Assembly (NCBI RefSeq): GCF_963675165.1
Contig: NC_087380.1
Span: forward strand, 266,001 to 330,000
Reading direction: 5' to 3'
DNA length: 64,000 bases
Source: Halichondria panicea
Lineage: Eukaryota > Porifera > Demospongiae > Suberitida > Halichondriidae
Shown piece after piece: positions 1 to 64,000 of this stretch; the first letter of the stretch is position 1, and the number at the start of each line of letters is the position of its first letter. The translations under genes and the position numbers were made by a program. The notes beneath the pieces are model-generated. The model was not told the DNA's origin and did no database searches. It worked only from the letters and a program-made list of their open reading frames with translations.

Positions 1-3000
1 TGACACTAGTGCTCACTTACCTTGCCTCTGTCTTGTTTAATGCCCTCCAGAAACTGCTCCACTTGAGTGAGGAATAATCCCTTGTTCTTCTCAGACTCCA
101 TAGCACTGTGGGGGTAGTGGAGGGGGGGCAGTGTGTGTGGGGGGCAGTGTGTGTGGGAGGGTAGTGGAGGGGGTAGTGTGGGGGGGGGGCAGCGGATGTA
201 CAGACACACATTATAATTATGCATCACCACTTACATGTCAAACTTCTCGTGAATAGTGCTCAAGATTCCAACCTACACAATGTATAAATGTATCATTGAA
301 TGATTACAATTATTTTGAGTCGCTGTACCTCTTTCTCCATGTATGCCTTCTGGTCCTCCAGAGTGTTGTAGAGTGAGTAGAACTGCCTGGTCTCATTCAG
401 AGTAGAGTTCACTGTATAGTGGGCGGGGGGGGGGGTAGTGTGTGTAGGGGGGGGTAGTGTGTGTGTAGGGGGGGGGGATAGTGTGTGTGTAGGGGGGGGG
501 GGGTAGTGTGTGTGTAGGGGGGGGGGGGGTAGTGTGTGTGTAGGGGGGGTAGTGTGTGTGCATAGTTGGGTAGTGTGTGTGTTACCTTGGTTGTAGAGTT
601 CAATGAATCGTCTCTGATATTGTGAGAGCTCAGTGCGTGATGGCACTTCATCAATCTTCCTCTGTAGTAGTGCTATCTCCCTGTTCTTACGAGCCTGTGA
701 CAAGGGAGGGTTACAATAATGTCAACCACCCCCCCACACACACACACACCCACACACACACCTGTAGGGCCTTGATCTTAGTGAGCCTCTCACTGTCAGC
801 CTGGTAGTGTTGTCTAATGGCTGTCATCCTGTCATCCTCCTCACTCACAATATCCACATCCCCTGCCTCCAGTCTCCTGATAGCATCATCCAGACGACCC
901 TTCTCATCCTAAGAGGGCAGTAGACACACACACAATGCTGTATCTAAGCACAACGCTGTATCTAAGCACAATGCTGTATCTAAGCACAACGCTGTATCTA
1001 AGCACAACGCTGTATCTAAGCACAAGGATGTATCTAAGCACAACGCTGTATCTAAGCACAAGGATGTATCTAAGCACAACGCTGTATCTAAGCACAAGGA
1101 TGTATCTAAGCACAACGCTGTATCTAAGCACAAGGATGTATCTAAGCACAACGCTGTATCTAAGCACAAGGATGTATCTAAGCACAAGGCTGTATCTAAG
1201 CACAAGGCTGTATCTAAGCACACCACTGGACAGGTATTCTGAGAGCTATATGTATTGCAATTAGTTTTAAAATTGGACACTCTCAACACAAATTATAGTG
1301 GGCTCTGAAAAGTAGCTATCGAATATTGGTAAACCCCTGAGTGGGCAATTGTTTGCTAACCTTGCAGTGAGCTTTGAACTGTAGTTCTTGTTTCTTGAGG
1401 TTTTCATTCATGGCCACCAGAGCACGAAGTTGTTGCAGCACTCTACAGTGAGTGAGTGGGTGGGTGATCACATGACAGCTATGCTAGTCACATGACTTAC
1501 TCTCTATTCTCATCAGTTTCCATTGCATCCAGTTTGTCCATTTCTTCAGCAATCTTGGCACTGTAAGCCTCCACCTTCTCCAGCTGTTGTTGTGCATGAC
1601 GATACTCCTCATAGATGACATCATGTCTGCCCTGGGCCTGTACAAACACACACAGTCATACATTGTAACAAGTAACAAAATTACAAAATAAATATCAGGT
1701 CTTCCTAAGAGCTACTGAACGCAAATTGTACATAGGAATAAGTTATGTCCCCTCAAAGATGGATACTCTAGATAGCACTTACCTCCTCACACTTCTTCCC
1801 CTGTAGAGTGATCTGCTTCTCGAGGGCGGCCACCATTCGAGCATGCGTCTGTGCTCCAGCCACCTTGTCAGGGCGTTTCCCTGCCTCAAGCCCCGCCCTC
1901 TTCTCCTCGTACTCTGACACCATCTGTTGTATCTCAGCTGACTGTAGTCCCACTATGGAGCCCACTGCAGCCTTGGACAGGAACAGACTTCCCTCTGCTT
2001 CCTCCATATTCTTCATGAGTGCTTTGATCCTCTTCTCCTCGGCTGCTCTACTGTCCTCCCCCTCCCCCTCGTTGGCCACACCCCCTAACTTGTTGGCTAG
2101 GGCTCTCTTCTTCTGAGACTCCTTGGAATCATCCTATACAGGAAAAGTGAAGAGTTAGCAGTGTAGTTAGCAGTGTGCATTTCAGGTGAAGAGTTAGCAG
2201 CGTGTATTTCAGGATTTTTTTCAAGAATGGGCAATAATTATGCTGAAACTCCAAAGTAGGGTGGGGCACGTATTGTGTGGGGCCGAACCATGTTTGAACA
2301 AGAGAGGGGGGCATATGCCTATATCTAATTCTCCATAAATAGCCCTGTTAATTAATATTGCCATTAGAGTTAGTGTTATAGAAGTACCTTGGATGACTTG
2401 ATGACTCTGCCCAGGCCATAGCGTCTGTATATATAGTGAGAGAATACAGTGAGACAGTGCATACAGAGACAGAGGCGGTTAGTCTCACCTGCCATACTCT
2501 AGTAGCGTAGTGTGCACCAACATCTCCTCATCTTGTTCCCCTCCTCGTGGCTTACGATAGCGACGCTGCGGCTTGTACGCACTCTACAGGGGGTGTGGTT
2601 AGTTGCACAGCTAGTGGGTGTGGCTAACATACCTTCACACTCCCCAGCGACCCAATAGCTCGATCCTTGCGTGATTCAAAATCAATGTCCTGTATACGCA
2701 AATATCAATTCTCATTCATAATTATACTATCACATGACTGTACCTCGGGTGTCATGTGATTCTTGGCAAACTGCGACACAGAGAAAGCTCGGACATAGTC
2801 GCCAGTTTCCTCTCGTGTTTCTATAGCAAGCTTGACCAACCACTGGATGACAGGATAGATAGAGATGAAGTCCAGCCCTTGAATCTGATGAGGCTCCAGG
2901 CGATGAGGACACTTCATACGCGGCAGCACAGCCACGATCTTCTCTGTGAGAGCACTGTACAGGGGAAGGTACACATAGCATCAGTAACTGAAGCGTTAAA

Positions 3001-3465
3001 GATTGTACAACACCGGTAATCATTTATAACTATTAATAGCTAAGGATTGTGTAATGCATGTGTAGCCCCTTGAAATGCGTATCTAAGCAGCTCTAACTGT
3101 CAGCCAACTCACATCTTCTGGCCAATGGTGGAGTTCTCTTGAAAGAGGAGGTCAACGTCTACATCAAAGTTGCTGCCTTGGATACACCACGTCATTCCAC
3201 CCACTATCTTGTCAAATGGGGACAGTCCCTTGATACGAGCTCGGAAGTAGCCAGCAGCTAGTAACAGGTTGATGCTCTCCTGTAGCTTCACATCTTGGTC
3301 CTCATCCTCACGAACATCATACTGTGTGTGTGGGGGGGCCATGTACTGGGCCTGCTAGTGATCACTGGTACTACCTACCTCAATCTGTTGTCCCTCAGCA
3401 TCTAGCTGGGGCTGCTTGAAGCGTGCGCTCGCAGCTTTCTTGGTAGCTTCTGCAAACAAAGACAT
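1..3465 (-). CDS. CCDC93: CCDC93-like coiled-coil protein of the CCC/Commander complex (C-terminus off window)
   Basis: In other animals CCDC93 belongs to the COMMD/CCDC22/CCDC93 (CCC) complex, which works in endosomal cargo recycling in the cytoplasm. The start ATG is at 3465-3463, opening [16 protein letters not shown], and exon 1 ends at 3379 on a GTAGGT donor. Exon 2 (3321-3113) carries the family hallmark around [20 protein letters not shown] and [10 protein letters not shown]. Further exons follow at about 2954-2744, 2696-2630, 2583-2487, 2424-2388, 2134-1783, 1638-1500, 1443-1362, 909-762, 693-585, 415-328, 276-237 and 102-22. From exon 7 on the protein is charged coiled coil, including [20 protein letters not shown], a very characteristic CCDC93 stretch. 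About 14 exons are visible; only the extreme C-terminus is missing. Several introns carry minisatellites, so antisense and frame-shifted ORFs there are spurious. Family identity is confident; minor exon edges are approximate. Confidence 0.88.
108..200. repeat. G-rich minisatellite in a CCDC93 intron
   Basis: Alternating GTGTGTG and runs of 4-9 G, in the form GGGGGGCAGTGTGTGTG. It lies in the intron before the last visible CCDC93 exon. On the transcribed (minus) strand it reads as C/CA tracts. The G runs could form quadruplex DNA on the plus strand. Confidence 0.8.
420..570. repeat. G-rich minisatellite with 7-13 G runs in a CCDC93 intron
   Basis: About seven copies of a roughly 20-bp unit, GTAGTGTGTGTGTAGGGGGGG, with unit length varying through the G run. 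It separates the exon ending at 415 from the one starting at 585. It is a strong candidate for G-quadruplex formation and length instability. The short ORFs here (THTLPPP repeats) are by-products of the repeat. Confidence 0.85.
932..1222. repeat. 18-bp minisatellite in a CCDC93 intron
   Basis: About 16 tandem copies of an 18-bp unit, AACGCTGTATCTAAGCAC, with AACG/AATG/AAGG variants. Because 18 is a multiple of three, several reading frames stay open and give six-residue repeat peptides such as LYLSTT; these are not genes. The array starts directly after the exon ending near 909, so it fills the 3' part of the intron read on the minus strand. Confidence 0.92.
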
Positions 3466-3539
3466 CTTCTCCACTCACTCAAAGTCATGTGTGTATTTGG
3501 GAACGCCCCCCTACAGACTGTGAGAACAGTAATGCCCTA

Positions 3540-3604
3540 GTTCTACCGACGACCTTTCCCCACATTTCACTGGATGAAACTAAGGGAAAGGTCGTCTATA
3601 GAAC
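3540..3604. repeat. 21-bp inverted repeat (hairpin) between CCDC93 and FBXW9
   Basis: The arms are 3540-3560 (GTTCTACCGACGACCTTTCCC begins the left arm) and 3584-3604. They match at 19 of 21 positions and enclose a 23-base spacer. The hairpin sits in the 200-bp gap between the CCDC93 start codon and the stop of the upstream minus-strand gene. It could be a miniature foldback element or a structured regulatory element. No flanking target duplication was found. Confidence 0.8.
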
Positions 3605-3666
3605 AAATTGTTTTACTATTGCATGCAGAATGACATTTTCACCCTCACCCACATAATACAAACAGG

Positions 3667-5473
3667 TTATAAGAGTTTTGGAGAACACAATGAGACAGTT
3701 GTATCTGCTGAAGCTATGGCTAGTGTTCTCTTGCTGAAGTCTAAACTAGTTACATCACTGCGATGGTTATTGAGGGTGGCTATTGCCCTGTGTCCCTCGG
3801 CCATACTGTGTAGTCTCACTGTACCATCTTTAGAGGCCGTGGCTACTGTACCCAGAGTGTGGAGTACAGAGGTCAATGGCAAGCTGTGCTCAGGAACAAA
3901 TGACTGCAGAAAATTGCATTAAAATTGATAAACATTTCAACTAACAATGAATCTAAATTTAAGGACAAAATATGAGATGCTTGTCTTACACTGATTAAGT
4001 CCAGAGTGCCGTTCCTAGCATCGTACACATTAACCCCTTGACCACTAGCCAGTGTGAGGAGGTCAGAGTCCAAACACAGCGATGGAATAAACTTCTTCAA
4101 CTATACAGGGACATGAGAGATGAGTACACTAGATCACCTGACATAACATGTACCTTTATTCTCTGCAGTAGTTTATGAGCTCTCCTGTCCCACACACACA
4201 CCGACTTGTCCTCACTGCCAGAGTAGATGAACCTGCAGAGACAGTCAGTCACCACGTGCACTGTACATGCAGCACTGCACATGCACCACTGTACATGCAG
4301 CACTGCACATGCACCACTGTACATGCAGCACTGCACATGCACCACTGTACATGCAGCACTGCACATGCACCACTGTACATGCAGCACTGCACATGCACCA
4401 CTGTACATGCAGCACTGCACATGCACCACTGTACATGCAGCACTGCACATGCACCACTGTACATGCAGCACTGCACATGCACCACTGCACATGTAGCACT
4501 GCAATCCACTGTAGCATTCTGTAACAAGTCTATCGAACATTTTACGCTATACGATATTTACTGCAAGAGGGGGACCCCCCCTTGTGTACTCACCTCTCAT
4601 TAGCGGCTACTGAGAGCACAGATTGAGTGTGCTCAGTGTGACAGATGGTAACTCCAATTGGTTGTCTCAGATCAATCTCCCTCACTCGTTTATCTTGACA
4701 GGTGCTCACCAGCTGGTTAGGTTGAGGCATGGTCAGTGACAGTACCACTGACTTGTGTTCCTTCCTGAGGGTCTTGTGTTAATCCTGCTAATTACTCTAC
4801 ACATAATTATTCTCACTTGATAGAGGCAATGTTCTGACCTACAGCGATGTCCCAGATATTGATGGTATGATCCCAGGACCCAGAGCACAGTAGAGCACTC
4901 TCCCTCCCTGGCTCAGATGCCAGACACCACACCCATCCCTGAGTGGGAGGAGTAAGGTAGTCAGTAACTCACACTAGCCATCACTGGTACCTTGTGTCCT
5001 GACAGTTTCTGGCTAGTGAAGGACCGCATGTCTCGTGGAGAGCTGCGACGTCGCCAGATGTAGACCAATGAATCACGTGATCCGGCCACTATGACAGCCC
5101 CTGTCCCGTACGAGGAGGGGTGTAGTATGTGCACACAGTCCACACCACCTATAGGGCCTGGGGGGGACTACTTAACCACACAGCCATTAATACAAAGCTA
5201 CCACTCACCACTCAATGTGATGGTCTTCTGTTCAGCTGTTACATCTTCATATCTCAGACAGGCTGCTTGCCATTGCTGGAGGACCAGGTCTTTGTACACT
5301 TTCAATGGCTGTGCTGCAGTGAGCCCCACAAACCGTCTCCTCCAATACCATTCCGTTATGAGGAGGTCTCTGAAGTACTTGCAAACTAGGGGGACACTCA
5401 GCACCAGGTCATTGCATGGGACCCAGGAGAGAATGGCGGACAATATCTCAGCGGGTAGGTCCAAGATATGCAT
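3667..5473 (-). CDS. FBXW9: F-box and WD40-repeat protein, FBXW9-like
   Basis: Likely a substrate adaptor of SCF ubiquitin ligases: the F-box binds Skp1 and the WD40 propeller binds substrate. Seven exons join in frame: 5473-5209, 5148-4991, 4938-4817, 4764-4594, 4232-4154, 4100-3990, 3903-3667, giving 380 aa. The N-terminus has an F-box (MHILDLPAEILSAILSWVPC, residues 1-50). WD repeats follow, with tell-tale WD/GH motifs: SGSWDHTINIWD, SGSEDKSVCVWDRR, LASGQGVNVYDARN, VATASKDGTVRLHS. It is shorter than vertebrate FBXW9 as I recall it (about 450 aa). The start is 175 bp from the oppositely oriented phosphatase gene, so the two probably share a promoter. Intron 4 carries a 28-bp minisatellite. 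F-box/WD40 is certain; the FBXW9 assignment is by overall resemblance. Confidence 0.82.
4259..4497. repeat. 28-bp minisatellite in intron 4 of the F-box/WD gene
   Basis: About eight tandem copies of CATGCAGCACTGCACATGCACCACTGTA, internally made of two 14-bp half-units (GCAGCACTGCACAT and GCACCACTGTACAT). It is open in most frames on both strands, which creates several long but meaningless ORFs of HCTCSTA or CAVLHVQW type. Confidence 0.92.
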
Positions 5474-5647
5474 CCCTCATAGAGACTATAATAGAGCTAC
5501 AGAAACTTGAACAAAATTAAACTTCTTGGCAACGTGGTGTTCTAATTGGAGCACAAAATACTGTCCTTTGACCTTTAGCATTGTTTGCATGTAGATCTAA
5601 CTTTCCAATTAACAATTCATTCTGTAATATTGAAAATATTAATTAGT
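5474..5647. promoter_or_regulatory. Presumed bidirectional promoter between FBXW9-like and INPP5K-like genes
   Basis: The start codons at 5473 (-) and 5648 (+) are separated by 174 bp of AT-rich, unique sequence. No other gene lies between, so both transcripts should start here. I see no clear TATA box. An ATG at 5585 is in frame with the downstream gene but would add a weakly supported 21-residue leader. Confidence 0.5.
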
Positions 5648-7153
5648 ATGGCATCTACTATTGATAATGACTCCATTGTTGATGGCCCTACTGTTGTCCC
5701 TGTGAGCGTACAACTGTCCTCTACACCTACTGGTCATATCGAGGATGCCTCTAGTCAACAGAGAGAGACGAATTTGCCAGAAATCAATGGAATTCAAGGA
5801 TATACTAATCGCGTTAATCGCCCAAAGGTTGTCTGTAGCCCGAAAATCCACTACAGTGATTTCATCGTACATGTGGTGACCTGGAACATTGCAAGTACTG
5901 TACCATCCTCTGCCGACATTGAGAGCATGTTCCTGCCCCAGGAGAACATGATGATACATGACCTCTACAATGATACGGACATTATAGTGGTGGGTCTTCA
6001 GGAGGCGTATCAGAGTGTACAAGACGCCATGTCCTCCAACATACCGCTAGTCGGACGAGACCCTCTGGTTGACACATTCAGTGACTTCCTCTCCCAGAAA
6101 GGCTTCGCTCGATTGACCTCCGTTAGACTGCTCGGAATACTCAACATGGTGTTTATCAAACGCCCTCTTCTCTGCTACATTCGAAACTTGGAGACGTCCA
6201 CATTCAAGACCGGCTTCAGTGGTATCCTAGGCAACAAGGGGGCGTCAAGTATTCGATTCACCCTGGGGGATCTAAATGTGTGTCTCACTAATTGCCACCT
6301 AATCCCCCACCCCGAGAACAACGCCCGGAGAGCGGGGGAGCTGAGGGATATATTAGAGAAGCAAGTGTTTCCGTATGTACAACCATCAGAGCTACTGGAA
6401 CACGATGTTGTCATCTTGTTTGGTGATCTCAATTTCCGACTTGAAGGACAAGAGTTTCACGAAGTGGTGTCAACGCTCACTCACAATGGCTACAGTGGGT
6501 TGATAGAGAGAGACCAACTCATTAGGGAGCAGAAGAAAGGAAATCAAAGCCCCTGCCAATTATACACATTCATGGAGATGCCACTCGACTTCCAACCCTC
6601 GTACAAGTATGCACCTGGAACAGATCGCTATGACGATGGAGGGAAAGGTCGCGCTCCAGCATGGACTGATCGTGTTCTATGGCGAATACACGATCGAAGA
6701 TTGCCTCAGATAACAGACTCAGAACCGAGGGCAATCATTCAGCCGCAGTACTATGGTATGAACATTCAACCCCGCATCAGTGACCACAAGGCAGTCAGCG
6801 CTGGACTGGTCTTATCTGTGGACATCTCTGGATTTATTCCGTTGGTAATATTCCGGCTCAACGAGTGGGTGATTGGATCTGAGGCTGTCATATCATTTGA
6901 TGTCATTGCACACACAGAGGTATCGATGTTTGACTGGATTGGACTGTTTCCGTCTGATTTCTCGAGTATTGAGCGTGACTATGTGTACTATGTGTACTCC
7001 CCAGCGCGTGGTGGAGAGCCTCAGGATAAGATGTATCGCAAGGTAGTACCAACTGGACAAGTGCCTAGTAACCCTGGACGATATGTATTGGTGTACAAGA
7101 GTCATCAGTATAACTGTGTGCTGGGCATGAGCCCTGTGTTTAGGATAGTGTAG
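5648..7153 (+). CDS. Inositol polyphosphate 5-phosphatase with C-terminal SKICH domain (INPP5K/INPP5J type), intronless
   Basis: Predicted to remove the 5-phosphate from PI(4,5)P2, PI(3,4,5)P3 or soluble inositol phosphates in the cytoplasm and at membranes. The 501-aa ORF is continuous. Visible 5-phosphatase motifs are VTWNIAS (77-83), VGLQEA (115-120), GNKG (195-198), NCHLIPH (215-221), GDLNFRLEG (259-267), PAWTDRVLW (337-345) and SDHKAV (378-383), so the catalytic and Mg-binding residues are present. Residues about 400-501 form a SKICH domain, which targets membranes in INPP5K, INPP5J and TAX1BP1-type proteins. Catalytic domain plus SKICH without a proline-rich N-terminus fits INPP5K best. 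The start at 5648 is preferred over an in-frame ATG at 5585 because the 21 added residues look like translated UTR. Lack of introns is unusual next to intron-rich neighbours. Confidence 0.9.
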   Translation: MASTIDNDSIVDGPTVVPVSVQLSSTPTGHIEDASSQQRETNLPEINGIQGYTNRVNRPKVVCSPKIHYSDFIVHVVTWNIASTVPSSADIESMFLPQENMMIHDLYNDTDIIVVGLQEAYQSVQDAMSSNIPLVGRDPLVDTFSDFLSQKGFARLTSVRLLGILNMVFIKRPLLCYIRNLETSTFKTGFSGILGNKGASSIRFTLGDLNVCLTNCHLIPHPENNARRAGELRDILEKQVFPYVQPSELLEHDVVILFGDLNFRLEGQEFHEVVSTLTHNGYSGLIERDQLIREQKKGNQSPCQLYTFMEMPLDFQPSYKYAPGTDRYDDGGKGRAPAWTDRVLWRIHDRRLPQITDSEPRAIIQPQYYGMNIQPRISDHKAVSAGLVLSVDISGFIPLVIFRLNEWVIGSEAVISFDVIAHTEVSMFDWIGLFPSDFSSIERDYVYYVYSPARGGEPQDKMYRKVVPTGQVPSNPGRYVLVYKSHQYNCVLGMSPVFRIV

Positions 7154-7483
7154 AGTTAGACATTCTGCAAAGCAGGTATCTTTTTTATTTATCACTTTTA
7201 ACAGTTCTTCATACATTTTAAGTTTTTTGATGTCAATTCTTGAGTCGTTGCGTGATTTAATAATGACTGTGTGATGTTGGCAAACAGCCTGGGTACTTGG
7301 CATGCATTAGGAGGATGTCTATTGACCTAGTTTGGGTGGTGGTGGATGAGACAGCTTTTAGCTTAATGATTTAGAATGAATGGAATGTACCACAGGACAT
7401 TAAGTGGTTAGTGAGAACACCACAGAGCTCAGAGTATACAACATCAAGAGTATCAACTAGCTTATACTAGCAAGCTATACAAG
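7154..7483. other. Intergenic region between phosphatase and calponin-like genes
   Basis: 330 bp of unique, AT-rich sequence. It should hold the 3' UTR of the phosphatase and the promoter and 5' UTR of the calponin-like gene. I see no ORF, repeat or clear polyadenylation motif beyond AT-rich runs. Confidence 0.6.
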
Positions 7484-8551
7484 ATGAGTAACGAGGAGGC
7501 TTCCATTGAAACAAGAGCATCAAAGTCTGGCATCAATGCTGACCAAGCCTTGAAGGTAGCTCAAGCTGTTACTATTGTGTTTGTGGCTACAATAATTGTT
7601 ATGCTATTTAGCTGATAGAATAACAACATGCAGTCCATCAAATTTTATACCAAGTTTCTTTCTAATTGCTGTTATCCCTCCCCTTGCAGCGAGATGCTCA
7701 TTACAACAAGGAAGACGAAGCTAAAGCGAGGTTCTGGATGGAGGCAGTGACTGGGGAGCCCATTGAGGGAGACTTCTTTGAGTTCCTGCGAGATGGCTCC
7801 TACTTGTGTAAACTACTCAACAGGTTACAGTCTGGTCTAGTAGCCATCAAGTTCGAGACTCCTACAACACAAAAGTTTAAAGCAGTGAGTGCCTGTCTGC
7901 AAAATATACCATATTCAGTATACCACAGGCAATCATGATCTAATGTGTTGTTTCTGCCACAGCTTGATGCTATTCAGAAGTTCCTGGATGGTTGCAGAGA
8001 GTATGGCATGAAACAAGATGACCTGTTTACAACGCTAGACCTATTTGAGGAAACAGATAGGAACATGGTGAGCAGTGTGGTGGGTGGTCTGTGTACAGCT
8101 GCTACCACTCTCTCTGATAATGAATCACCTCAAACCACAATTAGATTTGCAATTCATAACAAGGGCAGGCAATTGTCTGATGTTAATCATGAAAGACTGT
8201 GCAGGAAATGGTTATTATATAAGTATTGTGTAGAGAAATGTGTCACCATGCACACCCACACACTGACATGCACACCCACACACTGACATGCACACCCACA
8301 CACTGACACACACTGACATGCAGGTATTGTCTGGGATTATAGCCTTGGGCCGTACTGCTCGGAAGAATGATTTCGATGGTCCCATCCTCGGCCCCAAGGA
8401 GGCTGAGAGAAATGAGAGGGACTTCTCGTCTGAGGTGATTCAAGAGGGGAACAGAGTGACCAGTCTGCAGTACGGGTCCAACAAGGGAGCCTCCAGTGCT
8501 GGAATGACACCCTACGGTCTCAACAGGCAGGTCTACGACCCAGCTGTGTAA
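7484..8551 (+). CDS. Calponin/transgelin-like actin-binding protein (single CH domain plus calponin repeat)
   Basis: Four exons join in frame: 7484-7555, 7690-7884, 7963-8067 and 8324-8551, giving 199 aa, the usual transgelin/Mp20 length. Residues about 25-130 form one calponin-homology domain (ARFWMEAVTGEPI, FFEFLRDGSYLCKLLNRLQ, FLDGCREYGMKQDDLFTTLDLFE). Residues about 168-192 match the calponin-like repeat (SLQYGSNKGASSAGMTPYG followed by RQVYDP). Such proteins bind and bundle F-actin. Intron 3 contains a short CATGCACACCCACACACTGA tandem repeat just before the acceptor. A fragment of that intron and the exon 4 start recurs at about 11425. It is the last conserved gene before the receptor array. 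Confidence 0.93.
8246..8320 (+). repeat. 20-bp tandem repeat at the calponin intron 3 acceptor
   Basis: Three to four copies of CATGCACACCCACACACTGA end directly at the CATGCAG acceptor at 8318-8323. The (CA)-rich tract replaces a normal polypyrimidine tract. Confidence 0.85.
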
Positions 8552-8797
8552 TCATGTGACTGTGAACTTACTGTGAAACCAATCATGCATGCTTTCTTTA
8601 TATTAAACATCGTAATTTAAAACACAATTTCTTTACAAAAGTGTAATATTATGTACCTGTAGTAGAAAAGTTGTACAGAAATTATTTCACATCTACACAG
8701 CTAAAAAAACCACGAACTCGCTATATCAAAATAAATGTCGTAATAGTTCAGTGCAGTTGTCGTATAATTACTCCAGCAGCTGGAACCTCACACCCAC

Positions 8798-11208
8798 TCA
8801 CAGTCGCCCACTCACAGTCGAGTAGGCATTGTTTTGTGAGAAAACGTAGTCACCTTTGACATTTTTGGAGGCTGGGATTTCATCATAAACGGCAGGGACG
8901 GTCTCGTAGGTAGCGGCTGCACTTTGACCCTGGTCAGTAAGGGAGATATCTTGAGTAACAGTCCTGTGTGTGGAGAGAACAGATGATAATACTCGTAGTA
9001 GTAGTTATGACAATAGCACTTTGTTCAGTGATTATTTCAACACAAACCACTTTAAACTAACTCACATTTTCCCTCCTCTCTTGTACCGGAGCACTAGGTA
9101 GGCCACCATCACTACACCAGTTACTATAGTCACCACTGCTACCAGGGCCACCGCTCCTCCCACCACAGCACCAGTGTTGTCACACTGACAGGGAGAGCTC
9201 TCATCAGTAGAGGCTGTAATGGATTGTGTGGACTGCATGGCACTTAACACAATGCATGCTGTGTCTATCCCTCCACTGGTAGGCACCACACAGCAGTAGA
9301 CACCACCATGAGCAGTAGCAGTTCGACTCATCATCAGACTGACACTCATCTGACCTCTGCTAACATACAACGCTCCATCCTCCATAACAACAGAGCCATT
9401 AGGATAGTACCAATCTCCAGTGTTCCCACAGCAGCCAGCAAGGTCAGTATGACAGACGAGGCCACTTCTCTCTCCCAAGGAGGACAGGGAGATCTCAGAG
9501 AGCCCAGATAAGTAGTTGGTGGAGGAGAGGGACAAGTACACAGGGGGAGGGACTATATGGGGGACATGTAAAATACAGTAAATGCAAAATTGCTACTTAC
9601 TCTGACAGGCCGGTGAGCTGCTCCAGTTGCCAGCACTCAAACATGTGATGGTTTCAGAGCCAATCAGAAGGTATCCAGTGTCACAAGTGTAGGTCGCCTC
9701 TCCTCCAATCATTGTGCTGGTTGGTTGTCCGGGAGATCCGTTGTTAATAGAGGAAGGAGGGCCACAGGAAACTGTAACCAAAGATATTTAGTATTTATGT
9801 AACTGTACTAAACGAACACAAGAATAACAGTATTTAAAGTCCATTCCACTCACTTTGACAAGTTGGAGGTGACCCAGCCCAGATCCCTCCACTCACACAG
9901 ATCCTGGTAGTGATACCTCCAGTGAGAGTGTAGCCAAAGTTGCAAGAGTGCACGGCACTAGAGCCGAGAGGTCTGTTGTCAGGGGATCCACCACTGTACA
10001 TAATCATCCCATTGGCCAGTGAGGGTGTTAAGTCAGGGCAGTTAGCTGTATGGGAGACGATACACTCAACAAACAAACAGTACAAAGTCCATTCCACTTA
10101 CGCTGACAAGTTGGAGCTGACCCACTCCACAATCTATCACTCCTACAAGTCCTGGTGCTGTCTCCATTGAGAGTGTAGCCAGTGTCACAGGTGTAGGTGG
10201 CCACAGTATCCACTGGTCTGCTGTCAGGGGATCCAGCACCATAGTCAACATTTTCGTTTGCCAGTGAGGGTAGGTCAGTGCAGGTTATCACTATGGGAAC
10301 AGGTACACACTCAATGTACATATTATTACACATTCAGTCATTCCTTACTCTGACACACTGGAGCTGGTGTTGAGCTCCACTCTCCATTACTCCCACAAGT
10401 CCTCACTGACACTCCAACCAGAGTGTAGGGATTGAAGCAGCTGTAACTGGCTGTAGCACCCACTGGTCTGTTGTTAGTGGATCCACTAGCATAGGTTATG
10501 GCTCCATTAGAGATTTCCGAGAGATTATCAGAACATGTAGGTGCAACTGCAGGGGAGGGAGATATGAAAATACTATAATGCATGGAACTATAGGAGTGTT
10601 GGACAAGTAAACACTTGGAGAGGGTTTTCTACAGGTAAACTCGTGAAAGGGGGTGAATAACCAGCTAGTATATACTGGGGCTGACATATTGATCCGCTCA
10701 CCCAGGTTAGCACAGAGGGTCATATCTCCTCCAGTAGTTGGTACAGTACAACAGTAGGACCCAGTTGGAGTGAGGGGGTTGTTAGCCTCTCTACGAGCCA
10801 GTCTGATGACCTGAGGTGCCCCCTTTAGAATGTAGAACTGCTGTCCAGCAGTCATTGAGCCAGCATTTTGCAGTACCACACTCCCATCAGGAAACGTCCA
10901 CTGTCCTAGTGCTCCCATGCCATTGTTGTCACTACTTCTACAGCAGGTAGTGAGGTCAGTGTGACAGGTGAGAGAAGGGAGACCACCATCCTCTCCAATG
11001 GCAGTGATGAGGATCTCAGTATTGTCAGTAGTGATGCTAGGACCAGATCCCAGAGTCAGGTACACTGTTCAGTGATGCAAGGTTACTAATTTAGCTATAC
11101 AACCAAGTTCATAGCTCATACTCCACTACTAGTATTACCTTGCTGCCCCCAGCATGTGGACACAACACACAGCAAAAGCAGCAGAAGCTGAACACCTTGA
11201 GTCTTCAT
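8798..11208 (-). CDS. R1: Ig/CCP transmembrane receptor, apparently intact, truncated tail
   Basis: Cell-surface receptor of unknown ligand. Exons on the minus strand: signal peptide 11208-11139 (MKTQGVQLLLLLLCVVSTCW); Ig1 11064-10702; four CCP domains near 10548-10350, 10290-10108, 10045-9852 and 9772-9602; Ig2 about 9553-9245; TM 9213-9066, a helix of about 25 hydrophobic residues ending in the stop-transfer RYKRGGKM; tail 8963-8798. CCPs show the family pattern C, TYTC, GYTL, TC, W-SGS-PTC. The tail keeps tyrosines in YETVP, YDEI, DYVF and YSTV. A 14-bp tandem duplication (CCCACTCACAGTCG) then shifts the frame and stops it, removing the EAPAA and YDN end seen in R4 and R7. The same lesion is in R8 and R10. 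All ectodomain exons are open. Exon phases are all 1. Confidence 0.85.
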
Positions 11209-11530
11209 TGTTTGCACTTGGATAGCCTCGATTCCAGGCCGCATTAGCTGCCTGGAATCGAGGCTACATTTTGCATGCATACACCACATCCATATTTTCG
11301 ATCTTTACCCACATGTCTGACAAACAATTTAGCCTCGATTCCAGGACGCTCTCAATTGAGAGTGAGAGAGGGGCTGGGATCGAGTTATTGTGATGTCCTA
11401 TAGACTTTTAGTCTATACACCATGCATATGCACACCCACACACTGACAGTGACATGCAGGTATTGTCACATTTGTCTCTCAGCTAACAAAAGGATTCATG
11501 TGATACCCGGTAGGTAGTTCAGTTCAGTTA
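11209..11530. other. R1-R2 intergenic region with two hairpins and a calponin fragment
   Basis: Contains a perfect 17-bp-arm hairpin at 11223-11266 and a degenerate relative at about 11331-11390 (both start TAGCCTCGATTCCAGG). Between them is a decayed copy of the array promoter element (CGATCTTTACCCA, 11299-11311). A palindrome (TAGACTTTTAGTCTA) lies near 11400, and at 11425-11468 there is a short copy of the calponin intron 3/exon 4 junction. No gene seen. Confidence 0.7.
11223..11266. mobile_element. 44-bp hairpin element, TAGCCTCGATTCCAGGC family
   Basis: Perfect 17-bp terminal inverted repeats (TAGCCTCGATTCCAGGC) around a 10-base loop. Relatives with the same ends are at 47828-47873 and 52230-52279, the latter with a clear 9-bp target duplication; a half copy is at about 25613-25630. 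No target duplication is visible at this copy. Confidence 0.7.
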
Positions 11531-13273
11531 TCGTCAGCTAGGCATTGTTCTGTGTGTAGATAATATGGTCACCTTAGACCACGCTGGAGGCTGGGATATC
11601 CTCGGTCTTGTAGGTAGCGGTTGCACTTTGACCCTGGTCAGGGAGCGGGTTATCTTGAGGAACAGTCCTGTGTGTGGAGAGAACATTACGATACTACTTT
11701 GTAAAAGCTGTTTTGTCATGATTATGTAGCTAACTAACACAAACCACTTTAAACTAACTCACATTTTCCCTCCTCTCTTGTACTGGAGCACTAGGTAGGT
11801 CACCATCACTACTGTCACTCCAATCACCACTACCTGGGCCAGCACTCCTGCCACCACTCCACCAACCACAGCACCAGTGTTGTCACTCTGAGGACGACCC
11901 ACAGATACCCCTGTGAGTGCCAAAACAATAGTCCAGAGTAATTTTTGAATAATTAATATAGGCACTGTACATGTATTGTGCTATACTATTATTATTTTAC
12001 TGCTGAAATTAAAATTACTTGTAATAGAGGGAGAGGTGGTGTCTCCAGGCACTGAAACACGGCATAATCATAATGGATGAGAACACAAGACCCAGGCCAC
12101 ACTTACCTAACTGCACACAGAAGGCTTAGATGACCCCAGTGTTGTCAGGAATCACACAGCAGTAGGGCGATGGAGTCTGAGTGCACCTGTATCTCCAACA
12201 CTGTACAGTAGATCAGTGTTTGAATCAGTAATGTCTAGATTTCTTATAATAGCTGTTCCATTGGGTAGTAGCCAATCTCCGGAATTATCTTGTCCTGTAC
12301 AGCAAATAGTTGAGTCAGTTCTGCAAGTCAATGCTGTCTCAAGTACGTGGTATCTCCGATGGTGTCTATGGCAACCTGTGAGTTCATAACAGCATGCATA
12401 GTTGGTGGTTCCATGGAGACGTAGACAGGAGGTACTGTGGGGGTGGGGGATTGTAACTCTGTTAGAGTTCATTGTACTAGCTTACATTGACAAGTGAGAG
12501 CTGACCCACTCCACAATCTGTCAGCTCTACACACTCTGGTAGCAGTGCTGGTAGTGGAGGGTATGTATCCATTCAAGCAGCTCTGTGTAGCCACTGTTCC
12601 CTCTACTTTGAGGCTGGAGTCTGAACTGGGAAGTCTGTAGCTGATCACTCCATTGGTACAGTGAGGTCAGGACAGATGGCTGCATGTAGGGGTTATACAA
12701 TCTATACCAACCATCACAACTATACCTAAACAAACAAGATCTGATCCACCCCACGATCTGTCAGACAGACAAGCTCTAGTACATGTAGTGCTGTTCCTGG
12801 AACGTGTGTATCCAGACATGCAGCTCTGTCCGGCCTGCCGGTGTACACCGGAGTAAGACGGCTGCTGTACATGATAACTCCATTGGCTGGCACAGGGAGG
12901 CTAGGACATGTCACTGTGGGAACAGACACAATCTACTGATCAACCATTACCACTAGTTTGTACAACGCATACCTACAGGTTGGAGCTGACCCACTCCACA
13001 TTCCATCACTCTCACAAGTCCTGGTGCTGCCTCCATTGAGAGTGTAGCCAGTGTCACAGGTGTAGGTGACCACAGTGTTCTCACCCAGTGTCATGTTAGA
13101 GTATGAGATCCCTCCATTGGTGGGGGGAGGGAGGGACGAGCAGACCACTACATGCAAGGGATATTATACACACCTGTATTTATATAGCAATCATTATCAG
13201 CACCTTGCTGTCCCCAGCAGGTGGACACAGCACACAGCAAAAGCAGCAGAAGCACAACACCTTAAGTCTTCAT
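11530..13273 (-). pseudogene. R2: CCP/Ig3 receptor pseudogene
   Basis: Same design as R9: signal exon, three CCP exons, Ig3, TM, tail; no Ig1. It is broken several times. The signal exon (13273 down) reads ATG AAG ACT TAA, a nonsense change of the CAA found in its paralogs (stop at 13264-13262). The CCP exon near 12680 lacks 4 bp relative to R4. The Ig3 exon (about 12450-12130) has small insertions relative to R9. The tail (from 11665) has lost the YETV/YEEI region by a 15-bp deletion and stops at 11574 where paralogs have AAA. The TM exon (about 11920-11760) and the first CCP exon (about 13150-12970) are still open. Not expected to give a functional receptor. Confidence 0.82.
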
Positions 13274-13661
13274 TGCTCTATGATTGCTCCAACCCTATGC
13301 TGAGTCAATGACAATATGCAGTTTATAATATATATTTGTTTGGAAGTTGTTCCATTAATGATCTTTACCCCATGCTGGGCTGCTAGGCATGCGAGAACAA
13401 AATTAATGGCCTGGCACAATAGCTTTTCTGTTAAATGAAATAACTTGTACTAAGCCAGAGGGGGAGGGGCTGATGAAGTACGTAAAACGTGTCTGTAACT
13501 GCGGTGAGTCATTATGACAAGAGAGACAAAGTACAGAAACTAGCGAAATTATTTCACATCTGCATCAACTAAACACTAAGTAAACATGAAACACAAAAGT
13601 CATAATTATGTGATAGTTCAGTTCAGTTGTCGTATAATTACTCCAGCAGCTGGAACCTCTT
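13274..13661. other. R2-R3 junction: promoter element, PPR deletion scar and truncated tail exon
   Basis: The promoter element is at 13351-13371. At about 13402 ATGGCCTGGCACA matches the start of PPR-like exon 1. Only some 60 bp further, AGAGGGGGAGGGGCTGATGAAG matches the 3' UTR of the PPR-like genes. The coding body between is missing. At 13625-13661 the distal end of a receptor tail exon (GTTGTCGTATAATTACTCCAGCAGCTGGAACCTC) is cut off abruptly by foldback repeat. The same junction occurs upstream of R7 and R9. Confidence 0.7.
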
Positions 13662-14475
13662 TCTAAGCTTTCAGAAAAACATAAAATATTTGATTTTTGA
13701 TCCACAGAATTCAAGTTATGGCAGCTGAAAGATTCCCAAAATCAGATTAAACGGAGGGGGGGGTGTCTTTTAACTGCCATAACTTCAGTAAAGTTGATCC
13801 AATGTCAAATATTTTATGATTTTCTGAAAGCTTAGAAAAATACCTTTCAAATGGTGTGTTTCCACACTACCATCACACTACTGTACACAAACGTCACACC
13901 GCCGTCACACTATCGTCACACTATCGTCACACTATCGTCACACTATCGTCACACTGATCCATTTCTTTCTAAGCTTTCAGAAAAATAAAAAATATTTGAT
14001 TTTCGATCCACAGAATTCAAGTTATGGCAGCTGAAAGATTCCCAAAATCAGATTAAACGGATGGGGGGGGTCTTTTAACTGCCATAACTTCAAATATTTT
14101 ATGATTTTCTGAAAGCTTAGAAAAATATCTTTAAAATGGTGTGTTTCCACACTACCATCACACTACTGTACACAAACGTCACACCGCCGTCACACTATTG
14201 TCACACTATCGTCACACTGTCGTCACACTATTGTCACACTATCGTCACACTATCGTCACACTGTCGTCACACTGTCGTCACACTGTCGTCACACTGTCGT
14301 CACACTGTTGTCACACTGTCGTCACACTGTCGTCACACTGATGGTATACAGAATTCAAGTTATGGCAGCTGAAAGATTCCCAAACTCAGATTAAACGGAT
14401 GGGGGGGGGTGTCTTTTAACTGCCATAACTTCAGTAAAGTTGATCCAATGTAAAAATATTTTATGATTTTGGTGG
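13662..14475. repeat. Foldback repeats interleaved with an 11-bp minisatellite
   Basis: Two and a half copies of an AT-rich palindromic element. It starts TTTCTAAGCTTTCAGAAAA and ends as the reverse complement, with GTTATGGCAGCTGAAAGA and its complement inside and a G7-G10 run at the centre. Copies are at about 13662-13850, 13966-14135 and 14349-14475. They are separated by tandem GTCACACTATC/GTCACACTGTC arrays at about 13860-13955 and 14150-14345. The block sits where the TM, most of Ig3 and the proximal tail of R3 should be. Confidence 0.85.
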
Positions 14476-15229
14476 TTCCCATAGAGACATAGACAGGAGG
14501 TATTGTGGGGGTGGGGGATTGTAAGTCTGGAGTTCATTGTACTAGCTTACATTGACAGGTTGGAGCTGATCCATCCCAGATCCCACCACTCATACAGAAC
14601 CTGGTGGTACGTACAGTGAAAGTACCTCCAGTGAGAGTGTAACTAGTGTTGCAGGAGTGCACAGCATGAGAGAAGAAAGGTCTATTGTTATGGGATCCAG
14701 CATTGTACATAATCAATCCATTGGTTAGTGGGGGTAAGTCAGGGCAGTCAGCTGTGTGGGAGACGATACACTCAACAGACAAACAGTACAAAGTTTATTC
14801 CACTTACGTTGACACACTGGAGCTGACCCACTCCACAATCCACTCCCACAAGTCCTGGTGCTGCCTCCATTGAGAGTGTAGCCAGTGTCACAGGTGTAGG
14901 TGACCACAGTGTTCTCACCCAGCGTCATGTTAGAGTAGGAGATCACTCCATTGGTGTAGGGAGGGAGGGAGAGGCATAATACTGTGAGAAGGTAATATTG
15001 GATATGGTTATCAGGTCAGTACCTATACTCTACCAATAGGATCACTATAACACATTCTAACTGCAAACTTACCAAAACATGCTGCACTAACTCCAACGTA
15101 TCTATTCGACAATCTGATCAAAAAAAGCTAGATCTAGATCATTATCACAGGATTACCTTGCTGTCCCCAGCAGGTGGACACAAAACACAGAGAAAGCAGC
15201 AGAAGCAAAACCTTGACTTGAGTCTTCAT
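14476..15229 (-). pseudogene. R3: 5' fragment of a CCP/Ig3 receptor
   Basis: Intact signal exon (ATG 15229; MKTQVKVLLLLLSLCFVSTC), two open CCP exons (about 14983-14810 and 14755-14550), then only the first few codons of an Ig3 exon (about 14515-14476). The sequence then turns into foldback repeat at about 14475. The matching tail-exon end survives on the other side of the repeat block (13625-13661). Repeat invasion or recombination therefore removed most of Ig3, the TM helix and the tail. If still transcribed it could make a secreted two-CCP peptide; more likely it is a relic. Its start is 71 bp from P1, with which it shares a promoter. Confidence 0.75.
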
Positions 15230-15300
15230 TGTTTGCATCTTGGCTTGCATGACACACATCCAAAACAGTTATCTTCCATTAATGATCTTTACCCACCCAC
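15230..15300. promoter_or_regulatory. Divergent promoter shared by R3 and P1, with conserved 21-bp element
   Basis: Only 71 bp separate the two ATGs. The element at 15275-15295 has the core CCATTAATGATCTTTACCC. It recurs at the equivalent place near R2, R4, R6, R7, R8, R9, R11 and R12. The spacing implies very short 5' UTRs on both sides. Confidence 0.7.
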
Positions 15301-15579
15301 ATGGCCTGGCACAGAGCAGCAAGACCTTGGTTCACACTCCCTCTCCTCAGACACCATCACTGTCCTTCACCCGCTGTCCTCCAGGTGGTGTCTCCATGGC
15401 AGCTCTCCTGTCCTCAGCCCACCACTCTACTACCCCTCATCAGACAATGGTCACAACACTCAGATACTGGTGAGACATTGTGAGAATAGTACGGTGGTCC
15501 GTAGAATGAGACCCATCCCCTCACACACACACGCACACACACACACACACACACTCACACACACACTCACACACACACA

Positions 15580-15615
<36 letters not shown>

Positions 15616-18410
15616 CACCTCCACTAGTCAGTACAGGGAACTAAGAGAGCTAGTAAGGTAAGGCTCTGTAGTATGTTGTTCTATTATATGCAGAGTCGAC
15701 ATTTATAGTATACGTCAATATTCAACTTCTTGCCACCAGTTCTGGACAATATGATAGAGCGCTGGATTTGTGGGAGGAGTCTAAGATGAGTGGTAGCATG
15801 GACACGGACAGTTACACGATTGTCATGGCAATGTGTGAGAGGTTGGGTAGCTCAGAGGCTGCACTGGCCCTGAGGGAGGACATGAGGTCACAAGGACTGG
15901 AAATGGAGGACAGGTATTACTAGCATAGCAACCAACCTGACATCCTCTGTAATGGATGCATTTGTAGCCCTTTCATAGCTCTGTCTATTGAAGGTGCTTT
16001 ATTATTCTTTATTGATGATTTTCCTCACAAATAAGCATGTTTGATAGCTTACTTTAATTGGCATAATTTAACGTGCATACACACAATGTTGGTTGCTTAA
16101 CTCTGATGCCCTCCTGCACAGATGTTGTCTCCACTTAGTGACCACCCTCATTGCTGATGACAAGGCTGGGGAGGCTGTGGAGGTCATGAGGGGGGAGTGG
16201 TTGCAGGTACACCACCCACCACACCCCTAACACTCATCCTGTACCTAACCACCCACCACACCCCTCACACTCATCCTGTACCTACTCTAACCACCCACCA
16301 CACCCCTCACACTCATCCTGTACCTACACTAACCACCCACCACACCCCTCACCCCTCACACTCATCCTGTACCTACACTAACCACCCACACACACAGACT
16401 GGTACGTGCTTCCTACCAGTAGTAGCTAAACAGTTACTAGATAACAAGCATCCTGCACTGGCTCTGGAGGCGTGCTCGCTGACCTCTGACCCCTCCCACC
16501 CCCTCCTGTGTGTACAGCTGGAGTGTCTTGGTTCCCTCGGACAAGTGGAGGAAATGCAACAACTCTTGGAGGAGGTGGTCTGGAAAACCAGGAAAAATAA
16601 TTCACTTATTTATATTCTATTATACAGTCTGTTGGTGTTGAGAGTGATTCGTTGCAAGTGGCCTTTGTTAATGGCCTGTCACTGGCTGGCCTCCACCACA
16701 GAGCAATGGAGCATCTCTCTAGTCTCAAGTGAGGGCCACTGATACTAGTGTAATCTTCAGCAACTTAGAGTATGTACTAACTACAGTGTACTGTGTCCTG
16801 TACTGCCTCTGCCTGTGTTCCTGCTACAGGTGTATTGCTAGCCCATATAGAGTATGTACTAACTACAGTGTACTGTGTCCTGTACTGCCTCTGCCTGTGT
16901 TCCTGCTACAGGTGTATTGCTAGCCCATATAGAGTATGTACTAACTACAGTGTACTGTGTCCTGTACTGCCTCTGCCTGTGTTCCTGCTACAGGTGTATT
17001 GCTAGCCCACGGACACTGTGTCTGTTACTAGAGGCCACCAGGAGAGGGGAAGATGTGGGATCAGCTGCTGCCGTGTTCCACACACTCTGGGAGCAAACCT
17101 TCACTCTTAAGGTACGTTAATACAGTCCCCCTATAAAAGCTATAGATATTATTAACCTTTCCCATAGGATCTCTCTGTCCAGTTCCTCCAGACATCAGTG
17201 TCAGCTGCTGAAGAGGACAGGAGCTCTTACCTGCTCAGAGCTGCCAATGCTTGTCTCCACCTTCAAGCCCTAGCTCTGAGGGACACGGCATCAGAACACA
17301 GTGAAGCTGAAGAGCAGTTCTTGAGTTATGATTTCCCCTCTTTCCTTCATCAACAAAGTGTGTATCCCGACCAGCACACATACGCAGTACGTTACCATAG
17401 CTACCAGTACAAACACTGTTAATTTGTTCCTCATTTAGAGGCCAATTTCAATTTTAATGCACTAAAATTATGGAAATTCTTTTTATTGTTAATTATTTTA
17501 TCCCCCTCAGACATTGTTACTGAGGCTGTGTTTTGATGAGGGGTCTCTAGACACCGCTGATCGTGCCATCAAGTCTCTGTTTCAGTGTGGTTCACCTTTG
17601 ACCTCTGAGGCCTTTGTCGAGTGGGCGGGACACTGTGGCCCAATCACCCCTCAACAAGCTAACAGGGTAAGCCATACAATACCCCGAGGCTATACAGTCG
17701 GCTCTGTAATATTAATTTCCCATTTTGCTATGCTGTTACAAATTTCTCAGGTGTTGGGTTTAATTCGTCGCAATTTCCGTGCCCGCTATGATATTCGATT
17801 GACACTGGAGGACTATGTGCGGTTGTTGGGGGTGGAGCTTGTGTGTGGAGGGGACCCCAAGCAACTCACACACTCATTCAGCTACATCAGGACCATCAAG
17901 AATGTGAGCTATAATAATAGTGCATTGTTGGTATAATTATATACGAGGAGGGGGTAGTTGGGCATCTTTCAACAGCTATAACTTTAGTACCGTTGATCCA
18001 ATGTCAAAAATGTTATGATTTTCTGAAAGCTTAGAAAAAGACCTTTCAAATGATGTGTTTCAGTTCGTTGGGGCTGTAATTTGTAATTTTTCGGCCTTGG
18101 ACCATGGGCTATTATTCATGGTGTGGCCAAATTGGCAAAATGTTTTATCGCTAAATTGGAAACTTTGATGACACGTTTGAAATGTATCTTTCTAAGCTTC
18201 CAAACAATCGGAAAATCTTTTAAATTGTATCCACGATACTCAAGTTATGGCAGCTGAAAGAGTCGCCAAAAATCGTACTATTCTGAGATTAAACGAAGGG
18301 GGGGGGGGTAGTTGAGCATCTTTCAGCTGCCATAACTTTAGTATCGTTGATCCAATGTTAAATTTTAGATACGTTTCAAGTGATGTGTTTCAATTTCATT
18401 ACCCCCCCCC

Positions 18411-18459
<49 letters not shown>

Positions 18460-19290
18460 ATGTCCAACCAGGGGCTACTCACAGAGACCAGTCACTGGTA
18501 CCCTATCATCAGTGCCCTAGCAACACTAGGCCCAGTGGGGGGACCCCTGTTCATTACCTATGATGATATGCTCACATGCGGAGTGGAGCCTGACCTGCAC
18601 ATGTACAAGATCATAGCCAGTGCTGCACAGACCAACAGCACAACTGCCCACTCTGCAGCAGTGGACTGGTGGAGAATGCTCAACTCTAGAGTGAAGCCAG
18701 ATGTAGAGTTAATGAACACGCTGATCCGCTGCTGTGAGGTGTGTGGGGAGTGGGAGAGAGGTTTCCTGTTCCTGGGGCTGTTCGAACAGTGCCAACTATC
18801 ACCTGACATGGACACCTTTGATGCCCTCTTTAAGGTAGGGCATCTGTTTACTGACAAGATCCCCTAAAAGATATTGTGTTTTTGGCGCTAATTACTATTA
18901 AGGATTAAGTAGTTAATAATTGTGACCTATAATCTAGTCAACCCAGAGGAGGTCCGACATGCGTGCACGAATCACTACAAGTGATGCCAAATGCACTAGC
19001 ACTTGTAGTGATTCGTGCATGCATGTCGGACCTCCTCTGTAGTCAACCACTGCACACTTGACCAAAATACTAACCCCACCCCACCTCACCCACCCACCCC
19101 CCCCCCACACACACACACACACACACCTACACAGATCTGTGATGCTACAAGAGACCATGATCGACTGATGGCTCTGAGCTCACTAGCAGAGACAATATTA
19201 CCACAGCAACGAGATCATGTGAGAGATGAGGTCCAGAGAATACACAACAATTGGACTGATAGTGAACAACATCATTCAGAGTCAGAATAG
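15301..19290 (+). CDS. P1: PPR-like (pentatricopeptide-like) protein, probably mitochondrial, intact 12-exon copy
   Basis: Twelve exons join with consistent phases: 15301-15469, 15615-15657, 15740-15913, 16122-16206, 16398-16574, 16628-16728, 16994-17111, 17168-17386, 17511-17666, 17751-17903, 18457-18834, 19135-19290, giving 642 aa. The first 25 residues (MAWHRAARPWFTLPLLRHHH) are basic and free of acids, like a mitochondrial import signal. The body has helical-repeat features of PPR proteins: YDRALDLWEESKMSG with SYTIVMAMCERLG, MLTCGVEPDLHMYKIIASA, and RVKPDVELMNTLIRCCEVCG. An organellar RNA-binding or mitoribosomal role is family inference; I could not match it to a named member such as PTCD3. 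The acceptors of introns 1 and 11 follow long (CA)n tracts, as does that of intron 10. Intron 6 has tandem acceptor copies and intron 11 a hairpin element. Confidence 0.78.
16768..17009 (+). repeat. 82-bp tandem duplication of the intron 6 acceptor in P1 (3 copies)
   Basis: Three direct copies of an 82-bp unit. Each holds a pyrimidine-rich stretch, the acceptor GCTACAG and the first bases of exon 7 (GTGTATTGCTAGCCCA). Only the last copy continues into exon 7 (GGACACTGTGTCTG). P2 has one copy, P3 has eight, and P4 has lost the segment. Apparent ORFs across it (VLYCLCLCSCYRCIASPYRV) are repeat artefacts. Confidence 0.93.
17942..18370. repeat. Foldback element in intron 10 of P1
   Basis: Imperfect inverted repeat of about 400 bp. 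It begins GGGCATCTTTCAACAGC.ATAACTTTAGTA, has TCTGAAAGCTTAGAAA and its complement TTTCTAAGCTTCCAAA in the arms, a GGACCATGGGCTATTA centre and a G-run edge. Same family as the repeats at 13.7-14.5 and 26.3-27.1 kb. Equivalent copies are in P2 (31665-32105), P3 (40915-41375) and P4 (54705-55160). Confidence 0.85.
18944..19039. mobile_element. 96-bp hairpin element in intron 11 of P1, 9-bp target duplication
   Basis: Near-perfect inverted repeat with arms of about 40 bp starting CAGAGGAGGTCCGACATGCG, and a short loop. It is flanked on both sides by the identical 9-mer TAGTCAACC (18935-18943 and 19040-19048), as expected for a transposed miniature element. Equivalent 104-bp copies are in P2, P3 and P4, so insertion predates the P duplications. 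The folded RNA would also resemble a microRNA precursor. Confidence 0.85.
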
Positions 19291-19466
19291 TAGCTACACA
19301 ATGTCGTCATTAATATTAGTGGTTGTACTTATTTGTGGTATTTTTTCTCATGTTTAACTTGACAGCGTTTTTGAAATGAAACACATTGTGAGAGGGGGAG
19401 GGGCTGATGAAGTGTGTATAACTGCATCCTCTATCAATCTGAAATACAATTATGCGATAATTCAGT
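19291..19466. other. Convergent 3' ends of P1 and R4
   Basis: About 176 bp between the P1 stop and the R4 stop. It includes the conserved P 3' UTR (GTTGTACTTATTTGTGGTAT..., AGAGGGGGAGGGGCTGATGAAG). The same junction recurs at P2-R7, P3-R9 and P4-R12. Confidence 0.7.
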
Positions 19467-20987
19467 TTAGTTGTCGTATACAGCAGCTGGAGCCTCCTGC
19501 CCACTCATAGTCGAGTAGGCATCGTTTTGTGTATAGTTGTAGTCACCTTTGACCTCTCCGGAGGCTGAGATCTCCTCATAAGTGACAGGGACGGTCTCGT
19601 AGATAACAGCTGCACTCTGACCCTGGTCAGTATTAAGGGGAATATCTTGAGGAACAGTCCTGTGTGGTGGTTCCCATGGAGACGTAGACAGGAGATACTG
19701 TGGGGGTGGGGGATTGTAAGTCTGTTAGAGTTCATTGTACTAGCTTACATTGACAAGTGAGAGCTGATCCACTCCACAATCTGTCAGCTCCACACACTCT
19801 GGTAGCAGTGCTGGTAGTGGAGGGTACGTATCCATTCAAGCAGCTCTGTGTAGCCACGGTTCCCCGAGGGCGGTGTGGTGTGGTACTAGAGCTGTAGATG
19901 ATCACTCCATTGGTTGGTACAGTGAGGTCAGGACAGGTGGCTGTGGAGACAATACAATCTATCAACCATCAACACATAGTGGAACTCACCTTGACAGGTT
20001 GGAGCTGTTCCACTCCAGGTCCCATCATTCTGACAAACTCTGAAACCCTCTCCAGTGATAGTGTAGCCATTTGTCACAAGTATAGGTAGAAACGCTATCA
20101 ACAGGTCTGCTGCCGGCAGGTCCATCAGTGTAGGTAATGCCTCCATTAAATATCGGTGATAAATCAGAACAAGTTCATGAAATAGTGAACATCACATTCA
20201 ACACATAAACTGCACAAATTCAGATCTACTTACCTTGACAAATTGGAGCTAACCCACTCCACACTGCATCACTCCCACAAGTCCTGGTGCTGCCTCCATT
20301 GAGAGTGTAGCCAATGTCACAGGTGTAGGTGACCACAGTGTTCTCACCCAGCGTCATGTTAGAGTAGGAGACCCCTCCATTGGTGGGGGGAGGGAGGGAC
20401 ATACACGTCAGTGACACCACTGTGTACAGATGATACTGGATAAGGTGACCATTGTACAATCCACTCACCTAGGTTAGCACAGAGGGTCATGTCTCCTCCA
20501 GTAGTTGGTACAGTACAACAGTAGGACCCGGTTGGAGTGAGGGGGTTGTTGGGAGATACTCTACGGTTTAGCACGATGATCTGGGTGGCATCCCTCACAA
20601 TGTAGAACTGCTGTCCAGCATTCAATGCGGCAACATTTCCCAGTAACACACTCCCATCAGGATACGTCCACTGTCCCAGTATTCCATTACCAAAGTTGTT
20701 GGCACCACTTCTACAGCAGGTAGTGAGGTCACTGTGACAAGTGAGAGATGGAAGACCACCCTGGGCACCCTCTCCAATAGTAGTGATGAGGATCTCAGTA
20801 TTGTTAGTGGTGATGCTAGGACCAGATCCCAGAGTCAGGTACACTGTTCAGTGATGCAAGGTTACTAATTTAGCTATACAACCAAGTTCATAGCTCATAC
20901 TCCACTACTAGTGTTACCTTGCTGTCCCCAGCAGGTGGACACAACACACAGCAAAAGCAGCAGAAGCTGAACACCTTGAGTCTCCAT
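19467..20987 (-). CDS. R4: Ig1/CCP receptor with deleted TM and Ig3, possibly secreted
   Basis: Signal exon from ATG 20987 (METQGVQLLLLLLCVV), Ig1 about 20843-20470 (open), CCP about 20440-20235 (open), a second CCP about 20175-19990, a third CCP about 19945-19750 (open), then the tail. The second CCP is damaged: its acceptor reads TTTCAT instead of TTTCAG and one extra T shifts the frame, so it is probably skipped. The start of an Ig3 exon (19720-19670) runs straight into the tail acceptor (TGTGTGG at about 19660), so most of Ig3 and the whole TM exon are deleted. Because exons are phase 1, splicing the last CCP to the tail stays in frame and gives a TM-less protein with the complete tail: YETVP, YEEI, DYNYT, YSTM and the terminal VYDN. 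Whether it is expressed is unknown. Confidence 0.65.
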
Positions 20988-21723
20988 TGTTTGCAATCTC
21001 TCTCAACTCCTGATCATACTGGACATTTCTATCTATGATCTGATACAACAGTTGTTTGGAATTAAGTTGTTCCATTAATGATCTTTACCCACTCATTTTC
21101 TGTCAAGCGTTACAATAGAGAAAAATCGGTCTGGCAGTACCTTGTGTAAAAAAAGTTCTGTCACCATCATAGTTGTACACAGTTTTTCATACGAAAACAA
21201 TAACTGAAAACACAGCATAGAATTTATGGTCCAAGCTTGTTCACGAAGCGTGAGGGTTAGACTCCGCCTAACTAAGGGTGACCGTGAGTGCTCTCCAGAG
21301 CATCTTGTTGATCTATACAAAATTTCTAGGTGAAAAACATTATGAGAAGGAGAGAAACTGAACATGAACTGACGCATTGTGGACACAGCGCACAGAACAC
21401 ATAGACTCGCATGCCGTCATGTTGCAAGCGTACAGAGCGGAGTTTGGAATTGTTCTATTAATAATCTTTACCCACTAGTGGTTCATTCCTGGTCCAAGTT
21501 CTCTCTGACATACGACGTAACATTTTATAATATAGCTTTAACACTTATACTAAAAGCCAGAAGGGGTGGGCGATAAGGTCATATAACATTCAGCATTAAT
21601 TATGACAGCTCGTACAATACTAGTTCACATTTGCATCAGCTAAAAAACACAAACTCTAAAAAACCACCTACTCTACTAAGTTCAGTTATTGTAATTCCTC
21701 CAGCAACTGGAGCCTCACGCCCA
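20988..21723. other. R4-R5 intergenic region with two promoter-element copies and a signal-exon relic
   Basis: One promoter element is at 21071-21091. A degenerate second copy is at 21453-21474, preceded by GTGGACACAGCGCACAGAAC (about 21379-21400), which resembles the receptor signal exon. This suggests an almost erased receptor between R4 and R5. A fragment of the GACTCCGCC..AACTA hairpin family lies near 21262. Rest unique, AT-rich. Confidence 0.55.
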
Positions 21724-24700
21724 CTCACATCGAGTAGGCATTGTTCTGTGAGAAGCCGTAGTCACCTTTGACCTCTCTGGAGGCTGGGATATCCTCATAC
21801 GTGGCAGGGACGGTCTCGTAGATAGCAGCTGCACTTTGACCCTGGTCAGTAAGGGGGATATCTTGAGTAACAGTCCTGTGCATGAGAAGAGATCATGTCA
21901 ACTAGATAAAACTGACTAGAGCCTCACTGTTACTATAATCTAGAGGAAGTTTCCACATTTTAGAAGCCCTCAGGGCTTAGTACATGTATAGAACCCTCAC
22001 TGTCCACAACCAGCCCTTGGGCTTCTAAGTCACGTATAGACACTTCCTAACTAATGACACCCATCACAAACCACTTTAAACTAACTCACACTTTCCCTCC
22101 TCTCTTGTACCGGAGCACTAGGTAGGTCACTATCACTGCAGTTACTGCAATCACCACCACTACCAGGGCCACCGCTCCTCCCACCACAGCAACAGTGTTG
22201 TCACTCTGACAGAGAGAGCTCTCATCAGTAGAGGCTGTAATGGAATGCATGAGACAATTAACCCACAAGCTGTTAGTACCAACCTAACACAATGCATGCT
22301 GTGCTCATCCCTCCACTGGTGGGCACCACACAACAGTAGACACCACCAGGAGCAGTAGCAGTTCCACTCATCATCAGACTGACGCTCATCTGACCTCTGC
22401 TAACATACAACGCTCCATCCTCCATAACAACAGAGCCGTTAGGATAGTACCAATCTCCAGTGTTCCCCTCACAGCAGCCAGCATGGTCAGTATGACAGAC
22501 GAGGCCACTCCCCTCTCCCACGGAGGACAAGGGGATCTCAGAGAGCCCAGATAAGTAGTTGGTGGAGGAGAGGGACAAGTACACAGGGGGAGGAACTAGG
22601 GGGGGTCGTGATGATTAGGAGTCATAATAATAATAATAATGGCCACTTACTCTGACAAGACGGTGAGCTGCTCCAGTTGCCAGTACTCAAACATGTGATG
22701 GTTTCAGAGCCAATCAGAATGTATCCAGTGCCACAAGTGTAGATCGCCTCTCCTCCGATCATTGTGCTGGTTGGTTGTCCGGGAGATCCGTTGGTAATAG
22801 AGGAAGGAGGGCCACAGGAAACTATAACCAAGGATATTTATGTAACTGTACTAAACGAACACCAACAGTATACAAAGTCCATTTCACTCACTTAGACAAG
22901 TTGGAGCAAACCCACTCCACACTCCATCACTCCCACAAGTCCTGGTGGTGCCTCCATTGAGAGTGTACCCAGTGTCACAGGTGAAGGTGGCCACAGTGTC
23001 CACTGGTCTCAGACTAGCAGTCCCCATATTGTAGCTGATCATTCCATTGGCTGGTACAGTGAGGTCAGAACAGGTGGCTGTGTTTACATAATTATATCAA
23101 CAACAACTGTTACGATATTATATAGTGGAACTCACATTGACATGTTGGAGGTGACCCATTCCAGATCCCTCCACTCACACAGGTCCTGGTAGTGTTCCCT
23201 CCAGTGAGAGTGTAGCCAGGGTTGCAGGAGTGCATGGCACTAGAGCCGAGAGGTCTGCTGTTAGTGGATCCTCCATCACTGTACATAATCATCCCATTGG
23301 TCAGTGAGGGTAGGTCAGGGCAGTTAGCTGTATGGGAGACAATACACTCAACAAACAATAGTACAAAGTCCATTTCACTCACTTTGACAAGTTGGAGCAA
23401 ACCCACTCCACACTCCATCACTCCCACAAGTCCTGGTGGTGCCTCCATTGAGAGTGTACCCAGTGTCACAGGTGAAGGTGGCCATAGTGTCCACTGGTCT
23501 CAGACTAGCAGTCCCCATATTGTAGCTGATCATTCCATTGGCTGGTACAGTGAGGTCAGAACAGGTGGCTGTGTTCACATAATTATATCAACAACAACTG
23601 TTACGATATTATATAGTGGAACTCACATTGACATGTTGGAGGTGACCCAGTCCAGATCCCTCCACTCATACAGACCCTGGTAGTGTCCCCTCCAGTGAGA
23701 GTGTAGCCAGGGTTGCAGGAGTGCACAGCACTAGAGCTGAAAGGTCTGTTGTCAGGGGATCCATCACTGTACACAATCATCCCATTGGTCAGTGAGGGTA
23801 GGTCAGGGCAGTTAGCTGTATGGGAGACAATACACTCAACAAACAATAGTACAAAGTCCATTTCACTCACTTTGACAAGTTGGAGCTGACCCACTCCACA
23901 CTCCATCACTCCCACAAGTCCTGGTGGTAGTACCTCCATTGAGAGTGTAGCCAGTGGTACAGGTGTAGGTGGCCACAGTATCCACTGGTCTCAGACTAGC
24001 AGTCCCCATATTGTAGCCGATCACTCCATTGGCTGGTACAGTGAGGTCAGAACATGTGGCTGTGTTCACATAATTATATCAACAACAACTGTTACGATAT
24101 TATATAGTGGAACTCACATTGACATGTTGGAGGTGACCCATTCCAGCCTCCACTCATACAGACCCTGGTAGTGTCCCCTCCAGTGAGAGTGTAGCCAGGG
24201 TTGCAGGAGTGCACAGCACTAGAGCTGAAAGGTCTGTTGTCAGGGGATCCATCACTGTACACAATCATCCCATTGGTCAGTGAGGGTAGGTCAGGGCAGT
24301 TAGCTGTATGGGAGACAATACACTCAACAAACAATAGTACAAAGTCCATTTCACTCACTTTGACAAGTTGGAGCTGACCCACTCCACACTCCATCACTCC
24401 CACAAGTCATGGTGGTAGTACCTCCATTGAGAGTGTAGCCAGTGGTACAGGTGTAGGTGGCCACAGTATCCACTGGTCTCAGACTAGCAGTCCCCATATT
24501 GTAGCCGATCACTCCATTGGCTGGTACAGTGAGGTCAGAACAGGTGGCTGTGTTCACATAATTATATCAACAACAACTGTTACGATATTATATAGTGGAA
24601 CTCACATTGACATGTTGGAGGTGACCCATTCCAGATCCCTCCACTCACACAGATCCTGGTACTGCCTCCAGTGAGAGTGTAGCCAGAGTTGCAAGAGTGC

Positions 24701-25596
24701 ATGGCACTAGAGCCGAGAGGTCTGTTGTCAGTGGATCCAGCATTGTACACAATCATCCCATTTGTCAGTGAGGGTAAGTCAGGGCAGTCAGCTGTATGGG
24801 AGATGATACACTCAACAAACAAACAGTACAAAGTCCATTAATTTACTTACACTGACAAGTTGGAGGTGACCCACTCCACACTCCACTCCCACAAGTCCTG
24901 GTGGTGCCTCCACTGAGAGTGTAGCCAGTGTTACAGGTGTGAGTGGCCACAGTGTCATCACTACGTGATTCGTCAGAATAGGAGATGACTCCATTGGTGA
25001 GTGTAGGGAGGGACAGACACACTGGTGATACCACTGCGTACAGACAATATTGGATAAGGTAATCATTGTACAATCCACTCACCCAGGTTAGCACAGAGGG
25101 TCATATCTCCTCCAGTAGTTGGTACAGTACAACAGTAGGACCCGGTTGGAGTGACGGGGTTGGTAGTCTCTCTACGAGCCAGTCTGATGACCTGAGGTTC
25201 CCCCCTTACAATGTAGAACTGTTGTCCAGCAGTCGCTGAGGCACCATTTTGCAGTATCACACTCCCATCAGGAAACGTCCACTGTCCCAGTGCTCCATTA
25301 CCATTGTTGTCACTACTTCTACAGCAGGTAATGAGGTCAGTGTGACAGGTGAGAGAAGGGAGACCACCAGTAGCATTCTCTCCAATGGCAGTGATGAGGA
25401 TCTCAGTATTGTCAGTAGTGATGCTAGGACCAGATCCCAGAGTCAGGTACACTGTTCAGTGATGCAAGGTTTACTAATATAGCTATGCAACCAAGTTCAT
25501 AGCTCATACTCCACTACTAGTGTTACCTTGCTGTCCCCAGCAGGTGGGCACAACACACAGCAAAAGCAGCAGAAGCTGAAAACCTTGAGTCTCCAT
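21724..25596 (-). CDS. R5: longest Ig/CCP receptor, ten CCP domains, apparently intact
   Basis: Signal exon from ATG 25596; Ig1 about 25450-25083; ten open CCP exons ending at about 24855, 24615, 24358, 24118, 23870, 23628, 23385, 23138, 22893 and 22650; Ig2 about 22594-22275; TM about 22232-22090, followed by RYKRGGKV; tail 21870-21724. The eight central CCPs come from tandem copies of a two-CCP, 488-bp module. The tail keeps YETVP, YEDI and DYGF. A 2-bp deletion turns the YSTV site into YSM and a stop, so the last motif is lost. Single-residue changes such as CLA for CQS at one CCP end look tolerable. Membrane receptor with a long stalk; ligand unknown. Confidence 0.85.
21957..22030. repeat. 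Inverted repeat in the intron between tail and TM exons of R5
   Basis: TTAGAAGCCCTCAGGGCTT on the left pairs with CAGCCCTTGGGCTTCTAA on the right. It sits in the last intron of R5 and is absent from paralogs. Probably another small foldback insertion. Confidence 0.65.
22860..24830 (-). repeat. 488-bp tandem module encoding CCP pairs in R5
   Basis: Four units with a period of about 488 bp, marked by the intron string GTTCACATAATTATATCAAC at about 23082, 23574, 24062 and 24550. Each unit carries one TCSDLTVPANG-type and one NCPDLPSLTNG-type CCP exon plus introns. Very high identity between units points to recent unequal crossover. Confidence 0.9.
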
Positions 25597-27150
25597 TGTT
25601 TGCATCTTGGCTAGCCTCGATTCCAGGCCAATCTTTACAAAATGGTATTTTGAGTGATTGTGCATACAAAGCAACTAAAATAAAGCAGGCAGCCAAAATT
25701 TCGCGTTGAAATACCTTTTCTTTCTTGCACAATAGCAGCCGTAAACTCTCACCACAACTATGCGCTTGCATGCAATATTTCCACTCTAAACAAAGCACAC
25801 TTCAAAGTTAAATTTCAAAACTATTGCTGAAGCATAGATAAAGGAATTTTGTGCTGCAATTTTACACTTCAAGGTAAGTAATTTAGAGCAGAATTGAACC
25901 AATAATATTGTATTTAGTTGTCAAAGCCTGGTGTATTTTTACAACTACAACCAAAAATTGTTTTGATGCTGTCAAAATGGAAATGTCAGTGCATTTGCTT
26001 TCCTCACCGTATTTTTGTGAAGTAGATTGGTGCATGTATCTATGAAAGGAGAATCGTCCCATGTAACCACCAAACTACATCTGATGTATTTTTAGTTTTT
26101 GTTAACGTAAAACTATTGCTGGTGAATTGAACCCACTCACGGGAACGTAAAACTATTGCTGGTGAATTGAACCCACTCACGGGAACGCAAAACTATTGCT
26201 GGTGACCACTCACGGGAATGCAAAACTATTGCTAGTGAATTGAACCCACTCACGGGATCTTTCAATTCCAAATTGGCAAATACTTTTATCTCTCGAATAT
26301 CAACTTTGATGATACCATTTGAAAGGTCTTTTTCTAAGCTTTCAGAAAAACTTAAATATTTTTAATTTTCGATCCACAGAATTCAAGTTATGGCAGCTGA
26401 AAGATTCCCAAAATCATTAATTAAACGGAGGGGGGGGGGGGGGGTGTCTTTCAACAGCCATAACTTCAGTATAATGAAATAGTTTTGCGTTCCCGTGAGT
26501 GGGTTCAATTCCAAATACTTTTATCTCTCAAATATCAACTTTGATGGTACCATTTGAAAGATTTCTTTCAGAAAAAAAAACATTTTTTTATTTTCGATCC
26601 ACAGTTATGGCAGGTGAAAGATTCCCAAATCATTAATTTACGGAGGGGGGGGTGTCTTTCAATAGCCAGTATAATGAAATAGTTTTGCGTTCCCGTGAGT
26701 GGGTTCAATTCACCAGCAATAGTTTGCGTTCCCATGAGTGGGTTCAGCAATAGTTTTGCGTTCCCGTGAGTGGGTTCAATTCCAAATTGTTAAATACTTT
26801 TATCTCTCGAATATCAACTTTGTCATTTGAAAGGTCTCTTTTTAAGCTTTCAGAAAAACATAACATTTTTTTATTTTCGATCCACAGAATTCAAGTTATG
26901 GCAGCTGAAAGATTCCCAAAATCATTAATTAACGGAGGGGGGGGTGTCTTTTAACAGCCATAACTTCAGTAAAGTTGATCCGATGTCAACATTTTTATAA
27001 TTTTCTGAAAGCTTAGAAAATTACCTTTCAAACGATGTGTTTTAATCCAAAATTTCATTGGGGCCCTAATTTGTCATTTTACGGCCTCGGACCATGGGCT
27101 ATATATAATCCACAAACACACTACCGTATACCTCGCTTGCGCATGCGCAC
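25597..27150. repeat. Repeat island between R5 and R6
   Basis: No gene seen. 25613-25630 is half of a TAGCCTCGATTCCAGGCC hairpin. 26105-26265 holds four copies of a 37-42-bp unit (AAAACTATTGCTGGTGAATTGAACCCACTCACGGGAA). The same unit appears inverted at about 26473-26515 and 26685-26790. Foldback elements with TTTCTAAGCTTTCAGAAAA and G-run cores fill 26300-26470, 26515-26670 and 26800-27080. 25640-26100 is unique AT-rich sequence with no convincing ORF. Confidence 0.8.
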
Positions 27151-27159
27151 CGAGGCATA

Positions 27160-28886
27160 ACAAACTCACATTTCTCCTATAGGCCTCCTCTGTTGTACCT
27201 GAGCAATACATTTGTACATGCACACATTGATAATCATTTCTGCTTGTCTTACCTCCAGAAGTAGACCCCGACAATGATACCCACCACAATGACAGCGGTT
27301 AGAATGAGTAACACAATGACTATACCTGCCACCACACCTCCTGTGTTGTCAGTGCTAGCTGTGGGGAGGTTGCTAGTACATGGTCAATAAAGGAGACAAT
27401 TAACTCACTTGGAGGAGAGGTAGTGATGACTTCAGTCACTGAAACACAGCATATAATAAAGTGATGGATGCACAGACCCACTTACCTAACTCCACACAGA
27501 ATGTCACATCTACTCCAGTATTATCAGGAATCACACAGCAGTAGGAGCCAGTGAGCTCGAGGCCTGACACAGACCCTCAATGAAGGAGTCTGAGTGCACC
27601 TGTATCTCCAACACTGTACAGTAGATCAGTGTCTGAATCAGTAATGTCCGGACTCCTAGTGACAGCTGTTCCATTTGGTAGTAGCCAATCTCCTAATCCA
27701 TCGCCACTATATATTGGGATTATCTTGTCCTGTACAGCAAATAGTTGAGTCAGTTCTGCAAGTCAATGCTGTCTCAGTGGTATCTCCGATGGTGTCTATG
27801 GCAACCTGTGAGTTCATAACAGCATAGTTGGTGGTTCCTATGGAGACGTAGACAGGAGGTACTGTGGGGGTGGGGGATTGTAAGTCTGTTAGAGTTCATT
27901 GTACTAGCTTACATTGACAGGTTGGAGCTGTTCCACTCCAGGTCTCATCATTCTGACAAGCTCTGAAACTCCCTCCAGTGAGAGTGTAGCCATTGTCACA
28001 AGTGAAGGTAGCAATGGTATAAATAGGTCTGCTGTTATCAGATCCAAAAGTATAGGTAATGCCTCCATTCATTAGTGGTGGTAAATCAGAACAAGCTCCT
28101 GAAATAGAACATGCATTTTCAATTTTTCTACTTACGCTGACACACTGTATAGGTCTGAACTACCCCAGATATGCCCATTCTGGTACGAACTGTACAAGAG
28201 ATACAGAGCTCACCTTGACAAGTTGGAGGTGACCCATCCCAGATCCCACCACTCATACAGAACCTGGTGGTACGTACAGTGAAAGTACCTCCAGTGAGAG
28301 TGTAACTAGTGTTACAGGAGTGCACAGCATGAGAGAAGAAAGGTCTGTTGTTATGGGATCCAGCACTGTACATAATCATCCCATTGGTCAGTGAGGGCAA
28401 GTCAGGGCAGTCAGCTGTGTGGGAGACGATACACTCAACAGACAAACAGTGCAAAGTTTATTCCACTTACGCTGACACACTGGAGGTGATCCACCCCACA
28501 CTCCATCACTCCCACAAGTCCTGGTGCTGCCTCCATTGAGAGTGTAGCCAGTGTCACAGGTGTAGGTGGCCACAGTGTTCTCACCCAGTGGTGAGTCAGA
28601 GTAGGAGATCACTCCATTGGTGTAGGGAGGGAGGGAGAGGCATAATACTGTGAGAAGGTAATATTGGATACGGTTATCAGGTCAGTACCTATACTCTACC
28701 AATAGGATCACTATAACACATTCTAACTGCAAACTTACCAAAACATGCTGCACTAACTCCAACATATCTATTCGACAATCTGACCAAAAAAAGCTAGATC
28801 TAGATCACAGGATTACCTTGCTGTCCCCAGCATGTGGACACAAAACACAGAGAAAGCAGCAGAAGCTGAAAACCTTGAGTCTCCAT
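27160..28886 (-). pseudogene. R6: CCP/Ig3 receptor pseudogene with type II TM exon and no tail
   Basis: Signal exon intact (ATG 28886, METQGFQLLLLSLCFVSTCW). Open CCP exons are at about 28640-28475, 28410-28215 and 28100-27915, with a half-CCP remnant near 28200-28140. The Ig3 exon (about 27860-27490) has a TGA at about 27580 where R9 reads CATCGTCGAGGG. A stalk exon (VTEVITTSPPS, about 27440-27415) and a distinct TM exon (27345-27255: DNTGGVVAG, then a long I/V/L helix ending YFWR) follow. The next small exon reads YNRGGL and stops, where R11 has YNRGE. No tail exon remains; the foldback island begins there. Best regarded as a pseudogene, although the 5' end could still make a secreted CCP protein. 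Confidence 0.78.
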
Positions 28887-28957
28887 TGTTTGCATCTTGG
28901 CTTGCATGACACACACCCAAAACAGTTATCTTCCATTAATGATCTTTACCCACCCAC
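28887..28957. promoter_or_regulatory. Divergent promoter shared by R6 and P2
   Basis: 71 bp between ATGs, the same spacing as at R3/P1. The conserved element is at 28932-28952, identical to the R3/P1 copy over its core. Confidence 0.7.
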
Positions 28958-29169
28958 ATGGCCTGGCACAGAGCAGCAAGACCTTGGTTCACACTCCCTC
29001 TCCTCAGACACCATCACTGTCCTTCACCCGCTGTCCTCCAGGTGGGGTCTCCATGGCAATGTCCTCAGCCCACCACCCTACTATCCCTCATCAGACAATG
29101 GTCCCAACACTCCGCTACTGGTGAGACATTGTGAGAATAGTACGGTGGTCCGTAGAATGAGACCCATCC

Positions 29170-29171
<2 letters not shown>

Positions 29172-29211
<40 letters not shown>

Positions 29212-29266
29212 ACCCACACGCGCACACACACATACACACACACACACACACACATACACACCCACA

Positions 29267-29308
<42 letters not shown>

Positions 29309-29322
29309 CGCACTCACACACA

Positions 29323-29379
<57 letters not shown>
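29172..29379 (+). repeat. Long (CA)n microsatellite before the exon 2 acceptor of P2
   Basis: About 200 bp of CA repeats with occasional TA, CCCA and GCGC interruptions, ending directly in ACACAGG, the exon 2 acceptor. The shorter equivalents are at 15522-15614 (P1), 38092-38122 (P3) and 52547-52670 (P4). VCVCV/THTHT ORFs here are artefacts. Confidence 0.95.
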
Positions 29380-29380
<1 letters not shown>

Positions 29381-32136
29381 CACCTCCACTAGTCAGTACA
29401 GGGAACTAAGAGAGCTAGTAAGGTAAGGCTCTGTAGTATGTTGTTCTATTATATGCAATACGTCAATATTCAACTTCTTGCCACCAGTTCTGGACAATAT
29501 GATAGAGCGCTGGATTTGTGGGAAGAGTCTAAGATGAGTGGTAGCATGGACACGGACAGTTACACCATTGTCATGGCAATGTGTGAGAGGTTGGGTAGCT
29601 CGGAGGCTGCACTGGCCCTGAGGGAGGACATGAAGTCACAGGGGCTGGCAATGGAGGACAGGTATTACTACCATAGCAACCAACCTGACATCCGCTGTAA
29701 TGGATGCATTTGTAGCCCTTTCAAAATAAGCATGTTTGATAGCTTACTTTAATTGGCATAATTACACACAATGTTGGTTGCTTAACTCTGATGCCCCCCT
29801 GCACAGATGTTGTCTCCACTTAGTGACCACCCTCATTGCTGATGACAAGGCTGGGGAGGCTGTGGAGGTCATGAGGGGGGAGTGGCTGCAGGTACACACA
29901 CTAACCACCCACCACACACTCACACTCATCTTGTACCACCCACCACACCCCTCACACTCATCTTGTACCTACTCTAACCACCCACCACACCCCTCACACT
30001 CATCTTGTACCTACTCTAACCACCCACCACACCCCTCACACTCATCCTGTACCTACTCTAACCACCCACCACACACTCACACTCATCCTGTACCTACTCT
30101 AACCACCCACCACACCCCTCACACTCATCCTGTACCTACTCTAACCACCCACCACACTCATCCTGTACCTACACTAACCACCCACACACACAGACTGGTA
30201 CGTGCTTCCTACCAGTAGTAGCTAAACAGTTACTAGATAACAAGCATCCTGCACTGGCTCTGGAGGTGTGCTCGCTGACCCCTGACCCCTCCCACCCCCT
30301 CCTGTGTGTACAGCTGGAGTGTCTTGGTTCCCTCGGACAAGTGGAGGAAATGCAACAACTCTTGGAGGAGGTGGTCTGGAAAATCAGGAAAAATAATTCA
30401 CTTATTTATATTCTATTATACAGTCTGTTGGTGTTGAGAGTGATTCGTTGCAAGTGGCCTTTGTTAATGGCTTGTCACTGGCTGGCCTCCACCACAGAGC
30501 AATGGAGCATCTCTCTAGTCTCAAGTGAGGGCCACTGATACTAGTGTAATCTTCAGCAACTTAGAGTATGTACTAACTACAGTGTACTGTGTCCTGTACT
30601 GCCTCTGCCTGTGTTCCTGTTACAGGTGTATTGCTAGCCCACGGACACTGTGTCTGTTACTAGAGGCCACCAGGAGAGGGGAGGATGTGGGATCAGCTGC
30701 TGCTCTGTTCCACACACTCTGGGAGCAAACCTTCACTCTTAAGGTACGTTAATACAGTCCCCCTATAAAAGCTAACATTTCCACTATAGGATCTCTCTGT
30801 CCAGTTCCTCCAGACATCAGTGTCAGCTGCTGAAGAGGACAGGAGCTCTTACCTGCTCAGAGCTGCCAATGCTTGTCTCCACCTTCAAGCCCTAGCTCTG
30901 AGGGACACTGCATCAGAACACAGTGAAGCTGAAGAGCAGTTCTTGAGTTATGATTTCCCCTCATTCCTTCATCAACAAAGTGTGTATCCCGACCAGCACA
31001 CATACGCAGTACGTTACCATAGCTACCACTACAAACACTGTTAATTTGTTCCTCATTTAGAGAGGCCAATTTCAATTTTAATGCACTAAAATTATGGAAA
31101 TTCTTTTTATTGCTAATTATTTTATCCCCCTCAGACATTGTTACTGAGGCTGTGTTTTGATGAGGGGTCTCTAGACACCGCTGATCGTGCCATCAAGTCT
31201 CTGTTCCAGTGTGGTTCACCTTTGACCTCCGAGGCCTTTGTCGAGTGGGCGGGACACTGCGGCCCAATCACCCCTCAACAAGCTAACAGGGTAAGCCATA
31301 CAATACCCCGAGGCTATACAGTCGGCTCTGTAATATTACTTCTGATAACCCAAATTCAACGATTTTCTGATTTTCTAAAGCACTCTTTCTATAATTATAA
31401 TAATAATCTAATTTGTAATGGGCCATAAGTTCCCATTTTCAATGCTATGCTGTTACAGATTCTTTTCTCAGGTGTTGGGTTTAATTCGTCGTAATTTCCG
31501 TGCCCGCTATGATATTCGACTGACACTGGAGGACTATGTGCGGCTGTTGGGGGTGGAGCTTGTGTGTGGAGGGGACCCCAAGCAACTCACACACTCATTC
31601 AGCTACATCAGGACCATCAAGAATGTGAGCTATAATTGTATAGTGCATGGTTGGTATAATTATATACGAGGAGGGGATAGTTGGGCATCTTTCAACAGCT
31701 ATAACTTTAGTACCGTTGATCCAATGTCAAAAATGTTATGATTTTCTGAAAGCTTAGAAAAAGACCTTTCAAATGATGTGTTTCAGTTCGTTGGGGCTGT
31801 AATTTGTAATTTTTCGGCCTTGGACCATGGGCTATTATTCATGGTGTGGCCAAATTGGCAAAATGTTTTATCGCTAAATTGGAAACTTTGATGACACATT
31901 TGAAATGTATCTTTCTAAGCTTCCAAACAATCGGAAAATCTTTTAAATTGTATCCACGATACTCAAGTTATGGCAGCTGAAAGAGTCGCCAAAAATCGTA
32001 CTATTCTGAGATTAAACGAAGGGGGGGGGGGGGTAGTTGAGCATCTTTCAGCTGCCATAACTTTAGTATCGTTGATCCAATGTTAAATTTTAGATACGTT
32101 TCAAGTGATGTGTTTCAATTTCATTACCCCCCCCCC

Positions 32137-32189
<53 letters not shown>

Positions 32190-32662
32190 ATGTCCAACCA
32201 GGGGCTACTCACAGAGACCAGTCACTGGTACCCTATCATCAGTTCCCTAGCAACACTAGGCCCAGTGGGGGGACCCCTGTTCATTACCTATGACATGCGG
32301 AGTGGAGCCTAACCTGCACATGTACAAGATCATAGCCAGTGCTGCACAGACCAACAGCACAGCTGCCCACTCGGCAGCAGTGGACTGGTGGAGAATGCTC
32401 AACTCTAGAGTGAAGCCAGATGTAGAGTTAATGAACACGCTGATCCGCTGCTGTGAGGTGTGTGGGGAGTGGGAGAGAGGTTTCCTGTTCCTGGGGCTGT
32501 TCGAGCAGTGCCAACTATCACCTGACATGGACACCTTTGATGCCCTCTTTAAGGTAGGGCATCTGTTTACTTGCAAGATCCCTAAAAGATATTGTGTTTT
32601 TTGGCGCTAATTACTATTAAAAATTAAGTAGTTAATAATTGTGACCTATAATCTAGTCAACC

Positions 32663-32766
32663 CAGAGGAGGTCCGACATGCGTGCACGAATCACTACAAG
32701 TGATATGTCCAGGCCAAATGCACTAGCACTTGCAGTGATTCGTGCACGCATGTCGGACCTCCTCCG
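32663..32766. mobile_element. 104-bp hairpin element in intron 11 of P2
   Basis: Copy of the P1 hairpin with a slightly longer loop. Left flank TAGTCAACC (32654-32662), right flank TAATCAACC, so the 9-bp duplication has one later change. Confidence 0.82.
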
Positions 32767-32834
32767 TAATCAACCACTGCACATTTGACCAAAATACTAA
32801 CCCCACCTCACCCACACCCACACACACTCCCCCA

Positions 32835-32891
<57 letters not shown>

Positions 32892-33227
32892 CACAGATCT
32901 GTGATGCTACAAGAGACCATGATCGACTGATTGCTCTGAGCTCACTAGCAGAGACAATACTACCACAGCAACGAGATCATGTGAGAGATGAAGTCCAGAG
33001 AATACACAACAATTGGACTCATAATGAACAGCATCATTCAGAGTCAGAATAGTAGCTACACAATGTCGTCATTAATATTAGTGGTTGTGCTTATTTGTGG
33101 GATTTTTTCTCATGTTCAACTTGACAGCGTTTTTGAATGAAAAACATTGTGAGAGGGGGAGGGGCTGATGAAGTATGTATAACTGCATGCTCTATCGATC
33201 TGAAATACAATTATGTGATAATTCAGT

Positions 33228-34879
33228 TTAGTTGTCGTATACAGCAGCTGGAGCCTCCCGCCCACTCATAGTCGAGTAGGCATTGTTTTGTGTGTAGCTG
33301 TAGTCGCCTTTGACCTCTCCAGAGGCTGAGATCTCCTCATAAGTTACAGGGACGGTCTCGTAGGTAGTGACTGCACTTTGACCCTGGTCAGTAAGGGAGA
33401 TATCTTGAGTAACAGTCCTGTGTGTGGAGAGAACAATTGTTATAGTATTAGTTATGACAATTAATTTGTACTATGACAATAACAATTGTTTAGTTTTTGT
33501 TTACGCTAAACAAACTCAACAGATAACAAAACTCACATTTTCCCTCCTTTTTTATATCGGTGCACTAGGTAGGTCACCATCACTACAATCACTGCAATTA
33601 CCAGGGCCAACACTCCTCCCACCACTCCTCCCACCACAAGAACAGTGCTGGAGCACTGATAGAGAGGACTCTTATCAGTAGCTGTAATGGAATGCATGAG
33701 ACAAACCATAAGCTGTTAGTACCAACCTAACACAATACATGCTGTGCTCATCCCTCCACTGGTAGGCACCACACAGCAGTAGACACCACCAGGAGCAGCA
33801 GCTGTTCCACTCATCATCAGACTGACACTCATCTGACCTCTGCTAACATACAATGCTCCATTCTCCATAACAACAAAGCCGTTTGGATAGTACCAATCTC
33901 CCGTGTTCCCCTCATAGCAGCCAGCAAGGTCAGTATGACAGACGAGGCCACTCCCCTCTCACGGAGAACAGGGGGATCTCAGAGAGCCCAGACAAGTAGT
34001 TGGTGGAGAAGAGGGACAAGTACACAGGGGGAGGGACTAGGGGGGGGGTCATGTAAAATACAATAAATGCAAAACTTGAACTGCTGTATACTTACTTTGA
34101 CAGGAGGATGGTGAGCTGCTCCAGTTTCCAGTACTCAAATATGTGATGGTTTCAGAGCCAATAAGAATGAATCCAGTGTCACAGGTGTAGGTGGCTACAG
34201 TGTCCACTGGTCTTGGACTCACCATAGTGTAGCTGATCACTCCATTGGCTGGTACAGTGAGGTCAGAACAGGTGACTGTGTTCACATAATTATATCAACC
34301 AAAGTGTTACGATATTATCAGTATAGTGGAACTCACATTGACAGATTGGAGGTGACCCACTCCAGCTCCCTTTAGCCACACAGACCCTGGTAGTGTTTCC
34401 TCCAGTGAGAGTGTAGCCAGTGTTGCAGGAGTGCGCAGCACTAGAGCCGAAAGGTCTGTTGTCAGTGGATCCACCACCGTACATGATCATCCCATTCGTC
34501 AGTGAGGGTAAGTCAGGGCAGTTAGCTGTATAGGAGACGATACACTCAACAAACAAAGTACAAAGTTCATACTTACGCTGACAATTTGGAGCAAACCCAC
34601 TCCACACTCCATCACTCCCACAAGTCCTAGTGGTAGTGCCTCCATTGAGAGTGTAGCCAGTGGTACAGGTGTAGGTGGCCACAATACCATCACTTAGTGA
34701 TGGGCCAGAGTAGGAGACCCCTCTATTGGTGGGGGGAGGGAGGGACAAGCAGACCACTACATGCAAGGAATATATTGTACATATTTATATTATAGCAATC
34801 ATTATCATCACCTTGCTGTCCCCAGCAGGTGGACACAGCACACAGCAAAAAGCAGCAGAAGCACAACACCTTGAGTCTT
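33228..34879 (-). pseudogene. R7: CCP/Ig2 receptor pseudogene with a chimeric CCP exon
   Basis: Signal exon (about 34879-34810) has lost its ATG (CTTGAGTCTTGCTCC where paralogs have TCTTCATTGCTCC) and gained an A in the leucine run. CCP exons at about 34755-34580 and 34530-34340 are open. The third CCP (about 34280-34100) is a hybrid: its first half is the TCSDLTVPANG type and its second half the LIGSETIT-LSTGNWSSSP type, with one cysteine changed to tyrosine. Ig2 (about 34040-33735) carries a 2-bp deletion near 33960 that shifts the frame. TM exon (about 33685-33537) and tail (about 33418-33228) are perfectly open, with YETVP, YEEI, DYSYT, YSTM and VYDN. It is useful as a reference for the full-length tail. 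Confidence 0.8.
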
Positions 34880-35372
34880 GCTCCAACTCTAATTAGCTAT
34901 ATAATAACTATATAATCCTATACTGACAATATGCTATAAGTATTTGTTTGGAAGTTGTTTCATTAATGATCTTTACCCCATGCTGGGCTGCTCCCACAGG
35001 TCTAACTATGAAGCTAGTTGCTAATATACACATGATAATTATCATGATGATTAATAATAAAAAAATAGGCATGCATTACAATAGAACAAATGGCCTGGCA
35101 CAGTAGCTTTTCTGTTAAATGAAATAACTTGTACTAAGCCAGAGGGGGAGGGCCTGATGAAGTACGCACAACGTGCCTGTTACTGCATGAGTCATTATGA
35201 CAAGGGAGAAAAGCTCGTACAGTAGAAGTAGTACACAAACTAGTGAAATTATTTCACATCTACAACATCTGCATCAACTAAACACTAAGTAAACATGAAG
35301 TCATAATGTGATATGTGATAGTTCAGTTCAGTTGTCGTATAATTACTCCAGCAGTTGGAGCCTCACGCCCAC
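34880..35372. other. R7-R8 junction: promoter element and PPR deletion scar
   Basis: Promoter element at 34959-34979. ATGGCCTGGCACAG (about 35092) matches the PPR-like start, and GAGGGGGAGGGCCTGATGAAG (about 35142) matches its 3' UTR, with no coding exons between. Same structure as upstream of R2 and R9. Otherwise unique AT-rich sequence. Confidence 0.7.
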
Positions 35373-37764
35373 TCACAGTCGCCCACTCACAGTCGAGTAG
35401 GCATCGTTTTGTGTGTAGCTGTAGTCACCTTTGACCTCTCCGGAGGGTGAGATCTCCTCATAAGTGACAGGGACGGTCTCGTAGGTAGCGGCTGCACTTT
35501 GACCCTGGTCAGTAAGGGCGATATCTTGAGTAACAGTCCTGTGTGTGGAATGACAATACTTATAGTATTTATGTAGTAGTAATTATGACAATAGATTAGT
35601 CCATATGTATGAAGCTTTGTAGTCTATATGACAATATACAATTGTTGTTTAGTCTTTGTTTACGCTAACAAACTCAACACAAACCACTTTAAACTAACTC
35701 ACATTTTCCCTCCTCTCTTGTACCGGAGCACTAGGTAAGTCACTATCACTACACCAGTTACTATAGCCATCACTGCTACCAGGGCCACCACTCCTCCCAC
35801 CACAGCACCAGTGTTGTCACACTGACAGGGAGAGCTCTCATCAGTAGAGGCTGTAATGGATTGTATGAGACAACCCCCACAAGATGTTAGAGTACCAACC
35901 TAACACAATACATGCTGTGCTCATCCCTCCACTGGTAGGCACCACACAGCAGTAGACACCACCAGGAGCAGTAGCAGTTCCACTCACCATCAGACTGACA
36001 CTCATCTGACCTCTGCTAACATACAACGCTCCATCCTCCATAACAACAGAGCCGTTAGGATAGTACCAATCTCCAGTGTTCCCCTCACAGCAGCCAGCAA
36101 GGTCAGTATGACAGACGAGGCCACTCCCCTCTCCCACAGAGGACAGGAGGATCTCAGAGAGCCCAGACAAGTACTTGGTGGAGGAGAGGGACAAGTACAC
36201 AGGAGGGGCTACGCATGGGGGTCATAAAATACAATGCATGCAGAAACTGCCACTTACTCTGACAGGATGGTGAGCTACTCCAGTTTCCAGCACTCAAACA
36301 TGTGATGGTTTCAGAGCCAATCAAAAGGTATCCAGTATCACAGGTGTAGGTCACCTCTCCTTCGATTATTGTGCTGGTTGGTTGTCCGGGATATCCGTTG
36401 GTAATAGAGGGAGGAGGGCCACAGGAAACTGTAACCAAGGATACTTAGTATTTACGTAACTGTACTCGACGAACACAAACAGTACTAGTATACAAAGTCC
36501 ATTCCACTCACTTTGACAAGTTAGAGCTGACCCACTCCACATTCCATCACTCTCACAAGTCCTGGTGCTGCCTCCAGTGAGAATGTAGCCAGTGGTACAG
36601 GTGTAGGTGGCCACAGTGTTCACTGGTCTCAGACTAGCAGTCCCCATATTGTAGCTGATTACTCCATTGGCTGGTACAGTGAGGTCAGAACAGGTGGCTG
36701 TGTTCACATAATTATATCAACATCAACTGTTACGATAATTATTATATAGTGGAACTCACATTGACAAGTTGGAGCTGACCCAGTCCAGATCCCTCCACTC
36801 ACACAGGTCCTGGTAGTGTCCCCTCCAGTGAGAGTGTAGCCAGTGTTGCAAGAGTAGGTAGCAATAGAGGAGAAAGGTCTGTTGCCAGGGGATCCAGCAC
36901 TGTACATAATCATCCCATTGGTCAGTGAGGATAAGTCAGGGCAGTCAGCTGTATAGGAGACGATACACTCAACAAACAAACAGTACAAAGTCCATTCCAC
37001 TTACGCTGACAAGATGGAGCTGACCCACTCCACAATCCATCACTCTTACAAGCCCTGGTGCTGCCTCCATTGAGAGTGTATAGCCAGTGTCACAGGTGTA
37101 GGTGGCCACAGTACCACCACTCAGTGTTTGGTCAGAGTAGGACATCCCTCCATTGGTGGGGGGAGGGAGGGACATACACATCGATGACACCGATGACACC
37201 ACTGCGTACAGATGATATTGGATAAGGTGACCATTGTACAATGTACAATCCACTCACCCAGGTTAGCACAGAGGGTCATATCTCCTCCAGTAGTTGGTAC
37301 AGTACAACAGTAGGACCCGGTGGGAGTGAGGGGGTTGTTAGTTTCTCTACGAGCCAGTCTGATGACCTGAGGTGCCCCCCGTAGAATGTAGAACTGCTGT
37401 CCAGCAGTCATTGATCCACCTTCTTGCAGTATCACACTCCCACCAGGATACGTCCACTGTCCTAGTGCTCCCATGCCATTGTTGTCACTACTTCTACAGC
37501 AGGTAGTGAGGTCAGTGTTACAGGTGAGAGTTGGGAGACCAACATCCTCTCCAATGTCAGTGATGAGGATCTCAGTATTGTCAGTAGTGATGCTAGAACC
37601 AGATCCCAGAGTCAGGTACACTGTTCAGTGATGCAAGGTTACTAATTCAGCTATACAACCTAATTCATAGCTCATACTCCACTACTAGTGTTACCTTGCT
37701 GTCCCCAGCATGTGGACACAACACACAGCAAAAGTAGCAGAAGCTGAACACCTTGAGTCTTCAT
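35373..37764 (-). CDS. R8: Ig/CCP receptor with one frameshifted CCP exon
   Basis: Signal exon from ATG 37764, Ig1 about 37620-37257 (open), four CCP exons (about 37200-37010, 36955-36760, 36705-36515, 36430-36260), Ig2 about 36205-35905, TM about 35855-35705, tail about 35540-35373. The first CCP has a 2-bp insertion (GAGTGTATAGCC for GAGTGTAGCC, about 37079) that shifts the frame. Since CCP exons are multiples of three with phase-1 borders, skipping that exon would restore an Ig1-CCP3-Ig2 receptor. The tail has YETVP, YEEI, DYSYT and YSTV, then the 14-bp duplication shared with R1 and R10 stops it. It shares a 101-bp divergent promoter with P3. Confidence 0.7.
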
Positions 37765-37865
37765 TGTTTGTATCTTGGCTTGCACACATCCAAAAAACAG
37801 CTAATTGGCTTGCATGACACACATCCAAAACAGTTATCTTCCATTAATGATCTTTACCCACCCAC
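37765..37865. promoter_or_regulatory. Divergent promoter shared by R8 and P3
   Basis: The element is at 37840-37860. The region is 30 bp longer than at R3/P1 because TTGGCTTGCA..ACACATCCAAAA is duplicated (about 37776-37800 and 37806-37830). Confidence 0.7.
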
Positions 37866-40800
37866 ATGGCCTGGCACAGAGCAGCAAGACCTTGGTTCAC
37901 ACTCCCTCTCCTCAGACACCATCACTGTCCTTCACCCACTGTCCTCCAGGTGGTGTCTCCATGGCAGCTCTCCTGTCCTCAGCCCACCACTCTACTACCC
38001 CTCATCAGACAATGGTCACAACACTCAGATACTGGTGAGACATTGTGAGAATAGTATGGTGGTCCGTAGAATGAGACCCATCCCCTCACACACACACACA
38101 CGCACACCCACACACACACACAGGTACCTCCACTAGTCAGTACAGGGAACTAAGAGAGCTAGTAAGGTAAGGCTCTGTAGCGTGTTGAAAACACACTATT
38201 ATATGCAGAGTCGACATTTATAGTATACGTCAATATTTAACTTCTTGCCACCAGTTCTGGACAATATGATAGAGCACTGGATTTGTGGGAGGAGTCTAAG
38301 ATGAGTGGTAGCATGGACACGGACAGTTACACGGTTGTCATGGCAATGTGTGAGAGGCTGGGTAGCTCAGAGGCTGCACTGGCCCTGAGGGAGGACATGA
38401 GGTCACAGGGGCTGGCAATGGGGGACAGGTATTACTAGCATATCAACCAACCTGACATCCTCTGTAATGGATGCGTTTGTAGCCCTTTCATAGCTCTGTC
38501 TATTGAATGTGCTTTATTATTCTTTATTGATGATTTTCCTCACAAATAAGCATGTTTGATAGCTTACTTTAATTGGCATAATTTAACGTACATACCCACA
38601 ATGTTGGTTGCTTAACTCTGATGCCCTCCTGCACAGATGTTGTCTCCACTTAGTGACCACCCTCATTGCTGATGATAGGGCTGGGGAGGCTGTGGAGGTC
38701 ATGAGGGGGGAGTGGTTGCAGGTACACACACTAACCACCCACCACACCCCTCACACTCATCCTGTACCTACACTAACCACCCACCACACCCCTCACCCCT
38801 CACACTCATCCTGTACCTACACTAACCACCCACACACACAGACTGGTACGTGCTTCCTACCAGTAGTAGCTAAACAGTTACTAGATAACAAGCATCCTGC
38901 ACTGGCTCTGGAGGCGTGCTCGCTGACCTCTGACCCCTCCCACCCCCTCCTGTGTGTACAGCTGGAGTGTCTTGGTTCCCTCGGACAAGTGGAGGAAATG
39001 CAACAACTCTTGGAGGAGGTGGTCTGGAAAACCAGGAAAAATAATTCACTTATTTATATTCTATTATACAGTCTGTTGGTGTTGAGAGTGATTCGTTGCA
39101 AGTGGCCTTTGTTAATGGCCTGTCACTGGCTGGCCTCCACCACAGAGCAATGGAGCGTCTCTCTAGTCTCAAGTGAGGGCCACTGATACCAGTGTAATCT
39201 TCAGCATCTTAGAGTATCTACTAACTACAGTGTACTGTGTCCTGTACTGCCTCTGCCTGTGTTCCTGCTACAGGTGTATTGCTAGCCCATATAGAGTATG
39301 TACTAACTACAGTGTACTGTGTCCTGTACTGCCTCTGCCTGTGTTCCTGCTACAGGTGTATTGCTAGCCCATATAGAGTATGTACTAACTACAGTGTACT
39401 GTGTCCTAGCTGTACTGCCTCTGCCTGTGTTCCTGCTACAGGTGTATTGCTAGCCCATATAGAGTATGTACTAACTACAGTGTACTGTGTCCTGTACTGC
39501 CTCTGCCTGTATTCCTGCTACAGGTGTATTGCTAGCCCATATAGAGTATGTACTAACTACAGTGTACTGTGTCCTGTACTGCCTCTGCCTGTGTTCCTGC
39601 TACAGGTGTATTGCTAGCCCATATAGAGTATGTACTAACTACAGTGTACTGTGTCCTAGCTGTACTGCCTCTGCCTGTGTTCCTGCTACAGGTGTATTGC
39701 TAGCCCATATAGAGTATGTACTAACTACAGTGTACTGTGTCCTGTACTGCCTCTGCCTGTCTTCCTGCTACAGGTGTATTGCTAGCCCATATAGAGTATG
39801 TACTAACTACAGTGTACTGTGTCCTGTACTGCCTCTGCCTGTGTTCCTGCTACAGGTGTATTGCTAGCCCACGGACACTGTGTCTGTTACTAGAGGCCAC
39901 CAGGAGAGGGGAGGATGTGGGATCAGCTGCTGCTGTGTTCCACACACTCTGGGAGCAAACCTTCACTCTTAAGGTACGTTAATACAGTCCCCCTATAAAA
40001 GCTAGATATGATTAACATTTCCAATATAGGATCTCTCTGTCCAGTTCCTCCAGACATCAGTGTCAGCTGCTGAAGAGGACAGGAGCTCTTACCTGCTCAG
40101 AGCTGCCAATGCTTGTCTCCACCTTCAAGCCCTAGCTCTGAGGGACACGGCATCAGAACACAGTGAAGCTGAAGAGCAGTTCTTGAGTTATGATTTCCCC
40201 TCTTTCCTTCATCAACAAAGTGTGTATCCCGACCAGCACACATACGCAGTACGTTACCATAGCTACCACTACAAACACTGTTAATTTGTTCCTCATTTAG
40301 AGAGGCCAATTTCAATTTTAATGCACTAAAATTATGGAAATTCTTTTTATTGCTAATTATTTTATCCCCCCTCAGACATTATTACTGAGGCTGTGTTTTG
40401 ATGAGGGGTCTCTAGACACTGCTGATCGTGCCATCAAGTCTCTGTTCCAGTGTGGTTCACCTTTGACCTCCGAGGCCTTTGTCGAGTGGGCGGGACACTG
40501 CGGCCCAATCACCCCTCAACAAGCTAACAGGGTAAGCCATACAATACCCCGAGGCTATACAGTCGGCTCTGTAATAATAATTCTGATAACCCAAATTCAA
40601 CGATTTTCTGATTTTCTAAAGCACTCTTTCTAATAATTATGCTCAAATATCTCATTTGTAATGGGCCATAAGTTCCCATTTTCAATGCTATACTGTTACA
40701 GATTCTTTTCTCAGGTGTTGGGTTTAATTCGTCGTAATTTCCGTGCCCGCTATGATATTCGACTGACACTGGAGGACTATGTGCGGCTGTTGGGGGTGGA

Positions 40801-41438
40801 GCTTGTGTGTGGAGGGGACCCCAAGCAACTCACACACTCATTCAGCTACATCAGGACCATCAAGAATGTGAGCTATAATTGTATAGTGCATGGTTGGTAT
40901 AATTATATACGAGGAGGGTAGTTGGGCATCTTTCAACAGCCATAACTTTAGTACTGTTGATCTTTAGTACCAAAAATGTTATGATTTTCTGAAAGCTTAG
41001 AAAAATACCTTTCAAATGGTGTGTTTCAATCCAAAAGTTCGTTGGGGCTAGAATTTGTCATTTTTCGGCCTTGGACCATGGGCTATTATCCATGATGTGG
41101 CCAAATTGGAAATTAGTTTTATTGCTCAAATAGAAACCTTGATGACACCATTTGAAAGGTCTCTTTCTAAGCTTTCAGAAAATCAGAAAATCGCTGAAAT
41201 TGTATCCACGATACTCAAGTTATGGCAGCTGAAGAGTCCCTGAACCATCGTACTATTCTGAGATTAAACGAAGGGGGGGGGGGTAGTTGAACATTTTTCA
41301 GCTGCCATAACTTTAGTATCGTTGATCCAATGTCAAAAATGTTATAATTTTAGATACGTTTCAAGTGATGTGTTTCAATTTCATTACCCCCCTCCCACAC
41401 ACACACACGCGCACACACACGCACGCACGCACACACAC

Positions 41439-41489
<51 letters not shown>

Positions 41490-42157
41490 ATGTCCAACCA
41501 GGGACTACTCACAGAGACCAGTCACTGGTACCCTATCATCAGTGCCCTAGCAACACTAGGCCCAGTGGGGGGACCCCTGTTCATTACCTATGATGACATG
41601 CTCACATGCGGAGTGGAGCCTGACCTGCTCATGTACAAGATCATAGCCAGTGCTGCACAGACCAACAGCACAGCTGCCCACTCTGCAGCAGTCGACTGGT
41701 GGAGAATGCTCAACTCTAGAGTGAAGCCAGACGTAGAGTTAATGAACACGCTGATCCGCTGCTGTGAGGTGTGTGGGGAGTGGGAGAGAGGTTTCCTGTT
41801 CCTGGGGCTGTTCGAGCAGTGCCAACTATCACCTGACATGGACACCTTTGATGCCCTCTTTAAGGTAGGGCATCTGTTTACTGACAATTAAGATCCCCTA
41901 AAAGATATTGTGTTTTTTGGCGCTTGCTATTAAGGATTAAGTAGTTAATAATTGTGACCTATAATCTAGTCAACCCAGAGGAGGTCCGACATGCGTGCAC
42001 GAATCACTACAAGTGATATGTCCAGGCCAAATGCACTAGCACTTGTAGTGATTCGTGCACGCATGTCGGACCTCCTCTGTAGTCAACCACTGCACACTTG
42101 ACCAAAATACTAACCCCACATCACCCACCCACCCACACCCACACACACTCCCCCACC

Positions 42158-42208
<51 letters not shown>

Positions 42209-42369
42209 CACAGATCTGTGATGCTACAAGAGACCATGATCGACTGATGGCTCTGAGCTCACTAGCAGAGACAATATTACCACAGCAACGAGATCATGTG
42301 AGAGATGAGGTCCAGAGAATACACAACAATTGGACTGATAGTGAACAACATCATTCAGAGTCAGAATAG
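37866..42369 (+). CDS. P3: PPR-like gene, second apparently intact copy
   Basis: Starts MAWHRAARPW and ends at the same SESE stop as P1. I found no frameshift in the exons compared: exon 2 keeps its 43-bp size, exon 5 reads TGTCFLPVVAKQ, and exon 11 keeps TYDDMLTCGVEP. Differences from P1 are mostly synonymous or conservative (DLLMYK for DLHMYK). Intron 6 contains eight copies of the 82-86-bp acceptor unit, the largest expansion of the four genes. Intron 10 has a long (CA)n tract plus a foldback element, and intron 11 the 104-bp hairpin. Two intact, nearly identical copies may be redundant, or one may be a silent duplicate. Confidence 0.75.
39212..39873 (+). repeat. Eight-copy tandem array of the intron 6 acceptor in P3
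   Basis: Eight direct copies of the 82-bp unit, two of them 86 bp through an extra AGCT. Each has a complete CTGCTACAG acceptor followed by GTGTATTGCTAGCCCA. Only the last one leads into the rest of exon 7. Seven decoy acceptors therefore precede the true one. Confidence 0.94.
41976..42079. mobile_element. 104-bp hairpin element in intron 11 of P3, perfect 9-bp target duplication
   Basis: Best-preserved copy: the arms pair essentially perfectly from CAGAGGAGGTCCGACATGCG, and both flanks are TAGTCAACC (41967-41975, 42080-42088). Confidence 0.87.
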
Positions 42370-42549
42370 TAGCTACACAATGTCGTCATTAATATTAGTG
42401 GTTGTGCTTATTTGTGGTATTTTTTCTCATGTTCAACTTGACAGCGTTTTTGAAATGAAATAACATTGTAAGAGGGGAGGGGCTGATGAAGTATGTATAA
42501 CTGCATGCTCTATCAATCTGAAATACAATTATGCGATAATACAGTTTAG

Positions 42550-44654
42550 TTATCCTATAACAGCAGCTGGAGCCTCCCGCCCACTCATAGTCGAGTAGGC
42601 ATCGTTTTGTGTATAGTTGTAGTCGCCTCTGACCTCTCCGGAGGCTGAGATCTCCTCATAAGTTACAGGGACGGTCTCGTAGATAATAGCTGCACTCTGA
42701 CCCTGGTCAGTAAGGGGAATATCTTGAGGAGCAGTCCTGTGTGTGTGTGAAGATAATTATAATTATTAGCAAGCCTAGATTATATGGATGGATGGCCACA
42801 AGCAGTTTATTGGCACGTATATAGTGTTAAATTTGTGGCACCCATTCCAATGTAATAATGTATACGTAGTTGGTGATCAAACCAGACAATTTCCTGTGAG
42901 CTGGTGAACCACAGTGCCAACATGATATGAGATCATAATGGCAGTGCCATACAAGTGATTTTAAAACCCTGCTTTGGTGTTTTTAAAGATTAGGCATCAC
43001 CAGTTTGTTTATCCATATGAAGGTTTACACTGAACATGCTAGGCGTAACTAAGCCGGCAGGAGGCAGACCTCAAAAAATGTTGACTGTAACTCACATTTT
43101 CCCTCCTCTCTTGTACCGGAGCACTAGGTAGGTCACCATCACTACAGTCACTGCAATCACTGCTACCACTACCAAGGTTACTACCACTCCTCCCACCACA
43201 GCACCAGTGTTGTCACACTGACAGAGAGAGCTCTCATCAGTAGAGGCTGTATAATGGGATAACCCACAAGCTGTTAGTACATATTGTTAGTACAACCTAA
43301 CACAATGCACATGCTGCACTTACTTGCAGTGGGTACTTCAGTTACTGAAAAACATGCAGGATATAACGATGAGAACATAGACCCACTTACGTACCTAACT
43401 GCACACAGAAGGCTTGGATGACCCCAGTGTTGTCAGGAATCACACAGCAGTAGGAGCCAATGGGGCCTGACACAGACCCTCGACGATGGAGTCTGAGTAC
43501 ACCTGTATCTCCAACACTGTACAATAGATCAGTGTTTGAATCAGTAATGTCCGGACTCCTAGTGACAGCTGTTCCATTTGGTAGTAGCCAATCTCCTAAT
43601 CCATTGGCACTATTGGGATTATCTTGTCCTGTACAGCAAATAGTTGAGTCAGTTCTGCAAGTCAATGCTGTCTCAGTGGTATCTCCGATGGTGTCTATGG
43701 CAACCTGTGAGTTCATAACAGCATAGTTGGTAGTTCCCATGGAGACGTAGACAGGAGGTACTGTGGGGGTGGGGGATTGTAACTCTGTTAGAGTTCATTG
43801 TACTAGCTTACATTGACAGGTTGGAGTTGATCCACTCCACAATCTGTCAGCTCCACACACTCTGGTAGCAGTGTTGGTAGTGGAGGGTACGTATTCATTC
43901 AAGCAGCTCTGTGTAGCCACTGTTCTCTCTACTTTGAGGCTGGAGTCTGAACTGGGAAGTCTGTAGCTGATCACTCCATTGGTTGGTATAGTGAGGTCAG
44001 GACAGATGGCTGCATATAGGGGTTATACAATCTATACCAACCATCACAACTATCACCACTTTACCTAAACAAACAAGATCTGATCCACCCTACGATCTGT
44101 CAGGCAGACACTCTCTAGTAGTGCTGGTATTCCTGGAACGTGTGTATCCAGACATGCAGCTCTGTCCGGCCACTGTTCCCTGCCGGTGTACACCGGGAGT
44201 AAAACGGCTGCTGTACATGATAACTCCATTGGCTGGCACAGGGAGCTGGCTAGGACATGTCACTGTGGAGACCGACACAATCTACTGATCAACCATTACC
44301 ACTAGTTTGTACAACGCATACCTACACAGGTTGGAGCTGACCCACTCCACATTCCATCACTCCCACAAGTCCTGTTGGTGCTGCCTCAGTGGTACAGTTA
44401 TAGGTGGCCACAGTGTTCTCACCCAGTGTCATGTTAGATCCTTTTTGGAGGCGGGCCACGCCCATCTAGTGTCATGTTAGAGTAGGAGACCCCTCCATTG
44501 GTGGGGGGAGGGAGGGACGAGCAGACCACTACATACAAGGGATATTATACACACCTGTATTTACATAGCAATCATTATCATCACCTTGCTGTCCCCAGCA
44601 GGTGGACACAGCACACAGCAACAGCAGCAGAAGCACAACACCTTGAGTCTTCAT
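42550..44654 (-). CDS. R9: CCP/Ig3 receptor with damaged CCP exons
   Basis: Signal exon from ATG 44654 (open), three CCP exons, Ig3 about 43765-43390 (open and complete; reference copy for Ig3), stalk, TM about 43250-43095, tail about 42735-42550; no Ig1. The first CCP (about 44525-44330) has an internal deletion plus a 43-bp insertion that duplicates AGTGTCATGTTAGA. The second (about 44265-44065) has TAG (44092-44090) where R2 keeps the conserved Trp TGG. The third (about 44015-43810) is open. Skipping both bad exons would leave CCP1-Ig3-TM-tail in frame. The tail has YETVP, YEEI, DYNYT and YSTM; a 1-bp insertion replaces the final VYDN with VIG. It may be a degenerating gene. Confidence 0.6.
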
Positions 44655-45094
44655 TGCTCTATGATTGCTCCAACTCTATGCTGAGTCAATGACGATATGC
44701 AGTTTATATGTTGATATAATTATATTTGTTTGGAAGTTGTTCCATTAATGATCTTTACCCCATGCTGGGCTGTTCCCACAGGACAATTTCTAATTCGCAT
44801 GCGGCGTTACAATAGAACAAATGGCCTGGCACAGTAGCTTTTCTGTTAAATGAAATAACTTGTACTAAGCCAGAGGGGGAGGGGCTGATGAAGTACGTAC
44901 AACGTGTCTGTAACTGCGCGAGTCATTATATGTGACAAGAGAGACAAAGTACACAAAGTAGCAAAATTATTTCACATCTGCAACATCTGCATCAACTAAA
45001 CACTAAGTAAACATGAAACACAAAAGTCATAAATATGTGATAGATCAGTTCAGTTGTCGTATAATTACTCCAGCAGCTGGAACCTCACGCCCAC
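44655..45094. other. R9-R10 junction: promoter element and PPR deletion scar
   Basis: Element at 44741-44761; PPR start context ATGGCCTGGCACAG at about 44820; PPR 3' UTR match AGAGGGGGAGGGGCTGATGAAG at about 44872. Almost identical to the 13.35-13.65 kb junction, which shows R2/R3 and R9/R10 descend from one duplicated segment. Confidence 0.72.
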
Positions 45095-47668
45095 TCACAG
45101 TCGCCCACTCACAGTCGAGTAGGCATTGTTTTGTGAGAAGATGTAGTCACCTTTGACATTTTTGGAGGCTGGGATTTCATCATAAATGGCAGGGACAGTC
45201 TCGTAGGTAGCGGCTGCACTTTGACCCTGGTCAGTAAGGGCGATATCTTGAGGAACAATCCTGTGTGTGGAGAGAACAGACGATAATACTCATAGTATTA
45301 GTTATGACAATAGCACTTTGTTCAGTGATTATTTCAACACAAACCACTTAAAAACCAACTCACATTTTCCCTCTTCTCTTGTACCGGAGCACTAGGTAGG
45401 TCACCATCACTACACCAGTTACTATAGTCACCACTGCTACCAGGGCCACCACTCCTCCCACAACAGCACCAGTGTTGTCACTCTGGGGACAGGGAGAGCT
45501 CTCATCAGTAGAGGCTGTAATGGAATGCATGAGACAACCCACAAGCTGTTAGTACCAACCTAACACAATACATGCTGTGTCTATCCCTCCACTGGTAGGC
45601 ACCACACAGCAGTAGACACCACCAGGAGCAGTAGCTGTTCCACTCATCATCAGACTGACACTCATCTGACCTCTACTAACATACAACGCTCCATCCTCCA
45701 TAACAACAGAGCCGTTAGGATAGTACCAATTTCCAGTGTTCCCCTCACAGCAGCCAGCAAGGTCAGTATGACAGACGAGGCCACTCCCCTCTCCCACGGA
45801 GGACAGGGAGATCTCAGAGAGTCCAGACAAGTAGTTGGTTGAGGAGAGGGACAAGTACACAGGGGGAGGGGCTGTAGGGGGTCATGATAATAATAGCCAT
45901 TGCAGAAAGTGCCATGCACTTACTCTGACAAGATGGTGAGCTGCTCCAGTTTCCAGTACTCAAGCATGTGATGGTTTCAGAGCCAATCAGAAGGTATCCC
46001 GTGTCACAAGTGTAGGTCGCCTCTCCTCCAATCATTGTGCTGGTTGGTTGTCCAGGAGATCCGTTGGTAATAGAAGGAGGGGGGCCACAAGAAACTGTCA
46101 ACAAGGATATTTACGTAACTGTACTCGACGAACACAAATAGTACAAAGTCCATTCCACTCACTTTGACAAGTTGGAGCTGACCCACTCCACACTCCATCA
46201 CTCCCACAAGTCCTGGTGCTGCCTCCATTGAGAGTGTAGCCATTGTCACAGGTGAAGGTGGCCACAGTGTTCACTGGTCTCAGACTAGCAATCCCCATAT
46301 TGTAGCCGATCATTCCATTGGTCGGAGCAATCAGGTCAGGACAGGTAGTGGGTGGTTTAGTGGGTCCTGTGTTCACTGTATTAAAGAGGTGAAGCAACTG
46401 TTAAGATGTAGTGGAACTCACCTTGACAGGTTGGAGCTGTTTCACTCCAGGTCCCATCATTCTGACAAGCTCTGAAACTCCCTCCAGTGAGAGTGTAGCC
46501 ATTGTCACAAGTGAAGGTAGCAATGGTATTAATAGGTCTACTGTCAGCAAGTCCATCAGTGTAGGTAATGCCTCCATTCATTAGTGGTGGTAAATCAAAA
46601 CAAGCTCCTGAAATAGTAAAAAGACATTCAATAAATAAAACTGTACAAATTCAATTCTTTACGCTGCTGGCAAGTTGGAGGTGACCCAAACCAGTTCCCT
46701 CCACTCACACAGACCCTGGTAGTGTCCCCTCCAGTGAGAGTGTAGCCAGGGTTACAGGAGTGCACAGCACTAGAGAGGAAAGGTCTGTTGTTAGTAGATC
46801 CATCACTGTACATAATCATCCCATTGATCAGTAAGGGTAAGTCAGGGCAGTTAGCTGTATGGGAGACGATACACTCAACAAACAAACAGTGTATACAAAG
46901 TCCATTCAACTCACTTTGACAAATTGGAGCTGATCCACTCCACACTCCACTCCCACAAGCCCTGGTGCTGTCTCCATTGAGAGTGTAGCCAGTGTTACAG
47001 GTGTAGGTGGCCACAGTGCCATCACTACGTGATTGGTCAGAGTAAGAGATCCCTCCATTGGTGGGGGGAGGGAGGGACAGACACGTCGATGACACCAATG
47101 GCGCCACTGTGTACAGATAATATTGGATAAGGTGACCATTGTACAATCCACTCACCCAGGTTAGCACAGAGGGTCATATCTCCTCCAGTAGTTAGTACAG
47201 TACAACAGTAGGACCCAGTTGGAGTGATGGGGTTGTTAGCCTCTCTACGGTTTAGTCTGATGATCTGAGGACCATTCCTGTTAATGTAGAACTGTTGTCC
47301 AGCAGTCGCTGAGCCACCTTTTTGCAGTACCACACTCCCATCAGGATACGTCCACTGTCCTAGTGCTCCATTATCATTGTTGTCACTACTTCTACAGCAG
47401 GTAGTGAGGTCAGTGTGACAGGTGAGAGAAGGGAGACCACTAGTAGCATCCTCTCCAATGGTATTGATGGGGATCTCAGTATTGTCAGTAGTGATGCTAG
47501 GACCAGATCCCAGAGTCAGGTAGACTGTTCAGTGATGAAAGGTCTACTAATTTAGCTATGCAACCTAATTCATAGCTCATACCTACTACTAATATTACCT
47601 TGCTGTCCCCAGCATGTGGACACAACACACAGCAAAACCAGCAGAAGCTGAACACCTTGAGTCTCCAT
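45095..47668 (-). CDS. R10: Ig/CCP receptor with five CCP domains, apparently intact
   Basis: Signal exon from ATG 47668 (METQGVQLLLVLLCVVSTCW), Ig1 about 47525-47160, five open CCP exons (about 47115-46915, 46865-46665, 46610-46420, 46370-46165, 46100-45930), Ig2 about 45870-45560, TM about 45520-45365 ending RYKRRGKM, tail about 45262-45095. I see no stop or frameshift in any of these exons. The tail matches R1 most closely: YETVP, YDEI, DYIF, YSTV, then the 14-bp duplication stop. Its promoter region has been altered by a 54-bp hairpin insertion (47713-47766), and the array element is degenerate there, so its expression may differ from the other members. Confidence 0.84.
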
Positions 47669-47712
47669 TGTTTGCACTTAGCTTGCACATTCCAAAACAG
47701 TTATCTTCCACT

Positions 47713-47766
47713 TAGTTGGGCAGAGTCCAACCAACGCTTCCTCATTGGTTGGACTCCGCCCAACTA
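47713..47766. mobile_element. 54-bp hairpin element with 9-bp target duplication upstream of R10
   Basis: Terminal inverted repeats of 22 bp with one mismatch, starting TAGTTGGGC.GAGTCCAACC. Both sides carry TCTTCCACT (47704-47712 and 47767-47775). A 9-bp duplication is typical of Mutator-like elements; the element codes for nothing. Confidence 0.85.
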
Positions 47767-47827
47767 TCTTCCACTACTGATTTTGACTGCATTGTTTATT
47801 ATACTACACCATGCGCATACACACACA

Positions 47828-47873
47828 TAGCCTCGATTCCAGGCCGCTTGAAAAGGGCCTGGAATCGAGGCTA
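47828..47873. mobile_element. 46-bp hairpin element, TAGCCTCGATTCCAGGCC family
   Basis: Perfect 18-bp arms around a 10-base loop. The flanks are ACACACACA on both sides, consistent with a 9-bp target duplication but inside a simple repeat. Confidence 0.75.
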
Positions 47874-48678
47874 ACACACACACTGCCATGAGTGCCTAAA
47901 AACAGTCATTATTTATGACAAGGGAGAGAAGCTCGTACAGTAGAAGTAGCACACAAACAATTAAAATTAGTTCACATCTGCATTAAAGTAATGAAACACA
48001 AAAGTCATATAATTATGTGTGATATTTCAGTTCAGTTATCGTATATTCCTCCAGCAGCTGGAGCCTCACGCCCACTCATAGTCGAGTAGGCATTGTTCTG
48101 TGTGTAGCTGTAGTCACCTTTGACCTCTTTGGAGGCTGGGATCTCCTCATAAGTGGCAGGGACGGTCTCGTAGGTAGCGGCTGCATCTTGACCCTCGTCA
48201 GTAAGGGAGATATCTTGAGTAACAGTCCTGTATGTGTGTGGAGAACAGATGATATTACTCATAGTAGTAGTCATGACAATAAGTTTGTTTAGTTCATGAA
48301 GCTTGTTTACGCACAACAAAGTGAGTGCCTAAACTAACAACGCTCTGATACACGAACAACACAAACTACTTTAAACAAGAAGCTCACATTTCCTCTCCTC
48401 TGTTGTACCTGAGCAAAACATTTGTACATGCCCACACATTGATAATCTAGTCTGCTTGTCTTACCTCCAGAAGTAGACCCCGACAATGATACCCACCACA
48501 ATGACAGCGGCTAGAATGAGTAACACAATGACTACACCTGCCACCACACCTCCTGTGTTGTTAGCTCCACCAGGATCTGTACATACATGGGAAGGTTGTG
48601 CTATATTATACATGGTCAGTATAAAAGGACAATTAACTTACTTGGAGGAGAGGTAGTGATGACTCCAGTCACTGAAAC

Positions 48679-49878
48679 CATAGATAGTAGAGGAGAGGGA
48701 TTGGAAACGCATACATAAATGCCCGGCCCATGCGTGTCACGGTTAAATTTCTTCCTTTCCTGCCTCTGTCACTAGAAATTGACCTTTGTCCTATGATAAT
48801 TTTAGTATTTTAATCTTTAACAGCCAAAAGACAGGCAGGAAGGCTACTACTGACTAGCCAGAAAGAGACATGAGACAGGCAGGAAGGCTACTAGGATCAA
48901 GTTAGGCTACTAGCTTCCATTTGTGTTTCAGAAGTTAGTATTAGAGGAGTTTTCGCCATTGTATGAAATAGTTTACAGTGGGATCAGACACAGTGTTAAT
49001 AGAAGTTCAAGAACATGTTAACTTCTCTTTTATAGATCTAGATCATAAACAATTCATTATACAAACAATTTAACATAATTATTGTATGTCTACTCGTGAT
49101 GTAAAGACAGAAATAATGATGCAATTTTCTTGAACGTCCTCTTTGGTAGTGGTTCAGTGAACGTGCTACAGTCTGCCGATGTAAACTCTGAAGAAGCATC
49201 ATCAGATGCACACAATCTGAGATTAAAAACAGTATCAGTTTGAGATAACAGTTACCTTGGGTCTTCCACAACTGACACTTCCGTCGTTTATTCTCTCATA
49301 ACTCTTCCCCAAAAAACTTGCCGATCCATTCGTATAACTACAAATAAAGTGTACAATAGCATGTAGTAACATTAAAGGGTCACTTCTAGCCTATATACAT
49401 TTGCTACTTCAACACCTACACTTCCACAAAATCCCACAAGTGAAAGTCATGAGTGTGATAATAAATTTGTCAGCAAATACTACCATGGAGAGTCAATCAC
49501 AAAGTTGCTACATTTAAAAAACACTTAACATACCACTGTACTTGTCTTCAATCTCAAACAGGCTGTACTTCTTTTTGGAGAGATAAAAAAATCCCACAAT
49601 CCTCAGCCAGTCAAGGAAAGGTTAAAAAAACTCATGAAACTCCTTTAGTAGACACTTCTAGGTTAAGGTACAACTATACTAGGTACTAAGAGCATAGTAC
49701 TAACTGGCATAGCCCTGTGCAATATCCCTGAGGCCAAGGCACTTCTCTGTCCTTCTAAAAAGATGCCTTGCTTCAGTTACCGCTACAGCATTGCGTGGGC
49801 GTAGGCGAGACACGGATGGGCCGAAATTGTACTGAGTCCCACGCATGCGTTTCCAATCCCTCTCCTCTACTATCTATG
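48679..49878. mobile_element. 1,200-bp non-coding TIR transposon in R11
   Basis: Terminal inverted repeats of at least 34 bp, starting CATAGATAGTAGAGGAGAGG on both strands. It is flanked by a 7-bp duplication CTGAAAC (48672-48678, 49879-49885). The interior has no ORF of useful length, so it is non-autonomous. Paralogs R6 and R9 have the uninterrupted site. A 34-bp derivative with the same ends and a 7-bp duplication lies at 51799-51832. Confidence 0.85.
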
Positions 49879-50050
49879 CTGAAACACACCATATAAAAGT
49901 GATGAGAGCACAAACCCACTTACCTAACTGCACACAGAATGTCACATCTACTCCAGTATTGTCAGGAATCACACAGCAGTAGGAGCCAGTGGGGCCTGAC
50001 ACAGACCCTCGACGATGGAGTCTGAGTGCACCTGTATCTCCAACACTGTA

Positions 50051-50990
50051 TCCCTTTCCTTACCATTCGTAAAAGTCTGGAACAGGAGCGTCTTTAGGTC
50101 GATCAATTAGTGTGGATCCGGCCTCACCACGCCTCCATGTCATTCTATTAGTCTAGATCCGGCTAGCAATTCTAGCTGGGACTCCCAGTTCTAGCTCGTT
50201 TTGTTTAGCGTGTCAGAGACTGGGAGAAGATGATTGGCACTCCCTGGCTCCTTTGGATGTACAGCTGTCCAGATCCCTAGAACATACCCTCCATTCTGAC
50301 AAGTTATCAGTGCATAGGGTGCTTACTAGATTCTTGCCAGCCAGTACAGTTCAAGCTACACACAGCACCGCTCAACTATTCTCTACCCCATTATCTAGCT
50401 AAATCTGGTCCAACTAGACAGCAGACACAGCTAGTTAATTCAGTAAAGCCAGGGGTAGCCCTACTTCTACGGTTGTTCAGTACCCACGGTAACAATTCCT
50501 CTGGGCTGGGCTAACTAGTTGAGCCACGCCTCCCAATTCTCAAGGCTAGGTAACATGTCTCTGTCTAGCTGCTTCTTCAGCTTCTTGCTCAGTTTTGTGG
50601 CTTAGAGAAAGGCCAGCTACTCAGGGGGAAGAGTCCAGATGAAAGTCTGGCAGCCAGGTGACGTCCAAACGGTCAGTTATTCGTTCCACCAACTTTTTAA
50701 TCTAGTCTAGTCCTGCTTGCACTGCTACTCTTCCTACTACTACTGCTGCTACTCTTCCTAGCTAGTCAAAGGTTTCTTTTTTTTTTTTTTTTTTTTAACT
50801 ACATATGCACAAAGAGACATCAAAGCTTACATCAAAGGACACAGATTTTTAGCCTACTTGACTGATAAGGCCGTTACCTAGACTACAGTTTGTTTGTCAG
50901 GGAGGAGCTCACATACAACTTCATCTAATTCATCATAACGATTCGTTACAGTTGTTGTAATTTCTACAACAGATTGCCAAGGAAAGAGGT
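50051..50990. mobile_element. Unclassified 0.94-kb insertion in the Ig3 exon of R11
   Basis: It interrupts CAACACTGTA|CAGTAGATC, a site intact in R6, R9 and R12. The ends are weakly inverted (CCCTTTCCTT versus AAGGAAAGAG) with GTA on both sides. It contains a run of about 25 T at 50768-50796 but no coding ORF. It could be a MITE or a truncated retroelement. Confidence 0.7.
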
Positions 50991-51798
50991 ATAGTAGATC
51001 AGTGTCTGAATCAGACTCCGGCCTAGTGACACTGAGCTGTTCCATTTGGTAGTAGCCAATATCCTAATCCATTGCCACTATTGGGATTATCCTGTCCTGT
51101 ACAGCAAATAGTTGAGTCAGTTCTGCAAGTCAATGCTGTCTCAGTGGTATCTCCCGATGGTCTCTATGGAAACCTGTGAGTTCATAACAGCATAGTTGGT
51201 GGTTCCCATAGAGACGTAGACAGGAGGTACTGTGGGGGTGGGGGATTGTAACTCTGTTAGAGTTCATTGTACTAGCTTACATTGACAAATGAGATTTAAT
51301 CTACTCTAGGTCCCATCATTCTGACAAGCTCTGAAACTACCTCCAGTGAGAGTGTAGCCATTGTTACAAGTATAGGTAGCAATGGTATTAATAGGTCTGC
51401 TGTCAGTAAGCCCGGTCCATCAGTGTAGGTAATGACTCCATTCATTAGTGGTGGTAAATCAGAACAAGTTCCTAAAATAGCATTCAATAAAAAGTACACT
51501 TACGCTGGACACACTGCATGGGTCCGAACCATCCCAGGTACCCCCACTAGTACGAACTGCACAAGAGTGACAGAGCTCACCTTGACAAGTTGGAGGTCCA
51601 TCTCCCTCCACTCACACAGAACCTGGTGGTATGTACAGTGAAAGTACCTCCAGTGAGAGTGTAGTTAGTGTTGCAGGAGTGCACAGCATTAGAGGAGAAA
51701 GGTCTGTTGTTAGTGGATACAGCACTGTACATAATCATCCCATTGGTCAGTGGGGGTAATTCAGGGCAGTTAGCTGTATGGGAGATGATACATTCAAC

Positions 51799-51832
51799 CA
51801 TAGATAATAGAGCACAGTCTCTATTATCTATG
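51799..51832. mobile_element. 34-bp hairpin remnant of the 1,200-bp transposon family
   Basis: Reads as CATAGATAATAGAG, six loop bases, then the exact reverse complement. Flanked by ATTCAAC on both sides (51792-51798, 51833-51839). The empty site is seen in paralogs (ATACACTCAACAAAC). The ends match the transposon at 48679-49878. Confidence 0.87.
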
Positions 51833-52205
51833 ATTCAACAAACAAACAGTACAAAGTCCATTCCACGTACGCTGACACACTGGAGCCGATCCACTCCACA
51901 CTCCACTCTTACAAGTCCTGGTGGTGCCTCCATTGAGAGTGTAGCCAGTGTCACAGGTGTAGATGGCCACAGTGTTCTCACCCAGTGGTGAGTCAGAGTA
52001 GGAGATCACTCCATTGGTGGGGGGAGGGAGGGAGAGGCATAATACTGTGAGAATGTAATATTGTATAATTATGATGACCAGGTAAGTACCTATACCATGT
52101 ACTCTATCAACAGCAATCATTAAATAGATTACCTTGCTGTCCCCAGCAGGTGGACACAACACACAGCAATAGCAGCAAAAGCTGAACACCTTGAGTCTGC
52201 AACAT

Positions 52206-52324
52206 CTCAGCTTCTTGCATGCATGACACTAGCCTAGAGACCAGGCCGATTAAAATTAATCGGCCTGGATTCGAGGCTAGCATGACACACCCCAAAACAC
52301 CATTAATGATCTTTACCCACTCAC
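52206..52324. promoter_or_regulatory. Divergent promoter shared by R11 and P4, with an inserted hairpin
   Basis: 119 bp between ATGs. Removing the 50-bp hairpin and one 9-bp duplication gives 60 bp, close to the other pairs. The element is at 52299-52319. Confidence 0.65.
52230..52279. mobile_element. 50-bp hairpin element with clear 9-bp target duplication
   Basis: Arms of 24 bp starting TAGCCT.GA.TCCAGGCCGA. GCATGACAC stands on both sides (52221-52229 and 52280-52288). Sits in the R11/P4 promoter. Confidence 0.87.
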
Positions 52325-52564
52325 ATGGCCTGGCAGAGAGCAGCAAGACCTTGGTTCACACTCCCTCTCCTCAGACACCATCACTGTCCCTCACCCGCTG
52401 TCCTCCAGGTGGTGTCTCCATGGCAGCTCTCATGTCCTCAGCCCACCACCCTACTACCCCTCATCAGACAATGGTCACAACACTCAGCTACTGGTGAGAC
52501 ATTGTGAGAATAGTATGGTGGTCCGTAGAATGAGACCCATCCCCTCACACACACCCACACCCAC

Positions 52565-52608
<44 letters not shown>

Positions 52609-55600
52609 CACACACGCACACACACACACACCCATCCATCCACACACACACACACACCCACACACACAGGTACAGGGAACTAAGAGAGCTAGTAAGGTAA
52701 GGCTCCGTAGTGTGTTGAAAACACTCTACTTGCAGAGTCGACATTTTTAATATTCAATTCAACTTCTTTTCTCCCAGCTCTGGACAATATGATAGAGCGC
52801 TGGATTTGTGGGAGGAGTCTAAGATGAGTGGTAGGATGGATACGGACAGTTACACGATGGTCATGGCAATGTGTGAGAGGCTGGGTAGCTCAGAGGCTGC
52901 ACTGGCCCTGAGGGAGGACATGAGGTCACAGGGGCTGGCAATGGAGGACAGGTATTACTAGCATAGCAACCAACCTGACATCCTCTGTAATGGATGCATT
53001 TGTAGCCCTTTCAAAATAAGCATGTTTGATAGCTTACTTTAATTGGCATAATTTAACGTACATACACACAATGTTGGTTGCTTAACTCTGATGCCCTGCA
53101 CAGATGTTGTCTCCACTTAGTGACCACCCTCATTGCTGATGACAAGGCTGGGGAGGCTGTGGAGGTCATGAGGGGGGAGTGGTTGCAGGTACACACACTA
53201 ACCACCCACCACACCCCTCACACTCATCCTGTACCTACTCTAACCACCCACTATACCCCTCACACTCATCCTGTACCTACACTAACCACCCACACACACA
53301 GACTGATACGTGCAGTAGTAGCTAAACAGTTACTAGATAACAAGCATCCTGCACTGGCTCTGGAGGTGTGCTCGCTGACCTCTGACCCCTCCCACCCCCT
53401 CCTGTGTGTACAGCTGGAGTGTCTTGGTTCCCTCAGACAAGTGGAGGGAATGCAACAACTCTTGGAGGAGGTGGTCTGCAAAATTAAGAACAATAATTCA
53501 CTTATTTATATTCTATTATACAGTCTGTTGGTGTTGAGAGTGATTCGTTGCAAGTGGCCTTTGTTAATGGCCTGTCACTGGCTGGCCTCCACCACAGAGC
53601 AATGGAGCATCTCTCTAGTCTCAAGTGAGGGCCACTGATACTAGTGTAATGTGCAGCAACTTATAGAGTATGTACTAACTAAAGATGTGGGATCAGCTGC
53701 TGCTCTATTCCACACACTCTGGGAGCAAACATTCACTCTTAAGGTATGTTAATACAGTCCCCCTATAAGAGCTAGATATGATTAACCTTTCCAATAATTA
53801 TAGGATCTCTCTGTCCAGTTCCTCCAGACATCAGTGTCAGCTGCTGAAGAGGACAGGAGCTCTTACCTGCTCAGAGCTGCCAATGCTTGTCTCCATCTTC
53901 AAGCCCTAGCTCTGAGGGATACTGCATCGGAACACAGTGAAGCTGAAGAGCAGTTCTTGAGTTATGATTTCCCCTCTTTCCTTCATCAACAAAGTGTGTA
54001 TCCCGACCAGCACACATACGCAGTATGTTACCATAGCTACCACTACAAACACTGTTAATTTGTTCCTCATTTAGAGGCCAATTTCAATTTTAATATAATT
54101 TATATATAAATTATATACTAAAATTATATATATACTAAAATTATGTTTTTATTGTTAATTATTTTATCCCTCTCAGACATTGTTACTGAGGCTGTGTTTT
54201 GATGAGGGATCTCTAGACACTGCTGATCGTGCCATCAAGTCTCTGTTTCAGTGTGGTTCACCTTTGACCTCCAAGGCCTTTGTCGAGTGGGCAGGACACT
54301 GCGGCCCAATCACCCCTCAACAAGCTAACAGGGTAAGCCATACAATACCCCGAGGCTATACAGTCGGCTCTGTAATAATAATTCTGATAACTCAAATTCA
54401 ACGATTTTCTGATTTTCTAGAAAGAGCTCTTTCTATAATTATAATAATAATCTAATTTGTAATGGGCCATAAGTTCCCATTTTCAATGCTATGCTGTTAC
54501 AGATTCTTTTCTCAGGTGTTGGGTTTAATTCGTCGTAATTTCCGTGCCCGCTATGATATTCGACTGACACTGGAGGACTATGTGCGGCTGTTGGGGGTGG
54601 AGCTTGTGTGTGGAGGGGACCCCAAGCAACTCACACACTCATTCAGCTACATCAGGACCATCAAGAACGTGAGCTATAATAATAGTGCATTGTTGGTATA
54701 ATTATATACGAGGAGGATAGTTGAGCATCTTAGCCATAACTTTAGTACTGTTGATCCAATGTCAAAAATTTTAGGATTTTCTGAAAGCTTAGAAAAAGTC
54801 CTTTCAAATGATGTGTTTAAATCCAAAAGTTTATTGGGGTCATAATTTGTCATTTTTCGGCCTTGGACCATGGGCTATTATCCATGGTGTGGCCAAATTG
54901 GGAAACATTTTTATCGCTCAAACAGAAACTTTGATGACACCATTTGAAAGGTCTCTTTCTAAGCTTCCAAAAAATTAAAAAATCGTTTAAATTGTATCCA
55001 CGATACTCAAGCTATGGCAGCTGAAAGAGTTCCCGAACTATCGTACTATTTTGAGATTAAACGAAGGGGGGGGGTAGTTGCATGGGCATATTTCAGCTGC
55101 CATAACTTTAGTATCGTTGATCCAATGTCAAAAATGTCTGAAAGATACGTTTCAAGTCATGTGTTTCAATTTCATTACCCCCCCCCCCCCACATGCACAC
55201 ACAGACAATGTCCAACCAGGGGCTACTCACAGAGACCAGTCACTGGTACCCTATCATCAGTGCCCTAGCAACACTAGGCCCAGTGGGGGGACCCCTGTTC
55301 ATTACCTATGATGACATGCTCACATGCGGAGTGGAGCCTGACCTGCACATGTACAAGATCATAGCCAGTGCTGCACAGACCAACAGCACAGCTGCCCACT
55401 CTGCAGCAGTGGACTGGTGGAGAATGCTCAACTCTAGAGTGAAGCCAGATGTAGAGTTAATGAACACGCTGATCCGCTGCTGTGAGGTGTGTGGGGAGTG
55501 GGAGAGAGGTTTCCTGTTCCTGGGGCTGTTCAAGCAGTGCCAATTATCACCTGACATGGACACCTTTGATGCCCTCTTTAAGGTAGGGCATCTGTTTACT

Positions 55601-55859
55601 GACAAGATCCCTAAAAGATATTTTGTTTTTTGGCGCTTGCTATTAAGGATTAAGTAGTTAATAATTGTGACCTATAATCTAGTCAACCCAGAGGAGGTCC
55701 GACATGCGTGCACGAATCACTACAAGTGATATGTCCAGGCCAAATGCACTAGCACTTGCAGTGATTCGTGCACGCATGTCGGACCTCCTCCGTAGTCAAC
55801 TACTGCACACTTGACCAAAATACTAACCCCACCTCACACACACACCCACCTCACACACA

Positions 55860-55913
<54 letters not shown>

Positions 55914-56096
55914 CACACACACACACACACACCTACACAGATCTGTGATGCTACAAGAGACCATGATCGACTGATTGCTCTGAGCTCACTAGCAGAGACA
56001 ATACTACCACAGCAACGAGATCATGTGAGAGATGAGGTCCAGAGAATACACAACAATTGGACTCATAATGAACAGCATCATTCAGAGTCAGAATAG
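52325..56096 (+). pseudogene. P4: PPR-like gene copy, degenerated
   Basis: Start MAWQRAARPW and the SESE stop are kept, but several lesions are present. Exon 2 lost its first 16 bp and runs out of frame. Exon 5 has an 8-bp deletion (GATACGTGCAGTAGTAGC for GGTACGTGCTTCCTACCAGTAGTAGC) that produces an early stop. A deletion at about 53677 removes the intron 6 acceptor and the first part of exon 7. Exons 8-12 remain nearly identical to P1 and P3. The hairpin in intron 11 (55689-55792) and the foldback in intron 10 are retained. Confidence 0.83.
55689..55792. mobile_element. 104-bp hairpin element in intron 11 of P4
   Basis: Same element as in P1-P3. Left duplication TAGTCAACC (55680-55688), right TAGTCAACT. 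Confidence 0.82.
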
Positions 56097-56264
56097 TAGC
56101 TACACAATGTCGTCATTAATATTAGTGGTTGTGCTTATTTGTGGGATTTTTTCTCATGTTCAACTTAACAGCGTTTTTGAAATGAAAAACATTGTGAGAG
56201 GGGAGGGACTGATGAAGTATGTATAACTGCATGCTCTATCAATCTGAAATACAGTTTAGTTATC

Positions 56265-58760
56265 CTATACAGCAGCTGGAGCCTCCCGCCCACTCATAGT
56301 CGAGTAGGCATCGTTTTGTGTATAGCTGTAGTCACCTCTGACCTCTCCAGAGGCTGAGATCTCCTCATAAGTGACAGGGACGGTCTCGTAGATAATAGCT
56401 GCACTCTGACCCTGGTCAGTAAGGGGAATATCTTGAGGAGCGGTCCTGTGTGTGTGTGTGAAGATAATTATAATTATTAGCAAGCCTAGATTATATGGAT
56501 GGATGGCCACAAGCAGTTTATTGGCACGTATATAGTGTTAAATTTGTGGCACCCATTCCAATGTAATAATGTATACGTAGTTGGTGATCAAACCGGACAA
56601 TTTCCTGTGAGCTGGTGAACCACAGTGCCAACATGATATGAGATCATAATGGCAGTGCCATACAAGTGATTTTAAAACCCTGCTTTGATGTTTTTAAAGA
56701 TTAGGCATCACCAGTTTGTTTATCCATATGAAGGTTTACACTGAACATGCTGGGCGTAACTAAGCCGGCAGGAGGCAGACCTCGAACATTTTTGACTTTA
56801 ACTCACATTTTCCCTCCTCTCTTGTACCGGAGCACTAGGTAGGTCACCATCACTACAGTCACTGCAATCACTGCTACCACTACCAACGTTACTACCACTC
56901 CTCCCACCACAGCACCAGTGTTATCACAACTGACAGAGAGAGCTCTCATCAATAGAGGCTGTATAATGGACAATTCAAGCTGTTTGTTAGTACCAACCTA
57001 ACACAATGCACATGCTGTGCTTACTTGCAGTGGGTACTTCAAAACACATGCAGAACAAGGATGAGAACATAGACCCACTTACATACCTAACTGCACACAG
57101 AAGGCTTGGATGACCCCAGTACTGTCAGGAATCACACAGCAGTAGGAGCCAGTGGGGCCTGACACAGACCCTCGACGATGGAGTCTGAGTGCATCTGTAT
57201 CTCCAACACTGTACAGTAGATCAGTGTCTGAATCAGTAATGTCCAGTTTCCTTGTGACAACTGTTCCATTCGGTAGTAGCCAATATCCTAATCCATTGGC
57301 ACTATTGGGATTATCTTGTCCTGTACAGCAAATAGTTGAGTCAGTTCTGCAAGTCAATGCTGTCTCAGTGGTATCTCCGATGGTGTCTATGGCAACCTGT
57401 GAGTTCATAACAGCATAGTTGGTGGTTCCCACGGAGACGTAGACAGGAGGTACTGTGGGGGTGAGGGATTGTAACTCTGTTAGAGTTCATTGTACTTACA
57501 TTGACAAGTGAGAGCTGATCCACTCCACAATCTTTCAGCTCTACACACTCTGGTAGCAGTGCTGGTAGTGGAGGGTACGTATCCATTCAAGCAGCTCTGT
57601 GTAACCACAGTTCCTCGAGGGCGGTGTGGTGCGGTACTAGAGCTGTAGATGATCACTCCATTGGTTGGTACAGTGAGGTCAGGACAGGTGGCTGTGGAGG
57701 CAGCACAATCTATCAACCATCAACACATAGTGGAACTCACATTGACAGATTGGAGCTGTTCCACTCCAGGTCCCATCATTCTGACAAACTCTGAAACTCC
57801 CTCCAGTGACAGTGTATCCATTATCACAAGTGTAGGTAGAAACGCTATCAACAGGTCTGCTGCCAGCAGGTCCATCAGTGTAGGTAATGCCTCCATTAAA
57901 TATCGGTGGTAAATCAGAACAAGTTCCTGAAATAGTGAACATCACATTCAACACATAAACTGCACAAATTCAGATATACTTACCTTGACACACTGGAGCT
58001 AACCCACTCCACATTCCATCACTCTCACAAGTCCTGGTGCTGCCTCCATTCAGAGTGTAGCCAGTGTCACAGGTGTAGGTGGCCACAGTGTTCTCACCCA
58101 GCGTCATGTTAGAGTAGGAGATCCCTCCATTGGTGGGGGGAGGGAGGGACATACACGTCAGTGACACCACTGTGTACAGATGATATTGGATAAGGTAATC
58201 ATTGTGCAATCCACTCACCCAGGTTAGCACAGAGGGTCATGTCTCCTCCAGTAGTTGGTACAGTACAACAGTAGGACCCGGTTGGAGTGAGGGGGTTGTT
58301 GGGAGATACTCTACGGTTTAGCACGATGACCTGCCTGGCATCCCTCACAATGTAGAACTGCTGTCCAGTATTCAATGCTGCAACATTTCCCACTACCTCA
58401 CTCCCATCAGGATGCGTCCACTGTCCCAGTATTCCATTACCAAAGTTGTCGGCACCACTTCTACAGCAGGTAGTGAGGTCACTGTGACAAGTGAGAGATG
58501 GAAGACCACCCTGGGCCCCCTCTCCAATGGTAGTGATGAAGATCTCAGTATTGTTAGTGGTGATGCTAGGACCAGATCCCAGAGTCAGGTAGACTGTTTA
58601 GTGATACAAGATAATTAAATATATATATAGACTACAACCAAGTTCAAAGCTCATACCTAGATCTACTAGCAATCATTATCACAGTATTACCTTGCTGTCC
58701 CCAGCAGGTGGACACAACACACAGCAAAAGCAGCAGAAACTGAACACCTTGTGTCTTCAT
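56265..58760 (-). CDS. R12: Ig1/CCP/Ig3 receptor frameshifted just before the TM helix
   Basis: Signal exon from ATG 58760, Ig1 about 58590-58218, three open CCP exons (about 58185-57985, 57930-57745, 57700-57505), Ig3 about 57450-57080 (open), stalk, TM about 56960-56803, tail about 56440-56265. In the TM exon an extra T turns CQCDNTG into CQL and a stop (56926-56924), so the product would end before the membrane helix and be secreted. The helix and tail beyond are intact in the other frame: YETVP, YEEI, DYSYT, YSTM, then TAG replaces the last YDN. The combination of Ig1 with Ig3 in one gene is a recombinant architecture. The intron 3' of the TM exon is nearly identical to that of R9. Confidence 0.7.
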
Positions 58761-58815
58761 TGCATGCAACTTCTCTCCACTACTACTCTAGCACAGTTAT
58801 CTGTTTGGAAGTTGT

Positions 58816-59040
58816 TTCATTAATGATCTTTACCCACCAACAGGTTCCCTAAATATGCTGTCATTACCACAGCAACAAGATCATGTGAGAGATGAGGTCA
58901 GAACACACAGAAATGAAGTCAAAGCTACATGCTGTAATTAGTGGTCATGGTATATATGGTAATGATTAATTTAATTTGTGGTATCATTTCTCATGCATGC
59001 AATATGTTCAACTTGACTTGTGTTGTAATAAAAAATGAAT
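58816..59040 (+). pseudogene. Promoter element plus relic of a fifth PPR-like gene (last exon and 3' UTR)
   Basis: The array element is at 58816-58836. Directly after, TTACCACAGCAACAAGATCATGTGAGAGATGAGGTC (about 58864-58899) matches exon 12 of P1-P4. 58970-59030 matches their 3' UTR (TTTCTCATGC..TGTTCAACTTGACTTG). All earlier exons are gone. It marks the edge of the array. Confidence 0.75.
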
Positions 59041-59172
59041 TGTCAACATCACTTTTACACAGTTTTGCATGCAGCAGAATAAATAATGTGCTCAAAAACA
59101 ATTAAAAAGGTTAAAACGTCTCTAACTATTCAACTAACTACAGCAACATAATTATGCTATAACTATATACTA

Positions 59173-61506
59173 CTAACCCAGTACAAGCATGGCTACACTG
59201 GTAATAGCCACCAGATAGCTGGCTACCATTCCTTGTGCAGCATTGGACGGATCGAAGGCAAGCTTCTCATAAAACAGCGACTGGGATATCCTAAAATCAC
59301 CACACTTGTTGATATTATCAGGGGGTGGGTTATGACGGCTCTCCACTTCATTGATCATCACAGACATGCCCTCGAGGAGATCGGGTACAATATGGCAATG
59401 TAGGAACCAAAGACCGGGATTATCGGAACGGAACTGAAGCACAACGTAACCTCCACCGGGAACAATCACAGTATCCTTGCGAAGTGTTTTATTGGATATC
59501 TCGAAAGATGGTTTCATGCCCACAGCCCAGGATGGATTGCTGCACAGCCTGTCATCACACACAATGTCTTCTCTAGGGCCTTCTAGAAATCCAGTGTTAT
59601 TATTGTAAGGTCCGTATCCAACATCAACCACGTGGAATTGATGGCCATGCAAATGGAAGGGATGACTGGAAGCTTCACCTTCACGCACGTCTTCACCAAT
59701 AGCACTGAGAACAATACGTATTGTCTTGTTAAATGAAGTGATTTCCCTCATGTGTGTACAGCTGCATGGTTGCTCATTAGGGCATGGTGTCTGGAGGTTA
59801 CAGAATTGTCCTGGTAAGAGGTCATCCTTCTGTGTCAGTGGAGGGGCGGGAGGTAGCCTCATGTTACGGCCATTTAGAGAGTCATGATCAGAACCAATAT
59901 TGAAGAAGATCTCGCAATCTTGACAATCAGGGTCTAGTTCAGCCTCAGGCATTTGCTCGCTCGGTGTTGCTTCCAATCTCTTCAGTTGGTGGGCATTGAT
60001 ACAGCTGGTGTTGTACGAGGAATGGAAGTTCAGGAATGGGCAATTTACAGCCACACATCCACCGATATCGGCACAAGTTGAAGTGTTGAATGGAATAGAG
60101 TTTTGTTTGATCATCTCGTAGTCAGTAGATCGTGGTAATTGCTCAGGGCTTTGTCTGTAATGGAGTATGCCCTCGGCTAGATTACCGGCTGGAGTGTAGG
60201 GTGGGCCAGGGGAGTCCAGATCAACCTCCAGTGTCTCTGCACGTATCCAATAATCACTGACATCATCTCGTGGTTTCTGTCCTTTCACAATAAAGTCATA
60301 TCTTTCTCCGGTGTGTATAATGAGGAACTGTGTCTCCACTGGCTCTATGAGGCTACCATCCGTACTAATCACAGTCAAATTATGCTCATCAATAGAAAAC
60401 TTGAGAGCATACAAACTCTGAGCTCCTACTAGTCTGAAACGATACAATCCACCGTCGTTGAGAATATTGAATATCTCCAATCGTGTTTTGTTGTATGGTA
60501 CATCATTGTGTCGTCCTTTACCGTTGATAAGCCCGGACCAAAATGGTATATCGCCGACCTCCAAACCGTCGGGCCCAGAGGAAGCCTCGTAGGCTGTGTA
60601 GGGGGTCCCTGTTTGCTCGCTGGGGGGTAGGGGGATGTCCCCGAATGGCTTGTCAGGGAAGAACTCCAGTCCTCCTTTAATCCTTGTGAATAGGTCGAGT
60701 GTAGTTCCCTCAGCCCACGCGTGAAGTTGGATAGTCCGAGTGCCAGGATCATCAATTACTGGGGCACCCAAAGCGCCCTCAAGCATTAGACGCCTTTCTA
60801 CGGACTCTCGAATAATTAGACCACCAAACAAACCGTCGGCTCGTTGCTCCACTCTGTGGGAATGGTACCAGAACGTTCCAGTCGGCGCAGCTTCAAAGTA
60901 ATATCGAAATGTTTCATAGGGGTCTATGGGGCATTGAGTAACCAAGACAACGCCATCCATCCATGGAGTGTTCCTCATATCCATACCATGCCAATGGATT
61001 GATGTACTCTCTGTGATCAGTCTATTATTAACACTGACAATCACCTTCTGTCCCTCGTACACTATAATAGTAGGGCCTGGGGCTATTCCATTGATGGCAA
61101 TGAATGGACGATAAGTACGACCATCAGCTGTGAATGGAACAGTGCATTTAACAGAGCCAAAGTCTTCGTTCAATGTCACACAAACGTGGTCAGGATCAGT
61201 GTTTAATGGTTTCAAATGTCCAGAGGCGTTGAAATAATACGAGTTTCCCTCTTCTTCACGGAACTTGAATGCTTCTCTCTGCTCTATTGGGTTGGAGTAG
61301 ACTGGGTTGCCCTCCTCCACTGTGTAGCTGGTGAAAGTTTGCAGCTCTTCTATAACTAGCGTGAAGTCACATTCATCCGCATCCTCGCGACACTCACACA
61401 CACGACGTTGGACATCGCATTGGACATAGTCACGGTCAATGGTTTGGGCGTACGTTGTTGTCAAGGTAACAGCGGCCAGTAGGGATACCAACAGTAGGAG
61501 CTTCAT
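59173..61506 (-). CDS. Laccase-like multicopper oxidase, intronless, secreted or membrane-anchored
   Basis: Oxidises phenols, other organic substrates or metal ions with O2 through one type 1 and one trinuclear copper site. The 777-aa single-exon ORF starts with a signal peptide (MKLLLLVSLLAAVTLTTTYA). All four copper motifs are present: HWHG (171-174), WYHSHR (213-218), HPFHLHGH (615-622) and HCHI with downstream GM (703-714). A cysteine-rich N-terminal segment (residues 30-46) precedes the first cupredoxin domain. The last about 20 residues are hydrophobic and preceded by DPSNAAQG, suggesting a GPI anchor or C-terminal TM. The frame stays open 62 codons upstream through an 18-bp repeat; the signal peptide argues for the start at 61506. 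Absence of introns contrasts with most neighbours and raises retrocopy or lateral-transfer possibilities. Confidence 0.93.
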   Translation of the reverse strand: MKLLLLVSLLAAVTLTTTYAQTIDRDYVQCDVQRRVCECREDADECDFTLVIEELQTFTSYTVEEGNPVYSNPIEQREAFKFREEEGNSYYFNASGHLKPLNTDPDHVCVTLNEDFGSVKCTVPFTADGRTYRPFIAINGIAPGPTIIVYEGQKVIVSVNNRLITESTSIHWHGMDMRNTPWMDGVVLVTQCPIDPYETFRYYFEAAPTGTFWYHSHRVEQRADGLFGGLIIRESVERRLMLEGALGAPVIDDPGTRTIQLHAWAEGTTLDLFTRIKGGLEFFPDKPFGDIPLPPSEQTGTPYTAYEASSGPDGLEVGDIPFWSGLINGKGRHNDVPYNKTRLEIFNILNDGGLYRFRLVGAQSLYALKFSIDEHNLTVISTDGSLIEPVETQFLIIHTGERYDFIVKGQKPRDDVSDYWIRAETLEVDLDSPGPPYTPAGNLAEGILHYRQSPEQLPRSTDYEMIKQNSIPFNTSTCADIGGCVAVNCPFLNFHSSYNTSCINAHQLKRLEATPSEQMPEAELDPDCQDCEIFFNIGSDHDSLNGRNMRLPPAPPLTQKDDLLPGQFCNLQTPCPNEQPCSCTHMREITSFNKTIRIVLSAIGEDVREGEASSHPFHLHGHQFHVVDVGYGPYNNNTGFLEGPREDIVCDDRLCSNPSWAVGMKPSFEISNKTLRKDTVIVPGGGYVVLQFRSDNPGLWFLHCHIVPDLLEGMSVMINEVESRHNPPPDNINKCGDFRISQSLFYEKLAFDPSNAAQGMVASYLVAITSVAMLVLG

Positions 61507-61509
61507 CTG

Positions 61510-61697
61510 ATGAGAGAACAATATACACTGGTTGAACAATATACACTGGTTGAACAATATACACTGGTTGAACAATATACACTGGTTGAACAATATACAC
61601 TGGTTGAACAATATACACTTGGTTGAACAATATACACTGGTTGAACAATATACACTTGGTTGAACAATATACACTGGTTGAACAATATACACTGGTT
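61510..61697. repeat. 18-bp minisatellite immediately upstream of the laccase start
   Basis: About ten copies of TTGAACAATATACACTGG, some with an extra T, ending four bases before the ATG on the minus strand. It lies in the 5' UTR or core promoter. Copy number could tune expression or leader length. Confidence 0.92.
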
Positions 61698-62224
61698 GTG
61701 AATATTGTTATTGTGAAAGGTCAATGCGTTGAATAACAATATGTAATAATAGGTGTACCTCTTAGATCTAACAATTCTTCACTAAAAATCAACTTTTTCA
61801 TCTACAAGCAACTGTATATATAGCTGGATAGTTTAGTATTTACCACATGCAATGTTGAATGGGATACACTTAGCATGTCAATTTATACACTTGTGTAATT
61901 AATATCTAGACTACATAAACTATAGACTGTAGTATGGTATGTCTAATATAAGCCACATTCATACCATCTCTCCACTTATTTCACTCACCTCTTTAGCTTT
62001 AGCAGTTCTTGCCCTTGTGTTTGTGTAGCCCTGAGCAGCCCCTCCCCATATAAGTATGTACAAGCTAATGCATTGTGGGTGTGACCACTCCTTGGAATGC
62101 TAAGCATGGTTGCACATCCGCTGCACCTTCCGGCTACAAGGTATACTATACTATAGCTGCAACAACACAGCTATCTAGCTAGGGATACCTACTAACTGTC
62201 TATACCATTGAAGAGAGACTACCC
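61698..62224. other. Divergent intergenic region between laccase and R13
   Basis: 527 bp, AT-rich at the laccase side. The array promoter element is absent. TATATATAGC at about 61813-61822 and CTATACTATAGCTGC near R13 are the only TATA-like strings. No ORF. Confidence 0.5.
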
Positions 62225-64000
62225 ATGACCTCCATGCTGTGTGGACTAGTGTGTGTGGTCCTGCTCTCTGGGCTCACTGCACTGGCAGGGGGGCAGCAAG
62301 GTGAGTCAGTAGATATATAGTCTATAAACGGTCTATAGTAATTATGCTAAATATAATAATATGAGTGGATTTGTTACATGCAGTCTACCTGACTCTGGGA
62401 TCTGGTCCTAGCATCACTACTGACAATACTGAGATCCTCATCACTGCCATTGGAGAAGATGGTAGTCTCCCTTCTCTCACCTGTCACACTGACCTCACTA
62501 CCTGCTGTAGAAGTAGTGACAACAATGATAATGGAGCACTAGGACAGTGGACGTATCCTGATGGGAGTGTGGTACTGCAAAAAGGTGGCTCAGCGACTGC
62601 TGGACAACAGTTCTACGTTCTAAGGGGGGCACCTCAGGTCATCAGACTGGCTCGTAGAGAGGCTAGTACCAACCCTGTCACTCCAACTGGGTCCTACTGT
62701 TGTTCTGTACTAACTACTGGAGGAGATATGACCCTCTGTGCTAACCTGGGTGAGTGGATCAATACTTCTGTGTTTTATGTTACCAGTATATGTTCGCCTT
62801 TATGAGTTTATGAAACCATCACAACTCTCATAATTATTATTGTATAATGTTCATTCCATCTTGCAGTGGCACCAGTCTGTTCTGATAATCTCCCAGCCAT
62901 CTCTAATGGAGCCATAACCTATGCTAGTGGATCCACTAACAACAGACCAGTGGGTGCTACAGCCAGTTACGCTTGTTTTAATCCCTACCGTCTGGTTGGA
63001 GTGTCAGTGAGGACTTGTGGGGGTGATGGAGAGTGGAGCTCAACAACAGCTCCAGTGTGTCAGAGTAAGGAATGACTGAATGTGTAATAATGTGTACGTT
63101 GAGTGTGTACCTGTTCCCATAGTGATCTGCTCTGACCTACCCTCACTGGAAAATGGGGACATTGACTATGGTGGTGGTGGATCCACTAACAGCAGACCAG
63201 TGAACACTGTGGCCACCTACACCTGTAACCCTGGCTACACTCTCAATGGAGGCACCACCAGGACTTGTGGGAGTGATGGAGTGTGGAGTGGGCCAGCTAT
63301 TGATTGTCAGCGTAAGTGGAATGGACTTTGTACTGTTTGTTTGTTGAGTGTATCGTCTCCCATACAGCTGACTGCCCTGACTTACTACTGATCAATGGGA
63401 TGATTATGTACAGTGCTGGATCCCCTGGCAACAGACCTTTCATCTCTACTGCTGTACACTCCTGTAACCCTGGCTACACTCTCACTGGAGGTACTTTCAC
63501 TACAGGCACCACCAGGATCTGTCTGGGTGGAGGGAAATGGAGTGGGTCACCTCCAACTTGTCAGCGTAAGTAAAGGAATTGAATTTGTACAGTATATTTG
63601 TTGAGTGTGTTCACTATTTCAGGAACTTGTTCTGATTTACCACCACTAATGAATGGAGGCATTACCTACACTGGTGGACTTGCTGACAGCAGACCCACTG
63701 CTACCTACACCTGTGACGATGGTTACACTCTCACTGAAGGGGTTAGCAGAGCTTGTCAGAATGATGGGACCTGGAGTGGATCAGCTCCAACCTGTCAAGG
63801 TGAGTTCCACTATACAACTTAACAGTTGCTTCATCTTTTTGAACAGTGAACACAGGACCCACTGAACCACCCACCACCTGTCCTGACCTCACTGTACCAG
63901 CCAATGGAATAATTAGCTACAATATGGGGACTGCTAGTCCCAGACCAGTGGACACTGTGGCCACCTACACCTGTATCTTCAGATACACTCTCAATGGAGA
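62225..64000 (+). CDS. R13: Ig/CCP receptor on the opposite strand (3' part off window)
   Basis: Signal exon 62225-62300 (MTSMLCGLVCVVLLSGLTAL), different in sequence from the array's MKTQGVQ leader. Ig1 62384-62749, then CCP exons 62867-63064, 63123-63311, 63368-63565, 63623-63799 and a fifth from 63847 to the window end. All borders are GT-AG and phase 1; no lesion seen. Ig1 and the CCPs are closely related to R1, R10 and R5 (for instance TCSDLPPLMNGGITY and the ANGIISYNMGTASPRP class), so it belongs to the same family. TM and tail are beyond the window. Its promoter lacks the conserved element. Confidence 0.87.

Follow-up and report, generated by a model that had tools for sequence, protein, structure and literature searches.

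A sponge locus of clustered Ig and CCP receptors in which tyrosine-tail receptors and receptor tyrosine phosphatases share an ectodomain family, a candidate paired-receptor complex

Sponges recognize self and non-self in grafts with precision, according to the part of the source available (PMC5450542), and the literature that we found names no receptor locus for this recognition. The stretch of DNA analysed here (64,000 nucleotides, hereafter the window) is probably part of a sponge chromosome with a very large cell-surface receptor family, and it raises the question of what its many related and often broken receptor genes are and what they might do together. We located the modules of each unit with profiles made from the window's own exons and found them, in order, in 13 units. 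The sequence-only reading had described thirteen units sharing leader, Ig-like, CCP, transmembrane (TM) and tail modules, and this was borne out; as thirteen genes of one cluster, however, they are too narrowly described, since the thirteenth belongs to another class, the receptor tyrosine phosphatases (RPTP), and the cluster extends far past the window. The minus strand carries 12 leader exons of one type, one of them broken. Domain number and order differ between units as had been claimed: counting relics, there are 0 or 1 distal Ig (IgA) and 2 to 10 CCPs, and the Ig adjoining the membrane is either IgB or IgC.

Three of the twelve minus-strand units have intact predicted splice models. U1 (8798..11208) runs leader, IgA, four CCPs, IgB, TM and tail, with 601 codons ahead of the stop; U5 (21725..25596) has the same order with ten CCPs, pairs of which were multiplied in tandem as a unit of 488 bases (22864-24956), and a tail that ends early, past the fourth tyrosine; and U10 (45095..47668) has the same order with five CCPs. 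The splice models leave the other nine broken, by frameshift, stop, exon loss, an interruption or a deletion, in agreement with the earlier remark that many units are damaged in different ways. U2 (11574..13273) is a relic with a stop in the leader, frameshifted CCPs and IgC and a shortened tail, and U3 (14551..15229) one with only a leader and two readable CCPs. U4 (19467..20987) retains leader, IgA and CCPs, one of them frameshifted, and has lost IgC and TM by a deletion which fused the start of IgC to the tail exon. U6 (27252..28886) is a relic with leader, three CCPs, a broken IgC and a phosphatase-class TM, for which the profile found no tail, and neither a PTP domain nor an I-set of this unit was found within the window. 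U7 (33228..34879) consists of a broken leader, three CCPs, a frameshifted IgB, TM and tail, without IgA; U8 (35373..37764) of leader, IgA, CCPs of which the first is frameshifted, IgB, TM and tail; and U9 (42550..44654) of leader, disrupted CCPs, IgC, TM and tail, again without IgA. U11 (48032..52205) is a hybrid, in which leader, CCPs and an IgC with an interruption of about 1 kb are followed by a phosphatase-class TM (48464-48565) and a tail, and U12 (56265..58760) has leader, IgA, three CCPs, IgC, a frameshifted TM and a tail. A duplicated block at 15153..19666 contains a plus-strand PPR-like gene, whose PPR match falls under the Pfam cut-off, and more copies of the block lie at 29260-33426, 37691-42743 and 52275-56452. 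Self-matches of at least 600 bases in the window are 66-97% identical.

The earlier reading had proposed domain searches of the translated exons, and these succeeded for the CCP and only in part for the Ig. The one CCP exon scanned is Pfam Sushi (PF00084, E 2.8e-11, 44.1 bits against a cut-off of 20.7), but the cysteine-rich Ig exon, like the tail exon, fell below every Pfam cut-off. Among curated Ig profiles none was significant for 73 members, the best E-values being 0.046 for V-set, 0.047 for Ig_4 and 0.065 for I-set (5 members). A profile of the cysteine-rich Ig searched against PDB gave mostly Ig-superfamily matches (best E 0.0012), and AlphaFold produced a good model from a 73-row alignment (39 diverse single exons and 34 others; L093 was omitted for its stop), the 13 window domains alone having given a pLDDT of 36.1. 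The modelled domain has the Ig beta-sandwich fold expected of an Ig-superfamily member. The distal Ig showed some likeness to the TIM family by PDB profile (E 0.02-0.4), and TIM was absent among the best 50 listed in each of two PDB fold comparisons of the model. A viral fold library held no match to the model at E <= 0.001, and tblastn found no relatives in viral contigs and prokaryote genomes, collections that do not cover eukaryotes.

On the plus strand, U13 (62225..64000) comprises the 5' exons of an RPTP, namely a phosphatase-class leader, IgA, four CCPs and the first part of a fifth, and runs past the window edge into CCPs, IgC, TM2, I-set and PTP. The PTP domain is well matched (Pfam E 3.8e-28) and carries HCSAGVGRTG and WPD. 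In this class the cytoplasmic part carries an I-set domain and then two PTP domains, the second being without WPD in L064, the one copy examined, and the second leader type was present in 7/7 phosphatase-side flanks with sequence. With leader, Ig ectodomain, TM and a PTP containing HCX5R and WPD, U13 and its neighbours are predicted RPTPs and predicted phosphatases. RPTPs of the LAR/CD45 type have an Ig-bearing ectodomain, one TM and two cytoplasmic PTP domains, a layout that the sponge genes share, including, in L064, the second domain without WPD; unlike these, the sponge genes have a CCP stalk, a cysteine-rich distal Ig and an I-set between TM and PTP, and occur clustered by the dozen.

The tails of the other class are strongly conserved. 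In all 27 full-length distinct copies the columns Y20, Y27, Y40, Y48, V23, E29 and I30 are invariant, and with them the YxEI motif, which reads YEEI in most copies; the tail dN/dS is 0.46. An ITIM is defined as (S/I/V/L)xYxx(I/L/V) and an ITAM as YxxL/I-x(6-8)-YxxL/I. The +3 residue is V or I at both Y20 and Y27 in 27/27 tails, and the residue at -2 fits a strict ITIM in 3/27 at the first tyrosine (Y20) and 6/27 at the second (Y27). ITAM spacing occurs in 0/27 tails, the two YxxV/I motifs being 3 residues apart in all 27 as aligned. Of the SH2-type or ITAM-like tails previously suggested, the SH2 part is favoured by the four invariant tyrosines and by genes elsewhere in the host genome laid out as SH2-kinase, SH2-SH2-kinase and SH2-SH2-PTP, but the ITAM likeness was not supported.

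We found IgA, a variable CCP stalk and the membrane-proximal IgC to be common to the two predicted single-pass receptor classes, whose leader, TM and cytoplasmic part are class-specific. On a tree of 25 IgA copies, in which most phosphatase-side copies took their class label from position and leader, the label changes 7 times against a shuffled mean of 7.1, with 303/500 shuffles as low. The distal Ig, then, does not sort by class on this predicted-exon tree, in which branch support is weak (1/22 inner branches starred, the starred branches alone forcing 1 change). IgC (24 copies) is partly class-sorted, with 5 changes against 7.5 and 23/500 shuffles as low, and starred branches force at least 2 class changes. 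IgB associates with tails: 15/17 close copies lie within 2 kb of a tail, and 0 have a listed PTP inside 3 kb. The exon-level recombination proposed earlier was supported by signs of exchange between units and between classes in the tree, the TM hybrids and the matching blocks. Going by the predicted proteins, one ectodomain family is joined to different cytoplasmic outputs, as in paired receptors, and the domains suggest that the two outputs would oppose each other.

The window is part of a far larger superlocus, and the cluster extends well outside it. Joining three profile searches, in which a few interrupted exons such as the IgC of U11 entered twice, we counted at least about 232 Ig exons genome-wide, at least 200 on the window's contig and at least 184 inside 2.5 Mb. 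About 200 of the 232, among the matches listed, fall on a contig that makes up 5.9% of the genome, so the clustering is not chance. The host genome has 131 Mb and short introns, and a COX1 fragment on C1 contains two TGA codons; since published genomes of demosponges are about as large, the host is probably a demosponge. PTP catalytic exons of the RPTP kind, counted among the matches listed as those covering the catalytic end of the PTP profile, number at least 49, at C4 0.09-2.61 Mb; the tail gave 40 matches, 38 of them on C4, and 37 were used (one on C5, one on C1 and a weak one at C4:4.40 Mb were omitted). An Ig exon lies within 9 kb of 46/49 listed PTP exons, which is less striking because 61% of random places there are equally close. 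We therefore added a strand-aware count, in which an Ig exon lies within 6 kb on the 5' side of 36/49 listed PTP exons and on the 3' side of 13/49. Of the 37 tails, 0 came as close as 3 kb to a listed PTP, where 11% would be expected at random. On balance we regard the window as the place where two blocks of a single paired-receptor superlocus adjoin. Five loci (L028, L030, L031, L033 and L035) have an Ig and neither leader type, so that more receptor classes may exist. We considered whether a kinase cluster at C4:2.52-2.76 Mb forms a third class on this ectodomain and rejected the idea, as the locus examined, one of about 13, had no Ig, CCP or shared TM.

Selection was estimated on full-length distinct copies (IgA 32, IgB 8, IgC 15, TM 26, tail 27, CCP 226), partial copies such as the shortened U2 and U5 tails being left out. 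Strong purifying selection on ectodomains had been named beforehand as evidence against a recognition role. It does not describe the distal Ig (dN/dS 0.73-0.82), one loop region of which shows a non-synonymous excess, but IgB (0.37) and IgC (0.51-0.58) are constrained. The excess lies in IgA columns 66-80, a segment chosen after inspection, with 135 non-synonymous to 21 synonymous changes (P 4e-4 against neutrality); three further IgA loop segments were not significant (P 0.07-0.12). The CCPs gave 0.49, with many pairs saturated.

We consider it fairly probable, from these predicted architectures, that the locus is a paired-receptor complex, in which recombining recognition cassettes are set either on a tyrosine tail with an invariant YxEI or on a phosphatase. 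Unequal crossing-over and gene conversion would shuttle the cassettes between classes, a movement that exons of 1-1 phase would make easier. When contact is made, a Src-family kinase would phosphorylate the tail and dock on YxEI, and a signal would begin; a phosphatase receptor with a like ectodomain, recruited to or excluded from the same contact, would cancel it, and the outcome would therefore be set by which tail and phosphatase cassettes bind. In the vertebrate paired receptors KIR, LILR and FcRL similar ectodomains carry opposed cytoplasmic outputs and the likeness is maintained by exchange. The sponge receptors would resemble them in both respects, but in place of ITIM receptors and ITAM-coupled partners the opposition would come from the receptor's own phosphatase domain.

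Such a complex may serve allorecognition, the cassettes binding self or non-self partners on adjoining sponge tissue and the tail/phosphatase balance deciding fusion or rejection, a reading which we hold possible though short of probable. Comparing published architecture only, the locus is, like Hydractinia Alr as far as described in the available text (PMC11067881), a clustered Ig receptor family with many pseudogenes whose Ig assignment was aided by AlphaFold; that text gives at least 41 Alr loci and mentions neither CCP stalks nor phosphatase partners. The system closest in architecture, of those known to us, appears to be the Botryllus fester/FcoR locus, where FcoR has 53 loci with gene content varying among haplotypes at fuhc (PMC12065747). 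As set out in the accessible portion of that paper, FcoR is likewise type I and joins a variable-type Ig, Sushi, more Ig and a TM to a tyrosine tail whose core is Yxx(I/L/V), but has one Sushi, and in some cases ITIM or hemITAM, where the sponge receptors have many CCPs and no ITAM; its fester partners are without known signalling domains, whereas the second sponge class has a tandem phosphatase (PMC12065747). Sponge graft outcomes, in the source as available, also indicate a polymorphic genetic system (PMC5450542). The locus comes from a single assembly, however, pathogen receptors would be expected to look just like it, and the words immunoglobulin, sushi, tyrosine and receptor have 0 occurrences in the main text of the Amphimedon graft paper. 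Immune receptors for microbes or symbionts, diversified through host-microbe conflict, are an alternative that we find rather doubtful: Ig and Sushi genes are among the sponge genes responding to microbial molecules, but the accessible part of that literature makes no mention of a phosphatase class sharing ectodomains. Ig-bearing RPTPs commonly serve in adhesion, and neutral tandem duplication of such receptors, with variation and exchange as mere repeat dynamics, would fit the copying of the unrelated PPR-like gene within the same blocks, the gene-wide dN/dS below 1 and the synonymous changes in IgA, which are clustered (permutation p 0.057) almost like the non-synonymous ones (p 0.03); the non-synonymous excess in one distal Ig region, beside a constrained tail and IgB, makes this unlikely. 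Inflation of copy number by uncollapsed haplotypes, which a few pairs with identical scores (C4:2.92 and 2.93 Mb) might suggest, is very improbable given the divergence of the long self-matches, the breaks that differ between units and the orderly arrays on one contig.

To return to the paired-receptor complex, the earlier interpretation is partly supported; it had included neither the phosphatase class nor an extent of several megabases. The sharing of cassettes by two predicted classes makes the locus a candidate for telling self, neighbour or microbe apart. More tentatively, it may be an immune or histocompatibility super-complex of sponges, whose single recombining pool of cassettes sits in parallel on tail receptors and RPTPs, so that recognition would be a local kinase/phosphatase balance. 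The literature searched, with subscription papers outside its scope, describes no sponge locus of this kind. If the reading is true, a kinase substrate and a phosphatase would be encoded side by side, providing a gene-level candidate for sponge self/non-self recognition. The complex offers a concrete place to seek polymorphism and a testable rule, whether the phosphatase acts on the YxEI tail, and it would place paired immune-type receptors in a probably early-branching animal.

From 8.8 kb onwards the window (C4:266001-330000 in a genome of 131 Mb and 39 contigs) carries twelve receptor units on the minus strand and one on the plus strand. Profiles built from the window's own exons recovered their modules in the order leader, distal cysteine-rich Ig exon (IgA), run of CCP exons, membrane-proximal Ig exon (IgB or IgC), transmembrane segment (TM) and tail, and the CCP exon matched Pfam Sushi. 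The sequence-only reading had described a cluster of Ig/CCP receptors sharing these modules; this was confirmed, its extent being larger than described, and we regard the Ig/CCP architecture as secure, with little room for doubt. Where splice sites are readable, the ectodomain exons have phases 1-1 and the TM-tail intron is of phase 2, and, joined on those phases, U1, U5 and U10 contain no premature stop and give intact models (3/12). The other nine minus-strand units are broken in various ways, as that reading had held for many of them. U5 contains ten CCPs derived from a 488-base tandem unit. U6 and U11 combine a tail-type setting with a TM of the phosphatase class; since no tyrosine phosphatase (PTP) domain was found for either within the window, we consider them hybrids or remnants. 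Of the thirteen units originally counted, U13 (62225..64000, plus strand) belongs to a phosphatase class: it carries a second type of leader, and the exons past the window edge include IgC, the phosphatase-class TM, an I-set domain and PTP.

Inside the minus-strand array lie four plus-strand copies of a PPR-like gene block (15153-19666, 29260-33426, 37691-42743 and 52275-56452), and because their long matches are 82-97% identical the block must have been copied along with its receptor neighbours. A multicopper oxidase open frame of 844 codons (59176-61707, minus strand) separates the tail block from the first phosphatase gene and extends into an 18-base tandem repeat (61516-61698). The left flank (1-8550) holds ordinary genes, namely CCDC93-like, WD40, F-box, inositol-phosphatase-type with SKICH, and calponin-type.

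At all four places examined on C4 outside the window (L064, L105, L106 and L107/L108) the Ig-CCP ectodomain leads into a TM and then into tyrosine-phosphatase domains; the TM was matched by profile in L064 and L105 and recognised by eye in L106 and L108. An I-set domain lies between TM and PTP (L064 3661-3876; L105 1064-1273; L106 1713-1901) and, from this order, is apparently intracellular. HCSAGVGRTG and WPD are both present in the first PTP domain, whereas the second retains a CX5R motif but has no WPD in L064. PF00102 gave at least 176 matches in the genome, with 150 of 361 candidates scored. Among the matches listed, at least 49 PTP catalytic exons lie at 0.09-2.61 Mb of C4; an Ig exon occurs within 6 kb on the 5' side of 36 and on the 3' side of 13. 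When 9 kb to both sides are considered, 46 of the 49 have an Ig exon nearby, compared with 61% of randomly chosen places. For the 37 tails compared, no listed PTP match was closer than 3 kb.

The IgA, IgB and IgC searches, joined from the best 150 matches of each and so giving a lower bound, found at least about 232 Ig exons in the genome; 200 are on C4, which makes up 5.9% of it, and 184 of those fall at 0.1-2.61 Mb. Tail exons are fewer: of 40 matches, 38 fall on C4, where most are grouped at 0.27-0.32, 1.10-1.15, 1.54-1.67 and 2.92-2.93 Mb. Smaller Ig exon groups off C4, among the matches listed, are at C3:6.68-6.83 Mb (10), C10:1.31-1.35 Mb (3) and C14:2.94-2.96 Mb (7). Two stretches, L060 (C4:196-206 kb) and L061 (C4:236-246 kb), have more than 20 CCPs in a long run behind an IgA-type exon and by domain pattern resemble a duplication about 40 kb apart. 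About 13 kinase-domain loci, among the matches listed, occupy the same chromosome region (C4:2.52-2.76 Mb); the one examined, L109, is a receptor-like kinase whose ectodomain gave no match to the Ig or CCP profiles. Contig C1 has another expansion of at least 26 similar protein-kinase matches (15.5-17.4 Mb). A COX1 fragment with two TGA codons (5280527-5280718) also lies on this chromosome-sized contig and probably represents mitochondrial DNA copied into the nucleus.

The two classes differ in TM and cytoplasmic part, and the second leader was present in all seven phosphatase-side flanks examined, the first being on the tail side. In a tree of 25 IgA copies the class label changed 7 times against a shuffled mean of 7.1 (303 of 500 shuffles as low). 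Because its support is weak (1/22 inner branches starred), the tree, as read from these sequences, shows a lack of sorting by class and not individual exchange events. IgC is partly sorted (5 changes against 7.5 shuffled, 23/500 as low), its starred branches forcing at least two class changes, and IgB accompanies the tails, 15 of 17 close copies being within 2 kb of one. This gradient argues that exchange is greatest at the distal end.

Four tyrosines are invariant in all 27 full-length distinct tails. The first has V at +3, the second has E and I at +2 and +3 respectively, and the fourth V or M at +3; the second motif is YEEI in 25/27, the site preferred by Src-family SH2 domains. The tails of U1, U5, U8 and U10 end early. 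An ITAM-like reading of the tails was not upheld, as the gap between motifs is 3 and ITAM spacing is lacking; the strict ITIM residue at -2 fits few of the 27 copies. Match coordinates place SH2-kinase genes of Src layout at C2:7.25 Mb, an SH2-SH2-kinase layout at C9:5.256 Mb and an SH2-SH2-PTP layout at C3:8.405 Mb.

Our literature search found no published report of this sponge locus. By architecture the nearest system is Botryllus FcoR, with Ig, Sushi, two Ig, TM and Yxx(I/L/V) tails at 53 loci in the portion of the report available (PMC12065747), followed by Hydractinia Alr, for which the corresponding text gives at least 41 loci (PMC11067881). For neither system do those portions mention phosphatase-type receptors that share the ectodomain, although CD45-like phosphatases are expressed in Botryllus (PMC12065747). 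As recognition target, allorecognition can be proposed tentatively; the available text on Amphimedon grafting invokes an underlying polymorphic system and names no such receptors (PMC5450542). Microbes are a slightly less probable target; sponge genes responding to microbial molecules include Ig and Sushi genes (PMC8242945 and PMC6208332). Plain adhesion receptors with neutral turnover would be a less probable account than either.

Pairwise dN/dS was 0.73 for IgA (0.82 by tree-based count), 0.37 for IgB, 0.51 for IgC, 0.46 for the tail, 0.77 for TM and 0.49 for CCP, and these values do not demonstrate gene-wide positive selection. IgA aligned columns 66-80, a window picked after inspection of the data, had 135 non-synonymous changes and 21 that were synonymous (neutrality test, P 4e-4), and three further IgA loop windows gave P 0.07-0.12. 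Within IgA, non-synonymous changes were clustered at permutation p 0.03 and synonymous ones at p 0.057; gene conversion is able to mislead such counts. The distal Ig likely contains a diversified region.

Paired signalling is, on the sequence evidence, the mechanism we favour with some confidence. It would likely work in the sponge as a contact-dependent balance, in which phosphorylation of the tails is set against a phosphatase bearing the same kind of recognition cassette.
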